From a virus, in the IMG/VR virus record IMGVR_UViG_3300008107_008233, positions 1 through 57,523 of that record: a DNA stretch of 57,523 bases. One strand, given 5' to 3'. Below the pieces are notes generated by a model that searched no databases, was not told where the DNA came from, and saw only the letters and a list, made by a program, of their open reading frames with translations. Both the position numbers and the translations under genes were made by a program. Positions within the stretch are counted from its first letter, which is position 1; every line of letters starts with the position of its first letter. Positions 1-57,523 of the stretch are shown here, in pieces.

Positions 1-1
1 A

Positions 2-358
<357 letters not shown>

Positions 359-385
359 TAAGAAACTAAAAATGTGATATAATGA

Positions 386-412
386 AGAGACCTCAAAAGG
401 GTCTCTTTTTTT
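386..412 (+). terminator. Intrinsic terminator after psbA
   Basis: A perfect 7-bp stem (AGAGACC / GGTCTCT) with a 7-base loop is followed by a run of seven T. It lies 28 bases after the psbA stop. Confidence 0.9.
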
Positions 413-419
413 ATAAATA
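412..419 (+). promoter_or_regulatory. Putative phage late promoter TATAAATA
   Basis: This is an exact match to the T4-type late promoter core TATAAATA. It abuts the psbA terminator and lies 25 bases before the endonuclease fragment at 445. It could re-start late transcription for that gene and the small membrane protein behind it. Confidence 0.6.
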
Positions 420-444
420 AGTATAGAAAATAAGCATTACTGAA

Positions 445-741
445 ATGAAAATCTGCCTTTCTTGCAATCAATCTCTACCAGAAAGTTCCTTTCATAAAAG
501 GACATATGCATCTGGAAATATTGGTCTTCAACCAAAATGTAAAAAATGCCAACATAACAGAAGAGCAAAATACTATAAACCTCACGAGTTTATGCGTCGA
601 AAGTTCAAACTTACAGAAGACCAATATAATGACCTAATGAAAAATGAAAACTGTGAGATATGTAATGTAGAACTAACCAAGAAATGTATAGACCACTGCC
701 ATTCTACAAATAAGGTTCGTTATCTCCAAAAGCACCAATAA
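445..741 (+). CDS. Endonuclease VII-like homing endonuclease, C-terminally truncated
   Basis: A 98-residue protein with zinc-binding pairs C4/C7, C32/C35 and C70/C73, and a DHCH motif at residues 83-86. The last pair plus DHCH matches the recombination endonuclease VII family, whose catalytic Asp-His lies in this motif. In the family, DHCH is followed by a second CxxC pair and an essential Asn. Here the protein stops 12 residues after the motif, so half of the zinc site and the catalytic Asn are missing. Its place between psbA and psbD, behind its own late promoter, is typical of a freestanding homing gene. It is probably a decayed, inactive copy; a short functional DNA-binding protein is the alternative. 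Confidence 0.7.
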   Translation: MKICLSCNQSLPESSFHKRTYASGNIGLQPKCKKCQHNRRAKYYKPHEFMRRKFKLTEDQYNDLMKNENCEICNVELTKKCIDHCHSTNKVRYLQKHQ

Positions 742-742
742 T

Positions 743-865
743 ATGTCTCATAATAATCAACACCACCCTATGGAAGATTGGGTAATTTGGGCAGGAGTAG
801 GAATGATGGGATTCACCGTGATTGTGTTTGTCGTCTTCACTCTTTCAGTAATCTATTGGGGATGA
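743..865 (+). CDS. Small single-span membrane protein
   Basis: A 40-codon ORF that starts one base after the endonuclease stop. A polar, His/Asn-rich N-terminus of about 14 residues is followed by one hydrophobic span (residues 15-38) ending in YWG. The shape resembles the one-helix subunits of photosynthetic complexes, and it sits between psbA and psbD, but I do not recognise the family. It lacks the ExxNxR motif of high-light-inducible proteins. No clear Shine-Dalgarno is seen, so translation may be coupled to the upstream ORF. Confidence 0.55.
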   Translation: MSHNNQHHPMEDWVIWAGVGMMGFTVIVFVVFTLSVIYWG

Positions 866-878
866 GCACTAATACTCA

Positions 879-912
879 TTGACTCTTTTGTAAAGAACTG
901 TTAAGATAAATA
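879..912 (+). promoter_or_regulatory. Overlapping sigma70-type and late promoters of psbD
   Basis: TTGACT (879-884) is followed after 17 bases by TAAGAT (902-907), a good bacterial -35/-10 pair. A late motif GATAAATA (905-912) overlaps this -10. Either element would start RNA near 914-920, so the ATG at 912 cannot be the start codon on these transcripts. The arrangement would allow expression by host sigma70 early and by the phage late sigma later. Confidence 0.6.
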
Positions 913-932
913 TGAGAAATACAATGGAGGCT

Positions 933-1997
933 ATGACTTCTTCTACACTCACGCAACAATCAATTCAACAGAGGGGGTGGTTCGATGTCCTGGATGACTG
1001 GCTTAAACGAGATCGCTTTGTCTTTGTGGGTTGGTCTGGATTACTTCTTTTTCCCACTGCTTATCTTGCCCTTGGTGGTTGGCTTACTGGGACAACGTTT
1101 GTTACAAGCTGGTACACCCACGGGTTGGCGTCTTCTTACCTTGAGGGTGCTAATTTCCTTACGGCAGCTGTGTCAACGCCTGCTGACGCTATGGGTCATT
1201 CTCTTCTTCTACTTTGGGGTCCTGAGTCTCAAGGGGATATCGTCCGCTGGTTCCAACTTGGGGGACTCTGGCCTTTTGTGGCACTCCACGGGGCTTTCGC
1301 TCTGATTGGATTTATGCTTCGCCAGTTTGAGATTGCTCGTCTGGTTGGTATTCGTCCTTATAATGCCATCGCATTCTCTGGTCCTATTGCCGTATTCGTT
1401 TCCGTGTTCCTGATGTACCCTCTGGGGCAATCCAGTTGGTTCTTTGCTCCATCCTTTGGTGTCGCAGCAATCTTCAGGTTCCTGCTGTTCCTTCAGGGTT
1501 TCCACAACTGGACTCTCAACCCCTTCCATATGATGGGAGTTGCTGGTATACTGGGTGGAGCACTGCTTTGTGCTATTCACGGTGCTACTGTGGAGAATAC
1601 ACTTTATGAAGACGGAGACAAAGCAAATACATTTAAAGGATTTGAACCGACTCAAGAGGAAGAGACTTATTCTATGGTTACGGCTAACAGATTCTGGTCT
1701 CAGATCTTTGGTATTGCTTTCAGTAATAAGCGTTGGTTGCACTTTTTTATGCTTTTCGTTCCAGTTATGGGTCTCTGGACTTCTTCTATTGGCATCATCG
1801 GTCTTGCTCTTAACCTACGTGCCTACGACTTTGTATCTCAGGAGATTCGTGCTGCTGAAGATCCTGAATGGGAAAGCTTCTACACGAAGAACGTGCTTCT
1901 TAATGAGGGACTACGTGCCTGGATGGCAACTGCTGACCAACCGCATGAAAATTTCATATTTCCTGAGGAGGTATTACCTCGCGGAAATGCCTTGTGA
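933..1997 (+). CDS. psbD: Photosystem II D2 protein
   Basis: Full-length D2 reaction-centre subunit, the partner of D1 in the thylakoid PSII core. The sequence is close to cyanobacterial D2 throughout: [16 protein letters not shown] near the N-terminus, the [14 protein letters not shown] stretch, the [12 protein letters not shown] region, [20 protein letters not shown], and the C-terminus [13 protein letters not shown] chose the ATG at 933 (354 aa; the family is about 352). GGAGG lies just before it, though only two bases away. The upstream in-frame ATGs at 912 and 924 add residues absent from known D2, and 912 falls inside the promoter. The gene is followed by its own terminator, so it forms a single-gene unit. 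GC content looks higher than in the flanking genes. Confidence 0.97.
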
Positions 1998-2023
1998 TGA
2001 AAATATAATACCCTGCGGAAACG

Positions 2024-2047
2024 AAAAGACCCTTAAGGGTCTTTTTT
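2024..2047 (+). terminator. Intrinsic terminator after psbD
   Basis: A 9-bp perfect stem (AAAAGACCC / GGGTCTTTT) with loop TTAA runs into a T tract, 27 bases after the psbD stop. Confidence 0.9.
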
Positions 2048-2053
2048 ATTGAC

Positions 2054-2111
2054 TAACTTTCCAAACTATGATATTATAAATAATATAAGTTATTCGTAGT
2101 TTGGAAAGTTA
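2054..2111 (+). promoter_or_regulatory. Inverted repeat enclosing a late promoter and masking the start of the next gene
   Basis: The arms AACTTTCCAAACTA (2055-2068) and TAGTTTGGAAAGTT (2097-2110) are perfect reverse complements; one more T-A pair closes the base. The right arm contains the only SD-like stretch (GGAAAG, 2103-2108) and ends at the ATG at 2111. The loop contains TATAAATA (2075-2082). A transcript entering from upstream would form the hairpin and hide the ribosome site. A transcript started at the late promoter would lack the left arm and be translatable. This is the arrangement known for several T4 homing endonucleases. Confidence 0.75.
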
Positions 2112-2647
2112 TGTTGTGTATTTTAGATATAAAATCAGCACCTAAAGGTAGAATAGCAAAATGTTTATGTGAATGTGGGACGGAAAAGAATATTTTTCTA
2201 TATTCTATAAAACCTGGAGGTAAAGTTAGAAGTTGTGGATGTTATAGAAGAAAAGAAAGGGCAAGAAGAAATATAATAGAAAAACCAGTGGAGGAAAGAA
2301 AGTGTGATGATAGAAGATATAAAATGTTCCATAATGCTCAACACAGGGCAAAAATAAAAGGTATTCCTTTTAGTATAACTATAGATGATATAATGATCCC
2401 AGAAACTTGTCCTTTACTTGGAATACCTCTTGTATCTACTAATGATAAAAGAGATCCAAGAAACCCCAGTTTAGACCAGAAAATACCAGGACAAGGATAC
2501 ACTCCTGATAATATTTGGGTTGTTTCTAGTAGAGCAAACTGGATAAAATGCGACGCCTCCCTACAAGAACTAGAACTTTTAGTAGAAAATCTCAAATGTT
2601 ACTCATCCTCCTGTTCTTCCAACTCTTCGGAGTATTCCTTTTTATAA
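2111..2647 (+). CDS. Putative homing endonuclease with N-terminal zinc finger
   Basis: A 178-residue protein. The N-terminal part has C18/C20/C22 and SCGC at 41-44, the zinc-finger-like module common in phage and intron endonucleases. The central part (about 66-163) has the KIKGIPFSIT..DI..PETCPLLGIPL block, SLD at 120-122, and the GYTPDNIWVVSSRANWIK stretch. In relatives the motif normally reads SLDRID; here it is SLDQKIP, so activity is uncertain. The Ser-rich tail (residues 165-178) looks unnatural and is antisense to a possible minus-strand gene. Start: the ATG at 2111 follows GGAAAG, and no earlier start is available in frame. The gene is probably expressed late, through the hairpin/promoter element upstream. 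I know of no exact function beyond homing. Confidence 0.75.
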   Translation: MLCILDIKSAPKGRIAKCLCECGTEKNIFLYSIKPGGKVRSCGCYRRKERARRNIIEKPVEERKCDDRRYKMFHNAQHRAKIKGIPFSITIDDIMIPETCPLLGIPLVSTNDKRDPRNPSLDQKIPGQGYTPDNIWVVSSRANWIKCDASLQELELLVENLKCYSSSCSSNSSEYSFL

Positions 2648-2721
2648 TGTCCGTAGCACAAGAACTCTAATACATAGAATGGTTTATTTAAAAATATGAA
2701 AAACCTATCACTTTCAGTCAT
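2599..2721 (-). CDS. Possible minus-strand micro-protein with acidic tail
   Basis: On the reverse strand an ATG at 2721 opens a 40-codon ORF ending at 2599. It reads through a plausible hydrophobic/aromatic middle (NKPFYVLEFLCYGHY) to a strongly acidic tail (EELEEQEDE). This reads like a real phage protein. The same bases on the + strand give only a Ser/Cys-rich, low-complexity extension of the endonuclease. No Shine-Dalgarno is visible, and all other genes are on the + strand, so it may instead be the remnant of a gene broken when the endonuclease arrived. Function unknown. Confidence 0.35.
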   Translation of the reverse strand: MTESDRFFIFLNKPFYVLEFLCYGHYKKEYSEELEEQEDE

Positions 2722-2750
2722 TATAATTACTAAGGAGTTTTCTCTCTTTT

Positions 2751-3413
2751 ATGAAAATCTTTTTAGATACGGCAGATGTTTCAATGATTGAACCAGCATA
2801 TGATGCTGGATTATTGGATGGAGTCACCACAAATCCCACTTTGATTCTGAAAAGTGGCAGACAACTTAAAGAAGTTATTAAAGAAATTTCAAGTACATTT
2901 TCCGAGTTAGAAAGCATTTCGGCAGAAGTCGTTGCAGATACTGCAGAAGAAATGCTCTCACAAGCACAGAAGTATTATACAATTGCACCACACGTTACAA
3001 TTAAACTTCCCTGCACTGTGGAAGGACTGAAGGCATGTAAGCAACTTTCTTCGGTTGGAGTTAAGACAAATGTAACTCTGGTGTTCTCGGTGGCGCAGGC
3101 AATACTCGCATCAAAGGCAGGAGCAACTTATATCTCACCATTTGTCGGTCGTTGGATGGATAATTCGGTAGATGGAATTGAACTGATTAGAAACATTCGT
3201 AAGGTATTTGACCAGTCATATACAGATACTCAAATTCTTGCAGCATCCATTCGTGATGTGAGACAGGTAGAGCAGTGTGCCGTATATGGTGCAGATGTCG
3301 TTACAATCCCTCCTGTGGTCTTCTGGGCAATGTATAAGAACATTATGACCGAGAAGGGACTTGAGCAGTTTCAAAAGGATTGGGAGGAAGTTCTGAAGAG
3401 TCAAAATGATTAA
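2751..3413 (+). CDS. talC: Transaldolase, TalC / fructose-6-phosphate aldolase type
   Basis: A 220-residue, single-domain TIM-barrel transaldolase of the short class that cyanophages carry. It moves a dihydroxyacetone unit in the pentose phosphate pathway, and during infection it is thought to push host carbon towards NADPH and ribose. FLDTADV (4-10) carries Asp6. GVTTNPTL (24-31) is the family signature. Lys85 in TIKLPCT is the Schiff-base lysine, at the same number as in E. coli FSA. Later family stretches are NVTLVFS, FVGR and WMDNSVDG. A good Shine-Dalgarno (AAGGAG, 2732-2737) precedes the ATG. The end overlaps the next small ORF by 8 bases. Confidence 0.96.
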   Translation: MKIFLDTADVSMIEPAYDAGLLDGVTTNPTLILKSGRQLKEVIKEISSTFSELESISAEVVADTAEEMLSQAQKYYTIAPHVTIKLPCTVEGLKACKQLSSVGVKTNVTLVFSVAQAILASKAGATYISPFVGRWMDNSVDGIELIRNIRKVFDQSYTDTQILAASIRDVRQVEQCAVYGADVVTIPPVVFWAMYKNIMTEKGLEQFQKDWEEVLKSQND

Positions 3414-3540
3414 AATCTTTGCACACTGGTTGTCAAATCACACATATGTTATGATTGTGATTAGTGGATTTGTCACGGCACCATTCACATATTTTGCAAT
3501 AGACAGTTTGAAACATCCAGAAAAATATAATCACAAATGA
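3406..3540 (+). CDS. Small membrane protein downstream of talC
   Basis: A 44-codon ORF overlapping the talC stop by 8 bases. TGGGAGGAAG lies some 20 bases before it, inside talC. It has one predicted span (about residues 14-32, YVMIVISGFVTAPFTYFAI) followed by a charged C-terminus ending NHK. Family not recognised. The tight overlaps on both sides support translation as part of the talC operon. Confidence 0.55.
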   Translation: MIKIFAHWLSNHTYVMIVISGFVTAPFTYFAIDSLKHPEKYNHK

Positions 3541-3659
3541 TCTCTTCCACAACTCCAGATAAACTTGCCAATATTATTCGTGACACTTGGCCTGGACTTT
3601 ACAGACTACCTAAAGTATCTTATAATAAGGAAAAGAATGAAACCAATGAAAAGGTATAA
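3537..3659 (+). CDS. Hypothetical 40-residue protein
   Basis: The ATG overlaps the previous stop (ATGA arrangement). The 40-codon protein contains TPDKLANIIRDTWPGLYRLP, a natural-looking amphipathic stretch, and a Lys/Asn/Glu-rich tail. Its end overlaps the next gene's start by 23 bases in another frame. No family is recognised. The coupled start and non-random composition are the only support. Confidence 0.5.
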   Translation: MISSTTPDKLANIIRDTWPGLYRLPKVSYNKEKNETNEKV

Positions 3660-3969
3660 TAGTGAAGATTATTTTTCGGTGATTGATAAAGGAACTGGAA
3701 GAAAGATTGCCGATTGTGGTGAATATTCGGATGCTATGATGATGGTCTCTTTCGATCCTCAAAATAGAACCATCACAACAAACAAAATGTTGATGGGACC
3801 AGTTGTTGATATGGAACTTCCAAAGGCACTGCCAACTTCAGAGATTGTTGTAAATATGAATGGTGGAGTTGGTGGGTCTTGGAGAGTAGAGGAATCCACT
3901 GGAAATGAACCTTCGCCACTACCACAAATAAAACTTCCCGAAGGACAGGGAGAACCTGTGAAAGTTTAA
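3637..3969 (+). CDS. Hypothetical phage protein, 110 aa
   Basis: The frame is open from 3565, but the natural start is the ATG at 3637 (MKPMKRYNSEDYF), with AAGGAAAAG just upstream. The earlier part is the shadow of the overlapping 40-residue ORF. The protein has a compact mixed-composition N-terminal domain (KRYNSEDYFSVIDKGTGRKI, then FDPQNRTITTNKML) and a Gly/Pro-rich C-terminus. No motif of known function is seen. It is the fourth gene of the talC run and ends 4 bases before the glycosyltransferase-like gene. Confidence 0.7.
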   Translation: MKPMKRYNSEDYFSVIDKGTGRKIADCGEYSDAMMMVSFDPQNRTITTNKMLMGPVVDMELPKALPTSEIVVNMNGGVGGSWRVEESTGNEPSPLPQIKLPEGQGEPVKV

Positions 3970-3973
3970 TAAT

Positions 3974-4981
3974 ATGAAAAATACATTTGATTATAAATTA
4001 TCAGTTCTTTATTATGGAGTTGATGATACTGTTAATAATCATGAGTATTTTGTGAATGACATATTTGCAAATTATAAGCATATTGAATGTGATTATATTT
4101 TAGTGGGTCAAGAAGATCATACAGATAAAATATATGATGTTTTCATTTATCATTGTACTGATCCAAATCGTTTGAATCATTTCGGATTTTCTCCTACATA
4201 TGAACAAACTAAAAATGCTGTTTTAAAATTTAAACCCAAAATTATATTACAATTGGCTGATGAATATCATTCTGAACATAATGAAATTCATAATTTGTTG
4301 GGAAACTTTTGTAATTTATTTTTGAGGCAGTATAGGCATCAATCTCATTTTCATTGTTATAATAAAAATGTAGTTCCAATACCACTTGGATATGTGAATG
4401 GAATTCAAATTAAAAATAATCCAAAAATAAAACCAATGAAAGACCGAAAGTATAATTGGTCTTGGGTCGGAACCATGAAAACTGATCGTCGTCATATGAT
4501 CAATACTTTTTGGAATATGTGGAAAAGTGTTGTAATTACAAATGCATATCTTTCAACAAGTGAGATTTTTGATTTATATTGTGAATCAATTTTCGTTCCT
4601 TGTGGTAGAGGAAACATTAGTTTAGATTGTTTTAGACTTTATGAATCTACTCTTGCCGGAGCAATACCAGTAGTTGTTGGATCGCCAGAAGAGATTGATT
4701 CTACATTTTGTTTTTTTGATGAAAAACCACCTTGGATATTTGCTGAATCATGGGAAGATGCAATTCATAAGTGCCAACAAGTGGAGGGTAATTTTCAAAT
4801 ACTTCAGGATATGCAAAATCAAAATATTGATTGGTGGAATAGAATTGTAAATTTAATTCAATGTAAGGTTTCGGATGCACTAAAAGAAAATGTATGTGAT
4901 CATTCTGAAGTTATGAATTATGTTATAGATCAAGAAAATAATATTGAAAAGACTAGATCTGTTGTTTGGTATAATACTTGA
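3974..4981 (+). CDS. Exostosin-like glycosyltransferase (GT47-type fold)
   Basis: A 335-residue protein with the exostosin-family C-terminal nucleotide-sugar site. FVPCGRGNISLDCFRLYEST (around residues 206-225) is followed by GAIPVVVGSPEEI, the part that binds the sugar donor in GT-B enzymes. The upstream block NLFLRQYRH...VPIPLGYVNG also matches its paralogue at 41907-42677, and the two clearly share an origin. It lies far from the main sugar-gene cluster, next to talC and homing genes, and may have moved. It likely transfers a hexose or N-acetylhexosamine; donor and acceptor are unknown. Confidence 0.75.
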   Translation: MKNTFDYKLSVLYYGVDDTVNNHEYFVNDIFANYKHIECDYILVGQEDHTDKIYDVFIYHCTDPNRLNHFGFSPTYEQTKNAVLKFKPKIILQLADEYHSEHNEIHNLLGNFCNLFLRQYRHQSHFHCYNKNVVPIPLGYVNGIQIKNNPKIKPMKDRKYNWSWVGTMKTDRRHMINTFWNMWKSVVITNAYLSTSEIFDLYCESIFVPCGRGNISLDCFRLYESTLAGAIPVVVGSPEEIDSTFCFFDEKPPWIFAESWEDAIHKCQQVEGNFQILQDMQNQNIDWWNRIVNLIQCKVSDALKENVCDHSEVMNYVIDQENNIEKTRSVVWYNT

Positions 4982-4983
4982 TT

Positions 4984-5106
4984 ATGTTAAGTCGGATTCA
5001 AAAATTTCTTAAAAGAGATCAAGATATTACTTATTATGATGAGTTTCATTACATTTATATTACTCTAAAAGAATTAATTGAAGTTATAAAAACAAAGAAT
5101 AAATAA
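4984..5106 (+). CDS. Hypothetical 40-residue protein
   Basis: A short ORF starting 2 bases after the glycosyltransferase stop. It is basic and probably helical (MLSRIQKFLKRDQDITYYDE, then a Leu/Ile/Lys-rich end). No family recognised. Its position and amino acid make-up suggest a real micro-protein, but AT-rich DNA gives such ORFs by chance fairly often. Confidence 0.4.
   Translation: MLSRIQKFLKRDQDITYYDEFHYIYITLKELIEVIKTKNK
5098..5105 (+). promoter_or_regulatory. Possible late promoter AATAAATA
   Basis: The motif overlaps the stop of the preceding micro-ORF and lies 20 bases before the ATG of the HNH gene. In AT-rich DNA it could be chance. Confidence 0.35.
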
Positions 5107-5125
5107 TCATAAGTTGCAAATACTT

Positions 5126-5497
5126 ATGGTTCCTCTACACTCGTTTAAGGACTATCTGTTCAATCTGGAAACGGCAAGTAAAGCAGAAGCAAAACGAATG
5201 TGGAGGAAGAGTATAAAGGAGCAATGGGAATACAAGTGTGCCTATTGTGAGTCGGAAGATAATATTACATTAGATCATATTATTCCACAATGTAAGGGTG
5301 GACTTGATATTAAGACAAATGTAATTTCCTGCTGCCATTCATGTAATCAATCAAAAGGTCATACTCCTTGGGAAGACTGGTATTCTTCTCAGGAGTTTTT
5401 TTGTGAGCAAAAGTATAAAAAAATAAAAGAATGGGTTAAGGTTGAAAAACCAACTGAATTATTTGCTTATCGACCCAGAAAAAACAATGCACTTTAA
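5126..5497 (+). CDS. HNH endonuclease
   Basis: An intact small HNH nuclease. Numbered from the alternative TTG start at 5114, it has CAYC (42-45), the LDHIIP motif with D54/H55, KGG at 61-63, N69, and CHSCNQSKG with the second zinc pair C74/C77 and N78. All catalytic and zinc residues of the beta-beta-alpha-metal fold are present, unlike the two endonuclease genes near psbA/psbD. The N-terminal helix region (LHSFKDYLFNLETASKAEAK) precedes it. I prefer ATG 5126: a late promoter at 5098-5105 would leave no leader for the TTG at 5114. The role could be homing or a phage DNA-processing nuclease. Confidence 0.85.
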   Translation: MVPLHSFKDYLFNLETASKAEAKRMWRKSIKEQWEYKCAYCESEDNITLDHIIPQCKGGLDIKTNVISCCHSCNQSKGHTPWEDWYSSQEFFCEQKYKKIKEWVKVEKPTELFAYRPRKNNAL

Positions 5498-5516
5498 TTT
5501 AAGTTTTATTTTTTTA

Positions 5517-5524
5517 GATAAATA
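5517..5524 (+). promoter_or_regulatory. Late promoter GATAAATA before the fibre genes
   Basis: It lies in the short intergenic gap, 42 bases before the first large structural gene. It is likely the start of the late fibre transcript. Confidence 0.6.
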
Positions 5525-5565
5525 ATAAAAGAAGAAATTCCTGTAGTTTGATAGTAATTTCATAG

Positions 5566-8500
5566 ATGTCTGGATCAATAATCAGGATTAAAAGATCTGC
5601 TGTTCCCGGTAAAAAACCTCAAGTATCAGATCTTCAAACTGGAGAATTAGCCCTAAACACTTTTGATGCCGAACTTTATGTTAAGAGAGTTCGTGCTGGC
5701 ATAGGGACAGACATCGTTAAAATTGGTGTTGGTGCTACAGTCACAAATATTTTATACGTTACAAAGGACGGTAATGATACTAATACTGGAAAAAAACTTG
5801 GAGATGCAAAAGCAACCATAAAAGGTGCTGTTGCCGATTCATCTGAAGGAACTGTTGTTAAGGTCAGTGCTGGAGTTTATATAGAAGATAATCCTATTGT
5901 ACTTCCCGACAATGTCAGTGTTGTTGGTGATAGTTTAAGAGAGGTTTCAGTAATACCCCAAAATCAGGCAGATCTTTTTCATGTTGGAAAGGGTTGCTAT
6001 GTTGCAGAAATGTCTTATCTGCCACTGGATGGGCAGTCATTACCATATGCAATTTTTGCATTTGATCCGAATAACAGAAGATATATTGATCAGTCTCCAT
6101 ACATTCAAAATTGTACTAACTTTATTCCAGAAAGTATAGGTCTTCAAGTTGATGGTACAAAAGCACTTGGACCATTGAAGTCAATGGTTTTGGATTCATA
6201 TACACAGTATAATCCAAATGGCGTTGGTGCATCAATGACCAATGAGGGATATGCTCAATTGGTTTCTTTGTTCACAATTTGTGATAATATTGCGGTTTAT
6301 TGTGGGTCTGGTGGAGCATGTGACCTTACAAACTCTAACTCTTCTTTTGGAAATTATGGACTTGTTGCAGATGGTGTTGGTCCATTAAAATATAAAGGAG
6401 TACTATCAGAAAATTTAGAAGTAAATCAAGACACCTTTGTAGTTGACTTATCAACCCCAACCCTTAAGATTGTAAATGCAAGTTATGACAATACAACTGG
6501 TCTTATAACTGCATATACTAATGTACCACATGAATTTTCAGTTGGAATGAATGTTGAATTAAATAATTTAGGATTTCAATGTTCACCAATTCCTTCACCA
6601 ATTAATGTTATAAATGCTGTTTATGATAGAGTAAGTGGAATTGCAACCATATACACTCAAGATCCTCATAATCTTGTTGTTGGATTAGGAGTTTCGGTTG
6701 TTGGTCTAGGTTTCACTTGTCCATCTGGTCCAGGAATTGTAACGTATCCAAGTGGTAATTTGGGGTATGACTTTAAAGTTCTCCCCATTGGATTTGGGAA
6801 TACATTTTTTGCTATAAATGTGGGAACTTCCACTTTGCCACATACTTATGTTTCTGGTGGAAAAGTTTTTAATCTTTATGAATATTTTATAGAAAAGCAA
6901 AATCGTAATGTTACAAATGCCATCTATGATCATGTTTCTGGAATTGCTACAATTACTTTAAGTGGTGACCATAATTTTTCAGTTGGTTATGCTGCTAAAA
7001 TTGTTGGTCTAGGTTTCACTTGTCCATCTGGTCCTGGAATTGTAACTTATCCAAGTGGTAATTTAGGATACGTGTTTAAAGTTGATAAGGTTGTGGATGA
7101 TGAAACATTCTCAGTAAATGTTGGAGCATCTACATTACCACATACATACGTTTCTGGTGGCACTGTTGAGTCTATTGGTAGAGCATACCCAAGTGGAAAA
7201 TCTGGGAATATCTTTAGAGTTTCCGCAGTTGCACCAGGAAGATATCTTGATGCTTATGATTCTATTGTTGCCAATAAAAAAGAAATTCAAGATAAATCAC
7301 TAGCTGCCATTGCAATACAACATCCGGATTTTTACTTTCCTGGAGATGAGCAGACCAATCCAAGATCTCGCTACTATGATGCTTATAGGCTAATACAGAA
7401 AAATAGACAGGAAATCGTAGATAAATCATTATCTTCTATTGCTGTCGGATTTCCTTCAAATTTCTATTTCCCAGATCAAACAGAAACTAATAGTCGATCT
7501 AGATATTATGATGCACATCAACTGATTATAAACAATAGGCAATATATTGTTGATGCGGCATGGAATGCTGCAGTTACAGTATATCCTGGAATATCTTCAA
7601 CACAACAAAAGTGTAAGAGAGATCTTGGATTTTTTATTGATGCGATTGCAACAGATGTATTTACTGGTGGCAATAAGTATTCCAGAGACTTTACTCTTCA
7701 GTATTTTAATAATGGCACTCCAATTTCTAATGGATTAGTTGGAGAAGAAATACAATCTAATTATGCTTTTAATGAAGCTGCAAATTTGATGAAGTTGGCG
7801 ATTACAAATAATCTTCCATATGTAGATTTATCGATTACTGCAGATCCTGATCCAAATAGTTATCCCCCACCTTACGGAATTCCGGGGTATACTATTGGAA
7901 ATGATAATCCTTATTCATGTGTCGATGTTCAAGACAACATTGATAATTTAGTTGGAATTGTAACCAGTGTTATTGGAGCAGGAAATACTTCTTTATTATT
8001 AACCTTTAATGAAAATCTTGGAATATCTACAATATTAAAATGTGCCAGAGATCTTGGGTATCTTGTTGATGCAATTTCAACAGATGTATTTACTGGAGGT
8101 AATAAGTACTCTAGGGATTTCACAAAACAATACTTTAATAATGGTGTTCCAATTTCTAATGGATTAGTTGGAGAAGTAAGTCAATCATTATATGCATTTA
8201 ATAGTGTTAAATCATATGCTAAAAAAGCAGTTACTAATCAGTTAAATTATAAAGATGTTGGCATTAGTAGCGGTCCTTCAATATATGGTGGCGTTGGAAT
8301 TGCTCTAACAGTTTATCCATCTGGAAATCCCGATTCATGTGCTGATGTTCAAACTAATATTGATAATCTTGTTGGAATTGTAACCAGTGTTATTGGATCT
8401 GGAAGTCTTTCATATCTCACATCATTTAATGAGAATTCTGGATTATTTGATGAGAGTATAACAAAATGTCAAAGAGATATTGGATATATTATTGATGCGG

Positions 8501-9612
8501 TTGCTAAAGATATTAGAGATTTTACTAATGAAAATTCTATTAAGGCAGCAAAATTTTATTTTGAAGCTTCTGGAAATTCTTTATTGACAAACGGAGTATT
8601 TGGGGAAGTTCAAGAAAGTATCACAGCGTTTAAAGCAGTAAGAGATTATTCAAAATTGGCAATTAATAATCAACTGAATAATAAAAATTTCTCTCTAGTG
8701 CCCGATCCTCTTACTGGATCAAATAATAATATTAATTCTTGTGCCAATATCCAAAGTAATATTGATAATCTTGTTGGAATTATTACAACAACACTTTCGA
8801 TAGGAAACCTGAGTTCACTGCCATCAGTTTCATATGGAAGTACAATATTTACAACTAATGTTGGTGTATCAACTTTACCCCATTTCTATAAATCTGGTGG
8901 AATTGTAAAGATTAATATAATTCGTCCTTTTGATGGTGAAGTTGTTTATTTTGATGATCTATATTTTTCTGTAACAAAAGTTACAGTAATTGAAGGTGGA
9001 TCTGGTTATGTAAATGTTCCTGAAGTTGTAATTGATCCACCAACTACTGAATGGGGAATTCCAGCACAAGCTGTTGTTGAACTTCGAAATGGATCAATTG
9101 TTGGAGTCGAACTTGTATCTAATGGTAGAGGATATACATCTTTACCTAGAGTTAATGTCATATCGAGTGATGTTGGAATTACAACTGCAAAAGTGGAAAT
9201 TCAAATCACGCCTACATACTATTTTATAACTAAAGCAACTCCGGTTGTTTCTGGAATTACTACTGTAACTGTTACTGATAACCTACCATATTCTTCTGGA
9301 ATTGGAACAAGCGTTTATTTCTATAAGCAAAGTAGAGTATTAGCATCTGGTCATTCCCTTGAATATATTGGTTCTGGTACTGAAATTAATGATGCCATTC
9401 CGTTTAATGGTGGAGTTCCAATTCAAGAAAATGAAACTGAATCTATTGATGGAGGCATCGTTGTTTTTACTTCAACAGATCAATCTGGAAACTTTAGAAT
9501 TGGTGACGGTGTAATTGTTAATCAGGCAACAGGAACAATTTCTGGGGTCTTTTATTCGAAAAGTTTATTCTCAACAATCACCCCATTTATCCTAGCACTA
9601 GGAGGAGATTAA
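5566..9612 (+). CDS. Large virion structural / tail-fibre protein
   Basis: A 1348-residue late protein. Residues 1-45 (GSIIRIKRS...PGKKPQ...LQTGELALNTFDAELYVKR) match the virion-attachment head seen in many phage fibre proteins. Residues about 60-290 read as a parallel beta-helix (YVTKDGNDTNTG, ATIKGAV, PIVLPDNVSVVGDS). Internal repeats follow: FTCPSGPGIVTYPSGNLGY at about 382 and 483, and C-x-RDLG-x-x-(I/V)DAI-x-TDVFTGGNKYSRDFT at about 682 and 825, with a diverged copy near 967. The C-terminus (QSGNFRIGDGVIVNQATGTI...TPFILALGGD) is a recurring cyanophage structural ending. It is probably a baseplate-proximal fibre or adhesin. The exact virion position is not deducible here. Confidence 0.8.
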   Translation: MSGSIIRIKRSAVPGKKPQVSDLQTGELALNTFDAELYVKRVRAGIGTDIVKIGVGATVTNILYVTKDGNDTNTGKKLGDAKATIKGAVADSSEGTVVKVSAGVYIEDNPIVLPDNVSVVGDSLREVSVIPQNQADLFHVGKGCYVAEMSYLPLDGQSLPYAIFAFDPNNRRYIDQSPYIQNCTNFIPESIGLQVDGTKALGPLKSMVLDSYTQYNPNGVGASMTNEGYAQLVSLFTICDNIAVYCGSGGACDLTNSNSSFGNYGLVADGVGPLKYKGVLSENLEVNQDTFVVDLSTPTLKIVNASYDNTTGLITAYTNVPHEFSVGMNVELNNLGFQCSPIPSPINVINAVYDRVSGIATIYTQDPHNLVVGLGVSVVGLGFTCPSGPGIVTYPSGNLGYDFKVLPIGFGNTFFAINVGTSTLPHTYVSGGKVFNLYEYFIEKQNRNVTNAIYDHVSGIATITLSGDHNFSVGYAAKIVGLGFTCPSGPGIVTYPSGNLGYVFKVDKVVDDETFSVNVGASTLPHTYVSGGTVESIGRAYPSGKSGNIFRVSAVAPGRYLDAYDSIVANKKEIQDKSLAAIAIQHPDFYFPGDEQTNPRSRYYDAYRLIQKNRQEIVDKSLSSIAVGFPSNFYFPDQTETNSRSRYYDAHQLIINNRQYIVDAAWNAAVTVYPGISSTQQKCKRDLGFFIDAIATDVFTGGNKYSRDFTLQYFNNGTPISNGLVGEEIQSNYAFNEAANLMKLAITNNLPYVDLSITADPDPNSYPPPYGIPGYTIGNDNPYSCVDVQDNIDNLVGIVTSVIGAGNTSLLLTFNENLGISTILKCARDLGYLVDAISTDVFTGGNKYSRDFTKQYFNNGVPISNGLVGEVSQSLYAFNSVKSYAKKAVTNQLNYKDVGISSGPSIYGGVGIALTVYPSGNPDSCADVQTNIDNLVGIVTSVIGSGSLSYLTSFNENSGLFDESITKCQRDIGYIIDAVAKDIRDFTNENSIKAAKFYFEASGNSLLTNGVFGEVQESITAFKAVRDYSKLAINNQLNNKNFSLVPDPLTGSNNNINSCANIQSNIDNLVGIITTTLSIGNLSSLPSVSYGSTIFTTNVGVSTLPHFYKSGGIVKINIIRPFDGEVVYFDDLYFSVTKVTVIEGGSGYVNVPEVVIDPPTTEWGIPAQAVVELRNGSIVGVELVSNGRGYTSLPRVNVISSDVGITTAKVEIQITPTYYFITKATPVVSGITTVTVTDNLPYSSGIGTSVYFYKQSRVLASGHSLEYIGSGTEINDAIPFNGGVPIQENETESIDGGIVVFTSTDQSGNFRIGDGVIVNQATGTISGVFYSKSLFSTITPFILALGGD

Positions 9613-9618
9613 TTTAAA

Positions 9619-9960
9619 ATGGCACTAGCACTTAATGTATTCAGAACCATTACTAAAGTAGCAACTACAACTCCAGTTGGAATTTATACTGCTCCTGTTG
9701 GATATAGTGGAGTTGTTCTTCTATCTCAAGCAACAAATATTGGTGCTCAATCTCAAGAGATATCAGTTGATCATGTTAGAAAAATTGCTGGAATTGCAGT
9801 TACAACTGAGATGCTTAAAAATTTTCCAATTTCTGCAAATGATAGTGCAAGTTTGGCAACTGGAAAACTAATTCTTGAATCTGGAGATTCTATCAAAGTA
9901 TCTTCAAATACAAATACAAATGTTAAAGTAATTTTAAGTATTTTAGAGACTCTTAACTAA
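9619..9960 (+). CDS. Small virion-associated protein
   Basis: 113 residues, 6 bases after the large structural gene, with GGAGG before the start. Beta-rich and low in charge: TTPVGIYTAPVGYSGVVLLSQ, then ATGKLILESGDSIKVSS and LSILETLN. This composition matches small capsid-decoration or fibre-connector proteins that form beta-sandwiches. The ESGDSI...V pattern resembles cupin/jelly-roll-like phage proteins. No catalytic motif. The location inside the late fibre operon supports a structural role. Confidence 0.7.
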   Translation: MALALNVFRTITKVATTTPVGIYTAPVGYSGVVLLSQATNIGAQSQEISVDHVRKIAGIAVTTEMLKNFPISANDSASLATGKLILESGDSIKVSSNTNTNVKVILSILETLN

Positions 9961-9962
9961 AA

Positions 9963-12900
9963 ATGACAAAGTATACTAGCGGTAGACAAAGAGATTTACA
10001 GATTGGTATTAAGTCATATACCGAAGGAAGTACTGCATTAGAGGTTATTGGAAATGTTGGTATAGGAACAACATTAGCAACTTCTGATCTCACAGTAGTC
10101 GGTGATGGTTTATTTACTGGAGTTGTTACTGCTAGAAAATTTGTTGGTGAAGTTGAAATTACAACTATAGATTTTGAAAATCTAAACGTTAAAAATCTAA
10201 CTGTAACTGGATTTGCCACAGTTAATCAATCTTTAACTACTGGTGTGGTTATATCTGGTGTTGCCACAATTAATCAATCAATCACCACCAGTTCTATCAT
10301 TGGGTTTGCTAGTGTTGGTGTCGCAACAATCACTACACTAGATGCTGACTATATTGATGCTTTCATAGTTACTGGTAGGACAAGATTGTCAACCGGTGAA
10401 ACTGGCATCAATATTACCCAAGATACAATCAGTGGTCCAAGTATAATTTATATTGATCCTGCTGGCGTAGGAGTCAATACTGGAATTGTAAGAATTAAGG
10501 GTGATTTATATGTAGATGGGACAGAATTCATCGTTGATTCTACGACCATCGAACTTGCAGATTTTAACGTTGGCATTGCCACAACCGTAGGAAGTAACGT
10601 ACTTTTAGATGGTGCTGGAATTGGAATTGGTTCTACCAATATAAGAAAATATTTTACTTATTCATATACTAGCGATTCATTAAAATCCAGTGAAAATTTT
10701 GATATTGGTGTAGGAAAAACTTATAATATTGGTGGAACTGAAGTTCTTACTTCAACTCGATTAGGATCTGGTGTCACAGATTCTAACTTAAGGAATGCAA
10801 ATCCTGGAATTATTTCAGATAGACCAGCAATATATGCAGCAGAAACAGATAGAATAAATGATTATCTACTTCTTTATGATGATAGTCAAGTTTCTTTAAG
10901 AAAAATTTCTTTACAAGAAGCTTCTATTCAAGGTGTTCAAGGTACTCAAGGTGTTCAAGGATTGCAGGGATTCCAGGGACTTCAGGGGGATCAAGGAACT
11001 CAAGGTACTCAAGGAGATCAAGGTGTTCAGGGTGCTCAAGGTCTTGGATTCCAGGGTACTCAAGGATCTCAAGGTACTCAAGGAGATCAAGGAACTCAAG
11101 GACTTCAAGGTACTCAAGGTTTGGGTGCTCAAGGTACTCAAGGTATTCAAGGTGAGCAGGGAACTCAAGGAACCCAAGGAGATCAAGGAACTCAGGGTGC
11201 CCAAGGTCTAGGTGTTCAAGGATCTCAAGGAACCCAAGGGGATCAAGGTACTCAAGGAACCCAAGGAGATCAAGGAACTCAGGGTGCCCAAGGTCTAGGT
11301 GTTCAGGGATCTCAAGGTATTCAGGGTGAGCAGGGAACTCAAGGTGTTCAGGGTGTTCAAGGATCTGGAGTTCAAGGTACTCAAGGTACTCAAGGAGATC
11401 AAGGTACTCAAGGTCTTCAAGGTGTGGGTTCTCAAGGTGCTCAGGGAATTCAAGGAGAGCAGGGTACTCAAGGTCTTCAAGGTCTTCAGGGAGATCAAGG
11501 AACTCAAGGACTTCAGGGTACTCAAGGTTTGGGATCTCAAGGAACTCAAGGAATTCAAGGAGAGCAGGGAACCCAAGGAACTCAAGGAGAGCAAGGAACT
11601 CAAGGAACTCAAGGTTTGGGTGTTCAGGGGTCCCAAGGTACTCAAGGAATTCAAGGAGATCAGGGAACTCAAGGTCTCCAAGGTACTCAAGGTTTGGGTA
11701 TTCAAGGAACTCAAGGAACTCAAGGAACTCAAGGAATTCAAGGTTCGGTAAATAATTTTCAAGGTACTCAAGGCGCTCAAGGAACTCAAGGACTTCAGGG
11801 AGATCTTGGTAGATTAAGGGTTTATAAACAATCTGATCCACCAACAGGTGTTCAGGAAGGAGATATTTGGGTTGATATTGACAATGGAGTCATCTATACT
11901 TATTATGCTGATACTGATACTAGTTCAGCTCAATGGGTTGAATTTGGACCAGATCCAACTGGACCTCAAGGTGTTCAGGGTCTTCAGGGCAATCAAGGTA
12001 ATCAGGGAAATCAGGGAAAACAGGGAACTCAAGGATTCCAAGGTAATCAAGGATTGCAAGGAGTTCAAGGCACTCAAGCAAATCAAGGTACTCAAGGATT
12101 CCAAGGTAATCAAGGTACTCAAGGTCCATTAAGTAATTTTCAAGGTACTCAAGGTCCATTAAGTAATTTTCAAGGAACTCAAGGAACTCAAGGAACTCAA
12201 GGTACTCAAGGTGCTCAAGGTACTCAAGCAAATCAAGGTACTCAGGGATCTTTAAGTAACTTTCAAGGTGTTCAGGGATCTTTAAGTAATTTCCAAGGTA
12301 CTCAAGGAAGGCAAGGACTCACTGGTCGAGGTAATGATGGTCCTCAAGGAATTTCTGGAGAGTTTGCCGGCCAAGGTGTTCAGGGATCTTTAAGTAATTT
12401 CCAAGGTGTTCAAGGTAGAGCTGGAATTGTAACAGGTCAAGGTGCTCAAGGTCTAACTGGAGATGCTCCCGATAACCAGGGCACTCAAGGTACTGCTGGA
12501 TTACCTGGAGACTTCCAAGGTACTCAAGGTCCATTAAGTAATTTCCAGGGGGCACAAGGACCTCGTGGTGGGGGACAAGGTACTCAAGGTGCTCAAGGAC
12601 GTGATGGATTATTTGCTGGTCAAGGCGCACAAGGTCCATTAAGTAATTTTCAAGGTCTTCAAGGTGCCAAGAATGATAATCAAGGTACTCAAGGTGCCAA
12701 GAATGATAATCAAGGTACTCAAGGTGCCAAGAATGACAACCAGGGAACTCAAGGAACTGCTGGTAATGATGGAACACCCGGAGATTTTCAAGGAACTCAA
12801 GGATTCCAAGGAACTCAAGGTGTTGGAAGTCAAGGTGTTCAAGGAATTTCTGGTGGAGGTCAAGGAACCCAAGGTGTTCAGGGTAACTTGAGTAATAATC

Positions 12901-14321
12901 AAGGTACTCAAGGAAATCAAGGTGCAATAAACAATAATCAAGGAACTCAAGGATCTCAAGGAACTCAAGGATCTCAAGGTACTCAAGGTGATCAGGGGAC
13001 ACAAGGACTTCAGGGTCTTCAGGGTGCTCGTGGAAATTTCCAAGGCACTCAAGGTGCTCAAGGTGCAATAAACAATAATCAGGGTACTCAAGGAACACAG
13101 GGTACTCAAGGTAATCAAGGTCTTCAGGGTGGGGGAAGTCAAGGTTCTCAAGGAACTCAAGGTGCAATAAACAACAATCAAGGTACTCAAGGTACTCAAG
13201 GTGCAATAAACAACAATCAAGGTACTCAAGGAAATCAAAGTACTCAAGGTACTCAAGGAAGACAAGGAACTCAAGGACTTTCTAATCAAGGTACTCAAGG
13301 CACTCAAGGTGCAATAAACAACAACCAAGGTACTCAAGGAAATCAAGGTACAGTAAACAACAACCAAGGTACTCAAGGTGTTCAAAGTGCCCAGGGTAAT
13401 CAAGGACTTCAGGGAGGTGGAGGTCAAGGAACTCAAGGTCTCCAGGGATCTTTAAGTAATTTTCAAGGAAATCAAGGTCTTCAAGGATCAATAAACAATA
13501 ATCAAGGTACTCAAGGTACTCAAGGTAATAATGGGGGGCAGGGTTCCCAAGGAATATCAAATCAGGGTGTTCAGGGTGTTCAGGGCAACTTGAGCAATAA
13601 TCAGGGTACTCAAGGTACTGAAGGACCTCCTGGGAATTTCCAGGGCACTCAAGGTATTCAGGGTGTTCAGGGACTTCAAGGTGTGGGTTCACAAGGACCT
13701 CAAGGTGCTCAGGGTATCTTAAGTAATAATCAAGGAACTCAAGGCACTCAAGGTGCAATAAACAATAATCAAGGAACTCAAGGAACTCAGGCTACTCAAG
13801 GTCCTCAAGGAAGGCAGGGTACTCAAGGTCTTTCTAATCAAGGTGTTCAGGGATCATTAAGTAACTTTCAAGGTACTCAAGGTACTGAAGGACCTCCTGG
13901 GAATTTCCAGGGTACTCAAGGTATTCAAGGTTCTGGGGGTCAAGGTGCTCAAGGACTTCAAGGACTTCAGGGTGGAGGAACTCAAGGAACTCAGGGTATT
14001 CAGGGAATCTTTGGTCCAGCAACAATTCCAGGAATTACAACTACATCTGTATACACTTTGAAACTTGCGGATAATGGTAAGCACGTAAGTATTTCTACAG
14101 GTGGAATTATTGTTCCCCCAAATATTTTTAGTGCTGGTGAAAATGTTGTAATGTTTAACAATTCTCTATATAAACAAAATATCACCGCTGGAACTGGCAT
14201 AACTATGTACAATGCCGGTACTGCCTCTACTGGAAATAGAACTCTTTCTGGAAGAGGGGTTGCAACTGTTCTTTGTTTAAGTCCAAACGTATTTGCAATT
14301 TCTGGAGCTGGATTAACATAA
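9963..14321 (+). CDS. Collagen-like tail fibre protein, 1452 aa
   Basis: Residues 1-320 form a beta-rich head with repeated GIATIN/GVATI-type strands. Residues about 322-1348 are collagen-like Gly-X-Y triplets in which Y is nearly always Gln and X is often Thr (GTQ, GDQ, GLQ). The first block (322-610) is broken at intervals by a two-residue unit (GL, GV or GS before the next Gly). A folded insert (about 613-667, YKQSDPPTGVQEGDIWVDI) interrupts it. The second block is broken by seven-residue units such as GSLSNFQ and GAINNNQ. A beta-rich tip (1350-1452) ends the protein. Collagen-like phage fibres form trimeric triple helices; the tip would bind the host or the next protein. There is no proline in Y and few cross-linkable lysines. 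Confidence 0.88.
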   Translation: MTKYTSGRQRDLQIGIKSYTEGSTALEVIGNVGIGTTLATSDLTVVGDGLFTGVVTARKFVGEVEITTIDFENLNVKNLTVTGFATVNQSLTTGVVISGVATINQSITTSSIIGFASVGVATITTLDADYIDAFIVTGRTRLSTGETGINITQDTISGPSIIYIDPAGVGVNTGIVRIKGDLYVDGTEFIVDSTTIELADFNVGIATTVGSNVLLDGAGIGIGSTNIRKYFTYSYTSDSLKSSENFDIGVGKTYNIGGTEVLTSTRLGSGVTDSNLRNANPGIISDRPAIYAAETDRINDYLLLYDDSQVSLRKISLQEASIQGVQGTQGVQGLQGFQGLQGDQGTQGTQGDQGVQGAQGLGFQGTQGSQGTQGDQGTQGLQGTQGLGAQGTQGIQGEQGTQGTQGDQGTQGAQGLGVQGSQGTQGDQGTQGTQGDQGTQGAQGLGVQGSQGIQGEQGTQGVQGVQGSGVQGTQGTQGDQGTQGLQGVGSQGAQGIQGEQGTQGLQGLQGDQGTQGLQGTQGLGSQGTQGIQGEQGTQGTQGEQGTQGTQGLGVQGSQGTQGIQGDQGTQGLQGTQGLGIQGTQGTQGTQGIQGSVNNFQGTQGAQGTQGLQGDLGRLRVYKQSDPPTGVQEGDIWVDIDNGVIYTYYADTDTSSAQWVEFGPDPTGPQGVQGLQGNQGNQGNQGKQGTQGFQGNQGLQGVQGTQANQGTQGFQGNQGTQGPLSNFQGTQGPLSNFQGTQGTQGTQGTQGAQGTQANQGTQGSLSNFQGVQGSLSNFQGTQGRQGLTGRGNDGPQGISGEFAGQGVQGSLSNFQGVQGRAGIVTGQGAQGLTGDAPDNQGTQGTAGLPGDFQGTQGPLSNFQGAQGPRGGGQGTQGAQGRDGLFAGQGAQGPLSNFQGLQGAKNDNQGTQGAKNDNQGTQGAKNDNQGTQGTAGNDGTPGDFQGTQGFQGTQGVGSQGVQGISGGGQGTQGVQGNLSNNQGTQGNQGAINNNQGTQGSQGTQGSQGTQGDQGTQGLQGLQGARGNFQGTQGAQGAINNNQGTQGTQGTQGNQGLQGGGSQGSQGTQGAINNNQGTQGTQGAINNNQGTQGNQSTQGTQGRQGTQGLSNQGTQGTQGAINNNQGTQGNQGTVNNNQGTQGVQSAQGNQGLQGGGGQGTQGLQGSLSNFQGNQGLQGSINNNQGTQGTQGNNGGQGSQGISNQGVQGVQGNLSNNQGTQGTEGPPGNFQGTQGIQGVQGLQGVGSQGPQGAQGILSNNQGTQGTQGAINNNQGTQGTQATQGPQGRQGTQGLSNQGVQGSLSNFQGTQGTEGPPGNFQGTQGIQGSGGQGAQGLQGLQGGGTQGTQGIQGIFGPATIPGITTTSVYTLKLADNGKHVSISTGGIIVPPNIFSAGENVVMFNNSLYKQNITAGTGITMYNAGTASTGNRTLSGRGVATVLCLSPNVFAISGAGLT
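10925..14010 (+). repeat. 9-bp based tandem repeats coding Gly-X-Gln
   Basis: Long arrays of units such as CAAGGTACT and CAAGGAACT, with longer copies nested inside. An example is three successive 30-bp units coding GAKNDNQGTQ at about 12664-12753. Near-identical arrays recur in the gene at 15225. Such DNA is prone to slippage and recombination, so fibre length should vary between isolates. Confidence 0.9.
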
Positions 14322-15199
14322 TGACTGTAGTATCAATTATTATGGGATTTTTAGATAATCCCGAGCCACCTCCCGCAAGTCAAGTTGAATTTACAGTTCC
14401 CGGAACTTATATTTGGGAAGTTCCTAGGGGATTGAAAAGTATTTCAACTCTATTAGTCGGTGGTGGTGGAGGAGGAGGTCGTGGTTCAAGTGGTAATGAA
14501 ACCGGCGGCGGCGGCGGTGGCGGTCTCCGGTATAATAATACTGTTGAAGTTTATGGTGGTGAAAGTTTAACTATTGTTGTTGGATATGCTGGAACTGGAT
14601 CAACGGTAGATAATCGTACTGGCGGTTCTGGTGGACCAAGTCAAATTTTACGAGATAATAATGTCATCATAGAGGCAGGTGGTGGAGGAGGCGGTCAACT
14701 TACAATTGGCGCTGGTGGTACTGGTGGTACTGGAACATCAATTGATAGTTTGACAGTTTTTGGTGGCAATGGTGGAACTGGTGGGTATCAAAATGGTACT
14801 CGTAATGGTGGCGGCGGTGGAGCTGCCGGATATTCCGGCAATGGCGGTAATGGTGCAATTGGCGGAACTGCAAATCCTGGCGGCGATGATGGTCAAGGAG
14901 GCGGTGGCGGTGGTGGTGGTGAATCCCAGTTTGGTGCTGGTGGCGGCGGTGGAGTAGGTATATTTGGAGAGGGACCATCTGGTACTGGTGGGCAAAATGG
15001 TACATCAACTCAAGCTGCTTTTCCAGGTCTTGGTGGTTCTGATGGAGATGATGGAAATTTAAGAGATGGTGGAATTTTATATGGTGGTGGCGGCGGCGGT
15101 ATGGATGGTGGTAATGGTGGTAATGGTGGTAATGGAGCAGTGAGAATATTATGGGGAGATGGTAGATCTTTTCCATCAACTAACGTTGGGAATATTTAA
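14321..15199 (+). CDS. Glycine-rich fibre tip / adhesin-like protein
   Basis: The start ATG at 14321 overlaps the previous stop by one base (TAATG). In-frame codons upstream (from 14273) are the shadow of the fibre gene. The 292-residue protein begins with VEFTVPGTYIWEVPRGLKSI, a small beta strand motif common in phage fibre and glycine-rich cell-wall-binding proteins. Many Gly runs follow (GGGGGGG, GGNGGTGG, GGNGGNGGNGG). Such polyglycine-II arrays form the receptor-binding tips of T4-like adhesins (gp38 type). It lies straight after a fibre gene, as adhesins do. Host binding is an inference. Confidence 0.8.
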   Translation: MTVVSIIMGFLDNPEPPPASQVEFTVPGTYIWEVPRGLKSISTLLVGGGGGGGRGSSGNETGGGGGGGLRYNNTVEVYGGESLTIVVGYAGTGSTVDNRTGGSGGPSQILRDNNVIIEAGGGGGGQLTIGAGGTGGTGTSIDSLTVFGGNGGTGGYQNGTRNGGGGGAAGYSGNGGNGAIGGTANPGGDDGQGGGGGGGGESQFGAGGGGGVGIFGEGPSGTGGQNGTSTQAAFPGLGGSDGDDGNLRDGGILYGGGGGGMDGGNGGNGGNGAVRILWGDGRSFPSTNVGNI

Positions 15200-15205
15200 T
15201 AAATA
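15198..15205 (+). promoter_or_regulatory. Late promoter AATAAATA
   Basis: It overlaps the stop of the glycine-rich gene and lies 20 bases before the next fibre gene. Confidence 0.5.
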
Positions 15206-15224
15206 TTAAAAGAGAAAATCAAAA

Positions 15225-17627
15225 ATGCCCACACTTAATTTTCCTGATAATCCATCTATAAATGATATTTACGCTATAGGAAATAAGCGTTGGATTTATA
15301 ATGGAGAGGGGTGGAAATTATTACCACAAGATCCTATAATTGGACCCCAAGGAATTCAGGGAATACAAGGTGTTATTGGTATTCAGGGTATAATAGGACC
15401 TGCAGGAACATCGGTTAATATTGTTGGGTCGATTACATCAAAAACATCATCAATTGGATCTACTGTCTTAACGTTTAATGATACGGTTTATCCTTGGTAT
15501 CCACCAGGATTTGGAGATGGTGTACTTGCCCAAGATACTGGTAATTTATGGGTTTTTGATGGAACTATTTGGGTTAATGTTGGAAAAATTACTGGACCAC
15601 AAGGTACTCAGGGACGTCAAGGACTTCAGGGTGTAGGTTCTCAAGGAACTCAAGGAACCCAGGCTACCCAAGGTCCTCAAGGAAGGCAGGGTACTCAAGG
15701 TATTCAGGGTCTTCAAGGTACTCAAGGTGTTGGATTTCAAGGAACCCAAGGTACTCAAGCTAATCAAGGTACTCAAGGTCTTCAGGGTGGATTAAGTGCC
15801 CAGGGAACACAGGGTACTCAAGGTATTCAAGGAAGGCAGGGTACTCAAGGTCTTCAGGGTGGATTAAGTGATCAGGGAACACAGGGTACTCAAGGTATTC
15901 AAGGACTTCAGGGGCAAACGGGACCTCAAGGAACTAGAGGATCTCAAGGATTCCAGGGAACTCAAGGAGTTCAAGGTACTCAAGCAAATCAAGGTACTCA
16001 AGGATTCCAGGGAACTCAAGGATTCCAGGGAACTCAAGCAACTCAAGGTACTCAAGGTACTCAAGGTATTGCCGGTACGACACAAGGTACTCAAGGTGTT
16101 CAAAGTGCTCAAGGAGTTCAAGGTACTCAAGGTACTCAAGGTATTGCCGGTACGACACAAGGTACTCAAGGTGTTCAAAGTGCTCAAGGTCTTCAAGGAC
16201 TTCAGGGAACTCAAGGACTTGGAACTCAAGGAAACCAAGGTACTCAAGGTGTTCAAAGTGCTCAAGGAGTTCAAGGTACTCAAGGTACTCAAGGATTCCA
16301 GGGAACTCAAGGATTCCAGGGAACTCAAGGTGCTCAAAGTGCTCAAGGAGTTCAAGGTACTCAAGGTACTCAAGGTATTGCCGGTACGACACAAGGTACT
16401 CAAGGTGTTCAAAGTGCTCAAGGTCTTCAAGGACTTCAGGGAGTTGGATCTCAAGGTACTCAAGGACTTCAAGGTCCTCAAGGTCCTCAAGGACTTCAAG
16501 GTCTTCAAGGAGTTGGATCTCAAGGTACTCAAGGTCTTAAGGGTGATCAAGGTGCTCAAGGACTTCAAGGTCTTCAAGGAGTTGGATCTCAAGGCACTCA
16601 AGGTCGTCAGGGTCTTCAAGGTCCTCAAGGACTTCAAGGACTTCAGGGAGTTGGATCTCAAGGCACTCAAGGACTTCAAGGATCTTCCGATGGCGGATTA
16701 ACAGTCTTTAATGATATAACTACAAATCAAACTTGGTCTGTTGGCATTCTTTCCGTAACATCTGGAATTGCCAAAACAGCACATGTTTCTTCTACAAAAC
16801 TTCAATTCAATCCTTCGACTGGAGCACTTGGAATTGGTACAATAATTGATATTGTTCCTTACGATACTTTAAATTCCGGTACTTTATCCTGGGAAGGTTC
16901 TGCTGGACAGTTATTCAGTATTACAAATAATCTTACTTCCGGAAGTATTTTCAGTGTTAATGATGTTTCTGGAATTCCTGCTATTGATGTCGATGCTAAT
17001 GGGACTATTGAACTTGGTCCTTTTGGTGGAAACATTGGAGTAGGAACTACAAATCCAACTCAAAAACTTGATATTGTTGGTAATATAAGATTGAGGAATG
17101 GTCTTTATGATTTCTTCAATAATGTTGGTGTCGCCGGTAGTGTTTTAATCTCTACTGGTGCTGGCGTGAGTTGGGTAAACTTTAGTGGTGGTGCAACGCT
17201 TCAAAACGATACGACAACAAATGCAACCTGGTATCCAACTTTATCTAGTGCTACTACCGGTACTTATACCACTGCATATGTTTCTAATACAAAACTTCAA
17301 TTTAATGCTTCTACCGGAACTTTATCAGCAACAGTATTCACATCACTATCTGATGAAACTCAAAAGACTAATATAAGACCAATTGAAAATGCTCTTGATC
17401 TTGTAAAACAAATGAACGGTGTTAAATACGATTGGAAAGATGAGCATAGTCAATCTTCAGTTGGTGTGATCGCACAAGAAGTAGAAAGAGTTCTTCCAGA
17501 AGTTGTAACTACGAATGATCAAGGATTGAAGACAGTCTCATATGGAAATATTGTTGGTGTATTAATAGAAGCAATTAAAGAACAGCAAATACATATTGAA
17601 GAATTGGAGAGAAAATTGAATGCCTAA
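15225..17627 (+). CDS. Collagen-like tail fibre with C-terminal S74 chaperone
   Basis: An 800-residue fibre. The N-terminal cap (1-40, ending W[14 protein letters not shown]) is followed by a short collagen stretch. A small domain (about 63-125, [15 protein letters not shown]) precedes a collagen-like block of Gly-X-Gln triplets (125-485). A beta domain with two copies of an NDxTTNxTW...TKLQFNxSTGxL unit runs to about 705. The end is an intramolecular chaperone of the endosialidase/peptidase S74 type (about 705-800: [40 protein letters not shown], coiled-coil C-terminus). The Ser before Asp in SDE is the expected self-cleavage residue. The chaperone trimerises the fibre and is then cut off. 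The end overlaps the next gene by 8 bases. Confidence 0.92.
15600..16680 (+). repeat. Collagen-coding tandem repeat array
   Basis: The same CAAGG-based units as in the 9963 gene. It includes three near-identical copies of a unit containing [17 protein letters not shown] (near 16070, 16140 and 16376), evidence of internal duplication. Confidence 0.85.
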
Positions 17628-19986
17628 TCAGTTTTTTTCACCAGAAGGAGACCTTGAAAATTATTTTGTAGATGAGTACTGGTTAATTGATCAGTATATT
17701 GGAGATCAATTGTGGTCATGGGGTGAGGGAGCTCGCGGTTATCTTGGAAATGCTAGTATTAATTCTTACAATCCCACACCAGTTACAACTAGTTCTGGAG
17801 GAACCAATTGGAAACAAGTGGATGGCGGACAAAGACAAAGTGCTGGAATAAAACTTGATGGAACTTTATGGGTTTGGGGAAATGGTGATGCTGGAAGACT
17901 CGGAAACAATTCAAACATACTCAATAATTCCACTCCAATCACTACTTTTGCTGGAGGAACTAACTGGAAGCAAATAGAGATGAAAGGACTTTTTGCTGCC
18001 GCAATCAAGACTGATGGAACTTTATGGACTTGGGGGTATAATGGTAGAGGGCAACTTGGAATAGGAAATAATACAATTTCTTTTGTATCCACTCCTGTTA
18101 CTACACTCGCAGGAGGAACCAACTGGAAACAAGTAAGTGTTGGATATTATCATGCGTCGGCAATCAAGACTGATGGAACCTTGTGGACTTGGGGTGATTA
18201 TTTTAATGATTTTGGAATGTTGGGTAAAGGTGATGATTATTCAGTAAATAAAACTAAACCTGTTCCTATTACCACAACAGGTTGGGCAGACACTGCAACA
18301 ACAAATTCAGAAGATTTATATACAATATCTGCAGGATATTCTTTTTCTTCAGCAATCAAGACCGATGGAACCTTGTGGACTTGGGGTAATGGGAATAGTG
18401 GACAACTTGGAAATGCTCAAACAATCAACAGGTCCACTCCAGTCACCACTTTTGCCGGAGGGACTAACTGGAGACAAGTAAGTTCTGGAGGAAATTTTGA
18501 TTCCTCATGTGCAGGCATTAAAACTGATGGAACTTTATGGGTTTGGGGGAATGGGAGATTTGGAATACTTGGAAATGCAATAATCACAGGTATTATATCT
18601 ACTCCAGTCACCACATTTGCAGGAGGAGCAAACTGGAAACAGGTGAGTGTTTCAAGTTCTCATACTGTAGCAATTAAGACTGATGGAACCCTATGGACTT
18701 GGGGTGCTGGAACTTCTGGGCGACTTGGAAACGCAGTAACAACTAATACATCTACACCAGTCACAACATTTGCCGGAGGAATAAACTGGAAACACTCTGC
18801 AGCAATATTTAGTGCTACGTTGGCAATCAAAACCGATGGAACCCTATGGACTTGGGGCAGTACAAGTTATGGGCAACTTGGAAATGCAACTGGACCAGGT
18901 GGTATTAGATCTACTCCAGTCACCACATTTGCCGGAGGAACTAATTGGAAACAAGTGGGTGAAGGTGGAAATACCGGAACATCTACGGCAATCAAAACCG
19001 ATGGAACCCTATGGACTTGGGGTTTTGGACTTTCTGGGGCACTTGGGAATGGAGTAGGTTATGTTGGTGCTGTATCAACCCCAATCACCACTTTTGCAGG
19101 AGGAACCAATTGGAAACAAGTCGCAAATGGAAGAAATACGACTGTTGCAGTCAAGACTGATGGAACTCTATGGACTTGGGGTCGTGGAACTGATGGAGAA
19201 CTTGGAAATGCAGTTGATGGTATTGCATCAACCCCAGTTACCACCTTTACTGGAGGCACTGATTGGAAACAAGTGAGCGGTGGTTTCAGGCATGTTATTG
19301 CACTAAAAGGAACTTCACCAAATCTGCAAATTTTCTCATTTGGATCCGCTCGTGATGGGCAAATGGGAGATGGGTTTAATATACAAACCAATTATGCTCC
19401 AGGACAAGTTTTTGGAAATGCTAACGATTGGAAAGAAGTTAGTTCTGGATATCATAATAATGCAGCAATCAAGACCGATGGAACCTTATGGACTTGGGGA
19501 TATAATTATGCTGGAAATATTGGAGTCGGTGATTCCATTAATCGAAATACTCCAATCACCACATTTGCCGGAGGAACCAATTGGAAACAAGTTAGTGTTG
19601 GAGGTTATTTTGATAATTATTTGTGCATGGCAGCAATCAAGACCGATGGAACTTTATGGACCTGGGGCAGTCAAAATGCAGGAATGTTGGCAAATTTTGT
19701 AAATTCTTTTACATATGTCAGTACTCCAATTACAACCTTTGCCGGAGGAACAAATTGGAAATATGTTGATATTGGAAATGAGCATGTATCGGCAATCAAG
19801 ACCGATGGAACTTTGTGGATGTGGGGTGAAAATTTTTCTGGACAACTTGGAAATGGTGATGCTTTAACAAGATCAACTCCGGTCACTACATTTGCTGGGG
19901 GAACTAATTGGAAACAAGTAAGAGCTGCTGGTTATCATACTTTAGCAGTACAATCTGGTATCAATGCCGACTACCCACTCTCATAA
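17620..19986 (+). CDS. RCC1-repeat beta-propeller protein 1 (788 aa, 14 blades)
   Basis: After a short N-terminal cap, about 50-residue repeats fill the protein. The repeat core is [18 protein letters not shown]...[18 protein letters not shown], an RCC1-type propeller blade. I count 14 blades: a first one (QLWSWG), 12 with (K)xDGTLW, and one variant ([10 protein letters not shown]...FSFG, about 558-576). A unique linker ([14 protein letters not shown], about 221-236) follows blade 4; the variant is the eleventh blade. Seven blades therefore lie between linker and variant, with 4 before and 3 after. That is what one seven-bladed propeller inserted in another would look like. Its place after a fibre gene suggests a virion fibre or receptor-binding role; other RCC1 roles seem unlikely in a phage late operon. 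Confidence 0.85.
17700..19970 (+). repeat. RCC1-coding repeats, array 1
   Basis: Units of about 150 bases sharing cores such as ACTGATGGAACTTTATGGAC and GCAGGAGGAACCAACTGGAA. The same units recur in the arrays at 20890 and 32880. Confidence 0.85.
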
Positions 19987-19989
19987 ATA
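19982..19989 (+). promoter_or_regulatory. Late promoter CATAAATA
   Basis: It overlaps the stop of RCC1 gene 1 and lies 15 bases before the ATG at 20005. Confidence 0.5.
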
Positions 19990-20004
19990 ATTAAAAAAAT
20001 ATAT

Positions 20005-20751
20005 ATGGAAATAGCACTAGTTCATGATAATTCACTAATACTTGGTCCTATGGGATTTAATGTCCGTATGATTAATGGTGAATTGGAAGATCTTGAACTT
20101 GAAGATCGCATATCTCCGCAAAGTTTCATAGATCTTCCGATCCATTTTTCAGATGGTCTTACGCATCTTCTTCCATTAGAAAAAGATATTCCATCGCATG
20201 ATTTGAAATATCATAATATTGAGGGTTATACATGGGAAATCATAAAGGAAAATGATGTTCCAGTCAATGTTAAATTAACATATAATATTGTAGATAAAAC
20301 TCTGGAAGAAGTTAAGGAACTTCGCAAAAAAGAAGTTGCTCCTATAAGAAAACAAAAAGAAAATACCTCTACTGGAATTTTTGTTGGTGGAAGTTATATA
20401 GAAGTTACAACCTCAAGAGAAGAGAGAATTTTATTATCGGCAAAACGTTCATCATTTTCCGGATCTTGTAATTATAAATTTAAAAACACCTGGGTTTCAA
20501 TTACTCCAGAGGATCTTGACTATATTATTACTCAAATAGATACTGTAGTTCAGCAAGCATATGACTGGGAATTATCAAAATTGAATGAAATTGATGCTTG
20601 CCAAACAATTGATGATGTTTATAATGTTGTTTTAATTGAAGAACGAAATATAAGAAATACAAGAGAAGAAGGATCGGTAAGAAGAGGACCTAGAAATAAA
20701 AATCAAATAGAAAATATAGTAGATCCTAATTTAGATTTGCCCACTAATTAA
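20005..20751 (+). CDS. Putative tail-fibre assembly / DUF4376-like protein
   Basis: A 248-residue soluble protein. The N-terminal half is a small domain (GYTWEIIKENDVPVNVKLTY). The middle (about 118-200) has GIFVGGSYIEVTTSREERILL, then WVSITPEDLDYIITQID, resembling the DUF4376 domain of phage fibre-assembly proteins, where a Trp/Ile-rich segment precedes a helix. The C-terminus is basic and Asn-rich. Its position between two RCC1 fibre genes suggests a dedicated chaperone or connector. The family assignment comes from pattern recognition and is moderate. Confidence 0.6.
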   Translation: MEIALVHDNSLILGPMGFNVRMINGELEDLELEDRISPQSFIDLPIHFSDGLTHLLPLEKDIPSHDLKYHNIEGYTWEIIKENDVPVNVKLTYNIVDKTLEEVKELRKKEVAPIRKQKENTSTGIFVGGSYIEVTTSREERILLSAKRSSFSGSCNYKFKNTWVSITPEDLDYIITQIDTVVQQAYDWELSKLNEIDACQTIDDVYNVVLIEERNIRNTREEGSVRRGPRNKNQIENIVDPNLDLPTN

Positions 20752-20761
20752 AGAAATTATT

Positions 20762-23700
20762 ATGCCAGATAATATTCAAACTAATTTTAAAGATAATAAT
20801 GGTGTTGATTTAGGGTCTAAATTAATTACCAAGGATTATTTGATTAGTGTTTATCCAGGTATTGCAGAAAATCTTGGAATTAGTCCAGAATTGTGGGGTT
20901 GGGGTGTTAATGGACCTAATTTTATTCTTGGAACCGCTGATACTTTAGCAAGAAGTACTCCAGTCACTACATTTGCTGGAGGATTTAGATGGAAACAAGT
21001 CAGTTCTGGAGATTTTTATACGGCAGCAATCAAGACAGATGGAACTTTATGGGTTTGGGGTGTTGGAAATACTGGACAACTTGGAAATGCAGACATAACT
21101 TCAAGATCCACTCCAGTCACAACCTTTACCGGAGGAACTAACTGGAAATCTGTTGCATGTGGAAAGGATCATGCTACAGCAATCAAAACCGATGGAACTC
21201 TATGGGTTTGGGGTTCTGTTTACCTTCTTGGTAATGGGATAGGATCTAATACTGATCCCAATAACACCGTTGTTACTAATATATCTACTCCAGTTACCAC
21301 TTTTGTTGGAGGAACAAACTGGAGACAAGTTTCTGCGGCAAGATATGGTACTGCAGCAATTAAGACTGATGGAACTCTGTGGACATGGGGACCTACAGGA
21401 TTTGGAGAGGTATCTGATAAAGCAATTCTTGGTCATGAAAAAATTATTCATACTATTTCAACTCCAATAACTACATTTTCCGGAGGAACTAATTGGTTAA
21501 ATGTACCTAGTGTACCTAGTCCTGAAGAGGAAAATCTTTATACAATCACCGGAAGTCGCTTTCATGCTGCTGCAATTAAAACTGACGGAACTCTATGGAC
21601 CTGGGGAAATAATACTACTGGTCAGTTGGGAAATAATAAGGTAGAATTGGTATTATCATCTCCTGGCAGTACTCCATCAACTACCTTTGCCGGAGGAACT
21701 AACTGGAGACAAGTCTCTTCTAATTCACATTCTACAGAATTTTATACAACAGCAATCAAAACCGATGGGACATTATGGGCTTGGGGTCAAAATAATAGTG
21801 GGCAACTTGGATTTCCGACAAATTATATTTCAACTCCAATAACTACATTTGCCGGAGGAAATAACTGGGCAGATACTCCTACAACAAATGCCGAAGACCT
21901 TTATACCTTGAGCGGAGGGACAAGTTTTTCTGCAGCAATCAAGACCGATGGAACTCTATGGACTTGGGGTCTTGGAACTTTTGGACGACTTGGAAATAAA
22001 TCTGTATTAGGTACTATATCTACTCCAATAACTACATTTTCTGGAGGAACTAATTGGAAACAAGTAAGTTCTGGAGGAGATTATACGGCAGCAATCAAAA
22101 CTGATGGAACCTTATGGACTTGGGGTACTGCAGCAACCGGGTTACTTGGAAATGGCGTAACAACAGGGAGTATATCCACTCCAGTCACTACTTTTGCTGG
22201 AGGAACCGACTGGAAACACGTAAGTACCAGTGGTGCGGGTAGTAATATGTCAGCAGTCAAAACTGATGGAACCCTATGGATGTGGGGTTTTGGAACTGCT
22301 GGTCGACTTGGGAATGCAACTATATTAGGTAATAGATCCACTCCAGTCACAACATTTGCTGGAGGAACCGACTGGAAACAAGTTTCCAGTAATGTAAATC
22401 ATACAGCAGCGGTTAAGACTGATGGAACTCTATGGACTTGGGGTAGTGGAATTTCTGGGGCTCTTGGAAATACGGTTATAACAGGTAGTATATCCACTCC
22501 AGTCACCACCTTTGCCGGAGGAACAGACTGGAAACAAGTTTCTTCTGGGAGTGGTCTTACTGCAGCAGTCAAAACCGATGGAACCTTATGGATATGGGGA
22601 TCTGGTGGTAGTGGAGCACTTGGAAATGCAGTTACGACAGGGAGTATATCAACTCCTATTACAACATTTACTGGAGGGACCAACTGGAGACAAGTAAGTT
22701 CTGGTGGTTCTCATACAGCAGCAGTTAAGACTGATGGAACCTTATGGACTTGGGGTACTGGAGCTAGTGGGAGACTTGGAAATGCGATTGCAACAGGTAA
22801 TATATCAACTCCAATTACCACTTTTGTTGGAGGAACCAACTGGAAACAAGCAAGTGCTGGTGCTTCTCATACACTTGCCTTAAGAGATGATGGTGTGAAT
22901 AGACAAGTATGGTTATTCGGAGATAATTCCAGTACTCAATTGGGAAATTTTATTACCACTATAGTAGCACCTACTAAAGTTTCTAATGATACAAATTGGA
23001 AACAAATATCTGCAGGAAGTTTATTTACTGGTGCAATCAAAACTGATGGAACTTTATGGACTTGGGGTAATAATACTGCTGGAGAACTTGGAAATGCAGG
23101 TATATCCCTATCCAATAGGTCTACTCCAGTCACCACATTTGCCGGAGGAACCGACTGGAAACAAATTAGTTGTGGATGTAATAAGTTCGTTTCAGCAATT
23201 AAAACCGATGGAACTTTATGGACTTGGGGTAATCCCAGTTATGGAGTACTTGGAATTAATAGTATCTTTGGTGTTAGATCAACTCCAGTCACAACATTTG
23301 CAGGGGGAACCAATTGGAGACAAGTTTCTTCCGGGGGTTATCATACTGCAGCAATTAAGACTGATGGAACTCTGTGGGTGTGGGGAAATAATTTAACGGG
23401 AAAACTTGGAAATGGTACTAATTTTAACACCGCCATCACCCCTATCACAACATTTGCCGGTGGAACTAACTGGAAACAAGTAGCTGCCGGTTCTCGTCAT
23501 ACTGCAGCAATAAAAACTGATGGTACTCTGTGGACATGGGGATTTAATGGATATGGAGAATTAGGATCAGGTATTTTCCAAGGATACGGGCAGGCAAGCG
23601 TAAGCACTCCCATTACTACTTTTGCCGGAGGAACTAATTGGAGTCAAGTTTTTTGTCCTCAATATACTCTGAGTAGTAGTTTTGATAGTAATGCTTCCGA

Positions 23701-26700
23701 ATATACAATTGCAATGAAAACTGATGGAACCTTGTGGACATGGGGTCGTAATGCTACTAGCGAGTTGGGTATGTTTAATAATTTATATGTACCTGTTTTG
23801 CAATCCGATGCAACAAATTGGAAACAAGTGAGTATGGGTGATATACATGCATCCGCAGTCAAAACCGATGGAACCTTATGGACTTGGGGATCAAACCGTA
23901 ATAAAGCACTGGGAGATCCAAATATATCTTCTGGGTATAATACTTATGGTTATATTGCCGTAGATCCAAGAGCAAGATTTACTCCGATTACCACCGTTGT
24001 CGGTGGGACTAATTGGAAACAAGTAAGTGTTGGATATAATCATACATCAGCAGTCAAAACTGATGGAACCTTATGGATGTGGGGAAACAATAATTATGGA
24101 CAACTTGGTAGAGCACTTGATGGAATTGGTAAACAATTTAGAGGAAATATAGACTTTCCACTTGAAGTTAATCCCAGAGAAAATTGGAATGATACTCAAA
24201 TAATAAATCTGGAAGATTTATATACAATATCCGTTCAAGATACAAATTTTAATGGAGACAGTAACTCCTTTGCCGCAATTAAAAAAAATGGAACCCTATG
24301 GACATGGGGAGGAGGAAATTACGGGCAACTTGGAAATGCTTTGCGTCTTGAAGCTCAAGCAAATACTCCAGCTACTACATTTGCCGGGGGAACCAATTGG
24401 AAGCAAATAAGTACCTCATATGCCACTTCTGCAGCAGTCAAAACTGATGGAACTCTATGGGTTTGGGGTAAAAATTATCATGGTGAACTTGGAATTAATA
24501 GTCTTGGAACTAGATCTACTCCGGTTACCACTTTTGCTGGTGGAACCAACTGGAAACAAGTTTCGGTTGGATATGGTGTTATGGGAGCAGTCAAAACTGA
24601 TGGAACACTATGGACTTGGGGTAATAGTGATAGTTTAAATGGGACACTTGGTAGATATTCTATTAATTATTTTGATGCAATTGTATCAACACCAATCACA
24701 ACATTTGCCGGAGGAAATAACTGGGCAGATACTCCTACAACAAATGCCGAAGATCTTTATACACTGTCTGCTGGGGGATCTTTTGGTAGTTATTATTCAG
24801 GACCAAATAGTGTGGCAATCAAGACCGATGGAACCTTATGGACCTGGGGATATTCTTATGCTAAAATACACCCACTACTAAGATACATCAATAAAAATTA
24901 TAATCAACTTGGAGTTGATGGAATATGTGATGAAAATGGAAGATTGCCAGGAACTCTCAGCTTTAATTCCGATCCTTATACTGGGAAAAGAATTACCACG
25001 ACAAGTGGCAGTGGTACAGTAACTCCTATCGCAAATAATTTATTAGGACCAGCATCTTTAACAATAGATGAGACTCTGCAACCGCCTTATGGTGGATATG
25101 ATGATGGATTTTGGGTTTTAGAATTGCCATTTAATATTTCTTTTAATGGAAAGACTTATAGAAGAGTTTGTCCAACAACAAATCATTTCATAACTTTTGG
25201 AGAAGGTCATCAAGGATTAAGCTTAAGTGTTGGAAATCCATCACTTCCCAAAATAATGATAACTGCTACTGATGGAAGCGTACATAGATTATGTTATGGA
25301 CCAGAAGGGACGGCACCTAATAGAACCTATAGAATAAGGTGTGAAGGAACTTATATGATATCAGATGATCTTGATAATCCCAATATGGTTTATGAGATTA
25401 CTTTTTATGAAAATGTTCCTAATCAAATTGATATTCAAATCGGAGAAAATCAAAATAAAATTTTAGATGTTGGGAGTGAAGAAACGGCAAATTACATATC
25501 AATTCCAACAACCACTTTTGCCGGAGGAATAAATTGGAAACAAGTCAGTGCTGGTGATAGTCATACAGCAGCAATCAAAACCGATGGAACATTATGGGTT
25601 TGGGGTGATACTTATTATGGAAAACTTGGAAATGCTCCTTCTGTTAGAAGTGGTGGAACTGGAGGAAGAACACTCTACTTTAAATCTACTCCTATCACAA
25701 CATTTGCCGGAGGAACCAATTGGAAACAAGTAAGTGCAGGAAATAATCATACAGCAGCAATCAAGACCGATGGAACCTTATGGACTTGGGGAAATAGCAG
25801 ATCTGGGCAATTAGGAAATGCTGTACTGTTGACTTTCGGTTATGAGATAAGCACTCCAATTACCACCTTTGCTGGTGGGACAGATTGGAAACAAGTTACT
25901 TGTGGGAAGGATAATACTGCAGCAATCAAAACTGATGGAACTTTATGGGGATGGGGTACTGCAAATTTTGGAAGACTTGGAACTAATGATACTGGAGCAT
26001 CTCCAATTAGATCCACTCCAGTCACCACCTTTGCAGGAGGAACCGATTGGAAACAGGTGAGTTCTGGGTACAATTGTATGGCAGCAGTCAAAACTGACGG
26101 AACTTTGTGGTTATGGGGACAAACAAATGAGGGACAACTTGGAACTGGTGAAATATTTTCTCCAACACTTCAGTCATATAAATTAACGCCCATTACAACA
26201 TTTGCCGGAGGAACCAACTGGAAACAAGTAAGTGTTGGTGATAGACATGTTGGAGCAGTTAAAACCGATGGAACCTTATGGGTGTGGGGTAATGGAATTA
26301 AAGGACAACTTGGAAATACTAATACTATTAGCAATGTATCCACTCCAGTCACCACATTTGCTGGGGGAATTAACTGGAAACAAGTAAGTGCTGGTGGATC
26401 TCATACACTTGCTTTAAGAGATGATGGTGTGAATAAACAGTTGTATGTATTTGGTAGTGGTTCATTGGGTGTGCAGTTGGGTAATAATCATACTCCAGCT
26501 ACTACATTTGCAGGAGGAATAAATTGGAAACAAGTTTATATGGATAGTGGTGGATCTGCAATCAAAACTGATGGAACCTTATGGACTTGGGGGTCTAATG
26601 CTCGTGGACAGCTTGGAACTGGTGATAGAACCAATAGAAGCACTCCAGTCACAACATTTGCCGGTGGGACCAATTGGAAATATACTGAAGTTGGTATTGC

Positions 26701-28441
26701 ACTCAAGACTGATGGAACCTTGTGGACTTGGGGTAGACAGACATCCGTAGATCTGGCAAGGTCTTATCTTGACTATAGACCTACTCCGGTTACTACATTT
26801 GCCGGAGGAAATAACTGGGCAGATACTCCTACAACAAATCCAGAAGATCTTTATACAATAGCAGCATCTTCGAACATGTGTTCAGCAATCAAGACCGATG
26901 GAACTTTATGGGTTTGGGGTAATGGGCAATTTGGTCTTGGAACTGCGGCAACATCAAACACCATACCTGGCATAAGCACTCCAGTCACCACCTTTGCCGG
27001 AGGAACCAATTGGAAACAAGTCAGTGGTGCTATAGGTAACCTTGATTATATGACAGCAATCAAAACCGATGGAACATTATGGACATGGGGAAGCAATAAT
27101 GCTGGACAACTTGGAACTAATGATAATAATGTAACCAGTAAATCAACTCCAGTCACAACATTTGCAGGAGGAACCGACTGGAAGCAAGTAAGTTCTGGAA
27201 ATCAACATACTGCAGCAATCAAAACTGATGGAACCTTATGGACCTGGGGTTCGGCATACAATGGAAGGCTTGGAAACTTTGCATCTTTCGGTTTTAGATC
27301 TACTCCAGTCACCACATTTGCTGGGGGAATTAACTGGAAACAAGTAAGTGCTGGAGGTGCTCATACTGTAGCAATCAAGACCGATGGAACTTTATGGACT
27401 TGGGGTACTGGGATTGGAGGAAGACTTGGAAATGCAATAACATCTAATACTAGTGTAATATCTCCAGTCACAACATTTGCAGGAGGAACCGACTGGAGAC
27501 AAGTAAGTGCTGGATATGATTATACGGCAGCAATCAAGACCGATGGAACTTTATGGACTTGGGGTAGAAATCAAGTTTATGGAAGTATTCAAGGGAAATT
27601 AGGAACTAATGATACTACTGATAGATCCACTCCAGTCACCACCTTTGCCGGTGGAACTAACTGGAAACAAGTAAGTGCTTCAAGAGGTCATACAGCAGCA
27701 GTCAAGACCGATGGTACTCTATGGACTTGGGGTACTGGAACTTCAGGACAACTTGGTACTAATGATACAACCACCAGATCTACTCCAGTCACCACCTTTG
27801 CCGGAGGAACTAATTGGAAGCAAGTAGATGGAGGAACTAATCATACTGTAGCACTGAAAGACGATGGTGTAAACAAACAATTATGGTTATTTGGTAGTAA
27901 TGCAAATACTCAATTGGGACTTTTTATTGATGAAAGAAACATACCACTCACTACATTTGCTGGTGGAACTGATTGGAAATCCATAAACTATAAATCTGCG
28001 ATAAAAACAGATGGAACTCTATGGAGTTGGGGCAATCCAATAAGTATTCCAACAACTACATTTGCAGGAAATAATTGGTCGCAGACTAAAATTATCAATA
28101 GTAGTAGTATAGCACTCAAGACAGATGGAACTCTTTGGATTTGGGGTTTTTCGGAAACCGCATATTCTAAAATTATGATATATGAAAATGCCATACCCAA
28201 AACTACATTTGTCGGTGGAACTAACTGGAAACAAGTGAGTAATGGATATGATTATACGGCAGCAATCAAAACCGACGGAACTCTTTGGACTTGGGGTTAT
28301 GGTGGTCCTGAACTTGGATTAAATGATATTTTTTCAACAAGGTATACTCCAGTCACCACCTTTGCCGGAGGAACCAATTGGAAACAAGTAATGGTTAGTG
28401 AGTCAGGTAATACTCTAGCACTAAAATCTGAAGAATTTTAG
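20762..28441 (+). CDS. Giant RCC1-repeat protein 2 (2559 aa, 42 blades)
   Basis: One of the largest ORFs expected in such a phage. I count 42 RCC1-type blades: a first blade (ELWGWG), 38 with the (T/N)DGTLW or NGTLW core, and three ALRDDGVN/ALKDDGVN variants (about residues 704, 1882 and 2362). Five linker segments with an (E)xLYT ending, best as [16 protein letters not shown], occur near 244, 368, 1139, 1318 and 2016. Read as opening marks, they allow six propellers of exactly seven blades, nested in one another. Residues about 1398-1576 are a different domain (YDDGFWVLELPFNISFNG, TEGTAPNRTYR-like, NMVYEITFYE), a beta-sandwich found in other phage fibres, inserted in blade 22. It is probably a fibre or virion-surface protein. 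A small upstream SD-poor start at 20762 is the only one available. Confidence 0.85.
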   Translation: MPDNIQTNFKDNNGVDLGSKLITKDYLISVYPGIAENLGISPELWGWGVNGPNFILGTADTLARSTPVTTFAGGFRWKQVSSGDFYTAAIKTDGTLWVWGVGNTGQLGNADITSRSTPVTTFTGGTNWKSVACGKDHATAIKTDGTLWVWGSVYLLGNGIGSNTDPNNTVVTNISTPVTTFVGGTNWRQVSAARYGTAAIKTDGTLWTWGPTGFGEVSDKAILGHEKIIHTISTPITTFSGGTNWLNVPSVPSPEEENLYTITGSRFHAAAIKTDGTLWTWGNNTTGQLGNNKVELVLSSPGSTPSTTFAGGTNWRQVSSNSHSTEFYTTAIKTDGTLWAWGQNNSGQLGFPTNYISTPITTFAGGNNWADTPTTNAEDLYTLSGGTSFSAAIKTDGTLWTWGLGTFGRLGNKSVLGTISTPITTFSGGTNWKQVSSGGDYTAAIKTDGTLWTWGTAATGLLGNGVTTGSISTPVTTFAGGTDWKHVSTSGAGSNMSAVKTDGTLWMWGFGTAGRLGNATILGNRSTPVTTFAGGTDWKQVSSNVNHTAAVKTDGTLWTWGSGISGALGNTVITGSISTPVTTFAGGTDWKQVSSGSGLTAAVKTDGTLWIWGSGGSGALGNAVTTGSISTPITTFTGGTNWRQVSSGGSHTAAVKTDGTLWTWGTGASGRLGNAIATGNISTPITTFVGGTNWKQASAGASHTLALRDDGVNRQVWLFGDNSSTQLGNFITTIVAPTKVSNDTNWKQISAGSLFTGAIKTDGTLWTWGNNTAGELGNAGISLSNRSTPVTTFAGGTDWKQISCGCNKFVSAIKTDGTLWTWGNPSYGVLGINSIFGVRSTPVTTFAGGTNWRQVSSGGYHTAAIKTDGTLWVWGNNLTGKLGNGTNFNTAITPITTFAGGTNWKQVAAGSRHTAAIKTDGTLWTWGFNGYGELGSGIFQGYGQASVSTPITTFAGGTNWSQVFCPQYTLSSSFDSNASEYTIAMKTDGTLWTWGRNATSELGMFNNLYVPVLQSDATNWKQVSMGDIHASAVKTDGTLWTWGSNRNKALGDPNISSGYNTYGYIAVDPRARFTPITTVVGGTNWKQVSVGYNHTSAVKTDGTLWMWGNNNYGQLGRALDGIGKQFRGNIDFPLEVNPRENWNDTQIINLEDLYTISVQDTNFNGDSNSFAAIKKNGTLWTWGGGNYGQLGNALRLEAQANTPATTFAGGTNWKQISTSYATSAAVKTDGTLWVWGKNYHGELGINSLGTRSTPVTTFAGGTNWKQVSVGYGVMGAVKTDGTLWTWGNSDSLNGTLGRYSINYFDAIVSTPITTFAGGNNWADTPTTNAEDLYTLSAGGSFGSYYSGPNSVAIKTDGTLWTWGYSYAKIHPLLRYINKNYNQLGVDGICDENGRLPGTLSFNSDPYTGKRITTTSGSGTVTPIANNLLGPASLTIDETLQPPYGGYDDGFWVLELPFNISFNGKTYRRVCPTTNHFITFGEGHQGLSLSVGNPSLPKIMITATDGSVHRLCYGPEGTAPNRTYRIRCEGTYMISDDLDNPNMVYEITFYENVPNQIDIQIGENQNKILDVGSEETANYISIPTTTFAGGINWKQVSAGDSHTAAIKTDGTLWVWGDTYYGKLGNAPSVRSGGTGGRTLYFKSTPITTFAGGTNWKQVSAGNNHTAAIKTDGTLWTWGNSRSGQLGNAVLLTFGYEISTPITTFAGGTDWKQVTCGKDNTAAIKTDGTLWGWGTANFGRLGTNDTGASPIRSTPVTTFAGGTDWKQVSSGYNCMAAVKTDGTLWLWGQTNEGQLGTGEIFSPTLQSYKLTPITTFAGGTNWKQVSVGDRHVGAVKTDGTLWVWGNGIKGQLGNTNTISNVSTPVTTFAGGINWKQVSAGGSHTLALRDDGVNKQLYVFGSGSLGVQLGNNHTPATTFAGGINWKQVYMDSGGSAIKTDGTLWTWGSNARGQLGTGDRTNRSTPVTTFAGGTNWKYTEVGIALKTDGTLWTWGRQTSVDLARSYLDYRPTPVTTFAGGNNWADTPTTNPEDLYTIAASSNMCSAIKTDGTLWVWGNGQFGLGTAATSNTIPGISTPVTTFAGGTNWKQVSGAIGNLDYMTAIKTDGTLWTWGSNNAGQLGTNDNNVTSKSTPVTTFAGGTDWKQVSSGNQHTAAIKTDGTLWTWGSAYNGRLGNFASFGFRSTPVTTFAGGINWKQVSAGGAHTVAIKTDGTLWTWGTGIGGRLGNAITSNTSVISPVTTFAGGTDWRQVSAGYDYTAAIKTDGTLWTWGRNQVYGSIQGKLGTNDTTDRSTPVTTFAGGTNWKQVSASRGHTAAVKTDGTLWTWGTGTSGQLGTNDTTTRSTPVTTFAGGTNWKQVDGGTNHTVALKDDGVNKQLWLFGSNANTQLGLFIDERNIPLTTFAGGTDWKSINYKSAIKTDGTLWSWGNPISIPTTTFAGNNWSQTKIINSSSIALKTDGTLWIWGFSETAYSKIMIYENAIPKTTFVGGTNWKQVSNGYDYTAAIKTDGTLWTWGYGGPELGLNDIFSTRYTPVTTFAGGTNWKQVMVSESGNTLALKSEEF
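20890..28430 (+). repeat. RCC1-coding repeats, array 2
   Basis: About 7.5 kb of units of roughly 150 bases, closely related to arrays 1 and 3. Several successive units are nearly identical (for example 22080-22800). Confidence 0.85.
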
Positions 28442-28463
28442 TGTTATAATGTACCAATAAATA
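28442..28463 (+). promoter_or_regulatory. Extended -10 promoter plus late motif
   Basis: TGTTATAAT (28442-28450, an extended -10) is followed 5 bases later by AATAAATA (28456-28463). The gene starts at 28490. The same pairing is seen at 43053-43075. Confidence 0.55.
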
Positions 28464-28489
28464 TTTAAAACATATAAAATATATTCTTT

Positions 28490-29836
28490 ATGAACCCACT
28501 TGAGTTGGTAGCAAAGACCTTATATTCGTTTGAAGAAAAGGAACTCACAATTCAACTTCTTCAGGCATTTGGAAAAAGAGCGGAAACTTTTTCACAATAT
28601 GATGATGTTGCAAAGATTTTCTTTGAGATTAAAGAGTTCTCAAATGCTATTTTCTATGCAGAAAAAGCACTGAAACTTGCACAATCTCCACAAGAAAAAT
28701 ATACAATTGCAAAAAATTTGATTAATGCTTATAATCAGAACAATTTTCCCGATAAGGCACTAACACAAATTTCAAAAATTAAATTAAGTAATCCTCAAGA
28801 TACAGAACTTCTTCTTGAAGAAACTTTTTCATACTCTGCAATTAACCAAAAAGATAAGGCAGAGAAACTTCTATTCAATCTTATTAAATATAAATTACCA
28901 GAAGAGATTGAAAGAAAGGCATATCATAACTTATCAGGACACTATTTCCGCAAGGATGACATTCACACAGGACTTCAGCACTTCCTCAAGGCAGGAGAAG
29001 TAGAGGCATATAAGAACAGAGAACTACCACCATTTCCAAAGTGGGATGGAACAATTACTCCAGGACAAACTATTGTAATTGATAGTCAGTGTGGTGCCGG
29101 TGATGAGATTATGCACGTTCGTTTTATGAGGCATCTGAAAGAACTTGGAATGAACCCGATCTGGACAACCACAAGAAGAGACATACAAAAACTCTTCAAT
29201 TATAATGGTTTTGAGACTGTATGTGTTTGGGATAAACCAGAGTTTCCGAAAGATGCTCAATGGGTTTATGCTCTTGCTCTTCCTTATTATCTTAATCTCA
29301 AGGCAGAAGATTTGGGAAGAGGTGTGTATATTCAACCACTGCCAGAAAAAGAAAAGCAATATGAATATCTACAGGAAGATAAAAATTATAAGATAGGTAC
29401 ATTCTGGAATTCTGGTTCTGGATTTGAGCAGGCACATTTCCGATCTGTAGATGCAGATGGATTGTTTGATGTTCTCGCCAAAACAAATGCATCTTTATAT
29501 TCTTTGCAACTTCCGGATGAATTGCCTCCAGAACAATATCGAGATCAAGTAAAGACCTTTGATATTCCAGATCGTAATTTTGAGGATACATTTTCACTTG
29601 TATCTCAAATGGATTTGGTGATTACTTCCTGTACTTCTATTGCTCATATTGCAGCAGCACAAGGAAAAGAAGTTTGTGTCTTTGTGCCGATTATGGAGTA
29701 CTATGTCTGGACAAGTTCTACTGATAAATCTTGGTGGTACGGAGATAATGTTCATATGTTCAAACAACAGCAAACAAGAAAATGGGATAAACCTTTGAAA
29801 GATTTGGAGAAGTTTTTAAATGATAGAGCAGTATGA
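28490..29836 (+). CDS. TPR protein with glycosyltransferase-9/OGT-like domain
   Basis: A 448-residue protein. Residues 1-170 are helical TPR-like repeats (FSNAIFYAEKALKLA, DKALTQISKI, DKAEKLLFNLIKY). The rest is a GT-B fold half: TIVIDSQCGAGDEIMHVRFMRHL (about 198-220), then MDLVITSCTSIAHIAAAQGKEVCVFVP (about 372-400), the donor-site block of heptosyltransferase- and OGT-like enzymes. TPR plus GT-B is the layout of protein O-glycosyltransferases. It may therefore glycosylate a protein, and the neighbouring RCC1 and collagen fibres are obvious candidates (inference). It starts a compact operon and overlaps the next gene by 17 bases. Confidence 0.75.
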   Translation: MNPLELVAKTLYSFEEKELTIQLLQAFGKRAETFSQYDDVAKIFFEIKEFSNAIFYAEKALKLAQSPQEKYTIAKNLINAYNQNNFPDKALTQISKIKLSNPQDTELLLEETFSYSAINQKDKAEKLLFNLIKYKLPEEIERKAYHNLSGHYFRKDDIHTGLQHFLKAGEVEAYKNRELPPFPKWDGTITPGQTIVIDSQCGAGDEIMHVRFMRHLKELGMNPIWTTTRRDIQKLFNYNGFETVCVWDKPEFPKDAQWVYALALPYYLNLKAEDLGRGVYIQPLPEKEKQYEYLQEDKNYKIGTFWNSGSGFEQAHFRSVDADGLFDVLAKTNASLYSLQLPDELPPEQYRDQVKTFDIPDRNFEDTFSLVSQMDLVITSCTSIAHIAAAQGKEVCVFVPIMEYYVWTSSTDKSWWYGDNVHMFKQQQTRKWDKPLKDLEKFLNDRAV

Positions 29837-30326
29837 CCTTTCTTATTTAAATCTTAAAAGTATTCAAAATTTTTTATATTCAACTCAAACAAATGAACAT
29901 GGATTAATTACTAAAGGTAAGTCCAGTTTTAATTTTGGAATGCCAATTTTAATGTACTCTGAACTGCAAAGTTTAAATAAAATTATCAAAAAGTATGTTA
30001 GAATATATTGTGAAAAGCATAAAATTACAAAACTTAAATTTATTAATAGTTGGTTTAATATTACGGAACCTGGAAGTAAGTTAAAACCACATAATCATAG
30101 TGGTGGTGAAGAAAGTATTTTAAGCGGAGCATTTTATGTCTCTGTTGGTGAAAATTCAGTTCCGCTATTGTTTCCCGATATAGATACTTCAATTAAACCT
30201 TATTCTGGATTACTGGTCATCTTTTCAAGTGATTTGGTTCATTATACAGAAGAAGAAAAAGAGCAAAGAATAGTTATTAGTTTCAATACAGATTATGAAG
30301 AAAGCACTCGTTACACTGGACATTAA
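29820..30326 (+). CDS. 2OG-Fe(II) oxygenase-like protein
   Basis: 168 residues with the core of the phage-type 2-oxoglutarate/Fe(II) oxygenase family. KFINSWFN (73-80) precedes the metal-site PHNHSGG (H91, H93). Then come SGAFYVSV (102-109) and the sheet GLLVIFSSDLVHYTEEEKEQRIVISFN, carrying distal His141 and Arg150 for 2-oxoglutarate. Such enzymes hydroxylate proteins or small molecules. The gene lies inside a glycosyltransferase operon, overlapping both neighbours (17 and 32 bases). Substrate unknown. Confidence 0.75.
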   Translation: MIEQYDLSYLNLKSIQNFLYSTQTNEHGLITKGKSSFNFGMPILMYSELQSLNKIIKKYVRIYCEKHKITKLKFINSWFNITEPGSKLKPHNHSGGEESILSGAFYVSVGENSVPLLFPDIDTSIKPYSGLLVIFSSDLVHYTEEEKEQRIVISFNTDYEESTRYTGH

Positions 30327-31017
30327 TTACAATAAAGACATTACCAATCTTACATATCCTTATATGAGGAAATATGCAGAAAAGATTGGTGCTGATTTTG
30401 TGATTATGAATGAGAGAAAGTTTCCACATCTTTCTCCGAATATGGAAAAGTTCCAGTTATATGAAATTGGAGCAAACTATGATTGGACTATTTTTCTGGA
30501 TGCTGATGCTCTGGTTCATCCAAACTGTCCAGATTTGACTGAAATCTTTGATAAGGATTGTGTAATCTTCAATCGATATGACTATTATCCTTTTAGATTT
30601 AAGCATAATAACTATGCAAGAAGAGATAATAGAAATATTGCTGCAACAACTTGGGTATGTGTATTCAGTGATTGGACTCGACATGCATGGAAACCTCATG
30701 AGGACCCGGAGCAGTTTGTAGATCAGATCAATCCAATGGATTTAGAAAAGAACTTTGGTTATACTCCTGGTCATATTCTTGATGATTATTTGGTAAGTCG
30801 TAATATTGCAAAGTATGGATTAAAGGTAGAAACATTCCATCAGTTAATACCGAAAGATGGAAAAATGAACTATTGGTTTAATCACGATTTTTGTATTTCC
30901 GAAGAAGATAAAATCAACCTTCTTCATATGTGGATAGATAAGATTGAAAGGGGTTCTTATCGTGAAGAACAACAAATAGATGAACAACTATGGGCTTGGA
31001 AGAGAGGTATGCTATGA
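30295..31017 (+). CDS. GT-A glycosyltransferase (GT34/GT8-like)
   Basis: 240 residues. It opens KKALVTLDINYNKD, then YMRKYAEKIGADFVIMNERKF, a layout typical of GT34/alpha-galactosyl-type enzymes. The metal-binding DxD is DADALVHP (about 68-75) after YDWTIFLD. C-terminal acceptor-side elements are YTPGHILDDYLVSRNI and WFNHDF. The start overlaps the oxygenase gene by 32 bases in another frame; the end overlaps the next start as ATGA. It is likely a hexosyltransferase in the same pathway as its neighbours. Confidence 0.75.
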   Translation: MKKALVTLDINYNKDITNLTYPYMRKYAEKIGADFVIMNERKFPHLSPNMEKFQLYEIGANYDWTIFLDADALVHPNCPDLTEIFDKDCVIFNRYDYYPFRFKHNNYARRDNRNIAATTWVCVFSDWTRHAWKPHEDPEQFVDQINPMDLEKNFGYTPGHILDDYLVSRNIAKYGLKVETFHQLIPKDGKMNYWFNHDFCISEEDKINLLHMWIDKIERGSYREEQQIDEQLWAWKRGML

Positions 31018-31793
31018 AGTTTTTATTTTTAGTCGGTTCTGCACTTAAGCATTTTCAAGAGGATAAGTTTAGTGCTTATAGTGAAGAGCAAAGATTTGAA
31101 CAAACACTGGAAACAATTAAGTCAGTTAGAGAAAAAGTACCCAACTCTTATATTATTTTGTTTGAGTGTTCTTCTACATCTATAGAAGAAAGGCACAAAG
31201 AAATCTTAAGAAAGGAGTGTGATTTGTTTCTAGAGTTTTATGATGAACCAGGTCTGAAAGCACTTTATGCGAATATTCAAAAAGACTCAAAGTACATTAC
31301 TTATGGAAAATCCTTATTGGAAACAAGAGGATTATTGAATACTCTTTACTTCATTCGGCAGCATAATTTATTTAATGATAGTCAAAGAGTTTTTAAATTG
31401 ACCGGAAGATATTTACTTAATGATGATTTTGATATTCAAGATTATCAAAGTAAATTTTTAGAAAATTATTATGTAATTAAAAAATATGATTATCTAACTG
31501 AAGAGCAAGAAAATTTTGATGAGAAAGAATTAGAAAATGTTTATGCCTATCTTTATGGTGCTAAAGGAATGATGGTGACCGGGTTATGGTCTTTTGATAG
31601 AATGTTATTTAATGAAATTATAGAGTCTCTTGAAAAGTCATTTTTGTATTTGGAACGAATGATGCAATATACTGCAGGAACGGACATAGAACATTCTTTG
31701 TACAGATTTTTAAATAAGAAAAACATGATAACTATTCCTAATTTAGGATTAAGTGTTATTAAAGGAATGGAAGGAGTTCAATATAACATATGA
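31014..31793 (+). CDS. Putative glycosyltransferase-like protein
   Basis: I chose the ATG at 31014, which overlaps the previous stop as ATGA. The longer frame from 30990 is only overlap. 259 residues. The N-terminal Rossmann-like strand KFLFLVGSALKHF and the sequence RVFKLTGRYLLNDDFD (about 125-140) resemble GT-A enzymes in which K-L-(T/S)-GRY lies at the donor site. The later MMVTGLWSFDRMLF and the block around GTDIEHSLYRFL also look enzymatic. Not assigned to a numbered family. Confidence 0.6.
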   Translation: MKFLFLVGSALKHFQEDKFSAYSEEQRFEQTLETIKSVREKVPNSYIILFECSSTSIEERHKEILRKECDLFLEFYDEPGLKALYANIQKDSKYITYGKSLLETRGLLNTLYFIRQHNLFNDSQRVFKLTGRYLLNDDFDIQDYQSKFLENYYVIKKYDYLTEEQENFDEKELENVYAYLYGAKGMMVTGLWSFDRMLFNEIIESLEKSFLYLERMMQYTAGTDIEHSLYRFLNKKNMITIPNLGLSVIKGMEGVQYNI

Positions 31794-32440
31794 AACTAGC
31801 AATTTTTTATCACATTTCTCAAATTGGGTTTGCTGCTTTTATGTATCAATCCCAAGTTCATAGACTTTATACTTCGGGATTGATTAAAGAAGCATCTCAT
31901 ATTCACTTTGGTGTGAATGGTGAGCAGGAGATGTTTAATGTTCCGGAAAAAACAATTGTAAAAGTTAATACAAATTGGAAAGAGGAAACTGAAACTTTGA
32001 TGTCTTTAAGAGATTTTTGTAAAGAAAATCCAGACTATAAAGTTCTTTATTTTCATATGAAGGGATTGACCCACCAAAGTATGAATGGTGAGAGTTGGAG
32101 ATTAATGATGGAATACTTTGTGATTGATAAGTGGAAAGAGTGTGTTGAGCAGTTAGATAATCATGATGCCGTTGGAAGTAATCTTAAGATTTTAGGACCA
32201 ACTACTTGGAGTGATGGAAGACAATCTTGGGAGAAGGCAGGGACAAAGCATTTTGTCGGAAACTTTTGGTGGGCAAACGCTTCCTATGTAAATACTCTAG
32301 ACAATACTTTTTTGAATTCTAATTTTAGATTAGATAGAGAATTCTGGATTGGGACTGGAGATGGAAACATGAAATCTTTATATCAACCAGAAGATTATGA
32401 ACCATATCAATACTTTTATAGAGAGGTAGATTATGTCTAA
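31790..32440 (+). CDS. Putative glycosyltransferase-like protein
   Basis: 216 residues, overlapping its neighbours by 4 and 8 bases. Recognisable blocks are VLYFHMKGLTHQS (about 84-96), WRLMMEYFVIDKWKECVEQL (about 102-121), DAVGSNL, and KHFVGNFWWANASYVNTL (about 157-174). This set recurs in uncharacterised sugar-locus proteins of bacteria and phages, where the FxGNFWWA block is invariant. No DxD is evident. Role in sugar transfer is inferred from the operon. Confidence 0.6.
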   Translation: MKLAIFYHISQIGFAAFMYQSQVHRLYTSGLIKEASHIHFGVNGEQEMFNVPEKTIVKVNTNWKEETETLMSLRDFCKENPDYKVLYFHMKGLTHQSMNGESWRLMMEYFVIDKWKECVEQLDNHDAVGSNLKILGPTTWSDGRQSWEKAGTKHFVGNFWWANASYVNTLDNTFLNSNFRLDREFWIGTGDGNMKSLYQPEDYEPYQYFYREVDYV

Positions 32441-32792
32441 ATTTAGGTCTTGTGGTGAATGTACTGCTTGTTGTTCTTGGTTAGTTGGTGATGCTTTTGG
32501 ATGGGAATTTGGATGTGGAAAATCATGTAAATTTTTAGAAGAAGGTAAGTGTGGAGTTCATAAGGCACGACCAGAGGTTTGTAGAAATTATCAGTGCGCC
32601 TGGAGTCAATATTTACTTCCCGAAGAAATGAGACCTGATAAGTGCAATGTATTAATTTCCGTAGAACAAAATGAAAATGGTCAGTATCTAAAGGTTCTTC
32701 CGATAAATAATAAAGAAATAAGTAACGAAATGGTAGAATGGTTAAAAAATTGGAGTGAGAAAATGAATACTCCAATAGTTATTTCCAAGTAA
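32433..32792 (+). CDS. CxxCxxCC (YkgJ-like) metal-cluster protein
   Basis: 119 residues. C7-x2-C10-x2-CC13-14 near the N-terminus and further cysteines in [15 protein letters not shown] and [12 protein letters not shown] match the YkgJ/UPF0153 family, thought to bind zinc or an iron-sulfur cluster. It is the last gene of the operon between RCC1 genes 2 and 3. Related proteins appear in sugar- and protein-modification loci, but no activity is proven. Possibly it serves metal or redox needs of the oxygenase upstream; that is inference. Confidence 0.75.
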
Positions 32793-32808
32793 AAATATTC
32801 CCACTCCA

Positions 32809-35800
32809 ATGCCAACATTTTATAACTTTACACAAGACGGTCTTAGATATAGTTTTGATGATGTTTTTGTTAAGGCAGATCCGTTTCGTCAAGGAAATTT
32901 GTGGAACTGGGGTAGGGGCGTAGCAGGAGCTCTTGGAAATTATACTGGTCCTTCTTTTGTAAGTACTCCGACTACTACATTTGTTGGTGGTAGTAATTGG
33001 AAACAAGTAAGTACCGGAGGTCTTCATACAGTAGCAGTCAAAACCGATGGAACCCTATGGACTTGGGGATATAATCGTGATGGGCAACTTGGAAATGCAT
33101 CAACAACCATTAGAGATACTCCAGTAACTACATTTTCTGGAGGAACTGATTGGAAACAAGTAGAAGGTGGATGCACTCATACAGTAGCTATTAAAATTGA
33201 TGGGACTTTATGGACCTGGGGGCAAAATGATCAGGGACAACTTGGAGTATATGGTAGGGTTAATTCATCTACTCCAATCACTACTTTTGTTGGAGGAACT
33301 AATTGGAAGTCAATTGCTGCCGGATATTCGTATTCTTCGGCAATTAAAACCGATGGAACTTTGTGGTCTTGGGGGTATGCTTATTTTGGTCAATTAGGTA
33401 CAGGACCAACTTATACACCTATTAGATCCACCCCACAGACAACATTTGCCGGAGGAACTAACTGGGCAGATACTCCAACAACTAATCCTGAAGATCTTTA
33501 TACCTTAAGTGCTGGAAATAATCATACGGCAGCAATCAAGACTGATGGAACCCTATGGACTTGGGGTGAAGCAAATGTAGGAAAACTTGGAAATGGTGCT
33601 ACAGCAACTTCTGGGCAAAATTTTGTAACCACTCCAATCACCACCTTTGCTGGAGGGACCAATTGGAAACAAGTAAGTGGTAGTGGAGATTATAAGGCAG
33701 CAATTAAAACCGATGGAACCTTATGGACTTGGGGTTTTGGAAGTTCTGGTCAACTTGGAAATGCAGTTACAACAATTAGTATATCAACTCCTATTACAAC
33801 ATTTGCCGGAGGAACCAACTGGAAACAGGTAAGTGGTGGAGGTTCGACTATGGCAGCAATCAAAACTGACGGAACCTTATGGACTTGGGGTAATGGAACT
33901 AATGGGCGACTTGGAAATGGAGTAACAACAGGTAATATATCAACTCCAATCACCACATTTGCAGGAGGAACTAATTGGAAGCAAGTAAGTACTGGTGGTG
34001 CTCATACCACAGCAATCAAAACTGATGGAACCTTATGGGCTTGGGGTCGTAGTTTATTTGGAGGACTCGGAAATGCAGCAGTAGCAAATAGTTCCACTCC
34101 AGTCACCACCTTTGCTGGTGGAACCAATTGGAAACAAGTGAGTTCTGGTGGTTATCATACAGCAGCAATTAAAACTGACGGAACTCTTTGGATTTGGGGT
34201 GGTGGTCCAATTGGAACCCTTGGAAATACTGATGGGGGTAATAGTTCCACTCCAGTCACCACCTTTGCTGGTGGAACCAATTGGAAACAAGTGAGTGCCG
34301 GAAATAGACATACTGCGGCAATCAAAACCGATGGTACTCTATGGACTTGGGGCATTGGTGAAACAGGAGAACTTGGAAATGCTAATGGATTTCTAGATTT
34401 TGACACCCCTACCGAGTATTTTTCCGCATCCACTCCAATCACAACATTTGCCGGTGGTAACAACTGGACACAAGTCATTGCTGGAAATTCTCATACGACA
34501 GCTTTGAACAATAATAATCAATTGTATACTTGGGGATATGCTCGATATGGTCAACTTGGAGATACATTTTATGTTCAAATTAATGATATTCCGAGAAAAG
34601 TAGGAGGAGACACTAACTGGAAACAAGTATCTTGCTCATATCATTCCTCTGCAGCAGTCAAAACCGATGGAACTTTATGGACTTGGGGAGCTAATGGGCA
34701 AGCTCAACTTGGAACTTCTAAATTATATCAGAGTAGTGCCGAACCAATCACCACCTTTGCCGGAGGAACAGACTGGAAACAAGTCAGTGCTGGTGGATAT
34801 TACACCGTAAATATGATGGCAGCAATTAAAAATGATGGAACCCTATGGACTTGGGGTAATGGGTATTATGGAATACTTGGAAATGCAAAGGCACCTCTTT
34901 CTAGTGCTCCCGATATTGAACTTTATGTATCCACTCCGATCACCACCTTTGCCGGAGGAGCAACTTGGAAACAAGTGAGTTGTGGTGGATATCACATGGC
35001 AGCAGTTAAAACCAACGGAACTCTTTGGACTTGGGGAAGTGATACACAAGACCAATTGGGCACTGGATATCAATTTGCTCAAGCAGGCATTACTTATGCA
35101 TCCACTCCGGTTACAACATTTTTGGGTGGAAGTAATTGGAAGTCCGTTGGTTCTTCTGGAGGATATCGTGTTTGTGCCATAGAAAGCGTTGATCCTACTT
35201 ATAATCTACCGGATTTGTTTAGTTTATTTACTTGGGGTTATGGGCAACTTGGACAACTTGGAAATAATGATGTATCGGGTGATAGATCCACTCCAGTCAC
35301 CACATTTGCTGGAGGATCTAATTGGAGACAAATAAGTTCTGGGAGAGAACATGTAGCAGCAATCAAGATAGATGGAACTCTATGGACTTGGGGAAGAGGA
35401 TTTAATGGAGTTCTTGGAACTAGAGATACGATTAATAGATCAACTCCAGTAACTACATTTGCTGGAGGAACTAATTGGAAGCAAGTTAGTGTTGGAAATT
35501 TATCTCACATAGCAGCGATAAAAACCGATGGAACTTTATGGACTTGGGGTAATGGACAATCTGGGGTTCTTGGAAATGGAATTACGACAGGTATTAGATC
35601 TACTCCAGTTACCACCTTTGCTGGTGGAACTAACTGGAAGCAAGTGAGTGCTAAAAATGCTCATACTGCAGCAATTAAGACTGATGGAACTCTGTGGATT
35701 TGGGGTCCGAGAGATTTTGGAAAACTTGGAAATGCAACTATATCAGGTAGCGTATCTACTCCAGTCACAACATTTACCGGAGGAACCAATTGGAAACAAG

Positions 35801-36306
35801 TCAGTGTTGGAGGTGATCATACAACTGCAATCAAGACCGATGGAACTTTATGGACTTGGGGATTTGTTTACGGTAGTGTTTCTTCTGGGTTTAATGTAAC
35901 TATATCAACTCCGGTCACCACATTTGCTGGAGGAACTAATTGGAGATATGTCAGTGCTGGAGATTTACATTCAGCAGCAACCAAGACCGATGGAACTTTA
36001 TGGACCTGGGGTTATGAAAGTGAGGGGCAACTTGGAACTAATGGTACGATCAATAGTAATAGTTACACCCCAGTAACTACATTTGCCGGAGGAACTAATT
36101 GGAGACAAGTCAGTGCTAATAGAAATAGTACAGCAGCAATTAAGACTGATGGAACTCTATGGACTTGGGGAGATAATGCCTTTTTACAACTTGGAAATGC
36201 TACTACTACTAATAGATCAACTCCAGTTACAACATTTGCCGGAGGTACTAACTGGGAACAAGTCAGTTCTGGAAGTCGCCTTGTAGCAGCAATTGCAAAA
36301 AATTAA
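32809..36306 (+). CDS. RCC1-repeat beta-propeller protein 3 (1165 aa, 21 blades)
   Basis: Same repeat family as the 788- and 2559-aa proteins. I count 21 blades: a first blade (NLWNWGRG), then the (D/N)GTLW type, plus two variants ([12 protein letters not shown], about 561-575; and [11 protein letters not shown], about 799-810). The [14 protein letters not shown] linker (about 218-232) follows blade 4, and seven blades run to the first variant. Three then complete an outer set, and the last seven form a separate propeller whose opening blade is the LPDLFSLF variant. The total is again a multiple of seven. It probably forms part of a fibre. It lies 16 bases after the YkgJ-like gene without a clear promoter. 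Confidence 0.85.
32880..36295 (+). repeat. RCC1-coding repeats, array 3
   Basis: Units of about 150 bases, shared with arrays 1 and 2. Array 3 is separated from array 2 by the 4.3-kb glycosyltransferase operon, so recombination between arrays could delete or swap that operon. Confidence 0.85.
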
Positions 36307-36316
36307 TCACAATTTG

Positions 36317-36325
36317 TGCTATAAT
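36317..36325 (+). promoter_or_regulatory. Extended -10 promoter TGCTATAAT
   Basis: It sits in the 41-base gap before the sulfotransferase gene, where the long sugar-gene operon begins. No good -35 is seen, as expected for extended -10 promoters. Confidence 0.5.
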
Positions 36326-36347
36326 ATATAATAAAAAGCAATAAAAT

Positions 36348-37130
36348 ATGAGAACATTGTATTTTCTTGGAGGTCTTCCGAGAAGTGGATCTACTTTACT
36401 TGGATCACTTTTAAATCAACATCCAGACATTTATGTATCACCAACTTCTCCTTTGGGTGATGTTGTAACTGATATTGAAAAATCATTCAATAGACTTGAT
36501 ATTCAATTTACTTTTGATCGCAAGAAAATCTCTTATAATGTTTATAAAGCAGTTCTTGCTAACTTTTATAATCATATTCCAAAATCAACAATCCTAGATA
36601 AACATAGATTTTGGGGAAAGAACCTTGATACAGTTCAGATATTTCTTTCCAATAAACCAAAGATTGTAGCAACATATCGTTCTATTCCAGAAGTTCTCAC
36701 ATCTTATATTTCATTGATTGAAAGAACAGATCATAAAGAAAATTTTATTGATAATCATTTAAGAAAAGATAATTTACCAATCACAAATAATAATCGTGCC
36801 GAATATATTTGGAGATATTATGTTTCTCCTTCTTATGAGAGTATGATTTATGGACTCAATAAATATCCAGATTGGGTCCATTTGGTTGAATATAATAGTC
36901 TTGTAGAAAATCCAGAAGAAGAACTCAATAAAATCTATGAGTTTTTAGAAGTTCCTTCTCATACAAATACATTTAACAATATTGAAAATGCCTGCGGAGA
37001 ACAGAAAGATGATCAGTGGGGTCTTCTTGGTCTTCACGATATAAGACCAAATCTTTCTAAAATTTCTCAAAATCCTATTGATGTCATAGGAGAGGAAAAT
37101 GTAAAAATTTATTCTAAATTTGATTTATGA
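36348..37130 (+). CDS. Sulfotransferase family protein
   Basis: 260 residues. The N-terminus YFLGGLPRSGSTLLGSLLNQ (5-24) is the 5'-phosphosulfate-binding loop of PAPS-dependent sulfotransferases. KIVATYRSIPEVLTSYISLI (about 105-124) is the 3'-phosphate-binding block with the conserved Arg and Ser. The C-terminal part (WVHLVEYNSLVENPEEELNKI, then a Gly-Leu-His region) also fits. It would transfer sulfate from PAPS to a sugar or a tyrosine. It is the first gene of the second sugar cluster. The next ATG overlaps its stop. Confidence 0.85.
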   Translation: MRTLYFLGGLPRSGSTLLGSLLNQHPDIYVSPTSPLGDVVTDIEKSFNRLDIQFTFDRKKISYNVYKAVLANFYNHIPKSTILDKHRFWGKNLDTVQIFLSNKPKIVATYRSIPEVLTSYISLIERTDHKENFIDNHLRKDNLPITNNNRAEYIWRYYVSPSYESMIYGLNKYPDWVHLVEYNSLVENPEEELNKIYEFLEVPSHTNTFNNIENACGEQKDDQWGLLGLHDIRPNLSKISQNPIDVIGEENVKIYSKFDL

Positions 37131-37930
37131 AATCTCATTTATTAGTAGTTCTTCAAACACATTCAAAAGGAAATAGAGACGACTCTCAAGTAAGATATTG
37201 TAATGCTCCAAAAATAGAAGTCTGTTCTCGATGTGTATATTCCTTGATTGATAGTTTAAATTATGCACAAGAACAATATCCAAATTATGAAATAGAATTA
37301 CAAATCTTTGATGATCATTCGGATCAAGAGTTCCTAGATATTCTTCAGAGACTTATTGATACTGCAAAATTTAAAATTAACTTAACACATCTTGAAACTT
37401 ATGGTATAATGCCTTCTATACTTCGTTGTTATGAGCACGGAAGAGACTATGGAAGTGACTGGGTGTATTTTGTTCAGGATGATTTTCTACATCAACAAAA
37501 TTCAATTGAACTAATGATACATGCAATTAATCAGTTCAGTTGCAACCTGAGTGCTCCTGCAAGTGTGTTTCCTTTTAATAAACCTGCAGAGTATCACCAG
37601 GCAGAAAATACTGCAGTTCCTTGCCAAATTGTAGTGTCAAAAGATAGATACTGGAGAACAAACATTCATCCAGCATTCACATTAATGACACATATTGATA
37701 TTATAAAAAAACATTGGGATTTGTTTTATAAAATGGGAACAAGCGAAGTATCAGAAACAATGGAATTGGACAGTGTTTGTAAGATTTATTATGAGAAAGG
37801 ATATTACTGCTTTACACCTATTCCATCATTAGTTCTTCACATGCAGACAGAATGGGATAAGGATTTCTTTATTGATTGGAAATCTTGGTGGAATGAATAC
37901 AGTTTAGATAAGTTAGAAAATTATGTTTAA
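37127..37930 (+). CDS. GT-A glycosyltransferase (GT2-like)
   Basis: 267 residues. N-terminal VVLQTHSKGNRDDSQ and the later FDDHSDQEF (about 63-71) give the nucleotide-binding start of a GT2-type fold. WVYFVQDDFLHQQNSIELM (about 111-130) carries the DD metal site. The C-terminal half includes PAFTLMTHIDII and an end Trp-rich segment. The QDDF/EDDY block is shared with the gene at 38525, suggesting old duplication. It overlaps its neighbours by 4 and 8 bases. Confidence 0.7.
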   Translation: MKSHLLVVLQTHSKGNRDDSQVRYCNAPKIEVCSRCVYSLIDSLNYAQEQYPNYEIELQIFDDHSDQEFLDILQRLIDTAKFKINLTHLETYGIMPSILRCYEHGRDYGSDWVYFVQDDFLHQQNSIELMIHAINQFSCNLSAPASVFPFNKPAEYHQAENTAVPCQIVVSKDRYWRTNIHPAFTLMTHIDIIKKHWDLFYKMGTSEVSETMELDSVCKIYYEKGYYCFTPIPSLVLHMQTEWDKDFFIDWKSWWNEYSLDKLENYV

Positions 37931-38528
37931 TCACATACCACTACCAAATCCTGGTGTAACATCAGGTATTCTTCCTGAAGAACTTTACGATATTCTTATG
38001 AATGAGATTGAAGAAATTCAATCTGATTGGAAAAATCATGAAAAATGGAATGATGGACTTGCCGGAAATATAGAAAAGCAATTTGGTCTTCCAAAGTCTC
38101 TTCCATATCTTGAACCATTTATGAATTTGATGTGTAAGTCTTATGGTGAACATTGGAACTTTTTAAGAAAGACTGGAGATTTTCATTTTGAATCTGGAAA
38201 TCTTTGGGTCAATTTTCAAAAAAAGAATGAGTTTAATCCGGTTCATCATCATGGAGGAACATTCAGTTTTGTTTGTTGGTTGAAGGTTCCATACAAAGTG
38301 GAGAATGAATTAAATGCTCCTCATGTAAAAGAGTCAAAAAATAAAGCGGCATCAGCGTTTCAATTTTTATATCCAAATATTCTTGGAAATTTAACTCTTG
38401 AAACCTTATATGTTGATCATGATTGGGAAAGAAGAATAGTGTTATTCCCGGCACACTTATCACATTGCGTTTATCCATTCACTACAAGTGATGATTTTAG
38501 AATTTCTATCTCCGGTAATTTAGTATGA
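37923..38528 (+). CDS. 2OG-Fe(II) oxygenase
   Basis: 201 residues of the phage-type 2-oxoglutarate/Fe(II) oxygenase fold. NLWVNFQKKNEFNPVHHHGG (93-112) has the metal-site His triplet at 108-110. SFVCWLKVPY is a core strand. RRIVLFPAHLSHCVYPF (170-186) has the distal His181, and FRISISGN has Arg193 for 2-oxoglutarate. Relatives are common in cyanophages; substrates are unknown. Sitting between glycosyltransferases, it could hydroxylate a sugar, lipid or protein acceptor. Confidence 0.85.
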   Translation: MFNHIPLPNPGVTSGILPEELYDILMNEIEEIQSDWKNHEKWNDGLAGNIEKQFGLPKSLPYLEPFMNLMCKSYGEHWNFLRKTGDFHFESGNLWVNFQKKNEFNPVHHHGGTFSFVCWLKVPYKVENELNAPHVKESKNKAASAFQFLYPNILGNLTLETLYVDHDWERRIVLFPAHLSHCVYPFTTSDDFRISISGNLV

Positions 38529-39223
38529 AAAAAATTCAAGTATTTTTAAGGCATTGTTATTATTCCAAAATTCAAGAAAGTCCCGGAAAACAAAGACCAA
38601 AATGGTGGGATAAAGAAAAAGTATTTCAGAATTTTAAGAACACCCTGAATCCAGAAACGACAGATTATACAATCGTATATGATGAGCATTATGGAGAAAG
38701 GCAAGATACATTCCTAAAGAATGAATCCAATGTTTATGAGGTCGATTGTGGAAAAGAATCTCAAAGTTTTATTAAAACAGTAAATCATATTCTTTCCCAA
38801 AACTTTGATGACGAAACTGTAATTTATTTTGTAGAAGACGATTATGTCCATCGTTCTGGTTGGGATAAAATTCTTTTGGATGGATTTACCTTACCAGTTG
38901 AGTATGTAACTCTTTATGATCATGGTGATAAGTATCAGGAGATGTATAAGGATTTTATGACCAAGGTTCTTCATACTGAATTATCTCATTGGATGCCGGT
39001 TCCATCCACAACTAATACCTTTGCAACTAAATTTAAATTTTTAAAAGAAGACAAAACGACTCATATCAAATACTCAATAAATTATGAACCATCATATGAT
39101 CATGGTAAATTTTTGGAACTACATAGTAATGGAAGAAATTTAATATCTTGTATTCCTGGGTATTCAACACACTGCGAATCAAATTTATTATCACCCTGCA
39201 TTGATTGGAAATCGTACCTATAG
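38525..39223 (+). CDS. Glycosyltransferase-like protein
   Basis: 232 residues. The middle (about 95-112) has DETVIYFVEDDYVHRSGWDK, the same metal-binding block as the gene at 37127. The N-terminus is QVFLRHCYYSKIQESPGKQR. The C-terminal region HIKYSINYEPSYDHG and SCIPGYSTHCESNLLSPC contains several Cys. It is probably a GT-A enzyme. The stop overlaps the next GTG start by one base. Confidence 0.65.
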   Translation: MKKIQVFLRHCYYSKIQESPGKQRPKWWDKEKVFQNFKNTLNPETTDYTIVYDEHYGERQDTFLKNESNVYEVDCGKESQSFIKTVNHILSQNFDDETVIYFVEDDYVHRSGWDKILLDGFTLPVEYVTLYDHGDKYQEMYKDFMTKVLHTELSHWMPVPSTTNTFATKFKFLKEDKTTHIKYSINYEPSYDHGKFLELHSNGRNLISCIPGYSTHCESNLLSPCIDWKSYL

Positions 39224-41910
39224 TGGCACATTTAGAACAAAGAAATTTTATAAAAAAAATAAAAACAAAGTTTCCAGATTTTTTTACTACTAAAATAGTA
39301 TTAGAAATAGGTAGTTTGTATCTTAACGGAACAATTAGAGATTTTTTTAATAAATGTACCTATGTTGGTTTGGATATTATTAAGGGACCTTGTGTAGATA
39401 TTATTTGTTCGGGGGAAAGTTATAATGCTCCCGATCAATCTTATGATGTAGTTTGCTCTACAGAATGTTTTGAACATACTCCTAAATGGGTTGACATATT
39501 TCAAAACATGATAAGATTGTGTAAAACTGATGGATTAGTTTTTTTTACTTGTGCATCTGAAGGAAGACCAGAGCATGGAACTCATAATAATGATCCTGGA
39601 GCATCATTATTAACTTTGGATTATTATAAAAATTTAAATGAAATAGATTTCACTTCAAAAATAAATTTTCAAGATTATTTTTCAGAATATCATTTTGAAT
39701 ATGATAGCAATAGTTTTGATTTATATTTTTATGGAATAAGATCTTCTAAAAATTACACAAATTTTAAAACTCATATGAATTGGAAAGATGTACCTGGATT
39801 TTTTGATTCAGATTTAGCATATAAATTAGCGGTAAATACTTTTCCCGAAGGATCTGTCTTTGTTGAGATAGGTTCTTGGATGGGAAAATCTGCTTCTTGT
39901 TTGGGGCAACTGATTAAAGAGTCCCAGAAGAGTATAAAGGTTTATGCGGTCGATACATTTGAAGGTAGTGAAGAACACACAGAACTTATCAAAGATATCG
40001 AAGATCATTCATCTTCTTTACTAAAACTTTTTAAGACATATACTTCATTGTGTGGAGTATCAAATATTGTGACTCCCATTCAGGGAGCAAGTTTAGATGT
40101 GGCATCTAAATTTAAAGATGAGAGTATTGATTTTATCTTTATCGATGCTTCACATGACTATGAAAATGTTTTAGCGGACATCATTGCTTGGTATCCCAAA
40201 CTTAAACCGGGTGGATTAATTGCCGGAGATGATTATGCTCCCTGTTGGGGTGGTGTCATTCAAGCAGTTAACGAATACTTTAAAAATAAAACCGTATTTT
40301 TTCTAAATGGAAATTTAGAATATACATATTCACAAAAAATTTGGCACTGGTGTCATACTAAACAATCAACTGGAGGTAAAAAAATGGACGTAACTCTTTA
40401 TGCAATTTGTAAAAACGAAGAAAAAAATGTAGAAAAATTTATTGAGAACTCTAAAAAGTTCTCACATACTGTAGTAGTTGATACTGGAAGTACTGATAAT
40501 ACAGTTCAACTTTTGAAAGATGCTGGTATTACTGTACATGAACATCCACAGACAAGAGATGAGTTTGATTTTTCTGTCGCAAGAAATCAAGCACTTTCTT
40601 ATGTTGAAACTGATTGGGCATTCTCTATAGATTTTAATGAGGATATTTCAGAATTATTTGTTGATGGTCTTGAAGTGATTGCTGAAGAATTTACTGCCTT
40701 TAAACATGAGAGGTATGATAAGACTGAAGGTGAAGAAGCAAAACCTGGACAAAATGCACATGTTAGGTTCCATAGAACTAAAAATTATACCTGGGCAAAT
40801 GCAATTCACGAAACACCAATGTTTATACCAACGGAAAAATATTTAAATGAAGTTTCTGTTGAGACAACAATTAAAATCACCAAGGAAGTAGAATCACATA
40901 ATATAGATAAGCAATTGTTTTATCTTTCAATTTGTGAAAGAGAATTTAAAAAAGATCCTTCCAATACTTATTTTCTTTGGTTTATTTTTAAACATTATTT
41001 TGAAGTTAAGAATTTCAAAAAAACTATTGAACTTGGAAAAGAATACCTGAATATTTCAAAACCATATTTTGATCCGACAAGAATTGATGTATTCATTATG
41101 ACTAGTATTGCTATGATTAATGCCCAAGAAATTCAGAAAGCCGCAAACTATGCATTCCATGCCGTAAGTGAGGCAATGAATATTGGAGGTGAAGTTATGG
41201 GTAAAGCATTTATTCATCTACTAGAGGTTGGAAAACTTACACAAAATCCAAACATCATAGTGTTTGCTTCTGCTTTTGCTCAAGAAACTTTAAATTTAAA
41301 AGAAAGAACCGATGCAATTGATAAGTTATTCCTTACCAATCTTGATGATACTCCAGCAACAGCATGGATTGGGCATCGTCAATTTGCCGAATGGATTGTT
41401 AAGTATCTTAACCCCGAAGTAATTGTTGATCTTGGTGTTGATTATGGATTTTCTACCTTCTCCTTTGCCATTCCTAGAATCGGAAAGGTTTATGGTATCG
41501 ATAACTTTAGTGGGGATGATTTTGTTGGACAGAAGGAGGCATATCCATTTGTATCCATGAAGAGAGAGAAGTTACATCTTCAAGATAATTTGGAGTTCAT
41601 TAATGGTGACTTCAACGAAGTGGCAAAAACTTGGGATAAACAAATTGATATTCTTCACATTGATGGTAGTCATCATTATGAGGATGTAAAGAAAGATTTT
41701 GAAACCTGGACTAAGTTTTTAAATGATGATGGAGTTATTCTACTTCATGATACTTGTATTGAAAATTTAAATGGTAATGAGTATGGTGTGAAGAAATTCT
41801 TTGATGAAATTGATCTTCCCAAATGTACTTTTACACACTGCTATGGTCTGGGTGTTGTTTCTAAAAATGAGAAACTAATTGAGATGATCAAAAATACATT
41901 TAATCTATGA
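39223..41910 (+). CDS. Four-domain methyltransferase-glycosyltransferase fusion
   Basis: GTG at 39223 overlaps the previous TAG by one base and gives MAHLEQRNFIKKIK, a natural N-terminus (895 aa). The TTG at 39205 is less likely. Domain 1 (about 1-190) is a class I SAM methyltransferase (VLEIGSL, 27-33). Domain 2 (about 195-380) is another (FVEIGSWMG near 212; FIDASHDYENV near 305). Domain 3 (about 388-590) is a GT2 glycosyltransferase (YAICKNEEKNVEKF, DTGSTDN, IDFNED), then a helical TPR-like linker. Domain 4 (about 720-895) is a third methyltransferase (VDLGVDYGFS; HIDGSHHYEDV). Domains 2 and 4 are of the macrocin/Methyltransf_24 type. The fusion suggests a sugar chain that is extended and methylated by one polypeptide. 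Confidence 0.85.
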   Translation: MAHLEQRNFIKKIKTKFPDFFTTKIVLEIGSLYLNGTIRDFFNKCTYVGLDIIKGPCVDIICSGESYNAPDQSYDVVCSTECFEHTPKWVDIFQNMIRLCKTDGLVFFTCASEGRPEHGTHNNDPGASLLTLDYYKNLNEIDFTSKINFQDYFSEYHFEYDSNSFDLYFYGIRSSKNYTNFKTHMNWKDVPGFFDSDLAYKLAVNTFPEGSVFVEIGSWMGKSASCLGQLIKESQKSIKVYAVDTFEGSEEHTELIKDIEDHSSSLLKLFKTYTSLCGVSNIVTPIQGASLDVASKFKDESIDFIFIDASHDYENVLADIIAWYPKLKPGGLIAGDDYAPCWGGVIQAVNEYFKNKTVFFLNGNLEYTYSQKIWHWCHTKQSTGGKKMDVTLYAICKNEEKNVEKFIENSKKFSHTVVVDTGSTDNTVQLLKDAGITVHEHPQTRDEFDFSVARNQALSYVETDWAFSIDFNEDISELFVDGLEVIAEEFTAFKHERYDKTEGEEAKPGQNAHVRFHRTKNYTWANAIHETPMFIPTEKYLNEVSVETTIKITKEVESHNIDKQLFYLSICEREFKKDPSNTYFLWFIFKHYFEVKNFKKTIELGKEYLNISKPYFDPTRIDVFIMTSIAMINAQEIQKAANYAFHAVSEAMNIGGEVMGKAFIHLLEVGKLTQNPNIIVFASAFAQETLNLKERTDAIDKLFLTNLDDTPATAWIGHRQFAEWIVKYLNPEVIVDLGVDYGFSTFSFAIPRIGKVYGIDNFSGDDFVGQKEAYPFVSMKREKLHLQDNLEFINGDFNEVAKTWDKQIDILHIDGSHHYEDVKKDFETWTKFLNDDGVILLHDTCIENLNGNEYGVKKFFDEIDLPKCTFTHCYGLGVVSKNEKLIEMIKNTFNL

Positions 41911-42677
41911 GGATTGCCCTTGAAAAAGGTTTATGGGAATCTGATTTTTTACTGAAAGAAATTTTACCAAAAGGAGAAGTTTCCCATAACTTAAATGAAC
42001 GTGGTGAGGTTTTAATCTTTGCCTCTAGAGCACATTCATTTAATGAGATTTTATCAATAGTTGAAAAATTAAAACCAAGGATTATAATTTGCCTTTCTGA
42101 TGAGTTGATTGTAGAAGACCTACAACAATTTAATCAGTTAGGTAATTATTGTGATTTATTCTTGAGACAATATCATCATCCACAGTATACTTATACTTCG
42201 AATACAATTCATATTCCTCTTGGATGTACGAATGGGTGTAAAGTTTTTAATGAAAGTAAGGTTTTGAATTGGTCTTTTCTTGGAGAAATTAAAAATGATA
42301 GACAAGAAATGTTAAATGAGTTTCATAAAATTTCAAAAAACTTTGTTGGAAGATCCGCACCAAAAGATTTGATGTGTAAGATATATTCCAAGTCTATCTT
42401 TGTTCCTTGTGGTCGTGGTAACTCTTCATTAGATTGCTTTCGCCTTTATGAGGCATCTATGAATGGTGCCATTCCTGTTGTAGTTGGTTCAAAGGAAGAA
42501 ATAGAATGCACCTTTATGTACGAAGAAAATCCTCCTTGGGTATTTGCGGAAACTTGGGGCGAGGCAGTGAAAAAGTGTCAATCCATGTTAGAATATGGTA
42601 TGAACAATACATCAATCTTAAATTGGTGGGAAAATAGAATTCAAAAAATTAAAAGCAAAGTACTAGAAGTATTATGA
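41907..42677 (+). CDS. Exostosin-like glycosyltransferase
   Basis: 256 residues, a close paralogue of the 335-aa protein at 3974. Shared blocks are LGNYCDLFLRQYHHPQ, then IPLGCTNGCK, LNWSFLGEIKNDRQ, and SIFVPCGRGNSSLDCFRLYE followed by GAIPVVVGSKEEI. These form the GT-B donor site of the exostosin family. It ends FAETWGEAVKKCQ like its paralogue. It overlaps both neighbours by 4 bases. Donor unknown. Confidence 0.8.
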   Translation: MRIALEKGLWESDFLLKEILPKGEVSHNLNERGEVLIFASRAHSFNEILSIVEKLKPRIIICLSDELIVEDLQQFNQLGNYCDLFLRQYHHPQYTYTSNTIHIPLGCTNGCKVFNESKVLNWSFLGEIKNDRQEMLNEFHKISKNFVGRSAPKDLMCKIYSKSIFVPCGRGNSSLDCFRLYEASMNGAIPVVVGSKEEIECTFMYEENPPWVFAETWGEAVKKCQSMLEYGMNNTSILNWWENRIQKIKSKVLEVL

Positions 42678-43042
42678 AAATTGTAATACCGGTTTCTGTG
42701 GGAGAGTTATTAGATAAAATTTCTATTCTCCAAATCAAATCTCTTTTTACCGATGATGAATATGTTCAAAAAGAATTGGAAGAGTTAAATTTAATTAAAA
42801 GTACTCTTACTCAATATACTTTAGAATATGAAGTGAGATTAAAAGTGGTGAATGAGAAACTTTGGAAAATAGAAGACAGGTTGAGAAAATTGGAGAAAGA
42901 ACAAAGATTTGACGAAGAGTTTATTGAACTTGCTCGTAGTGTTTATATTACCAATGATGAAAGGTCTGAAATAAAAAGAAAAATAAATGAGTTAACTAAC
43001 TCCGATTATAAAGAAATCAAATGTTATGCGACTTCTGATTGA
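42674..43042 (+). CDS. DUF6165-like helical protein of sugar loci
   Basis: 122 residues. The N-terminus IVIPVSVGELLDKISILQIK (3-22) matches small proteins found beside glycosyltransferases (DUF6165 type, by recognition). The remainder is one long charged helix, probably a coiled coil (VQKELEELNLIKSTL, VNEKLWKIEDRLRKLEKEQR). It may scaffold the enzymes. It is the last gene before a 62-base gap with a promoter. Confidence 0.65.
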   Translation: MKIVIPVSVGELLDKISILQIKSLFTDDEYVQKELEELNLIKSTLTQYTLEYEVRLKVVNEKLWKIEDRLRKLEKEQRFDEEFIELARSVYITNDERSEIKRKINELTNSDYKEIKCYATSD

Positions 43043-43052
43043 TTAAAAAACA

Positions 43053-43075
43053 TGCTATAATATAACTAATAAATA
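43053..43075 (+). promoter_or_regulatory. Extended -10 promoter plus late motif
   Basis: TGCTATAAT (43053-43061) is followed by AATAAATA (43068-43075) in the only sizeable gap of the sugar cluster. The next start is at 43105. Confidence 0.55.
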
Positions 43076-43104
43076 TCCACAATGAAACCTTTTTAATAAT
43101 TCAT

Positions 43105-44094
43105 ATGAATTTTGTAAAGCTTGCCATAGAAAATGGTGGTAGTATTCATCCATTAGTCATTCCATCAAAAGAGTTGAAAGGTCCTGCTCTAACTAATCCA
43201 TCGATATATCTGGATGGTGACAAGATCTTGGTCAATCTCAGAAATATTAACTATACTCTATATCATTCCGAAAAGAAGAAGTTTGAACATCACTGGGGTC
43301 CCCTAGTTTATATTCACCCAGAGAACGATTGTCGTCTTCGCACTAAAAATATTATGTGCGAAATGGATGAAAATATGAGAATTAAGAGATATCATCATAT
43401 TGATACTTCAAAATTCCCTGACAAAGAGCTTTGGGAGTTTGTTGGTCTAGAGGACTGTAGGATTGTTCGTTGGGATGGTAAATTATATATCTGTGGTGTC
43501 CGTAGAGATCTGGACACTATCGGTACTGGAAGAATGGAACTGTCTGAAATTGAAATTACAGAAGATGGCGTAAAAGAAATTAGTCAATATCGAATTCCTA
43601 TTCCAGGTCATGATGTTAATGGAGGATCCTATTGTGAAAAGAATTGGATGCCTATTGTTGACATGCCATTCCATTTTATCAAGTGGACTAATGGGACAGA
43701 AATCGTTAAGTTTAATATTAATGATGGCACAACAGAACAATATAAATTAACAGGATGGAGAAATCTTAATTGCATAGATCTTCGTGGAGGATCTCAAGTT
43801 ATTCCTTTAGATGATGAGCATAGATTTTGTCTTAATCATGAAACGTATTTGACTAGAAGTGAGCAAGATAGAAAGGATGGAGTATATCGTCACCGATTTG
43901 TTGTTTGGGATGATGATTGGGATATTGTTAAAGTTTCCAAGCAGTTTTCTTTCTTAAATGGTGAGATAGAATTCGCAGTTGGAATGACTGCATATAAAGA
44001 TGATTATCTAATTACGTTTGGTTATCAGGACAATGCTGCTTTTCTTCTTCGAGTACCGCAAGAATTTGTTAAAAGATTTATTTTTGAACCATGA
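43105..44094 (+). CDS. Five-bladed propeller, glycosidase/phosphorylase-like
   Basis: 329 residues. ALTNPSIYLDGDKILVNLRN (about 28-48), FVGLEDCRIVRWDGKLYICG (about 112-131), KNWMPIVDMPFHFIKW, and FAVGMTAYKDDYLITFGYQD make a repeated strand pattern like the GH43/GH130-type five-bladed propeller. Acidic residues in the LEDCR block occupy the site of catalytic or substrate-binding residues of GH130. It may bind or cleave a mannoside-like sugar, but it could be a non-catalytic relative. No signal peptide. Confidence 0.6.
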   Translation: MNFVKLAIENGGSIHPLVIPSKELKGPALTNPSIYLDGDKILVNLRNINYTLYHSEKKKFEHHWGPLVYIHPENDCRLRTKNIMCEMDENMRIKRYHHIDTSKFPDKELWEFVGLEDCRIVRWDGKLYICGVRRDLDTIGTGRMELSEIEITEDGVKEISQYRIPIPGHDVNGGSYCEKNWMPIVDMPFHFIKWTNGTEIVKFNINDGTTEQYKLTGWRNLNCIDLRGGSQVIPLDDEHRFCLNHETYLTRSEQDRKDGVYRHRFVVWDDDWDIVKVSKQFSFLNGEIEFAVGMTAYKDDYLITFGYQDNAAFLLRVPQEFVKRFIFEP

Positions 44095-44702
44095 TAATTT
44101 TTGATGTTGGTGCAAATACTGGAGAATCTACCAAAGAATATATTTCGGAAACAAATATAATATATGCATTTGAACCAATCCCACAATTGGTTGAGACTTA
44201 TTTGTTGCCTTTACAATCAATAAATTATTTTATAATCCAAAAGGCAGTTTCTGATTTTGATGGAACTGCATCTTTTAATATTGCCAAACAAGACCCATCT
44301 TTGACAGATGGTTCATTGTTTGGATGTAGTTCTCTTTATGAGTTTTCTGATAATCTAGATCAAACTTGGCCTGGTAGACAAGATTTTGAAGTAACTCAAA
44401 AGATAGATGTTGATATAATCAGAATGGATACCTTTATAAAGGAAGCGCACATTGCTAAAATTGATTATCTTCATTGTGATACTCAAGGAAATGATTTGAA
44501 AGTTTTAAAATCTTTTGGTGAATACATTGGATTTTTAAATTCTGGTAAAATAGAATGCGTAAAACAGAATAGTTTATACAAAGATGTTGATAATGATTTA
44601 GATTCTGTGGTTGATTTTTTGAAGACCAATGGATTTCAAATTAATGAAGTTCAAAGTAATGATAGTTTTGATAATGAAGTAAACGTTATATTCTCACGAT
44701 AA
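44091..44702 (+). CDS. FkbM-type methyltransferase
   Basis: 203 residues. IIFDVGANTGESTKEY (2-17) is the SAM-binding loop, YAFEPIPQLVETY (about 30-42) has the acidic residue that binds the SAM ribose, and IDYLHCDTQGNDLKVLKSF (about 123-141) is the FkbM family block. These O-methylate sugars. The start overlaps the previous stop as ATGA, and the end overlaps the next start as TAATG. Confidence 0.85.
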   Translation: MIIFDVGANTGESTKEYISETNIIYAFEPIPQLVETYLLPLQSINYFIIQKAVSDFDGTASFNIAKQDPSLTDGSLFGCSSLYEFSDNLDQTWPGRQDFEVTQKIDVDIIRMDTFIKEAHIAKIDYLHCDTQGNDLKVLKSFGEYIGFLNSGKIECVKQNSLYKDVDNDLDSVVDFLKTNGFQINEVQSNDSFDNEVNVIFSR

Positions 44703-45379
44703 TGAAAATAGCAGTTTGTTTATCTGGAGCAATTAAATATCCTGAAAAATCTTTGGCAAGTATTAAAAAGATTTATCCTAATGATTTTATAAAAGTCTTT
44801 ATTCACACTTGGGAAATTGAAAACATTAAAGAATATGGTAGAGATAGTTTCAGTGGAAAAATGGGTCTTTCTGGAATCGATGTCTTATCAGAGTATCAAT
44901 ATGAAGATATTTTAATAGAAAATTACACTGAAAAGAGACATATCTTTCAGGATATGTTTGATACTTTACAGTTTAAAGAATCTCATAGAAAAGATGTTGG
45001 ACTTATCAGTATGTATTATACACTCTTTAAAAGTAATCAATTAAAAATTTCATATGAAATCAAAAACAATATGATTTTTGATAGAGTTGTTCGTATGAGA
45101 TTCGATAGTGATTTTAAAGATAAAGATTTAATATTAAATGAAAGTCCAGACTGCATTCAGATCCCATCCGGAAATGATTATGCCGGAATTAATGATCAGT
45201 TCGCTGTGGGTCCTTCGGAAGATATGGATCATTACTGTAATGTTTTCAATAAACTTGAGGATCTTAAAGATATGGAATATAATCCAGAAAGATTATTGAT
45301 AACCTACTTTGATAGAAATCCTCTTAAAAACAAAGGAGTGCATAGGTTTGATTTTGACGTTGCAATAAATAATGGATAA
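44702..45379 (+). CDS. Glycosyltransferase-like protein, tandem copy 1
   Basis: 225 residues. N-terminal AVCLSGAIKYPEKSLASIKK, then FIKVFIHTWEI. A GT-A-like metal site is VVRMRFDSDFKDKDLIL (about 136-152), with INDQFAVGPSEDMDHY further on. It has the same layout as the next gene throughout, and the DNA at the start (AAATATCCTGAAAAATCTTT, against AAACATCCTGAAAAATCTTT) is almost unchanged. A recent tandem duplication is therefore likely. Donor unknown. Confidence 0.7.
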   Translation: MKIAVCLSGAIKYPEKSLASIKKIYPNDFIKVFIHTWEIENIKEYGRDSFSGKMGLSGIDVLSEYQYEDILIENYTEKRHIFQDMFDTLQFKESHRKDVGLISMYYTLFKSNQLKISYEIKNNMIFDRVVRMRFDSDFKDKDLILNESPDCIQIPSGNDYAGINDQFAVGPSEDMDHYCNVFNKLEDLKDMEYNPERLLITYFDRNPLKNKGVHRFDFDVAINNG

Positions 45380-45394
45380 TAAAAGTTTTAGGTA

Positions 45395-46069
45395 ATGAAA
45401 GTAGCAGTTTGTTTATCTGGAGCAATTAAACATCCTGAAAAATCTTTAGAAAGCCTTAAAAGAATTTATCCCAATGATTATCTAAAAGTTTTTATTCATA
45501 CTTGGAAAATCAAAAGTAATGTGGACTATCATTCAGATAGTTTTAGTGGAAGTTCTGGTCTAGTTGACTTAAATATTCTTTCAGAGTATAATGCAGATGA
45601 TATCTTAATAGAAAACTATAACATTAAAAGAAAAAAATTTAAATTTATGTATGAAAATTTAGAATTTTCATTTGAAGGTAGAGCTGATATTGGTGTTATG
45701 AGTATGTACTATTCTATTTTTAAATCCAATCAACTCAAACGTAAGTATGAGAGAAAAAATAAAATTTTATTTGATAAAGTTATTCGTATGAGATTTGATA
45801 GTGATTTCCGTGATAAAGATTTAATCCTCGATGAAAATATAAATGAGGTTCAAATTCCATTGGGAAAAGATTGGGCTGGGGTAAACGATCAATTTGCAAT
45901 CGGCCCTTCCAAACAGATGAACATCTATTCAAATCTTTTTAATAAGATTGATAAATTGCAAGATGGATCTTACAACCCAGAAAGATTTTTAAGAGATTAT
46001 CTATCTAGGAATGGTGTTTCTACTCAAAGATTTGAATTTCAAATCTATATTAATGGGGGAGATTTGTGA
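45395..46069 (+). CDS. Glycosyltransferase-like protein, tandem copy 2
   Basis: 224 residues, paralogous over its whole length to the preceding gene: AVCLSGAIKHPEKSLESLKR, VIRMRFDSDFRDKDLIL, VNDQFAIGPSKQMNIY, YNPERFLRDYL. The most different parts are the acceptor-side segments (about 45-90 and the C-terminus). That fits a change of acceptor after duplication. A 15-base gap separates the two copies. The end overlaps a GTG start. Confidence 0.7.
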   Translation: MKVAVCLSGAIKHPEKSLESLKRIYPNDYLKVFIHTWKIKSNVDYHSDSFSGSSGLVDLNILSEYNADDILIENYNIKRKKFKFMYENLEFSFEGRADIGVMSMYYSIFKSNQLKRKYERKNKILFDKVIRMRFDSDFRDKDLILDENINEVQIPLGKDWAGVNDQFAIGPSKQMNIYSNLFNKIDKLQDGSYNPERFLRDYLSRNGVSTQRFEFQIYINGGDL

Positions 46070-46968
46070 AAGTACTATTTGTTTTTTCATTTTCATATAA
46101 TGAATACCTTGCCGACTGCATTTATCATGGATTAATTGATTCGGGCGTTGATGTATATGAAACTCATTATCCTGGATACATGATGAGTGATTATGAGGAA
46201 CAATCCGGACAAGAACTTCGCGGTCTATATGGTAGGGGATTTACTCTTTATGGGAGAATGAATCACAAACCTCAGATTGATCCTCCTCATGTTATAATTG
46301 ATAAGATAAGATCAAAATTTTATGATGTGATCATTTATGGATGCGTCTATACGCATTTTATGATCTGTGATAGGCAATGTTTAGATTATCTCGATGAAGT
46401 TAGATCTCATTATCCTAGATCAAAAGTTCATTTCGTTGATGGATCTGATGATATTACTCATTTTTCACAAGAATATAATCTAGATCAGTATGGTATTGTT
46501 TGGAAAAGAGAATTAACTGATTATGTGTATGGGAATCCAATCTCTTTTGCCATACCTGAAGGTATATTAAGAACAACTTCGACAAAAAAAGAAGAAATTT
46601 TTCCATCAAAAATCAAAAGTCCAATTCCAGGTTTTCATAGTGATCCAAAAAAATATACATTTGATAATGAGAAAGAATATTATGATGCGTATGCCAGTGC
46701 TTTTTATGGATTTACATGTAAGAAAATGGGATGGGATTGTATGAGGCACTATGAGATTCTTGCAAACAGAACCATTCCATATTTTTATGATCTAGAAAAT
46801 TGTCCCGGAACAATTCTTACAGATTTTCCCAAGTATATGGTACTAGAAACAAACAAATATTCATGGAAAGGGCAAATTCCCTCTGATTATGAAGACTATA
46901 ATGAATATCTGTTTTCTTATACTAAAAAGAATTTAACAACTAAAAAATTAGTGAGCAGATTTTTTTAG
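46066..46968 (+). CDS. Putative glycosyltransferase (GT-B, exostosin-like end)
   Basis: GTG start after GGGGGAG, overlapping the previous stop as GTGA. 300 residues: KVLFVFSFSYNEYLADCIY at the N-terminus, then YDVIIYGCVYTHFMICDRQCLDYLDE, and VHFVDGSDDITHF. Near the end, SAFYGFTCKKMGWDCMRHYE and ILANRTIPYFYDLENCPG align in pattern with the exostosin donor block, though without CGRGN. Assignment is moderate. Confidence 0.6.
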   Translation: MKVLFVFSFSYNEYLADCIYHGLIDSGVDVYETHYPGYMMSDYEEQSGQELRGLYGRGFTLYGRMNHKPQIDPPHVIIDKIRSKFYDVIIYGCVYTHFMICDRQCLDYLDEVRSHYPRSKVHFVDGSDDITHFSQEYNLDQYGIVWKRELTDYVYGNPISFAIPEGILRTTSTKKEEIFPSKIKSPIPGFHSDPKKYTFDNEKEYYDAYASAFYGFTCKKMGWDCMRHYEILANRTIPYFYDLENCPGTILTDFPKYMVLETNKYSWKGQIPSDYEDYNEYLFSYTKKNLTTKKLVSRFF

Positions 46969-46995
46969 CATACATAAATGAGAGGAATTTAAAAC

Positions 46996-48369
46996 GTGAA
47001 TAAATTAGTAATTTTTGATCTTGATGGAGTTCTTATTGATAGTAGGGAGATGCATTATGATGCACTGAATACTGCATTAAGAAACGTTGGAAATGAATAT
47101 GTAATTGGTATTGAAGAACATCTAAGCGTTTATGACGGTCTTCCCACTTCAAGAAAGCTTGCTATACTTACTGAAAAGAAGAGTCTACCTGTAGAAAAGC
47201 ATCAACAAATCTGGCAGGATAAACAGAAAGCAACTCTTGAAATTTTTTCTGATCTAGAAAATGATTATGAGTTGATGCACTATTTTCAGCAACTAAAGCA
47301 GAGAGGATATCAAGTTGCAGTTGCAAGTAACAGTATTCGCAATACTGTTAAATTAGTTTTACTCAAATTAGGAGTATTGGAATTTGTTGATTACTATGTA
47401 AGTAATGAAGATGTTGTAAGAAATAAACCATTTCCAGAAATGTATTGGAAATGTATGACTGCTTGTAATGCACTTCCAAAAGATACTGTCATCTTTGAAG
47501 ATAGTCATATCGGCAGGCAAGGTGCAATCGATAGTTGTGCTCACCTAATTGCAATTGAAAATAGACATGACCTAACTCAAGAAAAAATCAATAAGACTTT
47601 TAAAATCTTTGCCGCTAAAAAATTAACTATTGTTCCTTGGAAATCTGATAAAATGAATGTCCTTATTCCTATGGCAGGTGCTGGCAGTAGATTTGCCAGT
47701 GCTGGATACACATTTCCTAAACCATTGATTGAAGTTGATGGTAAACCAATGATTCAAGTTGTGGTTGAAAATTTGAACATTGAAGCAAACTATACTTTTA
47801 TTGTTCAAAAAGAACACTACGAAAAATATAGTCTTCAATACCTACTAAATCTGATTGCGCCTAATTGCAATATTGTTCAGGTTGATGGAATAACTGAAGG
47901 TGCTGCCTGTACAACCCTCCTTGCCAAGGAGTTCATTAATAATGATGCACCATTGATAATGGCAAACTCTGACCAGTTTGTAGAGTGGAACAGTAATGAA
48001 TGCCTCTATGCATTCAATGCTGACGGTATTGATGGTGGTATTGTCACCTTTAAGGCAACACATCCTAAATGGTCTTATGCAAAGATTGGTGATGATGGAT
48101 TTGTTTCAGAGGTGGCAGAGAAGAAACCAATCAGTGATAATGCAACTGTCGGAATCTATTTCTGGAAGAAAGGATCTGACTATGTTAAATATGCAGAGCA
48201 GATGATTGAAAAGGATATTAGGACTAATAATGAGTTCTATGTTTGCCCTGTTTTTAATGAGGCAATTCAATCCGGAAAGAAGATTAGGGTAAAAGAAATT
48301 CAAAAAATGTGGGGTCTTGGAACTCCCGAAGATTTAAAATACTTCTTAAGTAACTATGAAAGAAACTAA
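46996..48369 (+). CDS. HAD phosphatase-nucleotidyltransferase fusion
   Basis: 457 residues; GTG start with AGAGGA upstream. Residues 1-215 form a HAD hydrolase of the beta-phosphoglucomutase/phosphatase type: FDLDGVLIDS with D8 and D10, VASNS (about 111-115), KPFPE (about 158) and FEDSHIG (about 174). Residues about 218-457 form a sugar-phosphate nucleotidyltransferase: MNVLIPMAGAGSRFASAGYT with PKPLIEV next, MANSDQFVEW as metal site, and an end near WGLGTPEDLKYFL. Together they would dephosphorylate a sugar bisphosphate and make the NDP-sugar, giving donors to the neighbouring transferases. The sugar is unknown. The C-terminus overlaps the next gene by 14 bases. Confidence 0.85.
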   Translation: MNKLVIFDLDGVLIDSREMHYDALNTALRNVGNEYVIGIEEHLSVYDGLPTSRKLAILTEKKSLPVEKHQQIWQDKQKATLEIFSDLENDYELMHYFQQLKQRGYQVAVASNSIRNTVKLVLLKLGVLEFVDYYVSNEDVVRNKPFPEMYWKCMTACNALPKDTVIFEDSHIGRQGAIDSCAHLIAIENRHDLTQEKINKTFKIFAAKKLTIVPWKSDKMNVLIPMAGAGSRFASAGYTFPKPLIEVDGKPMIQVVVENLNIEANYTFIVQKEHYEKYSLQYLLNLIAPNCNIVQVDGITEGAACTTLLAKEFINNDAPLIMANSDQFVEWNSNECLYAFNADGIDGGIVTFKATHPKWSYAKIGDDGFVSEVAEKKPISDNATVGIYFWKKGSDYVKYAEQMIEKDIRTNNEFYVCPVFNEAIQSGKKIRVKEIQKMWGLGTPEDLKYFLSNYERN

Positions 48370-49015
48370 TTCAAAGCCATCGACTTATCATTCCGAATGG
48401 CAGCACAATCGGATAGAATTTATATTAAGTTTACATTCTCCAGACTTTTTTAAAGGTAAAAAGATTCTTGAGTTAGGATCATTTAATGGATACATTGGTA
48501 ACTACTTTGCAGAAGTTTTAGAATCTGATGTAACTTCTATTGAAGGAAGATCTGAAAATGTATCTATAATTAAAAATGACTATCCTTTATTGAAAGTTGA
48601 ATGTCGTGATTTGGACACTCCAGAGTGGATTTTTGGAAAGTATGATGTAATAATTAACTTTGGTTTGTACTATCATCTTGAAAATTATCATAAGGAGCAT
48701 CTCATTAATTGTATTAATAATTGCAATCTTATGTTCTTTGAAACTGTTGTTCATGACTCTTTCGAATCTGAAATATTTTTTAGATCTGAATCGGGGAATG
48801 ATCAATCTTTATCGAATAAGGGTGGTGCCCCATCAACATCTTATGTTGAAAATATTTTAAAAGAAAGCAACTGTAAATTTGTAAAACATTGTAATAGTAG
48901 ATTGAATGGTGGTGCTCATCACTATGATTGGGAAGATAGGGACAGTAAAGTTGCAGATGGTCATGCTCGTCGTTTTTGGGTAATTGAAAATGAAACTGAT
49001 TTCACACCGGGGTAA
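48356..49015 (+). CDS. Class I SAM-dependent methyltransferase
   Basis: 219 residues. KKILELGSFNGYIGNYF (about 35-51) is the SAM loop, TSIEGRSENV (about 59-68) has the acidic ribose-binding residue, and YDVIINFGLYYHLENYHKE (about 94-112) is motif IV/V. The C-terminal RLNGGAHHYDWEDR is the acceptor side. It lies between the nucleotidyltransferase and a phosphodiesterase-like gene; it overlaps both. Confidence 0.8.
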   Translation: MKETNSKPSTYHSEWQHNRIEFILSLHSPDFFKGKKILELGSFNGYIGNYFAEVLESDVTSIEGRSENVSIIKNDYPLLKVECRDLDTPEWIFGKYDVIINFGLYYHLENYHKEHLINCINNCNLMFFETVVHDSFESEIFFRSESGNDQSLSNKGGAPSTSYVENILKESNCKFVKHCNSRLNGGAHHYDWEDRDSKVADGHARRFWVIENETDFTPG

Positions 49016-49454
49016 TATTGACGGTTCGAATCCATTAGAAGAGAACAGACCTGAATACATTGAAAAGGCAATGTTGGAGGGATTTAATGTTGAAATTGAT
49101 ATTAGGTATGATACTTTTGATAAAAAATTATATCTTGGACATGATGAACCTCAATATGTTATTGATTGGTTTTGGTTGTCAAAATACAAAGATTTTCTTT
49201 GGATTCATTGTAAGAATATTGAAGCTCTTTATGAATTTTCTTATGGTACTAGTGGGTTTAATTACTTTTGGCATCAAGAAGACGATTATACTTTAACTAG
49301 TAAAAAATATATTTGGACTTATCCTGGAAAATCTTATACACCCAGATCTGTAATTGTAATGCCCGAGTGGAATATGGATATAGATACTTTATCAGATCTA
49401 AAAGTTTATAACTGTTTTGGAATCTGTAGTGATTATGTTGGGAGGATCAAATGA
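48990..49454 (+). CDS. Glycerophosphodiester phosphodiesterase-like protein
   Basis: ATG at 48990 gives MKLISHRGNIDGSN; the earlier TTG at 48984 adds two residues only. 154 residues. SHRGN with downstream EENRPEYIEKAMLEGFNVEIDIR (about 17-39), then LYLGHDEPQYVI, are the GDPD signatures (His, Arg, Glu, Asp, and His for metal and catalysis). It is about half the length of a normal GDPD barrel, so it is a short variant, frequent in sugar loci. It may handle phosphodiester-linked sugars. Confidence 0.7.
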   Translation: MKLISHRGNIDGSNPLEENRPEYIEKAMLEGFNVEIDIRYDTFDKKLYLGHDEPQYVIDWFWLSKYKDFLWIHCKNIEALYEFSYGTSGFNYFWHQEDDYTLTSKKYIWTYPGKSYTPRSVIVMPEWNMDIDTLSDLKVYNCFGICSDYVGRIK

Positions 49455-52400
49455 ACGTTTCATTAATTTGTGCATGTAAAAACAGAAATAAAACTCTAAA
49501 AGTATCTCTTCAATCCTGGTTGAATTTTGATGAGATCAAAGAAATTATTATTGTCGATTGGAGTTCTGATGAATCATTAGATTATTTAACAGAACTCGAC
49601 TCTAGAATTAAGGTAGTAACAGTTCCTAATAAAACATTTTTTAATCAACCACAACCTTTAAATTTGGCTGCGAGTCTTGCAACTGGAGACTCGATCATGA
49701 AGTTTGATATTGACTATATCATTAATCCATATTATAATTTCTTTGAATCATATAAGATAGATGAAACTTGTTTTCAATCTGGTGCTCGTAAAATAGAATA
49801 TCTAAATGATAATGTCTATGAGATGAATTTTGATGATATTATGATGTATGCCAATGTTCATAATGCATACTTCAAATCTTTGATTGGTCTTCTTCATATT
49901 ACACGGGAAAACTTTGAAAAGGTTGGAGGATATAATGAAGATTTAGGTGAGTTTTATGGATATGAAGATGAAGAACTCCAGATGCGTTTGGAGTTGATGG
50001 GATTAAAGCATAATAAACTTGTATACGACCACAATTTAATTCATATACCTCATCCAGATTCTAAAAGATTTGAGCACTTTAGGGGAGAAAATGAAGATAT
50101 GTTCTCCCAATATGAAAGAAATCTTTCATCCCAATATAGTGGTGATACTTTAAAATATCAATTAGAATATGCAATAGCACAGTATCACATCCAACATAAT
50201 AAAAAGTATTTTTCTAAAGTTACTGAATATTATGTTCAACAAAAAACTAAATGGAATATTAAACAACTAACCCCACAAAAGTATATTGCTACTGAAATGA
50301 ATAATTTAGAAAATTTTCCTCCAGTTTACTATGTAACTCTAGAAGACTGTGTTGATAGGCAGAAGTTAATCGAAGATGAGTTTGGTAGGTATGGAATTAC
50401 TCCTACTGCCATGATTTCCAAACGCTATGCTGATTCTAATGATAAAGTTACTGGAAAGTATCTTTATCAACTCACTGGTCCAACACAGGGTTGTATTGTT
50501 TCGCACCTGAAAGCAATTAAGCACTGGTATGAAACAAGTAGTTCTGATTATGCATTCTTCTGTGAGGATGATTTAAGTCTTAAGACTGTAGATTATTGGA
50601 ACTTTAAGTGGGAAGAGTTTATTGAAAGACTTCCAGAAGATTGTGAATGTGTTCAGTTAATGGCAATTCGTGGTGACTTTGATGGAGTCTATTTCAGAGA
50701 TCGAAAGTGGGATGACTGGTCTGAAACTGCTTACATAATGACCCGTGAGTATGCCAAAAAACTAATCGATAGTTATTGTATTGGTGATACATTCCATCTT
50801 GAACTTAAGGACCAGGATGTAATGCCGATTGGAGAAAACATTTTATTCACTGGCGTGGGTAGGGTGTATACATTTCCTATGTTTGTTGAAAATGTGGAAG
50901 TTCCAACCACAGATGTGAATGATCTTGAATTAGAAGATGGGCAAAAACCGAATCATGTTTATGCTTCCGAGTATGTACATAATTGGTGGAAAAACAATGG
51001 TAAACATGTAACTATAGAAGAACTTATGTCTGGTCAAGTAACGGAAGTATTAGAAAATTCTAAAAAAAATGTAGTAGATTGTTTTATTTACTTCAACGAG
51101 AAAGAACTATTAGAATTAAGGATTAACATCCTTAAGGATTATGTTGATAAGTTTGTTATTGCGGATGCAAACTATACTCATAGTGGAATACCAAAAGAAT
51201 ACACTCTTAAGAATACTATAAAGGAATTGGGACTTCCTGAAGATATTATCGAGGTCATTGAAGTTGATCTTTCTGAGTCTGCATTGGGTGGAGCTACTCC
51301 ATATGAAAAGAAGTGGAGTCAAGAAGCAACAAAACAATCTAGAGAGAAGGTTCATAGAAATGCTCTTGCAAGATGTTTAAAGACTAATGATTTCGATGAC
51401 GATACAATGTTTATTGTATCCGATTGCGACGAAATACTAGATCCTCAACATATTTCTATGTTACATGAACTGGCAAGGACACATCCAAACAACATCTATA
51501 AGGTTGATTTGGTACATCTTGAAGGTCGTGCTGATATGAGATCATACCACATAGAAACTGGCGAACCCAGAGAATGGAGGTACTCTTTGTTTGTTTGTAT
51601 GAAGAAACAAGCAGAAAAAATAGGATTCACATACATCCGCGCTGATGAATTTAATCCCTTCCCCATTGTATGGCCTTATAGTGAAGGTGGATGGACTCCT
51701 GGAGGATCATATGAGCATGGAAGAAGAATGACTGATCTTGGATGGCACTTTAGTTGGATGGGGTCGAATGAAAATAGATTAAATAAAGCAAAATCATTCT
51801 GCCATGCTGATTGGAATTTTGATTTCCTCAATCACAAGAACTATTCCAGTGATGAAATGAAAGATTTTATGCTTAATTATGAGCATGTTGAGGGTCAAAT
51901 TTGCCCATCGGGCATGAATGATTATATTATGAAACCATATCCTCTAGAAGATTTACCTCAGGCTATTTTTGATCTTCCTAAAGTTAAGAAGTTTTTATTG
52001 CCCGTTGGATCTGAAGTTTCTAAAAAGATTCCAAAAACTTTAATTCCAAGAGTTCCCAATCCAAAGAAAAAAGATCAGGAAATTAATCAAACTGACATAG
52101 AAGAACTTCTAACAAAGTTCTCTCTTGATACTGAAAATCCGGAAAGAAATTTTGATCTTGGTTTATGGTATGAAAAAGAAGGACATACTGCACCTTCACT
52201 TACATACTTTTTAAGGTGTGCAGAAAGAGCAGAGGATGATAATCTTGCATATGAAGCACTGATAAAATCTCATCATTCATATGATAGACAAGGAACTCGT
52301 GATGGCACTGCAGTTTCTCTCCTACAGCAAGCATTGTGCCTAATGCCGAAACGTCCGGAAGCATACTTTTTACTTGCAAGATTTCATGAAAGAAGACAGC

Positions 52401-52663
52401 AGTGGAATGATTCCTATAAGTATGCTTCTTTGGCACTTGACATCTGTGATTTCGATGTTCAACCTTTGATAAGTGAAGTTGAATATCCTGGTAAGTGTGG
52501 ATTGTTATTCGAGAAGGCCATATCTGGATACTGGTGGGGTAAAGGAGACCAGACTAGAGCAATTTTTAAAGATCTTCTAGATAATTATGAGATGACTGAA
52601 GATTATAGAAAATCAGTTAAGGATAATCTAGACAGAATTAAGAAGAACGACCAAAAATGTTAG
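49451..52663 (+). CDS. Three-glycosyltransferase fusion with TPR tail
   Basis: 1070 residues. Domain 1 (1-240) is GT2: SLICACKNRNKTLKVSLQSW, IIIVDWSSDES, then GGYNEDLGEFYGYEDEEL near 158-176. Domain 2 (about 285-480) is GT25-like, the family that includes collagen galactosyltransferases: PVYYVTLEDCVDRQ, then GCIVSHLKAIKHW and FFCEDDLSL with the DD site near 372. Domain 3 (about 538-800) is GT17-like: VDCFIYFNEKELLELRINIL, then VHRNALARCL and FIVSDCDEIL near 655. Residues about 880-1070 are TPR-like helices. Fusing three transferases suggests stepwise synthesis of a trisaccharide on one acceptor. Confidence 0.85.
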   Translation: MNVSLICACKNRNKTLKVSLQSWLNFDEIKEIIIVDWSSDESLDYLTELDSRIKVVTVPNKTFFNQPQPLNLAASLATGDSIMKFDIDYIINPYYNFFESYKIDETCFQSGARKIEYLNDNVYEMNFDDIMMYANVHNAYFKSLIGLLHITRENFEKVGGYNEDLGEFYGYEDEELQMRLELMGLKHNKLVYDHNLIHIPHPDSKRFEHFRGENEDMFSQYERNLSSQYSGDTLKYQLEYAIAQYHIQHNKKYFSKVTEYYVQQKTKWNIKQLTPQKYIATEMNNLENFPPVYYVTLEDCVDRQKLIEDEFGRYGITPTAMISKRYADSNDKVTGKYLYQLTGPTQGCIVSHLKAIKHWYETSSSDYAFFCEDDLSLKTVDYWNFKWEEFIERLPEDCECVQLMAIRGDFDGVYFRDRKWDDWSETAYIMTREYAKKLIDSYCIGDTFHLELKDQDVMPIGENILFTGVGRVYTFPMFVENVEVPTTDVNDLELEDGQKPNHVYASEYVHNWWKNNGKHVTIEELMSGQVTEVLENSKKNVVDCFIYFNEKELLELRINILKDYVDKFVIADANYTHSGIPKEYTLKNTIKELGLPEDIIEVIEVDLSESALGGATPYEKKWSQEATKQSREKVHRNALARCLKTNDFDDDTMFIVSDCDEILDPQHISMLHELARTHPNNIYKVDLVHLEGRADMRSYHIETGEPREWRYSLFVCMKKQAEKIGFTYIRADEFNPFPIVWPYSEGGWTPGGSYEHGRRMTDLGWHFSWMGSNENRLNKAKSFCHADWNFDFLNHKNYSSDEMKDFMLNYEHVEGQICPSGMNDYIMKPYPLEDLPQAIFDLPKVKKFLLPVGSEVSKKIPKTLIPRVPNPKKKDQEINQTDIEELLTKFSLDTENPERNFDLGLWYEKEGHTAPSLTYFLRCAERAEDDNLAYEALIKSHHSYDRQGTRDGTAVSLLQQALCLMPKRPEAYFLLARFHERRQQWNDSYKYASLALDICDFDVQPLISEVEYPGKCGLLFEKAISGYWWGKGDQTRAIFKDLLDNYEMTEDYRKSVKDNLDRIKKNDQKC

Positions 52664-53463
52664 ATTCTATACCTGTAATTGGAGTTCCTATTGTTAATGG
52701 ATTCAAATGGATACAGAGATTAGTTTCTAGTATTGATTATCCAGTTGATAATTTAATCATCATTAATAATAATGGTAGGGGAGAACTAACAGAAGAATTA
52801 GATAATCTTTGCAAGATAAACTATTACTATATTAAAAATATTAAAGTTTGTCATCTTCCTGCAAATATAGGAGTTTCTGGAGCATGGAATTTAATAATTA
52901 AATGCTACATGAATGCTCCTTATTGGATGATTGTAAATAATGATGTTTCTTTTACTTCTGGATTTTTAAAAAGTTTTATTGAGAATGCCGAAGATCCGGA
53001 AACTGGAATTGTTTTTGCAAATTCATCGATGTCTTATGATCTTTTTTTATTGAAAGATTGGGTTGTTCAAAAAGTTGGACTGTTTGATGAGAATTGTTAT
53101 CCAGCTTATGTTGAAGACGTTGATTATTATATTCGATGTAGTAATGCTGATATTAAAACAATCAGCGCAGGTCTTTCTTATTTTCATGGAGAAGGAGAAA
53201 ACACTTACGATACAACAGGATCTCAAACTTGGAGAATTGACCCTTCATTGCGAGAAAAATTGGATCACAGTCGACTTCAAAATGAATACTACATGTACCA
53301 CAAATGGGGATCAAATTGGCACGATACTGCGGGATCTTGGGGTCCTAATAGAGAAACAGTTACTTATGATATTCCATTTAATAATCAAGCTCTAAAGGAT
53401 CTTCCTTTAAGTTATACTTTTTATGATTTAAATTTTGTTAGAGATAAACATTTAGGATTTTAA
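52657..53463 (+). CDS. GT2 family glycosyltransferase
   Basis: 268 residues. PVIGVPIVNGFKWIQRLVSS, LIIINNNGRG, LPANIGVSGAWN (about 68-79), MIVNNDVSFTSGF with the NND metal site (about 90-102), and YVEDVDYYIR (about 149-158), which carries the catalytic acid. All are rhamnosyltransferase-like GT2 features. It is the last gene of the sugar cluster and overlaps the giant fusion gene by 7 bases. Confidence 0.85.
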   Translation: MLDSIPVIGVPIVNGFKWIQRLVSSIDYPVDNLIIINNNGRGELTEELDNLCKINYYYIKNIKVCHLPANIGVSGAWNLIIKCYMNAPYWMIVNNDVSFTSGFLKSFIENAEDPETGIVFANSSMSYDLFLLKDWVVQKVGLFDENCYPAYVEDVDYYIRCSNADIKTISAGLSYFHGEGENTYDTTGSQTWRIDPSLREKLDHSRLQNEYYMYHKWGSNWHDTAGSWGPNRETVTYDIPFNNQALKDLPLSYTFYDLNFVRDKHLGF

Positions 53464-53467
53464 AACT

Positions 53468-53704
53468 ATGAATTTTACAATTTATTCTAAAGAGGGATGC
53501 CCTTACTGCGAAAAGATTAAAAAAGTTTTCGAGTTGACAAATTTGAGATTTATAGTGTATACTTTAGATACTCATTTTACGAAAGAAGAATTTTATTCTG
53601 AATTTGGTAATAATTCAACTTTTCCACAAGTTATTTGTGATGATAAAAAGTTGGGAGGGTGTACGGATACGATCAAGTATCTTAAAGAAAATAATATTGT
53701 TTAA
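53468..53704 (+). CDS. Glutaredoxin
   Basis: 78 residues. Active site C11-P-Y-C14, cis-proline motif TFPQV (51-55), and GG at 63-64 for glutathione contact; the complete thioredoxin-fold minimum is present. T4-like phages use such proteins (NrdC) to reduce ribonucleotide reductase during dNTP synthesis, which fits the thyX gene further on. The next ORF's ATG overlaps its stop. Confidence 0.93.
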   Translation: MNFTIYSKEGCPYCEKIKKVFELTNLRFIVYTLDTHFTKEEFYSEFGNNSTFPQVICDDKKLGGCTDTIKYLKENNIV

Positions 53705-53910
53705 TGAGCAGCATAAATAAAAGTAATCACGTTAATCGTGGTGTTGAAATTTTTCTTAATGGAGGAAAAAAAAGGCAACCTAAAAATTTTCACATTATTT
53801 ATGAAAAACTGGTCATCTTTCTTCAAAGGGAAGTAACCATTTATTTTGAATTTTCCTTAACGTTTAGGAAAAAAAGTTATTCTCCAGGAGAAAAAAATGT
53901 TAGCAACTAG
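53704..53910 (+). CDS. Hypothetical 68-residue basic protein
   Basis: It overlaps the glutaredoxin stop as an ATG-TAA pair and the next start by 14 bases. The N-terminal part (NHVNRGVEIFLNGGKKRQPKN) and the beta-rich middle (LVIFLQREVTIYFEFSLTF) read like a real protein. A late motif lies in its first codons, so it may be made only from upstream transcripts. Function unknown. Confidence 0.45.
   Translation: MSSINKSNHVNRGVEIFLNGGKKRQPKNFHIIYEKLVIFLQREVTIYFEFSLTFRKKSYSPGEKNVSN
53712..53719 (+). promoter_or_regulatory. Possible late promoter CATAAATA
   Basis: The late motif lies inside the start of the 68-residue ORF, about 180 bases before the membrane protein gene at 53897. Confidence 0.4.
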
Positions 53911-54121
53911 TTTAGTTTTTGGCTCAATATTAGTTTTTCTTTTTTTTATAGTAGGAATAATGGGAGGTTGGGTTGCTAGAGAATACATGATGAACTATCA
54001 GGAAGGTCCTCAGCTACATCCTGAATTTTTTGATACAAATGGGAATGTTATTCCTGACGAAGTAATTGCATTTAGGTTTGAAAACGATTATGACTACGAC
54101 GACAGCGAAGACGAAGACTAA
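53897..54121 (+). CDS. Small membrane protein with acidic tail
   Basis: 74 residues after a strong SD (AGGAG, 53886-53890). Residues 4-27 form one membrane span (SLVFGSILVFLFFIVGIMGG), followed by WVAREYMMNYQE, a soluble part with NGNVIPDEV, and a very acidic end (DYDYDDSEDED). The pattern matches a conserved cyanophage membrane protein of unknown job. Its last 32 bases also code the start of the next gene. Confidence 0.75.
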   Translation: MLATSLVFGSILVFLFFIVGIMGGWVAREYMMNYQEGPQLHPEFFDTNGNVIPDEVIAFRFENDYDYDDSEDED

Positions 54122-54671
54122 AAAAACTGAATCTCCTATTGAAGATTTACCAACAAATCCATTTACTTTTGAAGTTTTGGCAGTGGTATCTAAACAAAGG
54201 ACAAATGCCAGAAAAATTGAGGCATTGAAAAAGTTTGAGCATCCATCATTAAAATCCCTTTTTATTTGGAATTTTGATGAATCTGTAATTTCGATGCTTC
54301 CCGAAGGTGAAGTTCCCTATGCCAGCGTAGGTGAACAAAATTCTTTCAGTGGAACCATAAGTGGAAAAATTAGTGATGCTGTAAATAAGATGACAGAATT
54401 AAATTCTTCTTCTTTAGGAGCATCTGATCAGGGAAAGTCTTCTATTAGAAAAGAATATCAAAGATTTTATAACTTTGTAAAGGGTGGTAATGATGGATTG
54501 AGTTCTCTTCGTAGAGAAACAATGTTTATTAATGTTCTTCAAGGACTTCATCCACTTGAAGCCGAAATTCTTTGCCTTGTTAAGGATAAGAATCTGCAAT
54601 CAAAATATAAAATTACAAAAGATCTTGTGAGTAGTGCTTATCCTGATATTAACTGGGGTAATAGAAGTTAA
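54090..54671 (+). CDS. Conserved-type phage protein (DUF6433-like)
   Basis: Start at ATG 54090 (MTTTTAKTKTKKTESP); the frame is open from TTG 54066. 193 residues with a Thr/Lys-rich N-terminus, then NPFTFEVLAVVSKQRTNARK, NFDESVISMLPEGEVPY, QRFYNFVKGGNDGLSSLRRE, and LHPLEAEILCLVKDKNL. This resembles a protein family of unknown function common in T4-like cyanophages (DUF6433, by recognition). Soluble and mainly helical. The first 32 bases overlap the previous gene in another frame. Confidence 0.7.
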   Translation: MTTTTAKTKTKKTESPIEDLPTNPFTFEVLAVVSKQRTNARKIEALKKFEHPSLKSLFIWNFDESVISMLPEGEVPYASVGEQNSFSGTISGKISDAVNKMTELNSSSLGASDQGKSSIRKEYQRFYNFVKGGNDGLSSLRRETMFINVLQGLHPLEAEILCLVKDKNLQSKYKITKDLVSSAYPDINWGNRS

Positions 54672-54696
54672 TTGATTATTATTGGAGAATGTAATT

Positions 54697-55071
54697 TTGG
54701 AAAATAAATTAATAAAAGAAAAGATGCCAATGGAAAATGAAAAGGCGTCCGATAGAGAAAAAAGTTTAGAAACTTGGTCACCACAAGAAAAAGAAACTTT
54801 TAAATCTCGTTATGGATGCGAGATTTTAAAACAAAATTGTACTTTAGAAGAGGCAAAGGACATCCAAGTTCCCAATGACGCTTATATTGTAACTTATTTT
54901 TATAATGATAAAGTTTGCTATGATTTAACTAGAGCATCGAAGAGAGTTAATATTTTTGATATGTACTATGATAATCTTGGACTAGTAATTAGGAGTATTG
55001 ATTTTGGTTACGGAAGAATAAACCCTAGGATTTGGGGAATTCAGGCACCTAAAACTAAAAAGAGAAAGTGA
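54697..55071 (+). CDS. Hypothetical protein, about 124 aa
   Basis: The likely start is TTG 54697, 9 bases after GGAG; TTG 54682 and ATG 54724 are alternatives. Charged N-terminus, then WSPQEKETFKSRYGCEIL, NDAYIVTYFYNDKVCYDLTR, and the basic end. The segment RVNIFDMYYDNLG, with GYGRINPRIWG after it, looks like a small structured domain. No motif of known function. A strong terminator follows, so the operon from the glutaredoxin region ends here. Confidence 0.65.
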   Translation: MENKLIKEKMPMENEKASDREKSLETWSPQEKETFKSRYGCEILKQNCTLEEAKDIQVPNDAYIVTYFYNDKVCYDLTRASKRVNIFDMYYDNLGLVIRSIDFGYGRINPRIWGIQAPKTKKRK

Positions 55072-55078
55072 TTACCCA

Positions 55079-55109
55079 AATACCCGGAAAAATTTCCGGG
55101 TATTTTTTT
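55079..55109 (+). terminator. Strong intrinsic terminator
   Basis: A 12-bp perfect stem (AATACCCGGAAA / TTTCCGGGTATT) with a 2-base loop runs into a T tract, 8 bases after the stop. Confidence 0.92.
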
Positions 55110-55153
55110 GTCTCTTAAGGCTTTAAAAATTGTAACATTTTATACAAAAAAAC

Positions 55154-55182
55154 TTGACTATATAAGATGAAAGGGATATAAT
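55154..55182 (+). promoter_or_regulatory. Near-consensus sigma70 promoter
   Basis: TTGACT (55154-55159), 17-base spacer, TATAAT (55177-55182). RNA would start near 55189, just before the riboswitch-like leader. It is the best host-type promoter in the window, so the unit is probably early. Confidence 0.85.
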
Positions 55183-55189
55183 ATATCTC

Positions 55190-55295
55190 TAACGTTCATC
55201 TGGAGTATCCAGACGGAAGTAAGCCGACTCGGAACGGATCGTTCATTCTCTATTTGCGAATAGAGAACGCAAAAGCCGACTGAAGGAACGCTCTT
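55190..55295 (+). promoter_or_regulatory. Glutamine-riboswitch-like leader (glnA / Downstream-peptide type)
   Basis: The outer helix CGTTC (55193-55197) pairs with GAACG (55286-55290). It encloses a hairpin TCTGGA-GTA-TCCAGA (55199-55213), the conserved block ACGGAAGTA (55213-55221), and on the 3' side GCCGACTGAAGGAACGC (55275-55291). These pieces match the glnA and Downstream-peptide RNA cores, which bind L-glutamine in cyanobacteria and their phages. Two extra hairpins lie inside: GAACG-GAT-CGTTC (55232-55244) and TTCTCTATT-TGCG-AATAGAGAA (55246-55267). The motif directly precedes a micro-ORF with a strong SD, as in the Downstream-peptide class. Whether the long insert keeps ligand binding is unknown. 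Confidence 0.8.
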
Positions 55296-55322
55296 TAACC
55301 TAAACCATTAAGGAGGAACCTA

Positions 55323-55436
55323 ATGTCACAAGTAGCAATGAAAAAACTTAATTTTCTGCAACTAATTAAAGAACAAAAACAAAAAGAAGAACGTCGTCAT
55401 CAGGCACAATTAGCGCAACTAATCGGAGCAAAGTAA
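55323..55436 (+). CDS. Micro-protein controlled by the riboswitch-like leader
   Basis: 37 codons, with AAGGAGG (55310-55316) six bases before the ATG. The peptide is basic and helical, rich in Gln/Lys/Glu (QLIKEQKQKEERRHQAQL), with the end GAK. Downstream-peptide RNAs of cyanobacteria and phages precede short ORFs of this type; some host examples are glutamine synthetase-inactivating factors. This one is shorter, and I see no convincing IF7/IF17 motif. A role in nitrogen metabolism is inferred from the leader only. Confidence 0.75.
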   Translation: MSQVAMKKLNFLQLIKEQKQKEERRHQAQLAQLIGAK

Positions 55437-55522
55437 TGGCACAGTTCATAGTCACAACGAGTGCCGGAATCGCTCTATTGACTATTCTTTTATCAATGTA
55501 CATTCAGTGGCTTTATAAGTAA
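55436..55522 (+). CDS. 28-residue membrane micro-peptide
   Basis: The ATG overlaps the previous stop (TAATG). After MAQFIV comes a single hydrophobic stretch (TTSAGIALLTILLSMYIQWL) ending YK. It looks like a tiny one-span membrane peptide and shares the riboswitch transcript, with a terminator behind it. No known family. Confidence 0.55.
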   Translation: MAQFIVTTSAGIALLTILLSMYIQWLYK

Positions 55523-55530
55523 ATGAACTT

Positions 55531-55558
55531 AGGGGGGATTGACTTCCCCCCTTTTTTT
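55531..55558 (+). terminator. Intrinsic terminator closing the riboswitch unit
   Basis: A stem of six G-C pairs (GGGGGG, 55532-55537, with CCCCCC, 55546-55551), extended by A-T pairs, is followed by seven T. Confidence 0.92.
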
Positions 55559-55588
55559 GTATAAAATATTAGTAACTTTATTTTGAGT

Positions 55589-55738
55589 ATGGACAAAGAA
55601 AAAATAAAATTAATTATCAGAAATATGGAATTGCTTTTAGACAGCTTAAAGGTAGAAGTTTTGTCCGATGATCCACCCCATAAGATTTCTGAAATAAAAC
55701 CAGAAGATATGGATTATGATGAGGTTTTCTATGGATAA
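55589..55738 (+). CDS. Hypothetical 49-residue acidic protein
   Basis: Helical N-terminus (DKEKIKLIIRNMELLLDSLK), then an acidic end (EIKPEDMDYDEVFYG). Its stop overlaps the oxygenase start by 8 bases, which supports coupled translation. No family recognised. Confidence 0.55.
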   Translation: MDKEKIKLIIRNMELLLDSLKVEVLSDDPPHKISEIKPEDMDYDEVFYG

Positions 55739-56318
55739 TACATATCATAGATATCTCAATTTACCCTTTCAAATTGAACCTCCAAAAATGTTTGAAGAAC
55801 ATGGAGAAATTGTCAAACATCATATTTTAAATGAATTAAAGTATCCTGATATTGATAAGTTTTTTGGTCAATTTGGGTTAATTTGTGCTCGTAAAGAGTG
55901 TTTTTATACTCCTCCATATGGAAAAGTTCCAATTCATACCGATCATGGAACTTATACTAATCACGTTAAACTTAACGTAACTTGGGGTCCAGAAGAGGGT
56001 GTAATTCAATGGTGGAAATCAGACATTGTTGAAGAGAAAGTCATCGATGGTGGCATTAAAAATACTGATGCATATCATCACAATTTATGGGCAAAGGAAG
56101 AGGACTGTACACTTTTATATGAAGCAAATACAAATGTTCCTAGTTTAGTGAATGTTGGTATTCTTCACGGTACTAATAATCCAACTCCATATCCAAGGTG
56201 GACATTATGCTTCGTTCCATGGAATCCAAGGAAATCATCAAGAGATAGAAATACATCTGGTATGGTTCATTGGAACGAAGGAATGCAAATTTTTAAAGAT
56301 TATATTGTCAATGAATAA
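55731..56318 (+). CDS. 2OG-Fe(II) oxygenase, tandem copy 1
   Basis: ATG 55731 is the natural start (MDNTYHRYLNLPFQ); codons from 55716 belong to overlap. 195 residues. Metal triad H69-x-D71 (VPIHTDHG) and H146 (VGILHGTNN), with R156 ten residues later for 2-oxoglutarate, plus core strand VKLNVTWGPEEGVIQWW. All catalytic residues are present. Such enzymes hydroxylate amino acids, proteins or nucleobases; the substrate is unknown. It overlaps a paralogue. Confidence 0.82.
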   Translation: MDNTYHRYLNLPFQIEPPKMFEEHGEIVKHHILNELKYPDIDKFFGQFGLICARKECFYTPPYGKVPIHTDHGTYTNHVKLNVTWGPEEGVIQWWKSDIVEEKVIDGGIKNTDAYHHNLWAKEEDCTLLYEANTNVPSLVNVGILHGTNNPTPYPRWTLCFVPWNPRKSSRDRNTSGMVHWNEGMQIFKDYIVNE

Positions 56319-56946
56319 ATTTCATAGGTATTTAAATATTCCAAATTATATTCCAAGAATAGATTTTTCACAGTGGAAAACTGATGGATTTCAATGGCAT
56401 GAATTTCATAAAAATTTATCTTTGGATGACCTTGGCAATCTTAAAATTGCCAGATTTCTAGATCGTTTAGGCATGAGTAGTGATTGGATAGAAGTATTCT
56501 ACACTCCTCCAAATAGTTCTGGAATTATTCACTCTGATAATGGTTTGGGTGATGACTGGGCAAAGATTATTTACCAATTCGGTGCCAAAGGAAGCACCAT
56601 GAGATGGTGGACTTCTGAAAATTCTTTTCAATTGGTTCCAGGAATGGAGAACTATATTATGGAAAATATGGAAGAGGTAAAGGGAGTTCCCGGAAAAGAT
56701 GTTTTGGGAGACGATATAGATTGTCATTATAGTCAAAAGGTACTAATGTCTTTTGAAAAAGATGCTACAATGGTTTATGAAGCAGAAATTGGACAAGCAA
56801 GTTTAGCAAACACAGGTCCTCTTCATAGTTCCTATAATCCTACTAATGAGAAAAGATTTGTCGTTACGATAGGATTATTTGATAAATGTGGAAATAGGCT
56901 TCTTTGGGATGATGTTTTAACCAGAATGGATCAATACTTAAAATGA
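56311..56946 (+). CDS. 2OG-Fe(II) oxygenase, tandem copy 2
   Basis: Start ATG 56311 (MNKFHRYLNIPNY), overlapping the previous stop; in-frame codons upstream from 56152 are a shadow. 211 residues. H74-x-D76 (GIIHSDNG), H172 (TGPLHSSYNP) and R182 ten residues later; WAKIIYQFGAKGSTMRWW is the core strand. It shares the HRYLN start, the motif spacing and the VYEA/LYEA block with copy 1, so the two arose by duplication but have diverged a lot. They may act as a pair. Confidence 0.82.
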   Translation: MNKFHRYLNIPNYIPRIDFSQWKTDGFQWHEFHKNLSLDDLGNLKIARFLDRLGMSSDWIEVFYTPPNSSGIIHSDNGLGDDWAKIIYQFGAKGSTMRWWTSENSFQLVPGMENYIMENMEEVKGVPGKDVLGDDIDCHYSQKVLMSFEKDATMVYEAEIGQASLANTGPLHSSYNPTNEKRFVVTIGLFDKCGNRLLWDDVLTRMDQYLK

Positions 56947-57113
56947 GAACTACTAGAGCAAGACAACTTGTTAAATTGCTGAATAGATTGATTAAACAAG
57001 AACATCTATATTCAGATGAAAAATTAAAAGAGATGAAAGAACAATTGCGAGTTGTTAAGCAAGAACTCGCAGAACTAGAAGCAAAAACATCAAAAGGATT
57101 TGGAACAAAATGA
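56943..57113 (+). CDS. Small coiled-coil protein
   Basis: 56 residues, overlapping both neighbours by 4 bases. Basic helix at the N-terminus ([18 protein letters not shown]), then a heptad-like stretch ([20 protein letters not shown]). No known function. It sits between the oxygenases and thyX. Confidence 0.7.
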
Positions 57114-57523
57114 CAGTAAAACTTATTAGCGTAACTCCGGATGCAGAAAAAACAATGGCATATGTTGCCAGAGTTTCTAATCCAAACAATCAAGAAAATG
57201 ACAATTATTCTGGTCTTCTGAAGTATTGTATTAAACATAATCACTGGTCTGTGTTTGAGCAGGCTCACATGACTCTTGAAGTTGAGACTAACCGTGGTAT
57301 AGCAGCTCAAATTTTGAGGCATAGATCTTTTACCTTTCAAGAGTTTTCGCAGCGTTATGCTGATGCCAACCTATTGGTAGAACATATTCCCATTCCTGAA
57401 CTTCGCCGCCAAGATACGAAAAATCGTCAGAATTCGATTGATGACATTTCTGATTATGTAAAACTCAAATTGCAGGGTGAAATCTCCGAGCATTTCATTG
57501 CCGCCAATGCCCTCTACAAGCGC
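57110..57523 (+). CDS. thyX: Flavin-dependent thymidylate synthase, 5' part (runs off the window)
   Basis: The first 138 codons are visible. ThyX makes dTMP from dUMP with FAD, NADPH and methylene-tetrahydrofolate, supplying thymidine for phage DNA. The signature RHR-x7-S is at residues 70-80 ([11 protein letters not shown], then QRY). Upstream are ARVSNPNN (20-27) and [18 protein letters not shown] (43-60), both usual in ThyX. ATG overlaps the previous stop as ATGA. Cyanophages carry thyX in place of the thyA type. Confidence 0.96.

Follow-up and report, generated by a model that had tools for sequence, protein, structure and literature searches.

The window analysed here, a virus record of 57.5 kb that represents a fragment of a genome, carries a tightly packed operon encoding two collagen-like fibre proteins, three RCC1 propeller proteins, and ~23 soluble enzymes. 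Among these enzymes is a protein with an N-terminal TPR domain and a C-terminal glycosyltransferase domain (TPR-GT), which is tied to the RCC1 propellers and not to the collagen-like fibres. Gene content, gene order, overlap, and recurrence in other phages, together with the predicted fold and conserved catalytic-type residues, make it probable that TPR-GT glycosylates proteins in the cytoplasm in the manner of FlmG and TibC, docking on the RCC1 propeller tail proteins and decorating them.

Gene content and order of the operon

By its sequence, the virus is a T4-like cyanomyovirus, i.e., a virus of photosynthetic bacteria. It carries psbD, talC (identified by Pfam), and a thyX-like gene, and the psbD stretch is ~83-86% identical to Synechococcus phages. 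Small genes that by eye look like HNH-type nucleases are present near psbD and talC (445-741, 2111-2647, and 5114-5497). All genes between 15225 and 53463 are on a single strand, and neighbouring genes overlap or are separated by gaps of at most 62 bp. The order from 15225 onward is collagen-like fibre, propeller a, a fibre-assembly-like protein, propeller b, TPR-GT, and a 2OG oxygenase, followed by three sugar-enzyme candidates, a CxxCxxCC protein, propeller c, a sulfotransferase, and additional transferases and methyltransferases (Table 1).

Table 1. Features of the operon and of the collagen-like gene upstream
Feature	Position	Strand	Basis
Collagen-like fibre protein with Gly-X-Gln repeats	9963..14321	+	Pfam Collagen 1.1e-46; composition
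Second collagen-like fibre, C-terminal Peptidase_S74 intramolecular chaperone	15225..17627	+	Pfam Collagen 2.4e-36
RCC1 propeller protein a, ~14 blades	17620..19986	+	Pfam RCC1 4.9e-87; motif counts
Small fibre-assembly-like protein between propeller genes	20005..20751	+	PHROG tail fibre protein; DUF4376 weak
RCC1 propeller protein b, ~42 blades	20762..28441	+	BLASTP to S-SRM01 RCC1 proteins; repeat counts
TPR-GT, proposed propeller glycosyltransferase	28490..29836	+	AlphaFold model, fold matches, invariant columns
2OG-Fe(II) oxygenase (PF13759, 2OG-FeII_Oxy_5)	29820..30326	+	Pfam above cut-off
Three GT-A-like/unassigned sugar-enzyme candidates (30295, 30990, 31790)	30295..32440	+	Pfam weak or none
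CxxCxxCC putative metal-binding protein	32433..32792	+	Pfam E 0.002, below cut-off
RCC1 propeller protein c, ~21 blades, amid enzyme genes	32809..36306	+	BLASTP to S-SRM01; repeat counts
Sulfotransferase	36348..37130	+	Pfam 1.4e-14
GT2, second 2OG oxygenase (37923), GT-like 38525, fused methyltransferase/GT2/methyltransferase	37127..41910	+	Pfam
RXYLT1/exostosin-like GT, DUF6165, FkbM methyltransferase, paired DUF7796 proteins, HAD-nucleotidyltransferase	within 41907..53463	+	
Fused GT2/GT25-like/GT17/TPR protein (49451-52663) and GT2	within 41907..53463	+	

Blades of the window propellers were counted from the spacing of the motifs, with the gaps left by skipped motifs filled in: propeller a has 13 motifs and one skipped spacing, propeller b 41 and one, and propeller c 19 and two. 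Propeller b also has an insert (amino acids ~1447-1612) related to S-SRM01 gp332. A count of exactly 7 repeats is seen in 72 of the 139 RCC1 ORFs from related loci that are distinct and complete. The ~14, 42, and 21 blades in the window vs. 7 each in most relatives are expected if whole propellers were duplicated, and the window propellers thus seem to have been enlarged in complete sets of 7 blades. An AlphaFold prediction for propeller a (pLDDT 49) is uninformative on blade count.

The first 8 bp of the propeller a gene are shared with the end of the S74 fibre gene, and the products of the small genes next to RCC1 are similar to proteins of tail-fibre assembly (PHROG tail categories). A DUF4376 match is above the cut-off in the S-SRM01 copy of the small gene and weak in the window copy, while the corresponding BUCT-ZZ01 gene gives a Phage_tail_APC match just below the cut-off. 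In Brevibacillus, Bacillus, and Clostridioides phages, too, RCC1 genes are located in the tail/baseplate region. Gene position and the neighbouring fibre-assembly genes therefore suggest that the RCC1 propellers are virion tail components. PHROGs 4219, 7220, and 16766 nevertheless file phage RCC1 proteins under DNA, RNA and nucleotide metabolism, where they are named regulators of chromosome condensation, despite this tail-region location.

An earlier note on this DNA listed 2OG oxygenases, methyltransferases, a sulfotransferase, and a GT25-like domain. The 2OG-FeII_Oxy_5 assignment is above the cut-off for two proteins (29820 and 37923), and the sulfotransferase at 36348 and the methyltransferases at 39205 and 44091 were confirmed (48356 weakly). 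The GT25-like stretch, amino acids 286-542 of the 49451-52663 protein, aligns in tblastn with cyanophage genes annotated as GT25, but PF01755 gave no match at E<0.01; in AG-345-E08 and in the locus L149 the GT25 identity is backed by Pfam. The earlier note saw no flippase, polymerase, or ligase, and within the 57.5-kb fragment this holds for the cluster as judged by hydropathy: no 19-residue Kyte-Doolittle segment in the 23 enzymes is above 1.6 (maximum 1.5; psbD control 1.93). The sugar-enzyme set at 41907..53463 differs between relatives. Two related RXYLT1/exostosin-like transferases are present, one outside the cluster (3974-4981) and one within it (41907-42677), and the genes at 44702-45379 and 45395-46069 are tandem paralogues with weak DUF7796 matches.

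Association of TPR-GT with RCC1 propellers in phages

The closest isolate, the freshwater phage S-SRM01 (Kyanoviridae), has the same gene order as the window: S74 fibre, RCC1a, small protein, RCC1b, TPR-GT, 2OG oxygenase, enzymes, RCC1c, sulfotransferase, and enzymes. Identity to the window is 41% for the small protein, 65% for TPR-GT as well as for the 2OG oxygenase, 52-62% for the next enzymes, 53% for the sulfotransferase, and 60-74% for the enzymes beyond it. The end of the 15225-17627 fibre is 73% identical to the S-SRM01 protein that is annotated as the long tail fibre distal subunit and itself lacks Gly-X-Gln repeats. Hence, enzymes and propellers stayed together while collagen did not. 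RCC1 is not mentioned in the S-SRM01 paper. AG-345-E08 keeps the cassette order at 20-49% identity (RCC1, small gene, RCC1, oxygenase, TPR-GT, PF13759 oxygenase, RCC1, sulfotransferase, GT25), and in AG-type loci the enzymes are present and GxQ collagen is absent from the region. A minimal form is found in BUCT-ZZ01, with a fibre, a tail-assembly chaperone, RCC1, and a TPR-GT to which a methyltransferase domain is fused (PHROG methyltransferase 1.8e-8). No other sugar gene is annotated at this locus, and the only other glycosyltransferases detected in BUCT-ZZ01 are two GT4-like ones ~80 kb away near queuosine-type genes.

Searches with the TPR-GT proteins of the window, AG-345-E08, and BUCT-ZZ01 gave 38, 13, and 80 viral loci, respectively, and RCC1 genes are present in 38/38, 13/13, and 72/80 of them. 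The AG-type and BUCT-type proteins are 22-25% identical to the window protein and have the same invariant residues. Since some of the 38 loci are the window virus itself (L010, L011, L028, and L041 at 100%), the 134 TPR-GT proteins were clustered at 90% identity, resulting in 69 clusters. RCC1 is located upstream within 1.5 kb in 64 of these and within 200 bp in 55. These dereplicated counts rule out chance adjacency of RCC1 and TPR-GT. The remaining five clusters comprise two that are cut by the contig end and three with ample sequence and no adjacent RCC1. In L093/L094 another repeat protein takes the place of RCC1 (DUF6242 match; L093:3-2780, propeller-like by eye), L157 has a glycine-rich fibre, and in L149 HldE, cupin, and HldD genes are directly upstream (L149:7502-9988), which suggests a supply of ADP-heptose.

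In the reverse direction, TPR-GT was found in 13 of 28 RCC1-bearing seeded loci, mostly adjoining RCC1 and sometimes with overlapping ends; some of the 15 loci in which it was not found are incomplete. Among 50,697 phage records, TPR-GT relatives occur only in S-SRM01 (two records), BUCT-ZZ01, and AG-345-E08, and all of these fall among the 18 records with RCC1 (hypergeometric 4e-11 for three phages). Firmicute phages have RCC1 but no TPR-GT; phage propellers would therefore not strictly require glycosylation. In the Aphanizomenon phage Yong-DA locus (L052), a weakly RCC1-similar protein is positioned amid polysaccharide export and sugar-nucleotide genes, in a region that resembles bacterial DNA more than the tail region of a phage.

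The accessory enzymes follow the same pair. In 30 of 39 window-type loci the next gene after TPR-GT is the PF13759 oxygenase gene seen at 29820, and in 14/14 AG-type loci another PF13759 gene has this position, while a GT25 relative directly follows TPR-GT in 42 of 81 BUCT-type loci. The sugar-enzyme candidates 30990 and 31790 and the CxxCxxCC protein are present in all 39 window-type loci, and the sulfotransferase directly follows propeller c in the window, S-SRM01, and AG-345-E08. The GT25 and 2OG genes thus belong to the system, as proposed earlier, but what they accompany is the propeller/TPR-GT pair and not a collagen partner. GT25 alone was rejected as a propeller marker: the 49451 protein matches 99 phage records, for the most part via the GT25 stretch, vs. 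close RCC1 matches confined to three cyanophage-type genomes.

An alternative is that the transferases remodel host LPS or surface glycans against superinfection or grazing and travel with the propellers as a host-range island. The sugar genes of cyanophages have so far been proposed to modify host LPS, among them the 24 LPS genes of P-SSM2, like the window virus a T4-like cyanophage with many sugar genes (PMC2984593); the four phage records that have a TPR-GT relative do not, however, include P-SSM2. The many GT2, GT25-like, and GT17-type domains in the window, the description of GT25 in Pfam as an LPS biosynthesis family, and the ADP-heptose genes near 26/81 BUCT-type loci agree with such a role, and adjacency of RCC1 and TPR-GT alone would also fit a co-inherited host-range cassette. 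Yet a membrane flippase, polymerase, or ligase is missing from the cluster, in BUCT-ZZ01 TPR-GT follows RCC1 on its own, surrounded by structural genes and with the other glycosyltransferases far off, and a TPR docking domain is a feature of enzymes with protein substrates (FlmG, OGT). Host-surface modification is therefore considered rather unlikely, yet it is the main competing explanation, and the many other glycosyltransferases in the window may have this role.

The predicted transferase and its candidate substrates

The combination of TPR and transferase that the earlier note read into 28490-29836 is borne out by the predicted fold, with no Pfam family matching. In the AlphaFold model (pLDDT 89.9), residues ~1-175 form the TPR domain, with helices 3-173 matching TPR folds, and residues 186-448 form a GT-B domain of the GT9/heptosyltransferase fold. 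The latter matches the GT9 protein 3tov (Z 17.2 over 246 residues), WaaF (Z 16.2), WaaC (Z 15.8), and TibC, a heptosyltransferase that acts on proteins (Z 15.6 over 238 residues). With the entire chain as query, Foldseek ranks SPY and OGT (GT41) highest, which likewise combine TPR and GT-B and act on proteins, whereas in a second structural alignment the catalytic domain alone scores nearer to GT9 than GT41. TPR-GT has no match in Pfam, NCBIfam, or PHROGs at the thresholds used, which leave room for distant membership; matches in a PDB sequence search are confined to TPR or TPR-like stretches, and bacterial relatives amount to five weak matches (24-32% identity).

With respect to domain architecture, TPR-GT resembles FlmG of Caulobacter crescentus, which also has an N-terminal TPR and a C-terminal GT-B domain; the TPR-containing domain of FlmG is required and sufficient for flagellin binding, and FlmG glycosylates flagellin (PMC7591256). 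FlmG modifies flagellins with pseudaminic acid in the cytoplasm, while for TPR-GT the RCC1 propeller is the proposed partner. For TibC-family enzymes, the location of their genes beside those of the adhesins has itself been taken as a sign of partnership (PMC4358343). The likeness to TibC/AAH (BAHT) comprises the GT-B catalytic fold, a gene beside a repetitive adhesin, and the ADP-heptose genes near part of the phage family. TibC differs in having a beta-barrel, a thumb, an iron finger, a dodecameric assembly, an autotransporter acceptor, and no TPR domain (PMC4358343); in the TPR-GT model the N-terminus is all-helical TPR in place of the N-terminal beta-barrel and iron finger. HldE/cupin/HldD-like ADP-heptose genes are present near 23-26 of 81 BUCT-type loci, and an ADP-heptose-like donor for TPR-GT is a lead only, as these genes are compatible with other uses.

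Across 34 diverse members of the TPR-GT family, no variation is seen at the GxGD, FExxxFR, and SCTxxAH positions, among them D205 of GxGD. In heptosyltransferases of this superfamily the catalytic Asp is located in the N-terminal loop, as D13 in WaaC and D110 in TibC. Residue 1 of WaaC aligns with model residue 193, and judged from this alignment start, D205 may be the equivalent of WaaC D13. The invariance of these positions speaks against the reading of TPR-GT as an assembly factor or folding chaperone for the propellers that has no catalytic activity. Such a factor would account for the TPR domain, for the classic place directly behind the receptor-binding gene, here RCC1, and for the fibre-assembly-like genes in the cassette, but not for the methyltransferase, GT25, oxygenase, and nucleotide-sugar genes that are fused to TPR-GT or neighbour it, and we regard it as very improbable. 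An acceptor signature was sought in the RCC1 repeat consensus and none was found; a conserved Ser-Ser/Thr-Pro motif was dropped as a candidate, since it is also present in aquatic RCC1 repeats without TPR-GT.

The two collagen-like fibres are present as described earlier, and tandem-repeat arrays agree with the Pfam matches. Gly-Thr-Gln is not the rule in their repeats: Thr accounts for 35% of X in the window and for 17% in window-type relatives, where it is no more frequent than Ala (20%) and Val (17%). At Y, the 182 window triplets have Gln in 93%, Pro 0, and Lys 1. In a collagen modification system, Pro and Lys at Y are the hydroxylation and galactosylation sites at which the hydroxylases and GT25 enzymes work. 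The near absence of both residues means that the classical substrates of these enzymes are missing from the window fibres. Among 120 viral loci seeded on the Gly-Thr-Gln DNA pattern, which are short, RCC1 was found in 1 and TPR-GT in 2. As a control, the full records of 32 collagen-seeded viral contigs of at least 40 kb each were used, a few of which are window-type phages, as the design ought to recover. TPR-GT is present in 6 and RCC1 in 7, and 25 have neither, i.e., collagen is common without the enzyme. All 6 contigs with TPR-GT are nested within the 7 with RCC1 (Fisher p 7.7e-6), and none has TPR-GT without RCC1. The co-occurrence of fibres and enzymes that the earlier note suggested as a check thus holds for RCC1 and TPR-GT, in three clades and both search directions, and fails for collagen. 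On the basis of this control and of the repeat composition, collagen was rejected as the partner of TPR-GT. Consequently, it is most improbable that the collagen-like fibres are the glycosylated substrate, in spite of their position just upstream of the enzymes, the Thr at X in the window (not conserved in relatives), GxY runs in 13 of 20 window-type loci having full upstream sequence, and the BclA-type precedent for glycosylated bacterial collagen-like proteins, given that S-SRM01 and the AG-type loci hold the enzymes without collagen.

Proposed mechanism and its meaning

The idea that the phage decorates its own fibres with the adjacent enzymes is thus supported for the RCC1 propellers, on the grounds of directional adjacency in three clades, and not for the collagen-like fibres. 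In the mechanism that we propose, the RCC1-repeat propeller proteins would be produced as parts of the tail (fibre region). TPR-GT, whose translation follows theirs directly, would bind the propeller as its substrate via the TPR domain, and its GT9/TibC-like domain would catalyse the transfer of a sugar from its donor to acceptor residues on the propeller in the host cytoplasm, before assembly. The GT25 transferase, 2OG oxygenases, methyltransferases, and sulfotransferase would then extend or cap the product, with an accessory set that varies phage by phage. The benefit of the decoration would probably be to tune host adsorption or to shield the propeller. More tentatively, these phages may represent a widespread class in which a dedicated TPR-GT glycosylates tail propellers, and where swappable sugar modules (GT25, oxygenase, methyl-, sulfo-, and heptose) and multiplied propellers create a modular, sugar-coded receptor-binding surface.

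No earlier account of an RCC1 and glycosyltransferase cassette in phages was found in a literature search that covered few subscription journals and no preprints. The principle is known, both for a cognate transferase beside the protein that it decorates and for virion glycosylation, and it is seen here in a new combination. Mycobacteriophage virions have their own structural proteins glycosylated (Freeman et al. 2023, cited in PMC12619734). The modified sites there are the C-termini of capsid and tail tube proteins, with no mention of RCC1 propellers or TPR-GT in the text consulted.

Sugar-gene islands in cyanophages are usually read as modifiers of host LPS, and the propeller-transferase pair offers a concrete, testable alternative. 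Both S-SRM01 and BUCT-ZZ01 are isolates with known laboratory hosts, Synechococcus KCZYC6 and Synechococcus elongatus PCC 7942, respectively, which makes propeller glycosylation directly testable. If the proposal is correct, it would add an enzyme family that is invisible to Pfam, NCBIfam, and PHROGs, and it would correct the DNA-metabolism labelling of phage RCC1 proteins. Moreover, it would mean that phages glycosylate their own receptor-binding region, which would explain the presence of soluble transferases inside tail operons.

Follow-up and report, generated by a model that had tools for sequence, protein, structure and literature searches.

Three giant RCC1 proteins of a cyanophage read as seven-bladed propeller modules nested within propeller blades

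RCC1-like propellers (UVR8, the HERC1/2 RLDs, and RCC1 itself; PF00415, PF25390) are seven-bladed rings of a common repeat, and UVR8 is a solved propeller of this kind which folds alone. The solved RCC1-like domains are single rings or separate units of larger proteins, and we know of none which carries another RCC1 ring inside a blade. Domain insertion is common; to our knowledge, a domain inserted into itself repeatedly, several levels deep and with a bracket-like syntax, has not been described. The closest precedent is that of DDB1/CPSF160, in which one chain holds several seven-bladed propellers that are not in linear tandem order and discontinuous segments form one propeller (PMC5760199). 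The proteins described here share the repeat and, by their sequence grammar, the seven-bladed ring with the RCC1-like family, from which they differ in their predicted rings within blades, and share discontinuous propellers, at the level of sequence modules, with DDB1/CPSF160. The latter, however, is built of WD40 blades with three propellers in a fixed architecture, and lacks a grammar of linkers and closings, the gain and loss of whole rings and deep recursion. No homology to the WD40 propellers of DDB1/CPSF160 was found, the PDB sequence matches being RCC1-like chains. The TAPE domain of EML joins two propellers, with one blade made from distant parts of the chain (PMC4761370); it is again of WD40 type, and its atypical shared blade is not the insertion of a complete ring. 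In the open-access literature we found no paper on RCC1 propellers in cyanophages, none on nested propellers of this kind, and none in which a propeller is set into others of its type again and again, several levels down, with marks at the opening and the closing; the deep recursion thus looks new.

The window, i.e. the whole stretch of DNA that was analysed, is a 57.5-kb viral contig (IMG/VR IMGVR_UViG_3300008107_008233) which carries psbA, collagen-like/tail-fibre genes and sugar-modifying genes, its RCC1 region being rich in glycosyltransferase, sulfotransferase and methyltransferase genes. Among isolate records, S-SRM01, a Synechococcus phage of the Kyanoviridae, comes closest over the RCC1 region, with 69% nucleotide identity across 67% of an 8-kb stretch. 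On these features the window phage would be a freshwater-type T4-like cyanophage. The PHROG name 'regulator of chromosome condensation' presumably refers to the repeat only, and as to the role of RCC1 as a Ran exchange factor, we know of no Ran in the cyanobacterial host.

All three RCC1 genes lie on the plus strand, and their products score far above the Pfam cut-offs for PF00415 and PF25390. There are 14 blade cores in the 788-aa protein (17620-19986; Pfam WD40_RLD, RCC1-like domain, E=1e-133), 42 in the 2559-aa protein (20762-28441; 41 by strict regex and one QVWLFG core) and 21 in the 1165-aa protein (32809-36306). A linker ending in LYT occurs once, five times and once, respectively. It follows the strand that ends in NW and precedes the VSAG strand, replacing the ordinary NW-KQ-VSAG, and its DNA pattern was observed six times in the window against none expected from shuffles; the seventh window linker, NVPSVPSPEEENLYT, is atypical. 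Some cores have a different and mostly longer hairpin, e.g. RDDGVNKQ, in place of the usual KTDGT. An earlier note on this DNA had counted these blades and linkers by eye and had proposed that each linker opens an inserted propeller. Our recount and our scan for LYT endings agreed with its numbers, and its bracket parses of all three proteins were reproduced, in exact balance, by a stack program that starts a new ring at each linker and ends the ring once it has seven blades of its own.

By this parse the 788-aa protein reads A(4,[B7],3): an entry linker at 18283-18324 opens ring B, which takes in cores 5-11 (18373-19485) and has its variant turn and closing core, core 11, at 19294-19344. The 1165-aa protein reads A(4,[B7],3) followed by a tandem T7, with its entry linker at 33463-33504, ring B of cores 5-11 (33553-34674) and, after a fusion linker, the C-terminal tandem propeller T of cores 15-21 (35224-36303). 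The 2559-aa protein reads A(4,B(2,C7,5),2,D(3,E7,2,F7,2),1), a depth of three with the outer ring counted. Here the atypical entry linker WLNVPSVPSPEEENLYT (21494-21544) opens ring B, whose closing blade, core 18 (23696-23875), has a canonical turn and is devoid of the strand motif considered below; the linker at 21866-21907 opens ring C, of cores 7-13 (21956-23053), which closes with ALRDDGVNRQVWLFG. Ring D is opened by WNDTQIINLEDLYT (24185-24226) and closes on core 41 (28097-28282), with a canonical turn and a degenerate strand motif, IPKTTF. Within it, the linker at 24722-24763 opens ring E, of cores 24-30 (24836-26578), closing with ALRDDGVNKQLYVFG, and the linker at 26816-26857 opens ring F, of cores 33-39 (26906-28018), closing with ALKDDGVNKQLWLFG. 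Rings C, E and F each carry the variant turn of ALRDDGVN type at their last blade (cores 13, 30 and 39), just as had been claimed. DDGVNKQ-type hairpins precede the last cores of the inserted rings at 22871-22921, 26405-26455 and 27845-27895, a place where the joined termini of a permuted propeller would lie. In ring E, a blade loop at core 24 holds a non-propeller domain of ~200 aa (GICDENG...IDIQIGENQ; ~residues 1385-1590, 24914-25531), which gave no Pfam and no PHROG match; a similar domain lies in a ring, at core 25, of the 1731/1738-aa proteins (L018/L039), which another RCC1 gene of a related phage encodes.

The parser makes no use of the variant hairpin, which therefore serves as an independent marker of closing. 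We collected ten proteins, nine of them distinct, from four virus groups: the three window proteins, those of 1731, 2291 and 1551 aa from a related contig pair, those of 771 and 754 aa (L030) and one of 1159 aa (L047). All 10 of the 10 balanced exactly into seven-blade rings. In the nine distinct proteins 18 of 21 predicted closings fell on a variant hairpin, where only 21 of 215 cores have one (p=2e-20), and two of the three remaining variant hairpins mark starts of tandem rings; over all twelve proteins the closings so marked were 20 of 25 (p=4e-21). Ring sizes of 4, 5, 6, 8, 9 and 10 gave only 0-4 matched closings, and random entry positions gave a mean of 2.1 matches and a maximum of 10 in 20,000 trials. 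A second marker, loss of the strand motif [ST]PxTT (STPVTT), was seen in 18 of 23 closing blades as against 14 of 222 others (p=1e-14), and it is also seen at the two closings of the 2559-aa protein with canonical hairpins, cores 18 and 41. The earlier view of the linkers as openers of inserted seven-blade rings thus gained from both markers. Were the propellers instead arranged in linear tandem, consecutive sevens would form the rings and the linkers and variant turns would be ordinary loop variation. Tandem fusions do exist in the family, since a 768-aa protein (L106_768) simply joins two sevens (7+7) through a fusion linker, and the last ring of the 1165-aa and 1551-aa proteins is a tandem one, but linear boundaries match variant turns in only 1 of 28 cases (last of seven) or 4 of 28 (first), which compares poorly with the 20 of 25 of the nested rule, and the spacing of exactly seven unspent blades from linker to variant turn would be left unexplained. 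We consider the linear arrangement very unlikely; like the alternative ring sizes, it was rejected for its few closing matches. In L106 the N-terminal leader of the second gene has been kept as the linker of the fusion.

The rings which themselves bear rings are the decisive cases, because their closing position follows from nesting alone. The 1731-aa protein reaches depth four, A(6,B(2,C(3,D7,4),5),1), with variant-hairpin closings at cores 22 and 27. In the 2291-aa protein ring-bearing rings have their variant hairpin where closing was predicted, at cores 27 and 32, and in the 1159-aa protein one has it at predicted core 17. The same was observed at predicted core 20 of L158 (1170 aa, 21 blades), a protein found after the rule was set and a perfect fit to it. 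Recursive insertion to depth three, which the earlier note had proposed, holds good as a statement about sequence modules, and a relative goes one level further. At the level of modules there is strong support for the nested parse, since its exact predictions of closing coincided with two independent markers, both in the window and among related phages.

A further protein, L164 (1146 aa, 21 blades), agrees with the rule provided that one accepts an atypical linker after blade 10, DPVSPTIFTLF, which was recognised post hoc. Seven blades per ring fits by the sequence grammar with two exceptions. L160 (703 aa) has 13 blades, only six of them in its inserted ring, whose sixth blade carries the closing hairpin, and gp335 of S-SRM01 (L026:27329-28363, 344 aa) has six blades; inspection gave seven blades for 22 of 23 single-propeller relatives, the regex having found all seven in 18 and missed a core in four. 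The expectation that blade totals are always multiples of seven thus failed in L160 and gp335, and seven is a rule and not a law. The two exceptions may be genuine six-blade rings or cases of repeat collapse in assembly. The same concern might be extended to all these genes, as blades are near-identical in places and a short-read assembly could have scrambled their number and order. However, a 100% identical copy of the 788-aa protein stands in each of four other IMG/VR contigs, in which the 2559-aa and 1165-aa proteins were found again, and this recurrence excludes an accident of single-contig assembly; the grammar holds in diverged viruses as well, and scrambling would not place closing markers at exact positions. 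We therefore regard an assembly artefact as the explanation of the nested pattern as extremely improbable. Some other RCC1 proteins were noticed during this search. The contig of L098 (IMGVR 3300043410_001258) has RCC1 open frames of 5133 and 3653 aa (L165, L166), of another lineage, with short blades of 41-42 aa and doubled SSPVQ junctions, and these may be another nested system with different markers. A 1430-aa RCC1 protein (L148/L167, G010) has two variant-turn cores, DTSDNLLVWG and DASDNLLVWG, and a single odd linker; it does not balance as read, but may be nested too. Outside viral collections the linker gave three genome matches, none of the three in an RCC1 protein.

All three window genes have single-propeller counterparts at the same locus and in the same order in S-SRM01, namely gp335, gp337 and gp344, with matching N-termini and similar genes in between; these differ from the window genes in being single propellers without linkers. 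An outer propeller was also evident between nested homologues. When the 1165-aa protein was compared with its 1551-aa homologue, blades 1-4 of the two paired as reciprocal best matches, and so did blades 12-14 of the former with blades 19-21 of the latter. Between these outer blades lie 14 blades in the 1551-aa homologue and 7 in the 1165-aa protein, a difference of one whole ring. The reciprocal matches identify 4+3 as the conserved outer propeller. At the DNA level, four of six matched window linkers, from two genes, show 82-90% identity against a mean of 66% at ordinary junctions, which is consistent with recent copying. When the blades of the outer rings were compared with the single-propeller orthologues, the expected split was obtained in the 788/1731 group only, one of three gene groups, and outside that group this comparison was not counted as support because consensus-likeness dominated there. 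Where single propellers or fragments had been included in an alignment, MAFFT set them on wrong blades, and such alignments were left out.

With respect to the fold, positions 3-361 of the 375-position inserted-ring profile align with UVR8 residues 8-366, nearly end to end and in the same phase, the linker lying against the UVR8 N-terminus; the inserted rings therefore have the length and strand phase of a self-folding propeller. RCC1-like domains are among the few natural propellers that are closed 2+2 in mid-blade (PMC8458387), and inserts at NW|VSAG would split the host blade at this natural closure site. AlphaFold2 gave weak models for the 788-aa protein (pLDDT 58, pTM 0.49) and for the depth-three 1159-aa relative (pLDDT 42, pTM 0.33), the latter model being too poor for use. 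With Foldseek, the weak 788-aa model (pLDDT 58) yielded one contiguous, complete UVR8-like ring, whose residues were unspecified (TMt 0.81, rmsd 4.1 A, 375 columns). Because these models are weak, we infer the nesting of rings in three dimensions from the sequence. It speaks against this nesting that the chain returns through a junction (NW-KQ-VSAG) of merely ordinary length, so that there is slack at only one of the two crossings. This normal return, with the long linker on the outward crossing only, and the weak structure predictions would suit a different outcome, in which seven-blade cassettes were inserted in evolution and the fold is not one of separate nested rings, e.g. through a swap of strands from one ring to its neighbour, or closure between subunits. 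On the other hand, every cassette matches UVR8, a propeller able to fold by itself, in phase and length, and each host blade retains its two halves, as a closed ring requires. We thus hold such a non-nested fold to be improbable.

Combined together, we consider it quite likely that these proteins are outer seven-bladed RCC1 propellers with complete propellers inserted into their blades, recursively, the nested fold, the mode of growth and the scaffold role being read from sequence and gene context. Each protein would be an outer propeller, the counterpart of the single-propeller genes of related phages at the same locus; one or more of its blades would have received complete seven-bladed propellers, some of which in turn host further ones, to depth three in the 2559-aa protein and to depth four in the relative. 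The chain would exit the host propeller in mid-blade, between the NW strand and the VSAG strand, through a linker of ~13 residues ending in LYT, then make seven blades, closing on the blade with an altered hairpin and/or an altered strand motif, and return to finish the interrupted blade of its host. The genes may have grown by duplication and recombination of whole-ring cassettes. We also think it probable, with somewhat less confidence, that a family of phage proteins is built by a recursive rule, in which complete seven-bladed propellers are set into propeller blades as deep as four levels, elements that open and close them can be recognised, and whole rings come and go as cassettes; the closing turn may be the scar left where a circularly permuted single propeller had its termini joined.

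As to function, there is an overlap between the 788-aa gene and the end of a collagen-like gene that matches tail fibres. RCC1 is not mentioned in the S-SRM01 paper, and a search for virion proteomics found none. The nested RCC1 proteins may be tail- or surface-associated binding scaffolds, their size tuned by gain and loss of rings; such a putative scaffold is probably linked to the tail fibres and probably binds surfaces, and the proteins would act beside the fibres as multivalent surface-binding scaffolds. That three giant cyanophage proteins read as nested brackets points to an unusual route to very large proteins, and annotation pipelines which count plain repeats miss this architecture. 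If the fold follows the sequence, such proteins would offer compatible insertion points ready for protein design, and a natural test of the limits of recursive insertion and of how such chains fold. For the phage, they would provide large, highly decorated binding surfaces, grown in whole-domain steps while the existing domain stays unbroken.

Follow-up and report, generated by a model that had tools for sequence, protein, structure and literature searches.

We propose that the leader RNA of a small transcription unit in a viral genome fragment is a nested, strand-swapped pair of glutamine aptamers working as a translational ON switch, and we consider this reading likely. The analysed DNA is a 57,523-base IMG/VR record, which we call the window. 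Comparison with related leaders shows, at the sequence level, that a complete glutamine-I (glnA) aptamer is formed by the 5' half of one aptamer-like copy (A) paired with the 3' half of another (B). By the same comparison, the P3 helix of this outer aptamer is capped by a circularly permuted second module, made of the 3' half of A and the 5' half of B; the strand-swapped architecture is found widely among T4-like cyanophages; and small ORFs can be housed in either P2 loop.

The transcription unit and its setting

We take the window to be a fragment of a T4-like cyanomyovirus, from psbA, transaldolase (talC), glutaredoxin and thyX ORFs recognised by eye from their translations. Positions 55154-55558 form a self-contained unit with a promoter, a glutamine-aptamer leader, two micro-ORFs and a terminator (Table 1). 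The first-pass annotation had claimed such a unit, and both ends were borne out, with the promoter at 55154-55182 and a T-run terminator at 55531-55558. This promoter is the strongest of four found (2.1 expected in shuffles), and a similar promoter-like sequence lies upstream of many relatives' leaders. Transcription is expected to start at about 55189-55190, a few bases short of the aptamer, whose first nucleotide is 55193. The unit sits between two terminators (55078-55109 and 55531-55559) with its own promoter, and since the first of these ends the upstream gene, it is transcriptionally separate.

Elsewhere in the window, a psbA-like ORF is directly followed by an ORF resembling a homing HNH endonuclease (912-2647, the latter at 2111-2647, both identified by eye). 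Very long ORFs of up to 2559 aa with RCC1-like repeats (17620-19986, 20762-28441 and 32809-36306) and stretches with collagen-like QGTQG repeats (9963-14321 and 15225-17627) probably encode tail fibres or adhesins. The interval from the fibre genes to glutaredoxin (28490-53463) is densely packed with apparent glycosyltransferase, methyltransferase and 2OG-oxygenase genes.

Table 1. Features of the unit and its immediate surroundings (window coordinates)
Feature	Position	Strand	Remarks
Terminator-like hairpin of upstream gene	55078-55109	+	12-pair stem, then T run
Sigma-70-type promoter TTGACT-17 nt-TATAAT	55154-55182	+	11/12 consensus matches
Outer P1 5' strand CGUUC + A6 (copy A 5')	55193-55198	+	pairs with 55286-55290
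P2A hairpin	55199-55213	+	covarying stem
Core 1 of outer aptamer, CGGAAGUA	55214-55221	+	G55216 = position 19, linchpin to C55291
Outer P3 5' strand AGCCG	55222-55226	+	pairs with CGACU 55277-55281, one C.A mismatch
Inner permuted P1	55231-55245	+	GGAACG (55231-55236), GAU loop, CGUUC (55240-55244); G55237 = inner position 41
P2B hairpin	55246-55267	+	site holding the ORF in most relatives
Inner core CGC	55268-55270	+	C55270 = inner position 19, pairs with G55237
Outer P3 3' strand CGACU	55277-55281	+	
Core 2 + outer P1 3' strand, GAAGGAACG + C41 (55291)	55282-55291	+	
SD-sequestering hairpin CUCUUUAA / UUAAGGAG	55291-55315	+	C55291 also belongs to the aptamer linchpin; candidate expression platform
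SD AAGGAGG	55310-55316	+	
37-aa ORF	55323-55436	+	MSQVA remnant of DUF4278 ORF fused to helical micro-ORF MKKLNFLQLIKEQKQKE..., phrog_545 N-terminal module
28-aa single-TM micro-ORF	55436-55522	+	start overlaps preceding stop; homologue MANLIVSMSAGIVLLTIILSMYIQWLYK in L391
Intrinsic terminator	55531-55559	+	G/C-rich with T run

Aptamer motifs and Rfam matches

With the Rfam covariance models, RF01739 (glutamine-I, glnA) matched positions 55238-55294 at 37.8 bits (cut-off 35), with a second match directly upstream at 25.3 bits, below the cut-off. It was the only family over its cut-off in the whole 57.5 kb. RF01704 (glutamine-II, Downstream-peptide) reached 17.5 bits for a cut-off of 33, which ruled out membership of the leader in that family. 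Thus, the covariance search proposed together with the first-pass annotation upheld the glnA side of its glnA/Downstream-peptide likeness and not the other side. The CGTTC/GAACG helix and the conserved core motifs that it had named (ACGGAAGTA and GAAGGAACGC) were all found in the leader, and GACTGAAGGAACGS occurs once in the window and never in shuffles.

The two RF01739 matches were initially read as tandem copies, with copy A at 55193-55237 and copy B at 55240-55291. The RF01739 core, ACGGAAGUA ... GAAGGAACGC with P1, P2, P3 and the pair 19-41, is complete in the A 5' half combined with the B 3' half, and in neither copy A nor copy B alone. The first-pass annotation had described an insert of two hairpins between the core halves. 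Both hairpins are real, GAACG-GAU-CGUUC (55232-55244) and 55246-55267; they belong to a duplicated, strand-exchanged aptamer and do not form an arbitrary insert. The comparative data support and extend this description: by covariation in 256 leaders, the insert is a circularly permuted aptamer-like module.

Covariation supports the strand swap

The ligand-site pair in the glutamine-II crystal is C19:G41 (PMC6698751), and in single glnA aptamers of the cyanobacterial hosts G19-C41 lies within one aptamer in 30/30 cases. In the window, positions 19 and 41 are both G in copy A and both C in copy B, so neither copy is able to form its own ligand-site pair; the cross-copy combinations A19-B41 and B19-A41 do pair. 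Among a first set of 149 leaders from phages and IMG/VR contigs, A19-B41 was C-G in 120 and G-C in 29, with no exceptions. We enlarged this to 256 phage leaders, those with both P2 helices after targeted scans for rare states, where it was C-G in 143 and G-C in 113, again with no exceptions. The inner pair B19-A41 was C-G in 207 of these, G-C in 21, U-A in 2, G-U in 5 and mismatched in 21, so that about 8% lack it in a sample where A41 other than G was sought on purpose. The tandem alternatives pair in only 134/256 and 135/256 leaders. The combination seen in the window, G.G with C.C, occurs in 88 leaders (window included), and C.C with G.G in 16 more.

On a tree of the downstream flanks, A19 and B41 changed together in 6/6 supported independent comparisons (p = 0.031), and the tandem partners A19/A41 and B19/B41 did not. 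This final tree uses flanks only and more loci; a first one that included the leader columns held too few independent events.

The helices behave in the same way. Outer P3 joins AG-Y-CG to CG-A-CU with a C.A mismatch in most members; in the AGUCGC clade all five pairs are perfect, and copy A cannot form a P3 of its own. Pair 5 of this helix is G-C in 212 leaders, A-U in 17, G-U in 16 and U-A in 6. Scans free of P1 gave ten loci with an inner P1 of GCAACG (A 3' strand) and CGUUGA (B 5' strand), two of which also have an outer P1 of CGUUU (A 5') and AAACG (B 3'). In all ten, the P1 changes compensate each other if the strands are swapped and disrupt pairing if the copies are tandem; the ten loci may represent one or two events. 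Most loci were fetched by patterns fixing parts of P1, and independent events are modest in number; a search for P1 variants with GGAACH returned nearly all noise.

For 34 natural short-loop leaders, the swapped structure has 97.2% of cells paired and both ligand-site pairs formed in 34/34, against 90.8% and 22/34 for the tandem structure. RNAalifold picked the outer P1 and the inner hairpin unprompted. For the window, the swapped fold has an energy of -22.3 kcal/mol without P3 and -20.9 with it, compared with -18.0 for the tandem fold. The minimum-energy fold of the 152-nt leader has no outer P1 (z -1.6), in energy models that ignore ligand and tertiary contacts.

The inner permuted module

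The inner module, GGAACG-G(A/G)N-CGUUCA-P2B-CGCA, is the glutamine PK core in a circularly permuted order. The PK-helix nucleotides are present with compensatory changes, and the glutamine-contacting nucleotides of the solved glutamine-II structure are retained in the module. The variable positions of the module (5:36) belong to the small number that are less than highly conserved in glutamine-II, and a glutamine-II aptamer cut in its linker still binds glutamine as two strands, two copies having exchanged strands in the crystal (PMC6698751). The inner module may plausibly bind glutamine. Its closing loop has 3 to 6 nt, never fewer; since it can be as short as 3 nt and loop E is absent, the module may also be purely structural.

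Small ORFs in the P2 loops and downstream

In 153/256 leaders, the P2B loop has about 140-200 nt and carries an ORF inside a conserved stem, of which pairs 1-4 were paired in 104/105, 104/105, 104/105 and 105/105 of the first cases, with changes on both sides. A long insert lies in the P2A (outer) loop of 61/256 leaders, and in P-SSM4 and P-HM1 it is an annotated ORF (T4-GC 429). The window leader is insert-free in both loops. The P2B ORF usually starts at an AUG in the P2B 5' strand and ends at the UGA of CUGAAGG, inside core 2, in 97/105 cases. Its product, phrog_504, is short, has two conserved cysteines and begins with a hydrophobic stretch. Purifying selection acts on it: at 70-85% identity, the median dN/dS over inner codons only is 0.20. 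Within the AGUCGC clade, 52/58 leaders with the ORF have an SD-like GGAG in the inner hairpin loop, compared with 0/20 leaders lacking it.

On the flank tree of the 256 leaders, in-loop ORF presence changes many times (54 for P2B and 38 for P2A), a pattern suggestive of cassettes exchanged through recombination at the repeated aptamer sequences, or of poor resolution in the tree. In some AGUCGC-clade members (L006, L574 and others), a further hairpin that looks conserved, CGGAUCC...GAGAAGGUU, lies some 10-50 nt past the aptamer and ahead of the SD; it is perhaps a different expression platform.

Downstream of the leader, both micro-ORFs of the first-pass annotation (37 and 28 aa) exist and have homologues at the same place in relatives. 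The next ORF is a YRG (DUF4278-type) peptide in 139/149 relatives. The order in the related locus L391 –leader, DUF4278-type ORF, MKKLNFLQLIKEQKQKEQ..., MANLIVSMSAGIVLLTIILSMYIQWLYK, terminator– is likely ancestral, and relative to it the DUF4278 body is deleted in the window. A Pfam search gave no match to the DUF4278/IF17-like (PF14105) YRG..Y domain in the 37-aa peptide. The helical part of this ORF matches the phrog_545 N-terminal module (E 5e-4); compared with L391 it has 8 synonymous and 2 non-synonymous codon differences. For the 28-aa ORF the corresponding counts are 3 and 6, so its coding status is argued only from position and hydrophobic pattern. Pfam, NCBIfam and phage tblastn returned no match that gives the window peptides a known function. 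DUF4278 is the N-terminal part of the glutamine synthetase inhibitor IF17 (PMC6316151); only this domain points to glutamine synthetase as a possible peptide target, and the window's own peptide lacks it.

Alternative explanations

Two ordinary glutamine-I aptamers in tandem, each binding alone as a pseudo-cooperative doublet, would account for the separate RF01739 match of each half; 157 glutamine doublets have been reported (PMC9481103), and the four P1 strands are identical in most members, so that A:A and B:B helices are possible. We rejected this initial reading on pair covariation and regard it as very improbable: the ligand sites are G.G and C.C in the 88 leaders that include the window and C.C and G.G in the other 16, a P3 internal to copy A cannot form in the AGUCGC clade, and the P1 changes at the ten loci disrupt the tandem helices but preserve the swapped pairing. 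In a doublet each copy is its own complete aptamer, which the ligand-site mismatches in the window and about half of the 256 leaders, together with P1 covariation, contradict. The identity of the P1 strands also fits a strand-exchange switch, in which a tandem-like isomer forms first during transcription as the OFF state and the rearranged swapped fold is ON. The A 3' strand is transcribed ahead of the B 3' strand, so A5':A3' can form first, and tandem isomers with a mismatched ligand site could not bind. In two loci with divergent P1 (L574 and L592), however, the tandem isomer is one pair weaker per copy and thus not conserved, and we think such a switch unlikely.

A stronger contender, to which we give somewhat less than an even chance, is that the swapped outer aptamer is the only sensor and the inner module a structural relic that caps P3 and elsewhere carries an ORF. 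The lack of loop E agrees with this, as does the inner linchpin, which tolerates mismatches (C.A 12, C.U 5, others) where the outer one has none. However, rather than drifting, the inner linchpin and inner P1 continue to show covariation (C-G/G-C/U-A), and the inner pairs free to vary are those free in glutamine-II (PMC6698751). Decay is scarcely credible: the riboswitch would be functionless in the window phage because the DUF4278 gene normally controlled is deleted, and the window does lack the YRG domain present in nearly all relatives. Yet aptamer nucleotides, promoter, SD hairpin and terminator are all intact, the retained helical ORF shows the mostly synonymous differences given above (8 against 2), and two loci with short non-YRG peptides (L464 and L471) also keep an intact aptamer.

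Proposed mechanism and significance

In the strand-swapped ON switch that we favour, L-glutamine would bind the outer site, and perhaps the inner one too, cooperatively via the shared P3. Binding would pull C55291 into the G55216-C55291 pair and weaken the SD-hiding hairpin, and the 37-aa and coupled 28-aa peptides would be switched on. The SD hairpin and the aptamer have one nucleotide only in common: in the clade of the window, the hairpin begins with C41 of copy B and is conserved with a median pairing probability of 0.97 (G19 group). In a folding model with no ligand term, the SD is closed when the leader is free, and its AGG part opens when the swapped fold is imposed with C41 withheld. 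This use of the aptamer's C41 and the partial opening of the SD in the model suggest that the leader is a glutamine ON switch; glutamine-I and -II are published ON switches (PMC6316151). The virus would thus probably turn its small proteins on at high host glutamine.

Where relatives carry a nested ORF, this folding would bury the ORF's SD and start codon in the inner helices, and the two ORFs would then respond oppositely. The full form of this idea is a nested, circularly permuted aptamer whose two sites, built from each other's halves, both bind glutamine, with loop ORFs in related phages making folding and translation mutually exclusive and giving opposite control of two peptides; we put it only just short of even.

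The leader is a candidate means for abundant ocean viruses to read the nitrogen state of their host. The ORF-in-aptamer form offers a simple system for the competition between ribosome and aptamer folding. Moreover, the strand swap alters the proper counting and modelling of tandem glutamine elements in cyanophages, because an Rfam-type model gives the two halves separate scores or treats them as one match with an insert.

Comparison with known systems

In a scan of cellular genomes, true elements were confined to marine MAG/SAG contigs and a single contig of a Nonlabens assembly. Three cellular contigs were inspected; one has a thyX-like gene and another a ribonucleotide-reductase-like gene, so they are likely phage DNA. 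Two phages carry a strong manA RNA (RF01745, 184-188 bits) no more than about 0.5 kb from the glutamine element, on its downstream side in one genome and on its upstream side in the other (L008:1938-2123 in P-RSM6, L011:1015-1200 in P-SSM4).

To our knowledge, no natural riboswitch has been described in which one aptamer, circularly permuted, is nested in another. Our literature search, with Ames and Breaker 2011 and Klahn 2018 outside its scope, found the swap, the permuted inner module and the loop ORFs undescribed. Glutamine riboswitches, doublets and cyanophage glnA elements are already known (PMC2864571, PMC9481103, PMC9964418), and S-PM2 is listed among RF01739 homologues (PMC6806525). 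The glnA element of cyanophage S-CREM1 is the same element, given in the accessible part of its report (PMC9964418) as one 99-nt RF01739 match of 44.0 bits spanning both copies. Software had therefore already seen the composite span; that part makes no mention of the inner module, the strand swap or the ORF-in-loop forms.

We class the window element as a variant of glutamine-I. Its outer aptamer has the P1 CGUUC/GAACG, P2, ACGGAAGUA, P3, GAAGGAACGC and the G19-C41 linchpin of RF01739, but its P3 is not a simple hairpin and encloses a circularly permuted aptamer-like module. With glutamine-II (RF01704), the inner module shares the PK-helix nucleotides C1, G2, G18, C19, C39, G40 and G41, and the window's relatives control short DUF4278 peptides as Downstream-peptide RNAs do; the window element differs in its score (17.5 bits vs 33), in lacking P2/pseudoknot and in its permuted strand order. 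Tandem glutamine doublets (PMC9481103) also repeat the aptamer sequence twice in a row, whereas the window copies are interlocked and each site takes one half from each copy. A further parallel is the split, strand-exchanged glutamine-II of the 6QN3 crystal (PMC6698751), with a two-strand site and domain exchange between two copies; those are a crystallisation dimer and an engineered split, whereas in the window the arrangement is fixed in one natural transcript.
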